Assembly: GCA_032358255.1 (NCBI GenBank)
Contig: JAULBX010029511.1
Location: forward strand, 1 to 21,606
Reading direction: 5' to 3'
DNA from: Heterotrichella gracilis
Lineage: Eukaryota > Sar > Xanthophyceae > Tribonematales > Xanthonemataceae
DNA length: 21,606 nucleotides
Made by a program: the position numbers and the translations under genes. The notes below the pieces were generated by a model. The model had not been told where the DNA came from, did not search any database, and saw nothing but the letters and a program-made list of their open reading frames with translations. Below, piece by piece: positions 1-21,606 of this stretch; the stretch's first letter is position 1; each line of letters begins with the position of its first letter.

Positions 1-22
1 GTTGGACGGGAGTTAGCCAGCG

Positions 23-3000
23 ATGTTGACGCACCTCGTCCGCACTGCCTCGGCGGCCTCTGCTGCCGCTGCGAGGTAAGGACTCTGCTGCATCGCACAG
101 CGTTCGTGCACTGACACTCCAGACGCCGTACAACCGTGCCTTTCCTCGTTCCCTGCTGCTTTGAGATGGCATGTAGACCGTCATGGCACACGATCGCGGT
201 TAGCCAGCACATCTGCCCACCATTGCTTTCAAGTCGATGCGAAAACGTGCTGCTGCGGGTTCCAACCCTGGTCTACCGGGTTCTGACCGATGCTTGGATG
301 CTTCAAGTGGCCCTTTCGTTGTCTTTGAACGTGGTGTTCGATGTTCGTATTCGTATCTGGGCGGTTGTCAAACACCCAGTGATTGTGCCCGACACCAACC
401 TGTGTCCAATCGGCACTTGTGCTCAATCCTACCCGCCGGGTATCACCCTCTCCCCCCCCCCAAGTACGAAGACTGTCGCCCACTTGGAGCTTCAACCTCA
501 CTGTTGCAAACCCAAAAACCCACTGCAAAATAGTCCCCTCTCCTCCCTCTGATGTCCACACGGCTACCACCACCACCACCACCCACCACCCACCCTCCCA
601 CCGCCACCACCCACCTGCATAGAGCTGTCACCCTGATTCTCCCTTCCCTTTCCCTTTCCCTCTCCTTTCCTTTCCACCTCCACTCACCACCTCCCACAGC
701 CACCTCCTGTAACCCACCCCCCACTCCCACCACCACCTCCCACCACCACCTCCTGGAACCCACCCCCCACTCCTCACCCCCCACCCGCAGGGCTGTGGCC
801 CCCGCCCTCCAGCAGCGCGCCATGGCCATGTGGTCGGTGGAGCGCGAGAAGGGGCACACTTACAAGGACCCCGACGCCATCATCGACGATGCAGCCATCA
901 CTGCGCACCTGGCCAGCACCCAGGCTGCGGCCAAGGACGTGCAAGCAGTGAAGGACATACTGGCGGCAGCCAAGGAGCGGTCGTTCCTGACGGACTACAA
1001 CCCTTGTGAGTGCCCTATGCGACATTGACAAAACCCTTGGGCATGGCCTCAAAAAACCCGGACAAAGCCCTCTAGCCATCACCCAGGGCAGCACGCTATC
1101 CGAGTCCATTTGGGAACCCTTGGCTAGGGTTTCCCTACACCAGTCTCCACCCACTGGCTCTGTACCATCACATTTACTGCCTCGCCTCTCCCCCACCCCT
1201 TTTGCCCCCACTCATACACCCCCACCCCCCACCCCTTGCAGCCAAGTCCGAGTACGTCCAGGGCCTCACCCCCCAGGAGTGCGCCACCCTGCTCAACATC
1301 GACGCGTATGATGTTCCCCTGATGGACCTCGTCTATGAGACCGCCTTTGCCATCAAGGAGCGCATCTACGGCAACCGGATCGTGCTGTTTGCCCCTCTGT
1401 ACATCGCCAATTACTGCGTCAACAACTGCAAGTACTGCGCCTTCAGAGCACCCAACAAGAAGATAGAGGTAGGTGTTGAGGCAAGGGTTCTTTTGTCGAT
1501 AACCTGGATAAAACCTGAGTGAACAATTGCGAGTACTGTGCCTTGCGGCACCTTGCCTTCAGGGCGCCCAACAAAAAGGTAGAGGTGGGTGGAGGGTTGG
1601 AGCAGTATCTGCCCTGAAGACCTGGGAATTGAGATTTTGCGGTTTAAAACCTGACCCTGAAAATAATTAGTGATCACTGCAACAAGTGCTGCGCCTTCAC
1701 GGCTGTCAACAAGAAGGTAGAGAATTTGCAGGATTAGGTTGCCACATCCCTGTCAACCCTAGCCTTCCTTCAAAACCCCTGACCGCCGCCCTCCCCCCCT
1801 TGCAGCGCAGCATCCTGTCTGATGACGACATCCGCTCAGAGGTTGCAGCGCTTGAGCGGCAGGGCCACAGGCGACTGCTGGTGCTCACTGGGGAGCACCC
1901 AAAGTACAGCTTTGACCAGTTCCTAAAGGTAAGCGCTTGCTAAGCTATGTGCATTAAAACCACACAGCACTGTCGGGAAAATCCCAGGGTTTGTTTTGTG
2001 TATTGTGTTGGTTAGTTCCGCGGCGCGTGCTCATGCTACCTCCAAGCTGTAGTTGGCCAGCAACTGTTGCCGCAGACCCTACTGAAACCCTACGCGCCCG
2101 CTACCCCCCAGGTCATCGACTTGATTGGCTCCCCCAGCACCGACCCCTGCAGCAACATTACCCTGCTGCCAAACCCTACAAAACCCTACTGAAACCCTAC
2201 CCGCCCACCCCCGCAGGCCATTGAGGCGATTGGCTCCACCCGCACCGACCCCTGCGGCAACATCACCCTACTGCAAACCCTACAACAATCCCTGCCCCAA
2301 ACCCAAACCCTACTGAAACCCTACCCGCCCACCCCCCGCAGGCAATCGAGGTGATTGGCTCCACCCGCACCGACCCCTGCGGCAACATCCGGCGCATCAA
2401 TGTGGAGATCCCCTCGCTGTCGGTGTCTGACATGAAGCGCCTCAAGGCAACCGACCGGATAGGCACCTTCACGCTCTTCCAGGAGACGTACCACAGGTGG
2501 GTGGGTGGGCGGGGAATCACCCTAGTTTAGGGTTTAGGGTTGGAATGGGGGACCTTCATCCGCTTCCAGGTGATGCACCACAGCTTGGGTGCGGTGACGG
2601 ATGGCATACTATGCCAGGCACAGTGCTTTCAAACCCAAAGGTAAGCCCCAGAGCATATCCTAAAACCCTAAACCAAACCCTACCCGCAGGCCCACCTTCA
2701 AGGAGATGCACATTTCTGGCCCCAAGAGCGACTACAACTGGCGCCTGCTCACGCACGACCGGGCCATGCGGGGGGGCATAGATGACGTGGGCATAGGCAC
2801 GCTGTTTGGCCTGTACGACTACAGATATGAGGTGGGTGGCCGGGGATTACTGTAGGGTGTAGGGTGGTGTGCGTGGGGTGTCACCCTTAGTGTGGTTGAC
2901 TTGTTGTTGGGTGCTCCCTGTAGGGTTTCCTGTCACCTAAAAAGAACTCAAAAACCTACCTCCAACCCTTAACCTGAGCCATAACCCCCAGATGATGGCC

Positions 3001-4746
3001 GCACCCTCCCACGCCAACCACGTGGAGCGGGAGGTCACCCAAACCCTAGACCCTACCCCAAAACCCTAATCTTAACCCCAAAACCCCAACCCTGCAGGTG
3101 ATGGCCATGCTGTCGCACGCCGAGCACCTGGAGCGGGAGTACGGGGCAGGGCCCCACACGGTCAGCGTTCCCCGCATGCGCAAAGCGGAGGGGTCGGATT
3201 TATCCAAGGACCCTCCCTACCCCGTGGACGACGCAAATTTCAAGAAATTGGTGGCCATCATCCGCATCGCGGTGCCCTACACGGGGATGATCCTCTCGAC
3301 CAGGTGGGCAACAGGAGTGCTCAATCAATCAATCAATAAACCCATGAGCTTTATTTGTCCTAACCATCCCTTTGCATTGGCCAACCGAAGGGTCAGGGTT
3401 TACAGTTCAATGTTGGTGCCTGATGTGTTGCAGGGTTTAGGTTTGCTGCTTGCTGTGGCGCAACCCCACTGGCCACTTGATACCCCCCTACCCAGCACCC
3501 AGCACCCACCGCCAACCACCCACAATTACACCCCTTTCCTGCAGGGAGTCCCCCGAGATGCGACGCGAGCTGCTCAAGGTGGGCATGTCTCAAATGTCTG
3601 CTGGCTCCCGCACAGATGTGGGCGCCTACCACCGGGACCCCTCCGATGTCACCGAACAAAACCTGGGGGAGCTGTCAGGCCAGTTCAGCCTGCTTGACCA
3701 CCGCACCACAAGGGAGGTTGTGGTGGATCTGATGGAGGGGGGGTATGTGCCCTCCTGGTGCACCGCCTGCTACAGGAAAGGTGGGTGGCATGGGAGAGGG
3801 GTGGGTGGTGGTGGGTGTGCTGGGTTGGGGGAAGGGGGGTGGGGGGGAATAGGAATCGCGGTGGGGGGTCAATTCAGTCTGGGCTGGATTATCGGAACAC
3901 TGGGGAGGTGATGGATCATAATCATCATAATCATTTCTTGCAGGAGAGCGAAACCGTTGAAGCCATGCTCACTTTATGTAACCTAAGTTAAAAGTAATGG
4001 GCTATGATTGGCTCACCCAACCCCTGTTTATTCTGACTGCCTCCTCCCCGTTGATCTAGGTCGCACAGGGGAGCATTTTATGAAGATCGCCAAGGCGGGG
4101 AATATCCACAACTTCTGCCACCCAAACTCCCTGCTCACGCTACAGGTACGCTGCAAAACTCTTCGCCATTTACCCTAGACAAGCCCATGCAGCTCATTCT
4201 TTGCTCTGCGGGTTGGCTGGGCAGGAAGAAACACTAAAACCTTGAAACGCCCCCTCTTTGCAACATGATCATTGTAACCTCCTTTCTGCATTCATGCCCC
4301 GTTCACGAGTCGCAAACCCCCCTCATTTACCCACACTGGGGCACCCTTGCCCTGCATGCTCTTGCCACTAAATTCCCCCACATGTGCCCATCACTGCCAG
4401 TACCCCTTTGCCAATGCATGGATCAGTGATGCTCCTGTGCCTTGCAGCATACCCACATTTCCCCTCCCCTCCTGCATGAGTACCTGAATGACTACGGTAC
4501 CCCCGCTGAAATTGCGCTGGGCCAAAAAAGGGGGTTTGTGTCCCACACATGCGCCACAAAATTACTCACATTTGCCCTCCCCATTCTCAGGAGTACCTGA
4601 ACGACTACGGCACCCCCGCCGAGGTGGCGCTGGGCCAAAAGGTGATTGAGCGCGAGATGGGGGTGGGGATCTCGGAGAGCGCACAGCGGCTGCTCAAAAG
4701 GAAGCTGGCTGCAGTGAACAAGGGGGAGCACGACGTGTACCTGTGA
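23..4746 (+). CDS. hydG: [FeFe]-hydrogenase maturase HydG (radical SAM tyrosine lyase), 10 exons
   Basis: Exons: 23-75, 791-1005, 1242-1468, 1806-1928, 2342-2496, 2690-2831, 3098-3303, 3545-3780, 4060-4145, 4591-4746; joined length 1599 nt, 532 residues plus stop, all GT..AG with matching phases. HydG cleaves tyrosine to p-cresol and dehydroglycine and makes the CO and cyanide carried on an Fe-cysteine synthon for the hydrogenase H-cluster. The radical SAM CX3CX2C motif is seen at C148, C152, C155 (CVNNCKYC). The C-terminal CX2CX22C motif that holds the auxiliary cluster is C446, C449, C472, exactly spaced across the exon 8/9 junction. Other family-typical stretches are LTGEHPKY, RRINVEIPSLSVSDM, LFGLYDYRYE, GMSQMSAGSRTDVGAYH and the end GEHDVYL. 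The first about 30 residues are rich in Ala, Ser and Arg, fitting an organelle transit peptide (plastid in Chlamydomonas). Exon 1 is the least certain part, resting on its ATG, perfect donor and phase. Introns 3, 4, 5, 6 and 9 hold decayed copies of exon edges. Confidence 0.95.
556..790 (+). repeat. CCA-rich low-complexity 3' part of hydG intron 1
   Basis: A (CCA/CCACC)n-rich stretch ends at the acceptor of hydG exon 2. Within it a block of about 50 nt is tandemly duplicated: CACCTCCTGTAACCCACCC near 702 recurs as CACCTCCTGGAACCCACCC near 748. It is a long pyrimidine/C-rich tract before the splice site. The open frames through it are composition artefacts. Confidence 0.6.
1521..1592 (+). repeat. 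Decayed copy A of hydG exon 3 3' end (radical SAM cysteine region)
   Basis: Lies in hydG intron 3. It matches the end of exon 3 (about 1414-1474), including the donor: AACAATTGCGAGTACTGTGCC against AACAACTGCAAGTACTGCGCC, with the donor kept as GAG|GTGGGT. It would read VNNCEYC...APNKKVE but carries an inserted stretch (LRHLA) and an in-frame TGA directly before it. Confidence 0.85.
1672..1724 (+). repeat. Decayed copy B of hydG exon 3 3' end
   Basis: Second copy in the same intron, more diverged: it would read DHCNKCCAFTAVNKKVEN against the exon's CVNNCKYCAFRAPNKKIE. The donor is destroyed (GAG followed by AATTTG). With copy A and the exon itself this makes a triplication of about 100-150 nt period. 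Confidence 0.8.
2109..2170 (+). repeat. Decayed copy A of hydG exon 5 5' end with acceptor
   Basis: In hydG intron 4. CAG|GTCATCGACTTGATTGG followed by CACCGACCCCTGC matches the real exon start CAG|GCAATCGAGGTGATTGG at 2339 onward. Similarity stops after about 50 nt of exon sequence and C-rich intron sequence follows. The acceptor AG is intact, but there is no usable donor. Confidence 0.85.
2214..2280 (+). repeat. Copy B of hydG exon 5 5' end with acceptor
   Basis: Closer copy, 125 nt upstream of the real exon start. CAG|GCCATTGAGGCGATTGG then the same CACCCGCACCGACCCCTGC. The upstream intron part (ACTGAAACCCTACCCGCCCA) is copied too. Splicing to this acceptor and reading through would meet a TGA just inside the real exon 5 region, so it should not give HydG. 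Confidence 0.85.
2526..2542 (+). repeat. Interstitial telomere-like TTTAGGG dimer in hydG intron 5
   Basis: TTTAGGGTTTAGGG just inside the donor of intron 5. The same intron ends with CCTAAAACCCTAAACC just before its acceptor (2660-2689), giving inverted telomere-like motifs at the two ends. Confidence 0.8.
2545..2592 (+). repeat. Decayed copy of hydG exon 5 3' end
   Basis: In hydG intron 5, about 80 nt downstream of the exon. ACCTTCATCCGCTTCCAG...CACCACAG resembles ACCTTCACGCTCTTCCAG...TACCACAG at the exon end. The donor GTGGGT has changed to CTTGGG. Confidence 0.7.
2989..3033 (+). repeat. Decayed copy of hydG exon 7 5' end with acceptor
   Basis: In hydG intron 6, about 106 nt upstream of the real exon. 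CAGATGATGGCCGC then CACGCCAACCACGTGGAGCG matches GTGATGGCCATG then CACGCCGAGCACCTGGAGCG at 3098 onward. The exon's KxEREY stretch is lost after GAGCGGGAG. Confidence 0.85.
4454..4527 (+). repeat. Copy of hydG intron 9/exon 10 junction
   Basis: Exactly 113 nt upstream of the real junction (4567-4640), without indels over the aligned part, and including the preceding intron tract. GAGTACCTGAATGACTACGG against GAGTACCTGAACGACTACGG. The acceptor has been lost in the copy (TCAG is CATG there), which would silence it as a splice site. Confidence 0.9.
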
Positions 4747-6082
4747 ATGGGAGGGGAGCAGGGGAGGTTGGTTTTCGAAAGGGGAGGAGGCGGTATTGGG
4801 TGGGGCTGGGTGAAGGGGTGGGTGGGGGTTGGAAGGCGAATGGATGGGTGGGTGTGGGGGAGTGAAAGGTCAGCCAAACTGCAGTTGTCCCTGGGGTTGG
4901 TGGCTGGGCACCCCAGATTCGATTTTTTGACTTGTAGCACAGAGTAATGGGAGGGTTTTTCTAGGGTGGGAAGGTACCCACTTTTTAATAAGAGCGTGTG
5001 GCAAGAAGGGTAGAAGCGCTGGTTGCTGTTTTTAGCGCCCTAGTGGCGGGGGCTCGTTTTTGAATGGTTAGAGATGGGACTGATTTTCGTTCACTGCACC
5101 ACCGGTTGGCATTTCCAGTGCGGATGCCAATTCAGCACGTTACAGCTGTGTCAGCAAGCACCCTCTGGCACCCCTGCTTGTGGCATGTGACGCCATCCAC
5201 CCCCGATCCAGAGGGTAGTGTCACACAATCAAGCGGGGACCAGGGGGGTGCGGAGCTGTGCCAGTTTGTGATACGTGCCATGTTTCAATGCACTTTCAAT
5301 GTATGAATCAAGCTCTTTTACCGTATGAAGCCCGCGGCGCGCGATCAGCGATCGGAACCAGGGTCAAACCTTTCGAAGCGCGATTAGCTCGCCGCGGGTC
5401 TGGGTTCTGAGTGCCTTTAACGCATGAAGCCCACGACGCGCAGCCCCACACACACATACCCCTGCATGCGCGCACCTTAAGAGTGCCTGTCAAGTGTTTC
5501 AACACCTGGACAAGTCTAGTCTAGCATAGTTATTCTGCAAGCTTGTTCAACAGTCAACAGCCCTTGTGTAGGGTTTATAGTTTCTCCTACTTTTTGCCCT
5601 TATAACAGTTGACATCCCCTCGTCTTAGACTAGGGCATAGGGTTTTCTTTGAATTTGCCCTCTTCATTCCCAGGCCTGGGCGTTCGTAGTGTCAAATGAA
5701 ACAATCCAGTACCTTTGCCCATCGAGGTTGCCTAGTTTACATTAGAATTCTGGGGGATGTCCCAAGGAGTACGCCTTCAAGGATACTGCTATGCCACTGT
5801 GCAGATTTTGAAACGCAAGATTGATTGCATGCCAGGGGTGTTGCTGTCATGCACTCAACATTGGGAGCTGAGATCCATGTGAAGGTTAGAAAGCTAGATA
5901 GCCTTCAGCTTCAACAGTCCTGCGGCAGGCTGCCTGCGAACGGAACTCTTGACAATAGACGTCTACAGCAGCAATGTCACATGAAGTTTATGTTTCCCCC
6001 TGTGCTTTTGGCCCTTCCACACGACGGGCATGCCTATGCCCCCCTGCAAGCTGCAGGTACAACCCAATTCAGCCCTGTGGAA
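4747..6082. other. hydG 3' flank and unassigned sequence
   Basis: The G-rich 3' flank of hydG (4747-4880) probably holds its 3' UTR. I see no convincing gene in the rest. Open frames on both strands are short and lack recognisable motifs or splice-linked partners. Contains the structured direct repeat at 5314-5443. Confidence 0.5.
5314..5443. repeat. Direct repeat pair enclosing an inverted repeat
   Basis: An approximately 30-nt motif, TTACCGTATGAAGCCCGCGG at 5318, recurs imperfectly at 5416 as TTAACGCATGAAGCCCACGA, 98 nt apart. Between them lies a perfect 9-bp inverted repeat, CCCGCGGCG (5331-5339) and CGCCGCGGG (5390-5398). Not recognised as a tRNA or a known element. Confidence 0.55.
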
Positions 6083-6856
6083 CTATACCCCATTTGAAAA
6101 TAGTCTGCCGTCACGGTGGCAGCTGCATCGCGCGGCGCCATTTACTATAATAAAAATTACCCCCTCAGGCCTATCTTTGACCAGCCGTTCTGGCTGGTGT
6201 GGTGCCCTGGTGCGAGCCAGTGGCCCCATAACTACGCCTCTGTGCATTCCGTTTCTTTCTTCTTCTTTCTTTCTTTGATCACCATTCTGTGTATGCCATT
6301 GAAGAGACTCAGTCTCCACTTTGTCTACCCCAGGCTGGCAGCAGAGTGCATTATGACGTTCACCGTTGGTGACCATTGTGGCGCCGAGTAAATTGCCAGC
6401 TAGCTTCAAGTTCATGGTGCGCAGTCTAGACAGCTGTGTCCCCCAGGTATAAATCTGCCTAAAGGTTGGCAACCTATTTGCAATGCGCGTTCCTTTCCGA
6501 AATGTTTTTACAAATTCCTCATAGCGGCACCAGCTGCAGGCTGTGAGTCTGCATGGCACCAAGCACTCACCACTGCCTGATGGTGATTGTAACAGCCAGA
6601 TGCACGATGCGCACCGCAGCATCAGGACCCTCATTGCCAGGGGTTTCATGTAGTACATGGGGCTGCCACCATGCACCGCCAGCAATGATTGCTGCACTGC
6701 AGTTGCAGCCTGAAGGCCCCACCACACTAGTTGCAACAGTAGTCCGTCCGACTCACACTGTGCAATGGCGGTGGCCAATGCTTGTGGATGCATTGAATGT
6801 GCACAGAATTTCTCCAAAAATTGCATTGCATGTGCACAGAGGGCCCGGGCCACCAT
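6083..6856 (-). CDS. Unrecognised long open frame, 257 codons from first ATG
   Basis: An uninterrupted minus-strand frame extends from about 7012 to the stop at 6083; the first ATG is at 6856. The protein is not recognised. It has a hydrophobic Trp/Leu-rich stretch (LLLQLVWWGLQAATAV) near residue 37 and CASCIW and CSWCRYEEF motifs in the middle. The second half is basic (EEFVKTFRKGTRIANRLPTF). A stop-free run of more than 300 codons at this base composition is unlikely by chance, so it may be a young gene, a single-exon orphan or part of a mobile element. No splice partner, homologous domain or terminal repeat was identified. It lies downstream of the FLU-like gene on the same strand. Confidence 0.3.
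   Translation of the reverse strand: MVARALCAHAMQFLEKFCAHSMHPQALATAIAQCESDGLLLQLVWWGLQAATAVQQSLLAVHGGSPMYYMKPLAMRVLMLRCASCIWLLQSPSGSGECLVPCRLTACSWCRYEEFVKTFRKGTRIANRLPTFRQIYTWGTQLSRLRTMNLKLAGNLLGATMVTNGERHNALCCQPGVDKVETESLQWHTQNGDQRKKEEERNGMHRGVVMGPLARTRAPHQPERLVKDRPEGVIFIIVNGAARCSCHRDGRLFSNGV
6250..6280 (+). repeat. TTTC-rich pyrimidine microsatellite
   Basis: TTCTTTCTTCTTCTTTCTTT tract. Simple sequence lying inside the unrecognised minus-strand frame, where it encodes a Lys/Glu run (RKKEEERN). Confidence 0.7.
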
Positions 6857-7113
6857 ATCTGATTCAGCAGCAATATTCTTTTCTTTTCTGAAACTCAGCT
6901 GTTCCGCGCAAGTGCGCACCGGAAGTTCCTTCCCCAAGCCGCCGGCTGGCCAATCCCCATACCGCCACTCGCCTCCCTCCGCACTGCCCTCTGCCCCGCA
7001 ACCCACCCACACAAAAGTATATCTTGCCTGCCCTCAAAAATGAAATTGTTTCTCATTCGTTGCTGGTCCAGAACCAGAAATAAAATACCCCAAATGCTTG
7101 GCTTGTCCGCCTG

Positions 7114-7169
7114 GGACGACATTGGGGATGGCTGCTGCCCTTGAATGGCGCGGATGCAGCAGTCCAAGA
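7114..7169 (-). repeat. Decayed copy of FLU-like last exon
   Basis: Lies about 222 nt beyond the real last exon (7322-7393). GACGACATTGGGGATGGCTG then GGCGCGGATGCAGCAGTC matches GACGACATTGAGGATGGCTG then GGCGCGGATGCAGCGGTC. On the coding strand an AG acceptor is present, but the copy is one base shorter right after it, so splicing here would shift the frame. Confidence 0.85.
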
Positions 7170-7321
7170 CTGCGACTTTGACAGGTATCAAACAGCAACC
7201 TTCTCCAAAGCTCCAGAAAAGCGGCGTGGGGACCTGCGAATCCAGTGGAGCGGCGTGTGGAGATTTGCCACTGCACAAGGCGTGCAATCGCCATGCAAAG
7301 CAGGGGCGTTGCAGCGTGGGA

Positions 7322-9285
7322 TTAGCAGTCCCATGTGGACGACATTGAGGATGGCTGCTCCTCTTGGATGGCGCGGATGCAGCGGTCATAGAACTGCACA
7401 GCCAAGGGAAGGAGGGGGTTAGCGGACTCGATCTGCAATTGGGCATTTGCAAATGTTACCAAGGATGATAATGCAGTGCATGGTTTGTGCCTAAGGTTCA
7501 ATTCCGTCCTGGCATTGCTTGTGCCATTTTTGAATGTGTTTTAACCTTCGGAATGAAATTTGCTTACTCACAGGGCGATTTATTTAAGGTCCAAATGGAC
7601 AGAACAGAGCAACAATAGTAACATGTGGTGCGCACGCATCGCACCTCGCCGGCTTTCTCCAGATCCCCCAGCTCCGCGTGCAAATCCCCAAGCTCCCCCA
7701 GCACATCCGCATCCCCGCTGCACTCCCCGAGCTCCAGGGAGAGAGCGATGCTGCGGTTCAGGGCAGCCAACGCACCCTGGGTGTCGCCAACCTGCAAAAT
7801 AAATAGATACATATTCAAATAAATGAATAATAAACAAATGGATAACTATGCCAGCACACCCTGTGTCGCCAACCTGCAACCCGCCCGAAGAGGGTTGGGT
7901 GGGAGTGAGCGTGGTAGCTCAAATGCAATGTCAAGGTATCCATTTATGTGGGCAACAATCAAGAAATGGAATTTTCTTTGTGGGGATTTGGTTGTGGCAC
8001 ATCCGCACTTGTTGTACTGCATCCCAAAACGCTACACAACATGCCCCACACATCGTTCCCCAATCCCCCCCCCACCTGTCGCTTGGCTTTTGCCTGCACC
8101 CTTGCCACCGCCCTCAGCGCCCTGATATCCATCATCTCCCCTGCAAGCTGCTCCCCATGGCCTATGATCTCAAGGGCTCGACTGCCATCCCCTGCCTGAA
8201 CAGCCACCTTGCTCTCACTGCGCCAGGGGAAGATTGGTATTGCATGACTCATGTAGCATGAGAAATAATTTTGATAAAATATTGCACCACAATAGTTATA
8301 CTGCGCCCAGATCCACACTACCAGTTATAAATCCTGCAGCCCTCCCAAAAGCTGTGCGCAACCATGCGCCGTGCGTACGCCAGTAGCCCTTCAACCCAAA
8401 ACCCTCCCCAAAACCCTACGCCCTGCACTGGAACCCTACCGTATGCTCTGCGCCAGCCTGCGCCTGGCCTGCGCCAGGGAGTAGCCCTCAGAACCAAAAC
8501 CCTCCACAGGGTGTGCGGCCGCGGGGGCGCCCAGCGCACTCTCCAGAGCCTCCCGGTATGCCCTGGCAGACTCCTGCTCGCTATCCACCGAGCATACCAG
8601 CGTCTGCGGGAGGGTTTGCGGGGCGAGTTAGGGTTTTTGGGGTTTGGTGGGGTGTTCAGATGCAATGTGGCACATGCCATCGAGTCAAGGCCGTGTCATC
8701 GCAGCATATACAGATGACACGGTCTGAATACATGCCTTCATGAATTTTTTCACCATTTCACAAGAAAGCAAGTCCTCTCCTGCCCCATCCCTTCCTGCGC
8801 TGACTCAGTTTCCACATTTCCACAATTTTGTACCAGCCCCTTCCCTTTTCCCCTCCCCTCCTGCGTGTGCGTACCTCCTCCGGTTCCATCCTCACCCGCA
8901 GCTGTGCGTTGATCACCCGCAGCTGGCTGTTCAGGCTCTCGAGTTCCACCCGCCGCCTGCGGGCCAAGGCACCGCCCACCACCGCACCAACCAGCGCCAC
9001 GCCCTGCGCAGGGTTGCAATCAGGGTTACAGCACGTGGCATCACCCATCATCCTTCGTGCTAGTGAGGAAGTGCATAGTGTCTGGCTTGCGAGAGCTAAT
9101 GCCTAGGGATGTAGGGTTTTGGTCTAGGGTTTGGTAAGGGTGTCGTGGATCCCCACCTGCAAGAGCATCACTGCTGCCATGCCATGGTGCCAACCTAACT
9201 TGGGTGGTAGTACTGGGGGCGAGGAAGGGACGGCAATCGTGGTGGTGGGTGTGGAGGTGCGTGCTGCGGAGATCTGGGGGTGCAT
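7322..9285 (-). CDS. FLU: FLU/FLP-like regulator of chlorophyll synthesis (membrane anchor plus TPR)
   Basis: Exons in coding order: about 9285-9157 (tentative N-terminus), 9003-8875, 8603-8440, 8217-8076, 7791-7645, 7393-7322; the last five total 654 nt with correct phases. FLU in Arabidopsis and FLP in Chlamydomonas hold back 5-aminolevulinate formation by binding glutamyl-tRNA reductase through C-terminal TPRs while anchored in plastid membranes. Here the hydrophobic anchor GVALVGAVVGGALARRRR is followed by a coiled-coil-like ELESLNSQLRVINAQLR. A linker with REALESALG, TPR-like helices (AGDGSRALEII..., GDTQGALAALNRSIALSLEL) and the diagnostic GELGDLHAELGDLEKAGEFY then lead to a short tail ending in STWDC. 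The linker and TPR region appear shorter than in the plant protein. Start unresolved: the frame stays open to 9495, and ATG 9285 gives an S/T/A/P-rich transit-like leader, but an upstream exon is possible. Confidence 0.85.
7852..7880 (-). repeat. Decayed copy of FLU-like TPR exon 5' end
   Basis: On the coding strand TTGCAG|GTTGGCGACACAGG copies the acceptor and start of the exon at 7791 (TTGCAG|GTTGGCGACACCCAGG), about 70 nt upstream in the intron. The acceptor is intact. Similarity fades after about 25 nt. Confidence 0.75.
8691..8722. repeat. Inverted repeat in FLU-like intron
   Basis: CCGTGTCATC (8691-8700) and GATGACACGG (8713-8722) form a perfect 10-bp stem with a 12-nt loop inside the intron between exons 9003-8875 and 8603-8440. 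Confidence 0.7.
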
Positions 9286-11565
9286 GGTGCGGCGGGGTGT
9301 GCGGTGGTGGTGCCTGTGGGTGTGGCAGCTGTGGCGTGAAGAGGTTGGTGCAGGGGAAGAGTATGCAGCAATTGGGCAGTTGAGGTCAAAGCAAAACGTT
9401 GTGTTAAACACAAGCAACACACGCCTAAGTGGTACTAGTGGGCTACGTGTGGTGTGCCATTCGAGTATGGTATGACTGCATGTGTATGCATGCATAGCAG
9501 GTCACCACACCAATTTATTGGAGTGACCCTTTTGCACAGAGATGGTCAAGCAACTGATAGAACCCACCTTGTTGAGGCTTTGAACACCAGCAGTCCTTGC
9601 AATTGCGTGTAGCTTGCTGCCATGTTACCGAGAGAGCGACTGCTGGCCATGTTGGCAAATCTACCTAAGTAGATTGTGGCACTAGCACTTTGCAAATGGG
9701 AAGAACTAACTGTTCTGTTGAAGTGTGTAATAACTTATAGTGTACGATGCAACATACAGAGCTCCAGATCCTCTCGTACTACCTTTCGGAGCTTTGCTTC
9801 ACAAACTCCTCAGAAGCCAAGAATGCGGAGTGCTACCGTACCCTAGTAAACCTTGTCACTTTGTAAGGAACTAGTGTTGACATCAGTTGCCAGAGCTGGG
9901 AAACTATCAGAGAAGAGCTGACTACGGTATCCCACCCAAGCATTGGCTAGCTAGTTTGTTGTGCACGCGTGGGCGTGAGCTGCTGTTGCCGGTAATGGGT
10001 GACTGTCACAAGCCCAGACACGGAAGTGCGTCGAGGTACGAAGTAAGCTGCGAGTAGATAAGGGCCTCATAGCTGATGGACGCGTGTGTGTGAGCTGTTT
10101 GTCTGTTCGAAACTGAAGCTGACTCGGCCTATGTTTTTTATCTGGTTTAAATTAAAGGACATTTGTTTTGTCGAAATGACTAAAATTTTCTGGTTAAATA
10201 ATTTTAATGCAAATTGCCCTGAATTGCCCGCCCTTTTTTTGCTTCGTATCTTGTACACCCAACACGCTTTCTCCCATTCCGTGCCTCCTTTGTTGCCAAA
10301 GCCAGTCCACAGACGCTTTCACGACTTTTATACGCTCGATCCACGTCCGGACTGGTGCAGGGCGGCGGTGATCGTTGCAACTCTGAACAGAAGCAGACCA
10401 ACCCTTGCGTACCAGTTTTAACGCGGTTTGCAGTCGATCACAACTGGGTTTTGGTCACTTACAGGTCTAGTGCCACCAAGCAGCAGCGAGTGTTTTCTGC
10501 GGGATTGGCCTGCGGTCGGGTGTTCCGTAATCCTTTGTTTGACCTGTGGGGTTTGTTCCTGAGGTCGGTTTCATCGGTTGGAAACCGGTTGGGTCTTTTC
10601 AGGCAATTTACCAGCTTTGCTCGCTTGAGCAGACTCTCAAAGTAGACACGCTATACACCTCCACCTCTAACGACAGACAGTGTCCACTTGACAGTCACCG
10701 TACTAGGAGCATCTTGTTGTGTGAACATTACCCGTCACTTTACCAGCCCCCACGTGGACACAGCACGCTTTCTCCCTCCTCTGCGAATCTAGTGCAACGG
10801 GGTCGGCAACCGATCCCTTCAGTTGTATGAATGGTGGAGGTCAAAGTGGAGGTACGAAACACGGCCTTATGCTCACGGGCGAGGTCCCAGTTTGTCACAA
10901 CGGTGGTGATATCAGATCCCAAGCTATATGGTTCCCCTAGCTAAACAGCAACGGTTTGGCAGCATTCGGTTGTATTTCTTGCACCCACACCTGCTGATGG
11001 GTCTGTTCCTGGGTATAAAGCTCACTTTTTCTGCGGTTTGAGGTTTCCCGTCGTACACCGGTTACTTTACCAGGAGGCCACCACGACCTTGTACAGGGCT
11101 GGGCGCCTTATGTGACTTGCTTTCCTGGTGCCCCGTCCCCTAGTGTCCCCTGTAGCCAGTCACGTTGGAAAGGGCAGTGGTTCCTTACGGAGCTTTCATA
11201 CCAGTGCACATTTTGAACACTAGTGTTCCTCCCACTTGACCCTTAGCAGTACCCATGACAAACTGGCGCACCCTCAACATCACTTCTCACTAGGTACAAG
11301 CTCTGGCCCACCACTGTTGCACACCAGCCTTCTATTCACCACCCATCCTGTCTGTCACACGAAGCTAGTGGCCAGGACAAGGGCTTGAAAGCCCAGCTGG
11401 TGCTGTGCCCATCGACCTCCACTTTTCCACACAACCCTGTGTACCTCCTGTGAGCTCACCAGCCAGACTGCCCTTCATAAAGGGATCCTTCTCAAGTGCT
11501 CCTCCCCTGAGAGCACATACCACCCACGCTGCCCCTCTCACAGCCTCCTCCCTTGGGTGGCGCAG
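9286..11565. other. Divergent intergenic region without recognised genes
   Basis: Lies between the minus-strand FLU-like gene and the plus-strand transporter, so it should hold both promoters and possibly unrecognised first exons of each. Base composition is more AT-rich around 9480-10280. I see no domain, RNA gene or clear mobile element. The ORF at 9747-9866 is noted separately. Confidence 0.5.
9747..9866 (+). other. Short open frame, weakly cyclin-like
   Basis: A 39-codon frame starting MQHTELQILSYYLSELCF. The pattern LQxLxxYLxEL resembles the last cyclin-box helices of A/B-type cyclins, and codon-like composition holds only here. No flanking exon was found. It may be a gene relic or chance. 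Confidence 0.15.
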
Positions 11566-14510
11566 GTGAACCGCAATGGTGACCAGCAACGCAAGGCCCG
11601 CACCAGCAGCTCCTACCAGGACCTTGGGGCTGTGGAGACCCTAGGGCTGGGCAAGCTCGTGTCCCTCCTGGGGGTCTTTGAGATGGCGCAGCAGACCCAC
11701 AGCTGCATGGCGCTGCTCATCTCCAAGGCCTTTGCGGTGGCGGTGGCTGGGGGCTGGATGGCCAGCAGCGGACTGCTCATCCTGCTCAACAAGCACCTGA
11801 TGAGCTACGACAAGTTTGAGTACCCGATGGCCATGTCAGCGCTGGGGATGGTGTTCAGCTCGGTGGCTGCCTTCCTGGCGTGCAGGGTGAGTCCCTACAC
11901 TTTTCAGAAGCTGTGTCAGGCAGTTGCATGCATTGCAGCACTGTAGCCAGGGCCTGGCCTCCGGGGCGTGCGCCAGCCAGTCCCTGCCAGCCAGCACTGC
12001 TTTTTCACTCCCTGCAATAGCAGGTTCACCTCAGCCAAGTCATGTACGGCAAGGAAGGAGACCCTCAGCACTTGGGACGGTGGTCAGCTTGGTGGCTGCC
12101 TGCCTGGCGTGAGTCCACACACTTTTAGTCCATACTCCTTTAGGTCAGTTGTAGCTGGGCAGTTGTGCCGTGCACCCGCTTTCCGTCCACACCCGCACTC
12201 CATACTGCACCGACCTCCTCCGTGGCCCGTTTGGGTTGCGCCGGCTCACCACCTGCTATGCCCCACATCCGCCCAGGTGTTCAAGGTCGTCAAGGCGGAC
12301 AACCGAGTACCGCTCCAGATGTTCTGCACCAAGATGCTGCCCGTGGGCCTGGCCATGGCCCTGTCACTGCACTTTGGCAACGCGGTGTACCTGCACCTCA
12401 CAGTCTCATTCATCCAAATACTCAAGGTAGGGGCCTGCACTTCACCGTATCCTTGACACAATGTAGGGTTTAGGGTGTATTCCCTTGCCCTTGCTCCTTG
12501 GCAGCGTGGTCTACCTATTCACAGTCTCTCCTGCATTCAATACCCAAGGTAGGGTGGCAGCAGCAGGAGCAGCGCTGATCGCACTGCTTGCAACCCGCAA
12601 AAAATCCGCCCAACGCCCGCGAGGTAGCAGAACCCTTGCAGCAGGGTCGTGGGGGCAACCTGGCGCGTGTGGATTTTTAGCGCCAGCTTTTATGTAGGGT
12701 GCAACCTCGGCTGGAACTTAATGGACCCTTGCATGCACCGCCCACTGGCCACCAAGCCCTAAAAACTTACACACCCACTGGCCACCCTCCCCCATCTTCC
12801 CCAGGCCTTAACCCGCGTCATCACCATGCTTGCCCTCTTCATCGCCGGCATGGAGAAGCCTTCCCTGTCGCTTATACACTCCCCCATATTCTCAAACTTT
12901 CAGCACGCTCTTCCCCCACCTCCCATCCTCTAGCCGCCACACCCATCATCACCATGCAGGCCCTGCTCATCGGAACAGCCCTCCATGTCCGTCACAAGGA
13001 TCATTAACCCCTACCGTAGTTTAACATGCGCCTCCCCATCCTTCCGCAGGCCTTCACCCCCGTCATCACCATGCTTGCCCTCTTCATCGCCGGCATGGAG
13101 AAGCCTTCCCTGTCCCTCATCGGCGCAGTGTGCATCATTGCACTGGGCACAGCAGCGGCCTCCCTGGGAGAGGTCAGGTTCTCGTGGCTTGGCCTGGCGT
13201 TCATGCTGCTGGCACAGACCTTTGAGGCCATCCGCCTGGTCATGACCCAGAAGCTGCTGGTGGGACTGAAATTCCACCCAAGTGAGTGCGACAGGGGTAA
13301 TTGGTGTTCTGGGGGTGATGGGTTTGGCGTGTGAAAAGGGTGGCGTTGGGGGTGTCATGCGCGCCATGCTTGTGAGGGTCAGCCTGGGGAATATGGCTGC
13401 AGCTGCATTTCAAACACTGCGTGCTGCGGGGCTGGTGAAGTACTTCATGCATGCCCTGGGGTGCACGAGGACCTCCCGTCCACACACGCCCTTACTGTTT
13501 GTCCTCAATCTACTCCTCCACCGATCGCCCCCCACCTTTCCCCCACTTTCACCCCCACCCTCCCAACCGCCGCAGTCGAGGGCCTGATGTATCTTGCCCC
13601 CGCGTGCTCCTTCTGGCTACTGATGGGGGTGCGCGGCCACGAGTGGCATCGCATGGTGGCCAACAATGCCCTGGGGCGCATGGCGGCCAAGCCGGGCATG
13701 TACCTGGCGGCATCGGCCATGGGCTTCATAGTCAACATCCTGTCATTTCTGGTCATCCAGCAGCTGTCCTCGCTCACGCTCAAGGTGCGGGGACCCGCTA
13801 ACCCTAGAACGCCAAACCATAATCCTCTAAACCCTAGGACTGCGCGCGGTCTACATCCTGTCCCTCCTGGCATTCAGCAGCTGTCGTCGCTCACACTCAA
13901 GATGCGGGGGAATAGGCTCTCAATCCATGTGCAATGCCAGTAAAGGACCTTGTTTGCGAACCAGGTCTCTCATCACAGGTATGCTGGGCAATGTGAAGAA
14001 TTCGGTTCCATAAATGTTGCCCTTATGATGCATAACACATATACTTGTGGTGGGGATCTCCATTTATGGTTGGTGGGGACCGACAGTCAGTATGATGCAT
14101 ATATATTCGCTTCTGCTTATCCCTCCGCCACATCCACCTCCCACACTTATCGCCCCCCACACATCCACATCCACACCCACACCCACCCACCCCCGCAGGT
14201 CCTCGGCACTGTAAAGAACGCGGTGGTGGTGTGGTGCGGCATACTGTGGTTCGGGGACCGGGTCAGCATGATGCAGGCGGTGGGCTACGCAGTCTCCATC
14301 GGCGGATTTATGCAGTACTCCAACACAAAGTTGAAAAAGGCCACGGAGGGGATGGAGGCCGCTGGGCCCAAGGGGACGGATGGCAAGGGGGAGTACTCCA
14401 TGCTGAAGGACAGCGGGAGGGAGAGGGACAGCGGGGATGCTGGGCGGGCGGAGACGATGGGGGACAGCCATGGGGCGGTGGGGATGACGGCGGTCAAGTC
14501 GCGCGCGTGA
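11566..14510 (+). CDS. TPT/NST-family (DMT superfamily) transporter, N-terminus unresolved
   Basis: Exons: 11566-11886, 12277-12426, 13050-13281, 13576-13784, 14199-14510; 1224 nt, 407 residues visible plus stop, phases consistent. The fold matches the triose-phosphate/nucleotide-sugar translocator family: many hydrophobic helices (first about 54-74, second about 87-106), SGLLILLNKHLM near the start, and the family signature FxQxxKAxxP at residues 152-161, split by the exon 2/3 junction. EAIRLVMTQKLL, EGLMYLAPACSFW and the conserved TM-helix lysine region SSLTLKVLGTVKNAVVVW follow. A hydrophilic tail of about 60 residues follows SNTKLKKA. Substrate and membrane cannot be told from sequence. 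Exon 1 starts at an AG acceptor with no in-frame ATG upstream, so either an upstream exon is missing or translation begins at ATG 11683 (residue 40). Introns 1, 2 and 4 hold exon-edge copies. Confidence 0.88.
12036..12118 (+). repeat. Decayed copy of transporter first visible exon 3' end
   Basis: GGTCAGCTTGGTGGCTGCC then TGCCTGGCGTGAGTCC and ACACTTTTAG mirror the exon end GTTCAGCTCGGTGGCTGCC, TTCCTGGCGTGCAGGGTGAG and ACACTTTTCAG at about 11850-11908. The copy has lost the bases before the donor. It lies about 215 nt downstream in the intron. Confidence 0.85.
12496..12556 (+). repeat. Decayed copy of transporter second visible exon 3' end
   Basis: TTGGCAGCGTGGTCTACCTA then ACAGTCTCTCCTGCATTCAA and AAGGTAGGG match TTGGCAACGCGGTGTACCTG, ACAGTCTCATTCATCCAAAT and AAGGTAGGG at 12374-12432, about 123 nt apart. 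The donor is intact in the copy. Confidence 0.85.
12802..12877 (+). repeat. Near-identical copy of transporter third visible exon 5' end, acceptor intact
   Basis: Aligns with 13047-13122 at an offset of 245 nt; I count 4 differences over the first 69 exon bases. CAG acceptor and frame are intact, so a splice here would join in frame. It would read ALTRVITMLALFIAGMEKPS, then leave the homology and stop at a TAG near 12931. The conserved proline of the family signature is replaced by Arg. This is the youngest-looking copy in the window. Confidence 0.92.
12928..12990 (+). repeat. Second, more decayed copy of transporter third visible exon 5' end
   Basis: ACCCATCATCACCATGCAGG then CCCTGCTCATCGGAACAGCC matches ACCCCCGTCATCACCATG then CCCTCTTCATCGCCGGCATG. 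It makes the region a triplication with periods of about 122-124 nt. Confidence 0.75.
13862..13905 (+). repeat. Copy of transporter fourth visible exon 3' end
   Basis: ATTCAGCAGCTGTCGTCGCT then CACACTCAAGATGCGGGG matches ATCCAGCAGCTGTCCTCGCT then CACGCTCAAGGTGCGGGG at the exon end (13755-13793). The donor GT is mutated to AT, disabling it. Confidence 0.9.
13974..14010 (+). repeat. Decayed copy of transporter last exon 5' end
   Basis: CAG|GTATGCTGGGCAATGTGAAG then AATTCGGT mirrors CAG|GTCCTCGGCACTGTAAAG then AACGCGGT at 14196-14226. It would read MLGNVKNSV against the exon's VLGTVKNAV, so the protein-level resemblance persists. Confidence 0.8.
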
Positions 14511-15089
14511 GGCGGGGGGAAGAGGGGGAAGCGCGCTGAGGTGGCGCCAGGGGGATGGGCAGGCTGCAGTTCTGTTTGGGGATCAGGCACTTGAGTGGGG
14601 GGGTGTTTTTCATGGGGAAGGAAGGGTGCAACTGTCAAATAGTCATCAGGGCGGTACATTTGGTGCAGGGGCCAGCGGGCTGCAACTCCAGCAAGGCTGC
14701 GCAAGGGGCTGATGGAGGGCAGTCAGATGCAGGGCAGGGCAGCATCTGGCTGCTGGATGCACCGCCATGTACCCACCGCTTGCTGGCCCACACAATTCTG
14801 TTTGCGTCACAGCATACGGCCAATATTCTGCGCACCGCAACGGCTAGCCTTTCGGCTCCATGTTGTGCCGCAATGCCCCGCCTCCCCACATGGCTTGCTG
14901 GCGCTCGGCGAGCTGCACCACCCACTCCCTACAGGCAGTAATCCCTGGCCACCCAACTCCCCCGCCATCCCCACCCTGAGACCGACCAACGGCTACATAG
15001 TACAGGCACAATGCAGCGCACGTCGGCCGCCAGGGCTAGGGGCGCAGCGGGTGCCCTTGCGCAGACGCGCGCGCCACATGGGCGCTGCA

Positions 15090-15131
15090 CCATGGGTGGC
15101 AATGTGTGCGCCATGGGTGGCAATGTGTGCG
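15090..15131 (+). repeat. Two perfect 21-nt tandem copies
   Basis: The unit CCATGGGTGGCAATGTGTGC plus G occurs twice head to tail without a mismatch. A partial related unit (CCACATGGGCGCTGCA) precedes it. Confidence 0.85.
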
Positions 15132-15343
15132 CCACCACACTGGCAACTGGCAACAGCAAGGAGGCTCGGGGGGCATAGCCGCCCCTCACCCGCAGCCTCA
15201 GCCTTCAGGGTTGGTGTGTGGGTGCTGGGGGGGAGTGGGGGGGGACAGGCAGCCTCGTGGTGAGCTTTTGTAGAACATCACGGGGTGGCTGGTTTGCAGC
15301 CTTAGTCAGGGTGTAGGTTAAACCTCCGAGGCATGTTTCCGGA

Positions 15344-15430
15344 CGTGTTTTTCGCCTGCGCTGGGCGTGTTTTTGTAGATTCTGGGGACACCCTGGCCAC
15401 TTTTCTGTTGGCCCAGGCGTGTTTTTGTGC
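15344..15430 (+). repeat. Three spaced CGTGTTTTT motifs
   Basis: GGACGTGTTTTTCGCC, GGGCGTGTTTTTGTAG and AGGCGTGTTTTTGTGC are spaced by about 22 and 53 nt. Short diverged repeats of no known function. Confidence 0.5.
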
Positions 15431-15953
15431 CCGTGCCCGACCCGCCAATTTTCACACCAGGGGTCCACAGTTCATCTGATTCCGTGATGCACAATAAGTG
15501 AGGGTGTAGGGTTTAGGTTTCGAGGGTCTATTTCAAATCGCCCGCTGGCACATGCGCCCACTCCGTGACGCAACGCTTGCAAATGCCCCAATATAACTTT
15601 TTATACCAATTTCTTATTCTCTGCGACGACGAGATGATCTCGGAGTACGTTAGCTGTTGATCGTCGAGCCACTTCATCACGATGGTCCATGAATCACCAT
15701 CTGATGCAGATGGGCGACGAATTGGATCGTAAATTATTCAGTGATGTACCTAGGATCAGACACACCGTGATGCCACTGGGCAACAAAGGCTTTTATGCCG
15801 GCTGTGACAGCTGTACCAGCATAATGATTATGGTACACCCATTTGGATGCAGCGTAAAGTTTAACTACCATAATGGGTCAAAGGCATGTTCAATGGCAAG
15901 GGAATTTCAACTCGCTGCGTTATGAGCGGCTTCTTGACAATGTTATGCAACTT

Positions 15954-15978
15954 GCAAGCCTAAGGGCCTTAGGCTTGC
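15954..15978. repeat. Perfect 12-bp palindrome with 1-nt centre
   Basis: GCAAGCCTAAGG, a central G, then CCTTAGGCTTGC. It is followed by further GGCTTAGCC/GGCTTAGGCC motifs to 16003. It may be part of a terminal or subterminal repeat of a small element. Confidence 0.8.
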
Positions 15979-16042
15979 CTGGCTGGCTTAGCCTGGCTTA
16001 GGCCTATTTTTACCCACTTTTCTTTTCCTTTCCAGCAAATTT

Positions 16043-16083
16043 CGCCACCATGATGGCGCATGGTGGCGGGAATTGCGCAATTC
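16043..16083. repeat. Hairpin followed by a 14-bp palindrome
   Basis: CGCCACCATG (16043-16052) pairs with CATGGTGGCG (16059-16068) across a 6-nt loop. The perfect palindrome GAATTGCGCAATTC (16070-16083) follows immediately. Confidence 0.8.
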
Positions 16084-17347
16084 AATCTACTTATTTTCAC
16101 CAGGCTAAGCTGGGCATTTGATGTCCTGGCGAGTCTCAGCTGAGGATAGGCCCTGTAAACCGATAATCATCCCCTCATTTTTATTGATTCATGTGCAGCC
16201 AGGCTCTGTGGCGGCCTGCAGCTGACATCATATAATATTAAAATTGTGCACAGTGGTACCCGCGGGCCGAGGTTCAAGTTCAACTTTAGTATACATGCAG
16301 TGTTGATCACCTCCCAGATCATCTCGGATACCATTAAATGACGCCATCGGATTCGTTACCGTAGGCTACATGATCATAGGGTCCATGTCCAGTTGGCGCG
16401 CCCTTGGAGGGTCAAGTCGCAACATCACATGCCATGGCACTGAGACAAGTCTGCAGTAACACAGCGCCACAATGGAATTTTTAGCAGACTAATTGCGTTA
16501 CAAAGTCTTGGGCGCTTGGTCAAGGCAGGACCTGGTGTGATTGGCGAATCATAATGCCCCGCTGACATTGTCAGACCCCGATCCATATCAGCCTGCCATT
16601 GACCACACACCTGTGCGCTACTGCACAGCAGCATTCATAACAGCTATCATTAAAAGCACGATCACAAAACCTTTCCAAATACTGGCACCGTGCTGCATAC
16701 AAAACCCTAGCCACCGTTACAGTCATTACCTGTTCCAACCCCAATATACCACGCTGCACAAGAACCCACGCAGGGATGTCACTGAACTCCCCTGCCACCA
16801 ACCCCCTATCGCCACCGGGACGCCCCACCCCAATCCTAACGCACTGTGCCCTGCAAGGACTCCCCACCCTACCCTACGCTAATACCACAAACCCCCTCAC
16901 CCCACCCCACCGCCTGTCACCTCTGCCGCAATACGCGGCAAACACAATTCCAATATGCTCCTCCCCTTGCCACGACGTGCTCGTGCTTGCATGGCCACAC
17001 CCACATGCACATGCCACCCCGCCCACACCCACGCACCAAGCACCCTAGACCCTCCTGAGGCGGAGCAGTTCCCGCCTCCTCTCCCATTGCACGCCTGTAG
17101 ATGCTCCCCATCCCCAACACCACGCTCCCCATCCCCCCATGCGCAACCTCTCCATCCCCAGCATGTGTCAGCTCATGCTCAACATTCCAAAACACGCTGC
17201 CGCGCACATGCCCCGGCGTGTCACCCCCGCACACCCCGCACCCCATCCTGGCCTCCAGCAGCACACACATCAACACGCGAAAGCCAAAGTTGGCAACAGC
17301 AGAGATATCCCCTTGCCGGTGAAATCACGTTATTTCCCCTGCCCTTG

Positions 17348-20300
17348 CTACAAGCTGTCCGCCCCCTTGGCCTGGCGGGCCACCACGCACTTGGCCATGG
17401 TCTGGGATGCGCGGCTGATTGCGTCTGTCATGTAGAAGGTGGTCACCGGGGAGGACAGGGGCGCGGGGCTGAGGGGGGCCTTGGAGGCGGAGGAGGCAAA
17501 CGCCTGCGGTGGGGTGCGGGGGTGGGGGGTCAGGAGTGGGGGGTGGAAGCTGGGGGTCAGGAGTGGGGATAGGGCCACGGCAAGTATGTCACAGGTACAC
17601 AAGTTTGCCGTACCATCTACACTTGTAATCACACCCCTGCTTTGATAGCATGCTCACAATGACACACACCAGCCCAAGCCCAAGCCCCAGTCCCATTCCT
17701 TGCAAGTAAAGTACTGGACGTTGAGCCATAGGGGCGGCTCCACCCTGCCTTAGGGTATGAGAGCCTTGAAATATAGGGCTGGTTTAGGGTTTCACCTTGA
17801 AGCGCTGGCTGTTAAGCTACAGCAGCAGCTCTACCCTATCTCAGGGTTTTAGGGTTTACAACAAAGGGTTTAGAGTTTTACCTTGAAGTACTGGCCGTTG
17901 AGCCACAGCGGGGGCTCCACCCTGTCCCCGTGCGCAAGGTGGGGCGCCACCTCAGCCAGCCTCGTGCGCACCCCGTCTAGGGTCTCGTAAGGCAGCGACA
18001 CCCCCGCCACCTCCGACAGCGCGCGCAGGATCTTCCAATCATCGCGCGCGTCGCCAACCACAGACACAGCAGCCTGCGGGGGTGAGGTGGGGATGTTCAA
18101 CACCAAATATGGCTGCTGACTCATTTCCATTTGTTTCATTCACTATTTAATTCTTCCCTGACAACGACAATGTGGCATAACGCAGTTGACATGCAAGTCG
18201 TCCATGTAACAGATATACGTTTTTGTGCCCTTTTGAGTACAGATCCAGATGTTCTCAATGCCTGACCTCACATTTAAACCCTCCATCCTGCCCTGCAAAA
18301 AACCTGCACCGACGTTTGACCCACCGTCAAACCCTACCCGTATACCCTTACCTTTGTGCTCTGCGGCCTGCCCTCAAAGTTGACGTAGGTGGCTGTCTTC
18401 TCCGTGTAGGCGGCACCGGGCAGGATGATGTCAGCGCGCGCGGCGCCGGCGTCACCGTGATGGCCCTGGGGAGGGGGGTGAGGGTTAGGGGGTGGTACAA
18501 AACAGTTGATAAAGAAGACAAATGGATAAGAGTGTGCATGGTCGATTTTTGGGAATGACACCAGGCCCCCACCCCACCACCGCAGTGGCCCTAAAGAGGG
18601 GGTGGGGGGAGGGTTTGGTCTGTGCATGAAGGCACATGCAGGAACATGCACATACGCGCATTACAGGCACCAGTTCCAGATGTATCTCCCCCCATCTACT
18701 CCAACAACCATTCCACATGTGACCCATCTGTGACGACGAATTTGCTCCCACATTTGTAACCCCCCTGCTGTCAGGAGATAACCCACTATTTTGGCCCCTT
18801 TTCCCCCCGCCCACCTGGTAGATGACAAATGCGTCCTCCGGCACATCCTTGGGGTCAAAATCATCTGCCCCTAGTAGGTACACCAGCTTGGGGGGACCTG
18901 GGAGTGGAATACTCAGGATCAAGGTTTGGGGAGGGACAATACAATTAGTGAATCAGCAGGAGTATGGGATGATTAGTCATGTGCCTTCCAGGAACATAGC
19001 CATACTACCGTAGCCATCAACTTGCAGAAGCCGCGCCAAGCATGCGCCAAGCATGTGAAGTCCCTGCTTGGTGCGGCTTCTGCAAGTGCTGCGGCGTACA
19101 CCTGCTATACCATTTATCGACCTTGCCCTATGTAAGAACCCCGCTGGCTAGGTCAGGGGCTATGGAAGCGATCTTTAGGATGACACCCAACCATATGCCG
19201 CATTTCAATCGTGCGACCCAAATCCCTTCTCCAAAATGGGAGCTTGGAGGGGAAAACCTATGACTACCCAGTAGCCCGCCTATTGCGTGCACGCGCCGAA
19301 CCAATTTTTTACAGCCATGAACCCTAAATCCTGACGCCCCTCCTGGCTGTAAACCCTTAGCCTTAACCCGTAAACCCCGCCGCCCCACCTGCGTTGCGTG
19401 CGCGCGCCGATGGCAGGAAGCCGATGTCCAGTGCCGCTGTGCGCGACGCCGCCTCGTGCATTACGTTGTACCCGTTCCACCCCTCCTTCACGATGTTGGC
19501 CTTCTCAACAAGCTGGTGGATCTGCGGGTGGGGGAAGGGGGGAGGGGTTGGGTTGGGTTGGGGATAGTATTTAGGGTTTAGGGCTGCGGCTGGGCGATCT
19601 ACCCTAAGGGGCGGAGCACAATGGCAGCGGCCATGCCCACAAAACACATTAATACTTCCCATTTTTACCTTCTAAAACATGAGATTGCTTTGCTTTAAAC
19701 ATCAAGATTCATTATCCTTTGTATGCATGGCGACTGCAGCCAGCCACATTCCCAAATCCCCACCTGCTGCAGCAGCGCATCCCTGTCCCCGCGCGTCAGC
19801 GCCCCTGGCCCCACGATGACCAGCGGCCGCTGCGCACCCTTGAGGGTTTCCAGCCAGGGGTTCTTAGGGTCCAGCAGGGTTTTGATGGCCGCGGGTCCCT
19901 CCCCTAGGTGTGTGTAGGGATAGGTGAGGTCCACTGGGGATCCGATGAGCGCCACGGGGGTGCCCTCCAAATATGCCTTGCGGATCCTGCGGGCGGGGGT
20001 GGGGTGGGGGGTGAGTATGGTGGGGGCCTATTCACCCATTTGCGCAAACGAGTTTGATGAGGCCCGAATCAATGCAACCCAGTCACACCTTTGCACCCCA
20101 GCTTTGATCACCAACGAGCCCAGCCTTGTCCTGGCATGATCCAACCCAGCTTCAACTAGGAGCAAGCAGGTACCCCCAGCTCCCACCACCTCCACCCTCA
20201 CTAAACACCCACCCAACCGCCTCCGCCCCCAACCCCATTAAAAATATAATGCAATGAGCAACTTGCCGATAATATACAACTGAACCCTACACCCTAAAAA

Positions 20301-21247
20301 AACCCTAAACACCCCTCACCTTGCGTTGTACACCGGCGCCTCGATGCGTGGGTTCCCCCCGATGATGAGGATGGCGTCTGCCTTGTCCACCCCCGCCACC
20401 CCGCTGTTTGCAATGTAGTTGGAGCGTACATCGGCATCAAGGTCGGGGAAGCCACCCTCGCTCTGTGCCAGCGTGGGTTGATAGTTGATAGATTGTAATG
20501 CTTAATAACTTTGTCTTTTTTTGTGTGCTAATAGACGTCATCAAATACCAACCCTCGCTCTGCGCCAGGGATGGGTGGTGTGCGCATGGACCCCCATCCC
20601 CCACCCCAACCCGCCCCCGCCACCCATCCCCCCCTCCACTCACCACCAGGTTGCCGCATCCCAGCCTGTTGAACATGTCCTTCAGCGCCACCATGGCCTC
20701 GGCATCAGCCAGCCTGCCAGCCACAGCCTTCATCTCATTGCCACCAACCCGTGACAGCGCCTCAGCGGCTGAGTCGAGCGCCTCCTGCCACCGAACCGGC
20801 TTCAGACCCTGCCGGGAAGAAGAGAAACACAGAAATTAGAACCCAATAAACCGTTCCCGATGTCCTCTGCCACCGGACAGGCTTCAGGCCCTGCGGGTAG
20901 GAGGAGTTCAGACAGTCAAGTGATTGATTCTTGATTCACGAATTAATTATGTCCCATCCTTTGCCTATGTACAATGCCAGGAGTCCTGACCCAGAACCAA
21001 ACTGCTTTGCGCCTCATGTGCAAGGATGATTGCTCAATCAGCTGTACCGTTGGAAAGTATGGATTTTGTTTCAAGATATGTATAAATAGCTACCATCCTA
21101 AATTTCTCCCCGCCGCCGCACCGTTTCTGTCTTGACCATTGGCACGTTGAGCCTCTGTCGCTTGAGCCCGTCGTACTGGAACCTCGCCTTGTCAGAGATC
21201 CACTCCTCGTTCACGTCCTCATTCAGCCTAGCGATGATGCGCATCAC
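17348..21247 (-). CDS. NDUFS1: Mitochondrial complex I 75 kDa subunit (NDUFS1), C-terminal nine exons
   Basis: Exons in coding order: 21247-21122, 20808-20644, 20462-20320, 19986-19764, 19521-19389, 18897-18815, 18465-18352, 18073-17882, 17503-17348; 1335 nt, 444 residues plus stop, all phases consistent. This is the large peripheral-arm subunit of NADH:ubiquinone oxidoreductase. The visible part is the molybdopterin-oxidoreductase-like domain that in complex I lacks Mo. Diagnostic stretches: [113 protein letters not shown] and the C-terminus [17 protein letters not shown]. The ferredoxin-like N-terminal part with the Fe-S cysteines and import signal lies beyond the right edge. Donor of exon 20808-20644 was set at GTGAGT; an alternative GTGGTG one codon earlier exists. 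Introns before exons 20808, 20462 and 17503 contain exon-edge copies. Confidence 0.96.
17708..17752 (-). repeat. Decayed copy A of NDUFS1 penultimate exon 3' end
   Basis: Plus-strand GTACTGGACGTTGAGCCATA then GGCGGCTCCACCCTG matches the exon's GTACTGGCCGTTGAGCCACA then GGGGGCTCCACCCTG (17888-17925). The donor is lost. About 175 nt downstream of the exon in coding direction. Confidence 0.88.
17784..17880 (-). repeat. Cluster of telomere-like CCCTAAA motifs in NDUFS1 last intron
   Basis: Plus-strand GGTTTAGGGTTT, CAGGGTTTTAGGGTTTAC and GGGTTTAGAGTTTT; on the coding strand these are CCCTAAA-type motifs right after the donor, the reverse of the orientation usual near donors in this window. Confidence 0.75.
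17791..17837 (-). repeat. Decayed copy B of NDUFS1 penultimate exon 3' end
   Basis: Plus-strand TCACCTTGAAGCGCTGGCTG then TTAAGCTACAG and CAGCTCTACCCT is a second copy at about 88 nt spacing. Its donor (CTTCAAG|GTGAAA on the coding strand) is still present, but the coding part has acquired a stop (AGCTTAAC). Confidence 0.88.
19020..19087. repeat. Long intronic hairpin (23-bp stem, one mismatch)
   Basis: Arms 19020-19042 and 19065-19087 are reverse complements except for one position (a G-T wobble on one strand), with a 22-nt loop. It lies in the NDUFS1 intron between exons 19521-19389 and 18897-18815. Stem core: GCAGAAGCCGC/GCGGCTTCTGC. The loop repeats part of the left arm (GCCAAGCATG). Confidence 0.9.
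19560..19585 (+). repeat. Telomere-like TTTAGGG dimer near NDUFS1 acceptor
   Basis: Plus-strand ATTTAGGGTTTAGGGC, which on the coding strand is CCCTAAACCCTAAAT upstream of the acceptor of exon 19521-19389, followed by a long CCAACCC/CCCC tract. Confidence 0.8.
20547..20576 (-). repeat. Decayed copy of NDUFS1 exon 20462 5' end
   Basis: Plus-strand ACCCTCGCTCTGCGCCAGGG matches ACCCTCGCTCTGTGCCAGCG at 20454-20473, 97 nt further into the intron. The acceptor AG is intact. Confidence 0.8.
20857..20904 (-). repeat. Decayed copy of NDUFS1 exon 20808 5' end
   Basis: Plus-strand CTCTGCCACCGGACAGGCTT then CAGGCCCTGCGGGTAGGAGG matches CTCCTGCCACCGAACCGGCTT and CAGACCCTGCCGGGAAGAAG at about 20780-20822, 79 nt apart. 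The acceptor is intact. Confidence 0.88.
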
Positions 21248-21476
21248 CTGGGGATGGGAAAGACAATTTTGCGGGGATGGCCGAATCAAAGTTTCGGACA
21301 TGCAATTCCGGGCGTGCGCACACCCAGAGGCGGACATCTCTGTGCATCAAAACCATGCCACATGTTGCTAGGTCCCCCCCACCACCCTACCTCGGCAACC
21401 ATTTACCCATTCCCGTCCCCAGCCAGCCACCCACACCCCACCACCCGCCACCCATTCCTCGCGCCCCACAATCCCC

Positions 21477-21545
21477 CTCTGTCCCACGTGATTCCACCGC
21501 ATTGTTCGCCTCCAGTGCGTCACTCACATCCACGACCTCAGCGGT
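21477..21545 (-). pseudogene. NDUFS1-like exon fragment upstream of first visible exon
   Basis: The coding strand reads 23 stop-free codons beginning TAEVVDVSDALEANN and ending ESRGTE, resembling the NDUFS1 stretch that directly precedes VMRI. An AG acceptor sits before it, but GAG at its end is followed by GGGGAT, not a GT donor, and no nearby donor gives phase 0. It is best read as a decayed copy of the preceding exon's 3' end, with the real exon outside the window. A real exon with an unusual donor is the alternative. Confidence 0.55.
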
Positions 21546-21580
21546 CTATAACTCCCAGCTGCGTTAGGTTAACACAAATC

Positions 21581-21594
21581 CCCCCCCCCCCCCC
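21581..21594 (+). repeat. Poly-C homopolymer near window edge
   Basis: An uninterrupted run of 14 or more C. A likely sequencing or assembly weak point. Confidence 0.8.
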
Positions 21595-21606
21595 TTCCTT
21601 TCAACC

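Follow-up and report, generated by a model that had tools for sequence, protein, structure and literature searches.

Decaying copies of exon edges, with telomere-like seams, in the introns of Heterotrichella gracilis

Small tandem duplications within genes, including splice signals, have been described previously, among them a potato duplicate that copies the intron-exon structure (Ma 2016, PMC4974935). In the Drosophila cases presented in PMC2891723, intron sliding and tandem duplication were associated with duplicated exonic sequence carrying splice motifs near introns. With regard to telomeric sequence, short interstitial telomeric sequences are inserted at double-strand breaks; target-site duplication is one outcome (PMC2246262), and a minor one in Table 1 of that report (6/130 rodent and 4/25 primate loci). 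CST-guided Pol alpha-primase makes small tandem duplications at breaks with 3' overhangs, as described for nickase-induced breaks in mouse ES cells (PMC8355091).

As in PMC4974935, the duplications are small, lie within genes and include splice signals; unlike the duplicates described there, the copies are silent and lie inside an existing intron, the old junction is still used and no intron gain is shown. Many genes within a single genome are affected, and the seam is telomere-like. The presence of copied exon sequence and splice motifs close to introns is shared with PMC2891723, which concerns new intron positions, but no change of position is shown here. Telomeric repeats at repaired breaks, as in PMC2246262, are a candidate reading of our data, although here the tract was found through its place in a duplication seam. 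The direct duplications of tens of nucleotides resemble those produced by the telomere fill-in machinery in PMC8355091; here they are known from sequence scars alone, with spacers and telomeric tracts. Large-scale intron change is also a feature of Introners, which have green algae among their hosts (PMC9860276), but no shared element family was seen here among the three queries searched.

Exon-edge copies in the window

The window, which is the whole stretch of 21,606 nt that was analysed, contains four gene models in which the reading frame was kept across all 26 introns between them.

23..4746, forward strand: hydG, 10 exons, in-frame splicing, TIGR03955 1e-147; exons 23-75, 791-1005, 1242-1468, 1806-1928, 2342-2496, 2690-2831, 3098-3303, 3545-3780, 4060-4145, 4591-4746
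7322..9285, reverse strand: FLU-like (TPR) gene, 6 exons, in-frame splicing, TPR matches weak; exons 9157-9285, 8875-9003, 8440-8603, 8076-8217, 7645-7791, 7322-7393
11566..14510, forward strand: TPT/NST transporter, 5 exons, in-frame splicing, PF03151 1.5e-26; exons 11566-11886, 12277-12426, 13050-13281, 13576-13784, 14199-14510
17348..21247, reverse strand: NDUFS1, 9 exons, model without the 5' end, in-frame splicing, PF00384 2.4e-93; exons 21122-21247, 20644-20808, 20320-20462, 19764-19986, 19389-19521, 18815-18897, 18352-18465, 17882-18073, 17348-17503

The TPT/NST gene may start upstream of position 11566, and the TPR matches of the FLU-like protein were all below the Pfam cut-offs. Each exon edge, taken at a length of at most 75 nt, was aligned to its own intron, with 1300 comparisons to other introns as the null. 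A score of at least 30 was obtained for 15 of the 52 exon edges (0.2 expected), and a score of at least 40 for 11 of the 52, compared with none of the 1300 null comparisons. Mask-and-repeat alignment yielded 19 copies in 13 of the 26 introns; their identities lay between 67/71 and 49/64, and the offsets ranged from 82 to 254 nt. These values agreed closely with the original prediction of about 17 copies, offsets of 70-245 nt and 4/69 differences, and confirmed that exon-edge copies are present in the adjoining introns. The copies and associated tracts are given below, with offsets in nucleotides and identities.

1515..1584, forward: hydG exon 3 3'-end copy, offset 116, 46/55
1683..1722, forward: hydG exon 3 3'-end, second copy, offset 254, 33/40
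2115..2158, forward: hydG exon 5 5'-end copy, offset 230, 39/44; head-to-tail with the copy at 2217..2264 (period 105, 84%)
2217..2264, forward: hydG exon 5 5'-end copy, offset 125, 45/48
2265..2283, forward: telomere-like seam accctactgcaaaccctac, directly 3' of the preceding copy
2549..2583, forward: hydG exon 5 3'-end copy, offset 87, 28/35
2993..3033, forward: hydG exon 7 5'-end copy, offset 106, 32/41
4478..4527, forward: hydG exon 10 5'-end copy, offset 113, 44/50; copied intron part starts at 4450
7114..7169, reverse: FLU-like last-exon copy, past the stop codon, offset 223, 88%
7850..7873, reverse: FLU-like exon 5 5'-end copy, offset 82, 22/24
8351..8410, reverse: FLU-like exon 3 3'-end copy, offset 94, 47/60
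12065..12111, forward: TPT exon 1 3'-end copy, offset 229, 41/47
12483..12548, forward: TPT exon 2 3'-end copy, offset 122, 49/64
12805..12875, forward: TPT exon 3 5'-end copy, offset 245, 67/71; copied intron part starts at 12786
12933..12994, forward: TPT exon 3 5'-end, second copy, more decayed, offset 117, 49/62
13849..13901, forward: TPT exon 4 3'-end copy, offset 117, 46/53
14047..14097, forward: TPT exon 5 partial copy, weak, offset 179, 37/47
17709..17747, reverse: NDUFS1 model exon 8 3'-end, far copy, less decayed than the near copy, offset 177, 35/39
17781..17792, no strand assigned: telomere-like tract in the sequence separating the near from the far NDUFS1 exon 8 copy
17796..17840, reverse: NDUFS1 model exon 8 3'-end, near copy, offset 86, 35/45
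17841..17881, no strand assigned: telomere-like tract in the sequence between the NDUFS1 exon 8 edge and the near copy
19283..19299, reverse: NDUFS1 model exon 5 3'-end copy, short, offset 111, 16/17, score at the threshold
20867..20890, reverse: NDUFS1 model exon 2 5'-end copy, offset 82, 21/24

At two of the four edges that had two copies (TPT intron 2 and NDUFS1 intron 8) the nearer copy was the more decayed, which counts against simple stepwise growth. The FLU-like copy at 7114-7169 was absent from the original prediction.

Extent, polarity and decay across the genome

In 24 other stretches of the genome 70 of the 612 exon edges scored at least 30, compared with 1.6 expected, and in a held-out stretch (L027) none of the 31 edges had a copy. 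For about one in eight exon edges of the genome the adjoining intron contains a decaying copy of that edge, and 77 of 358 predicted introns (~21%) bear a copy. The rate varied from one stretch to another (chi2 50, 24 df) and was weakly related to the telomeric density of the stretch (rho 0.38, p = 0.06); the window was at the high end, with 14/50 edges using automatic gene models compared with 70/643 in the other stretches. Two stretches of foreign composition (L002, 36.8% GC; L028, 37.1% GC) and one from which no gene was obtained (L017) were left out, as were predicted genes with less than 300 nt of coding sequence and exon edges shorter than 30 nt (54/716). Exon interiors matched in 7 of 222 comparisons. 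An annotation-free scan found 190 repeat pairs at offsets of 20-620, including the coding repeat arrays of stretches L011 and L019, compared with 2.25 per far 600-nt band; the offsets peaked at 100-125. Searches for a related algal locus in genome-contig and viral-contig collections found none, and a search of a phage collection gave no match.

Copies were direct at 84 and inverted at 5 of 662 exon edges. They were ~17-130 nt in length as detected, with offsets mostly of 60-280 nt. Both polarities were tested for 202 exons, including those of the window; the polarity was as predicted (3'-end copies downstream, 5'-end copies upstream) in 57 cases and wrong in one. Splicing leaves the protein unaltered only where it uses the outer copy; the polarity follows from this and is no independent evidence. 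Self-alignment gave an own-intron excess with the predicted polarity and a range of divergences, and the claim of local, direct, recurrent duplication, usually including the junction, in many unrelated genes and over a range of ages was supported.

The copies decay neutrally. Mismatch rates at codon positions 1, 2 and 3 were.151,.157 and.202, gaps were a multiple of three in 10 of 85 cases and of other lengths in 75, GT was retained in 19/28 copies (19.7 expected under neutrality) and AG in 15/19 (14.8 expected). Judged by these sequence measures, a role for the copies as coding or alternative exons appears to be ruled out.

Coding-edge bias and duplication geometry

The repeat pairs comprised 87 exon-intron, 30 intron-only and 5 unannotated pairs (n = 122); 52 exon-exon pairs and 3 mixed pairs were not included in this count, and low-complexity repeat pairs were dropped. 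Uniform duplication with slower exon decay was simulated with a single neutral rate, an exon rate of 0.25 and full-length tandem units placed uniformly, and gave a ratio of 4541:5404:2119, or 38% exon-edge pairs; units with <15 nt of exon were assigned to the intron-only class, and the rule for the real pairs (25% exon) differed slightly from this. The observed proportion (87/122, 71%) was significantly higher (p = 5e-14), and at identities of at least 0.8 exon-edge pairs made up 51 of 63. Decay ascertainment as the whole cause of the junction bias was therefore rejected, and the junction bias originally claimed was upheld in the form of an enrichment of pairs at coding edges relative to the interiors of introns and to unannotated DNA.

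Stop-codon edges scored at least 30 in 4 of 16 cases, of which two were clear, the others being a GGT-rich match in L019 and NDUFS1 (score 32). Since such edges carry copies too, splice sites may not be the point, and a splice-only process was not supported. One of nine start-codon edges (in L019) reached the same score.

The geometry did not, for the most part, look like that of simple tandem units, alignments of <35 nt having been left out of the spacer and length tables. In young copies the aligned length was 0.48 of the offset, compared with 0.995 in the simulation, and among 18 pairs with an identity of at least 0.87 the spacer was ≤5 nt in two and >5 nt in 16. The proposal of tandem duplication held for local direct repeats; most young copies do not appear to be simple head-to-tail units, which did occur in some stretches (L020, 113 nt, 98%; L025, 106 nt; L016, 110 nt). 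There was only a weak signal that spacers are tandem-unit halves that have decayed (9/43 spacers ranked in the top tenth; KS p = 0.06). In a search that skips very common words, each of three queries, of which two were spacers, had one genomic place, and on this result a dispersed repeat or a haplotype duplicate was rejected as the source of the spacer. Introns with copies were not significantly longer (330 vs 288 nt, p = 0.19), so continuing intron lengthening was not clearly supported; for intron gain, also suggested originally, no case was shown in this one genome.

Telomere-like seams and the origin of the copies

The seams and spacers were analysed with the further exclusion of pairs with <75% identity or <50 nt offset. 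Telomeric 6-mer coverage was 0.275 in the seams between edge and copy, compared with 0.093 elsewhere in the same introns, a level reached in none of 200 random draws; at the outer boundary it was 0.031 (n = 45). A telomeric 6-mer was present in 27 of 51 seams, compared with 24% of control windows. Contigs C70 and C140 start in a TTTAGGG array, and TTTAGGG is probably the telomere repeat of this genome; the repeat at the seams was this same probable telomere repeat, a feature of interstitial telomeric sequences at repaired breaks. The telomere-like seam is a new observation that the original prediction had missed. Seam coverage was 0.264 vs 0.141 for exon-intron pairs (78 pairs) and 0.094 vs 0.124 for intron-only pairs (21 pairs); since the latter had no telomeric seam, the seam goes with exon edges only.

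The reading that we favour, at a probability of about one half, is recurrent small local duplication by break repair with telomeric filler; such duplications would be tolerated wherever the coding copy is preserved. Staggered nicks that break the DNA near an exon edge would leave both overhangs bearing that edge, and fill-in and joining of the overhangs would in many cases place telomere-like repeats in the seam. The duplicated piece would be a coding-exon end, usually to or across the junction, placed into the adjoining intron; the outer, exon-contiguous copy would stay spliced, with the protein unchanged, and the inner copy would drift without function. The staggered breaks, and telomerase or CST-type fill-in as the repair enzymes, are what we infer from these scars. 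The restriction of the seam to exon edges is not accounted for by this repair model, and the spacers of >5 nt in 16/18 young copies, the two edges whose nearer copy is the more decayed, the absence of copies from L027 and the uneven rate between stretches also count against it. A broader version is doubtful: lineage-wide repair of coding-edge breaks by the telomere machinery (telomerase plus C-strand fill-in) would duplicate the edge behind a telomeric seam each time, and the introns of this genome would largely be such accreted scars, grown inward from both ends.

Telomere-like tracts may instead have been present already beside splice sites, where they might serve as branch points or signals for splicing, and be fragile or slippery, such that duplications end there and nothing is inserted. 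Telomeric 7-mers do peak in the first 40 nt downstream of the 5' splice site and in the interval 20-40 nt upstream of the 3' splice site, copies carry their own tract at the matching place, and the tract is where certain tandem units start (L025, L016). However, random placement at tracts predicted 28% exon-edge pairs, fewer than the 87/122 observed, a result on which tracts were rejected as placement anchors behind the edge bias, and the intron-only pairs had no tract at their seam; we regard this explanation as possible but tentative. Ordinary tandem duplication everywhere, with only constrained-exon pairs remaining recognisable, is unlikely. It accounts for the polarity, the range of ages and the copies at stop-codon edges (4/16, 2 clear), but not for 71% edge pairs where 38% were simulated, for the 51/63 at high identity, or for real pairs aligning over about half of the unit when simulated young pairs align over all of it.

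The remaining explanations carry far less weight. That the copies are functional, as alternative exons, decoy splice sites or splicing regulators, is highly improbable: some are in frame and the gene finder called several as exons (e.g. in the HMGL-like gene of stretch L021), but splice dinucleotides and codon positions decay about as neutral and 75/85 gaps are not multiples of three. Introners, known chiefly from fast-evolving lineages that include green algae according to PMC9860276, or dispersed repeats are scarcely credible as the source, as matches of edges to same-gene introns two or more away (29/7646, 0.38%) were near the null of 0.26% and each of the three queries searched had a single place. 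An assembly artefact is just as hard to credit; the assembly is a draft of 903 contigs, some of foreign composition, but the copies differ from their source by ~2 to 40%, and artefactual repeats would be nearly identical.

The origins of intron sequence and length are poorly known because the sources are seldom recognisable. Here ~21% of introns (77/358 predicted) keep a datable copy anchored to a constrained exon reference, and a single genome would allow natural small duplications to be measured in their rate, their size spectrum and the chemistry of their seams. The exon-edge copies, which small local duplications with frequent telomere-like joints appear to have left, give a rare view of intron build-up and, if the telomeric seam reflects repair, intron growth would be tied to the telomere machinery.

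Gene models and exon-edge copies in the window

The assembly that contains the window comprises 68.5 Mb in 903 contigs. Splicing was in frame throughout the 30 exons and 26 introns of the four window genes, and profile matches confirmed three of the four family names (hydG, TPT/NST and NDUFS1). The FLU-like name follows the original prediction and a weak TPR signal. On the 5' side of NDUFS1, near the contig end (window ~21250-21545, minus strand), an open frame that we take to resemble the preceding part of the protein lies ahead of the first modelled exon. No GT donor was visible at the needed place upstream of that exon, which would reflect either a sequencing error or an unusual splice site.

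Exon edges in the window (the exon end at a junction, 75 nt at most) were each compared by alignment with the adjoining intron, with the remaining 25 introns as the control. Scores of at least 30 were obtained for 15 of the 52 edges, against 0.2 expected, and 11 edges scored at least 40, a value reached by 0 of 1300 control scores. The search was repeated with masking and gave 19 copies (decaying duplicates of the adjoining coding-exon edge) in 13 introns; the copy count, offsets and identities originally predicted were all correct. Among the four window edges with two copies, the nearer copy was the more decayed in two: TPT intron 2 (49/62, against 67/71 for the farther copy) and NDUFS1 intron 8 (35/45 against 35/39).

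Occurrence and fate of the copies across the genome

The sample consisted of 27 stretches, each of up to 10 kb, taken from other contigs, two of which were excluded for foreign composition. These two 10-kb stretches, from contigs C1 and C100, had approximately 37% GC, compared to 50-59% in the remaining stretches; the contigs are either foreign or organellar. A small gene finder, for which the window served as the first training set and 24 stretches as the second, yielded 37 genes and 358 introns, window included. When compared to the 30 hand-made window exons, 27 were exact, two had one end shifted and one was missed, with two extra exons predicted.

The expectation that self-alignment would reveal such copies genome-wide was upheld, since 70 of 612 edges outside the window scored at least 30 (1.6 expected). 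In one stretch fetched later, outside the training set (L027), none of 31 edges reached this score. For the window and 25 stretches pooled, the total was 84 of 693 edges, unevenly distributed. These counts may be too low, because the gene finder took several in-frame copies for exons. An annotation-free comparison concurred, with 190 pairs, some of them coding repeat arrays, at offsets of 20-620 versus 2.25 per equally wide far band.

Orientation was direct in 84 cases and inverted in 5 (662 edges). As predicted, copies of exon ends lay downstream and those of exon starts upstream (57 with this polarity, one against); this polarity is forced by selection for an intact protein and is therefore no evidence for a special mechanism. 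More than half of the copies scoring at least 32 (58/99) extended to the junction or to no more than 5 nt from it. The mismatch rate was.151 at the first codon position,.157 at the second and.202 at the third, and 10 of 85 gaps in the exon-to-copy alignments were divisible by three. The copied GT was retained in 19 of 28 cases and the AG in 15 of 19, as often as the divergence of the remaining copy sequence predicts. The copies decay like free sequence. Median intron length was 330 nt with copies (n = 77) and 288 nt without (n = 281; p = 0.19). Differences in the sample alignments were about twice as frequent at CpG (153/470) as elsewhere (506/3502), possibly because methylated C decays.

Preference for coding edges

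If duplications were placed at random, intron-only pairs would be expected to be at least as common as edge pairs. A simulation with a single neutral rate, slow exons and offsets as observed gave 4541 pairs at edges, 5404 wholly within introns and 2119 in unannotated DNA. The real counts were 87, 30 and 5, respectively (52 exon-exon and 3 mixed pairs left out), and 51, 10 and 2 at an identity of at least 0.8. The junction bias originally proposed exceeds chance. Stop-codon edges scored at least 30 in 4 of 16 cases, two of them clear. Because this clear rate (2/16) is close to that of intron edges (69/588), the favoured place may be coding edges rather than splice sites; the numbers are small. 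None of the models examined here accounts for the preference for coding edges. Young duplications confined to introns were few; one lies in a predicted intron of a sampled stretch (L014, 3657-4334), with repeats of ~95-190 nt at 88-98% identity.

Telomere-like seams and a possible origin

Predicted introns were rich in telomere-like sequence (TTTAGGG/CCCTAAA): their 14 most over-represented 7-mers were telomeric, at 9.55 per kb compared to 0.88 in exons and 1.78 in unannotated DNA. Examples of such intron tracts are:

window 17781-17792, telomere-like tract
window 17841-17881, telomere-like tract

Telomeric 7-mers had one peak in the first 40 nt past the 5' splice site, where either orientation occurred, and another 20-40 nt ahead of the 3' splice site, mostly as CCCTAAA; the latter peak may mark branch points. 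Also over-represented in introns were CATGCAT (101 seen, 25.9 expected), ATGCATG (88, 25.7) and TGCATGC (99, 32.5).

The seam, the DNA between exon edge and copy, was scored by telomeric 6-mer coverage in the 20 nt adjoining the exon-interior end of the copy, on its exon-facing side. Coverage was 27.5%, compared to 9.3% for windows placed at random in the introns that hold these copies, and the contrast was larger still against introns without copies; 27 of 51 seams held a telomeric 6-mer. Coverage at the outer boundary was 3.1%, and intron-only pairs gave no seam signal (0.094 versus 0.124). Copies were present in 41 of 172 introns with a telomeric 7-mer and in 23 of 186 without (p = 0.006). 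Head-to-tail duplications started inside a telomere-like tract in two stretches (L025, L016), a unit in a third (L020) had a clean head-to-tail joint, and other young copies had spacers of tens to ~250 nt. At least two contigs (C70, C140) begin with TTTAGGG arrays, and a four-unit array had 209 genome matches, overlaps counted.

Tandem duplication was reportedly described as an intron source by Gao and Lynch in 2009 and Hellsten in 2011. It is a well-known source (PMC4974935, PMC2891723). The TTTAGGG telomere is called ancestral to green algae in PMC12633428 and PMC8226300; together with hydG and the FLU-like gene, it suggests a green-algal source for this genome. Silent copies that span the junction and have telomere-like seams were not described in the literature searched, which omits most subscription papers; this is weak evidence of absence.

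A small duplication would arise during break repair, with telomeric filler added at the seam. Such an origin fits the direct orientation, the size, the seam and the neutral fate of the copies. CST and Pol alpha-primase make small tandem duplications at 3' overhangs (PMC8355091), and telomeric sequence can be inserted at breaks, in some cases together with a target-site duplication (PMC2246262). Each mechanistic component is thus already known on its own; we infer that CST/Pol alpha-primase duplication and telomeric insertion act jointly in this genome.
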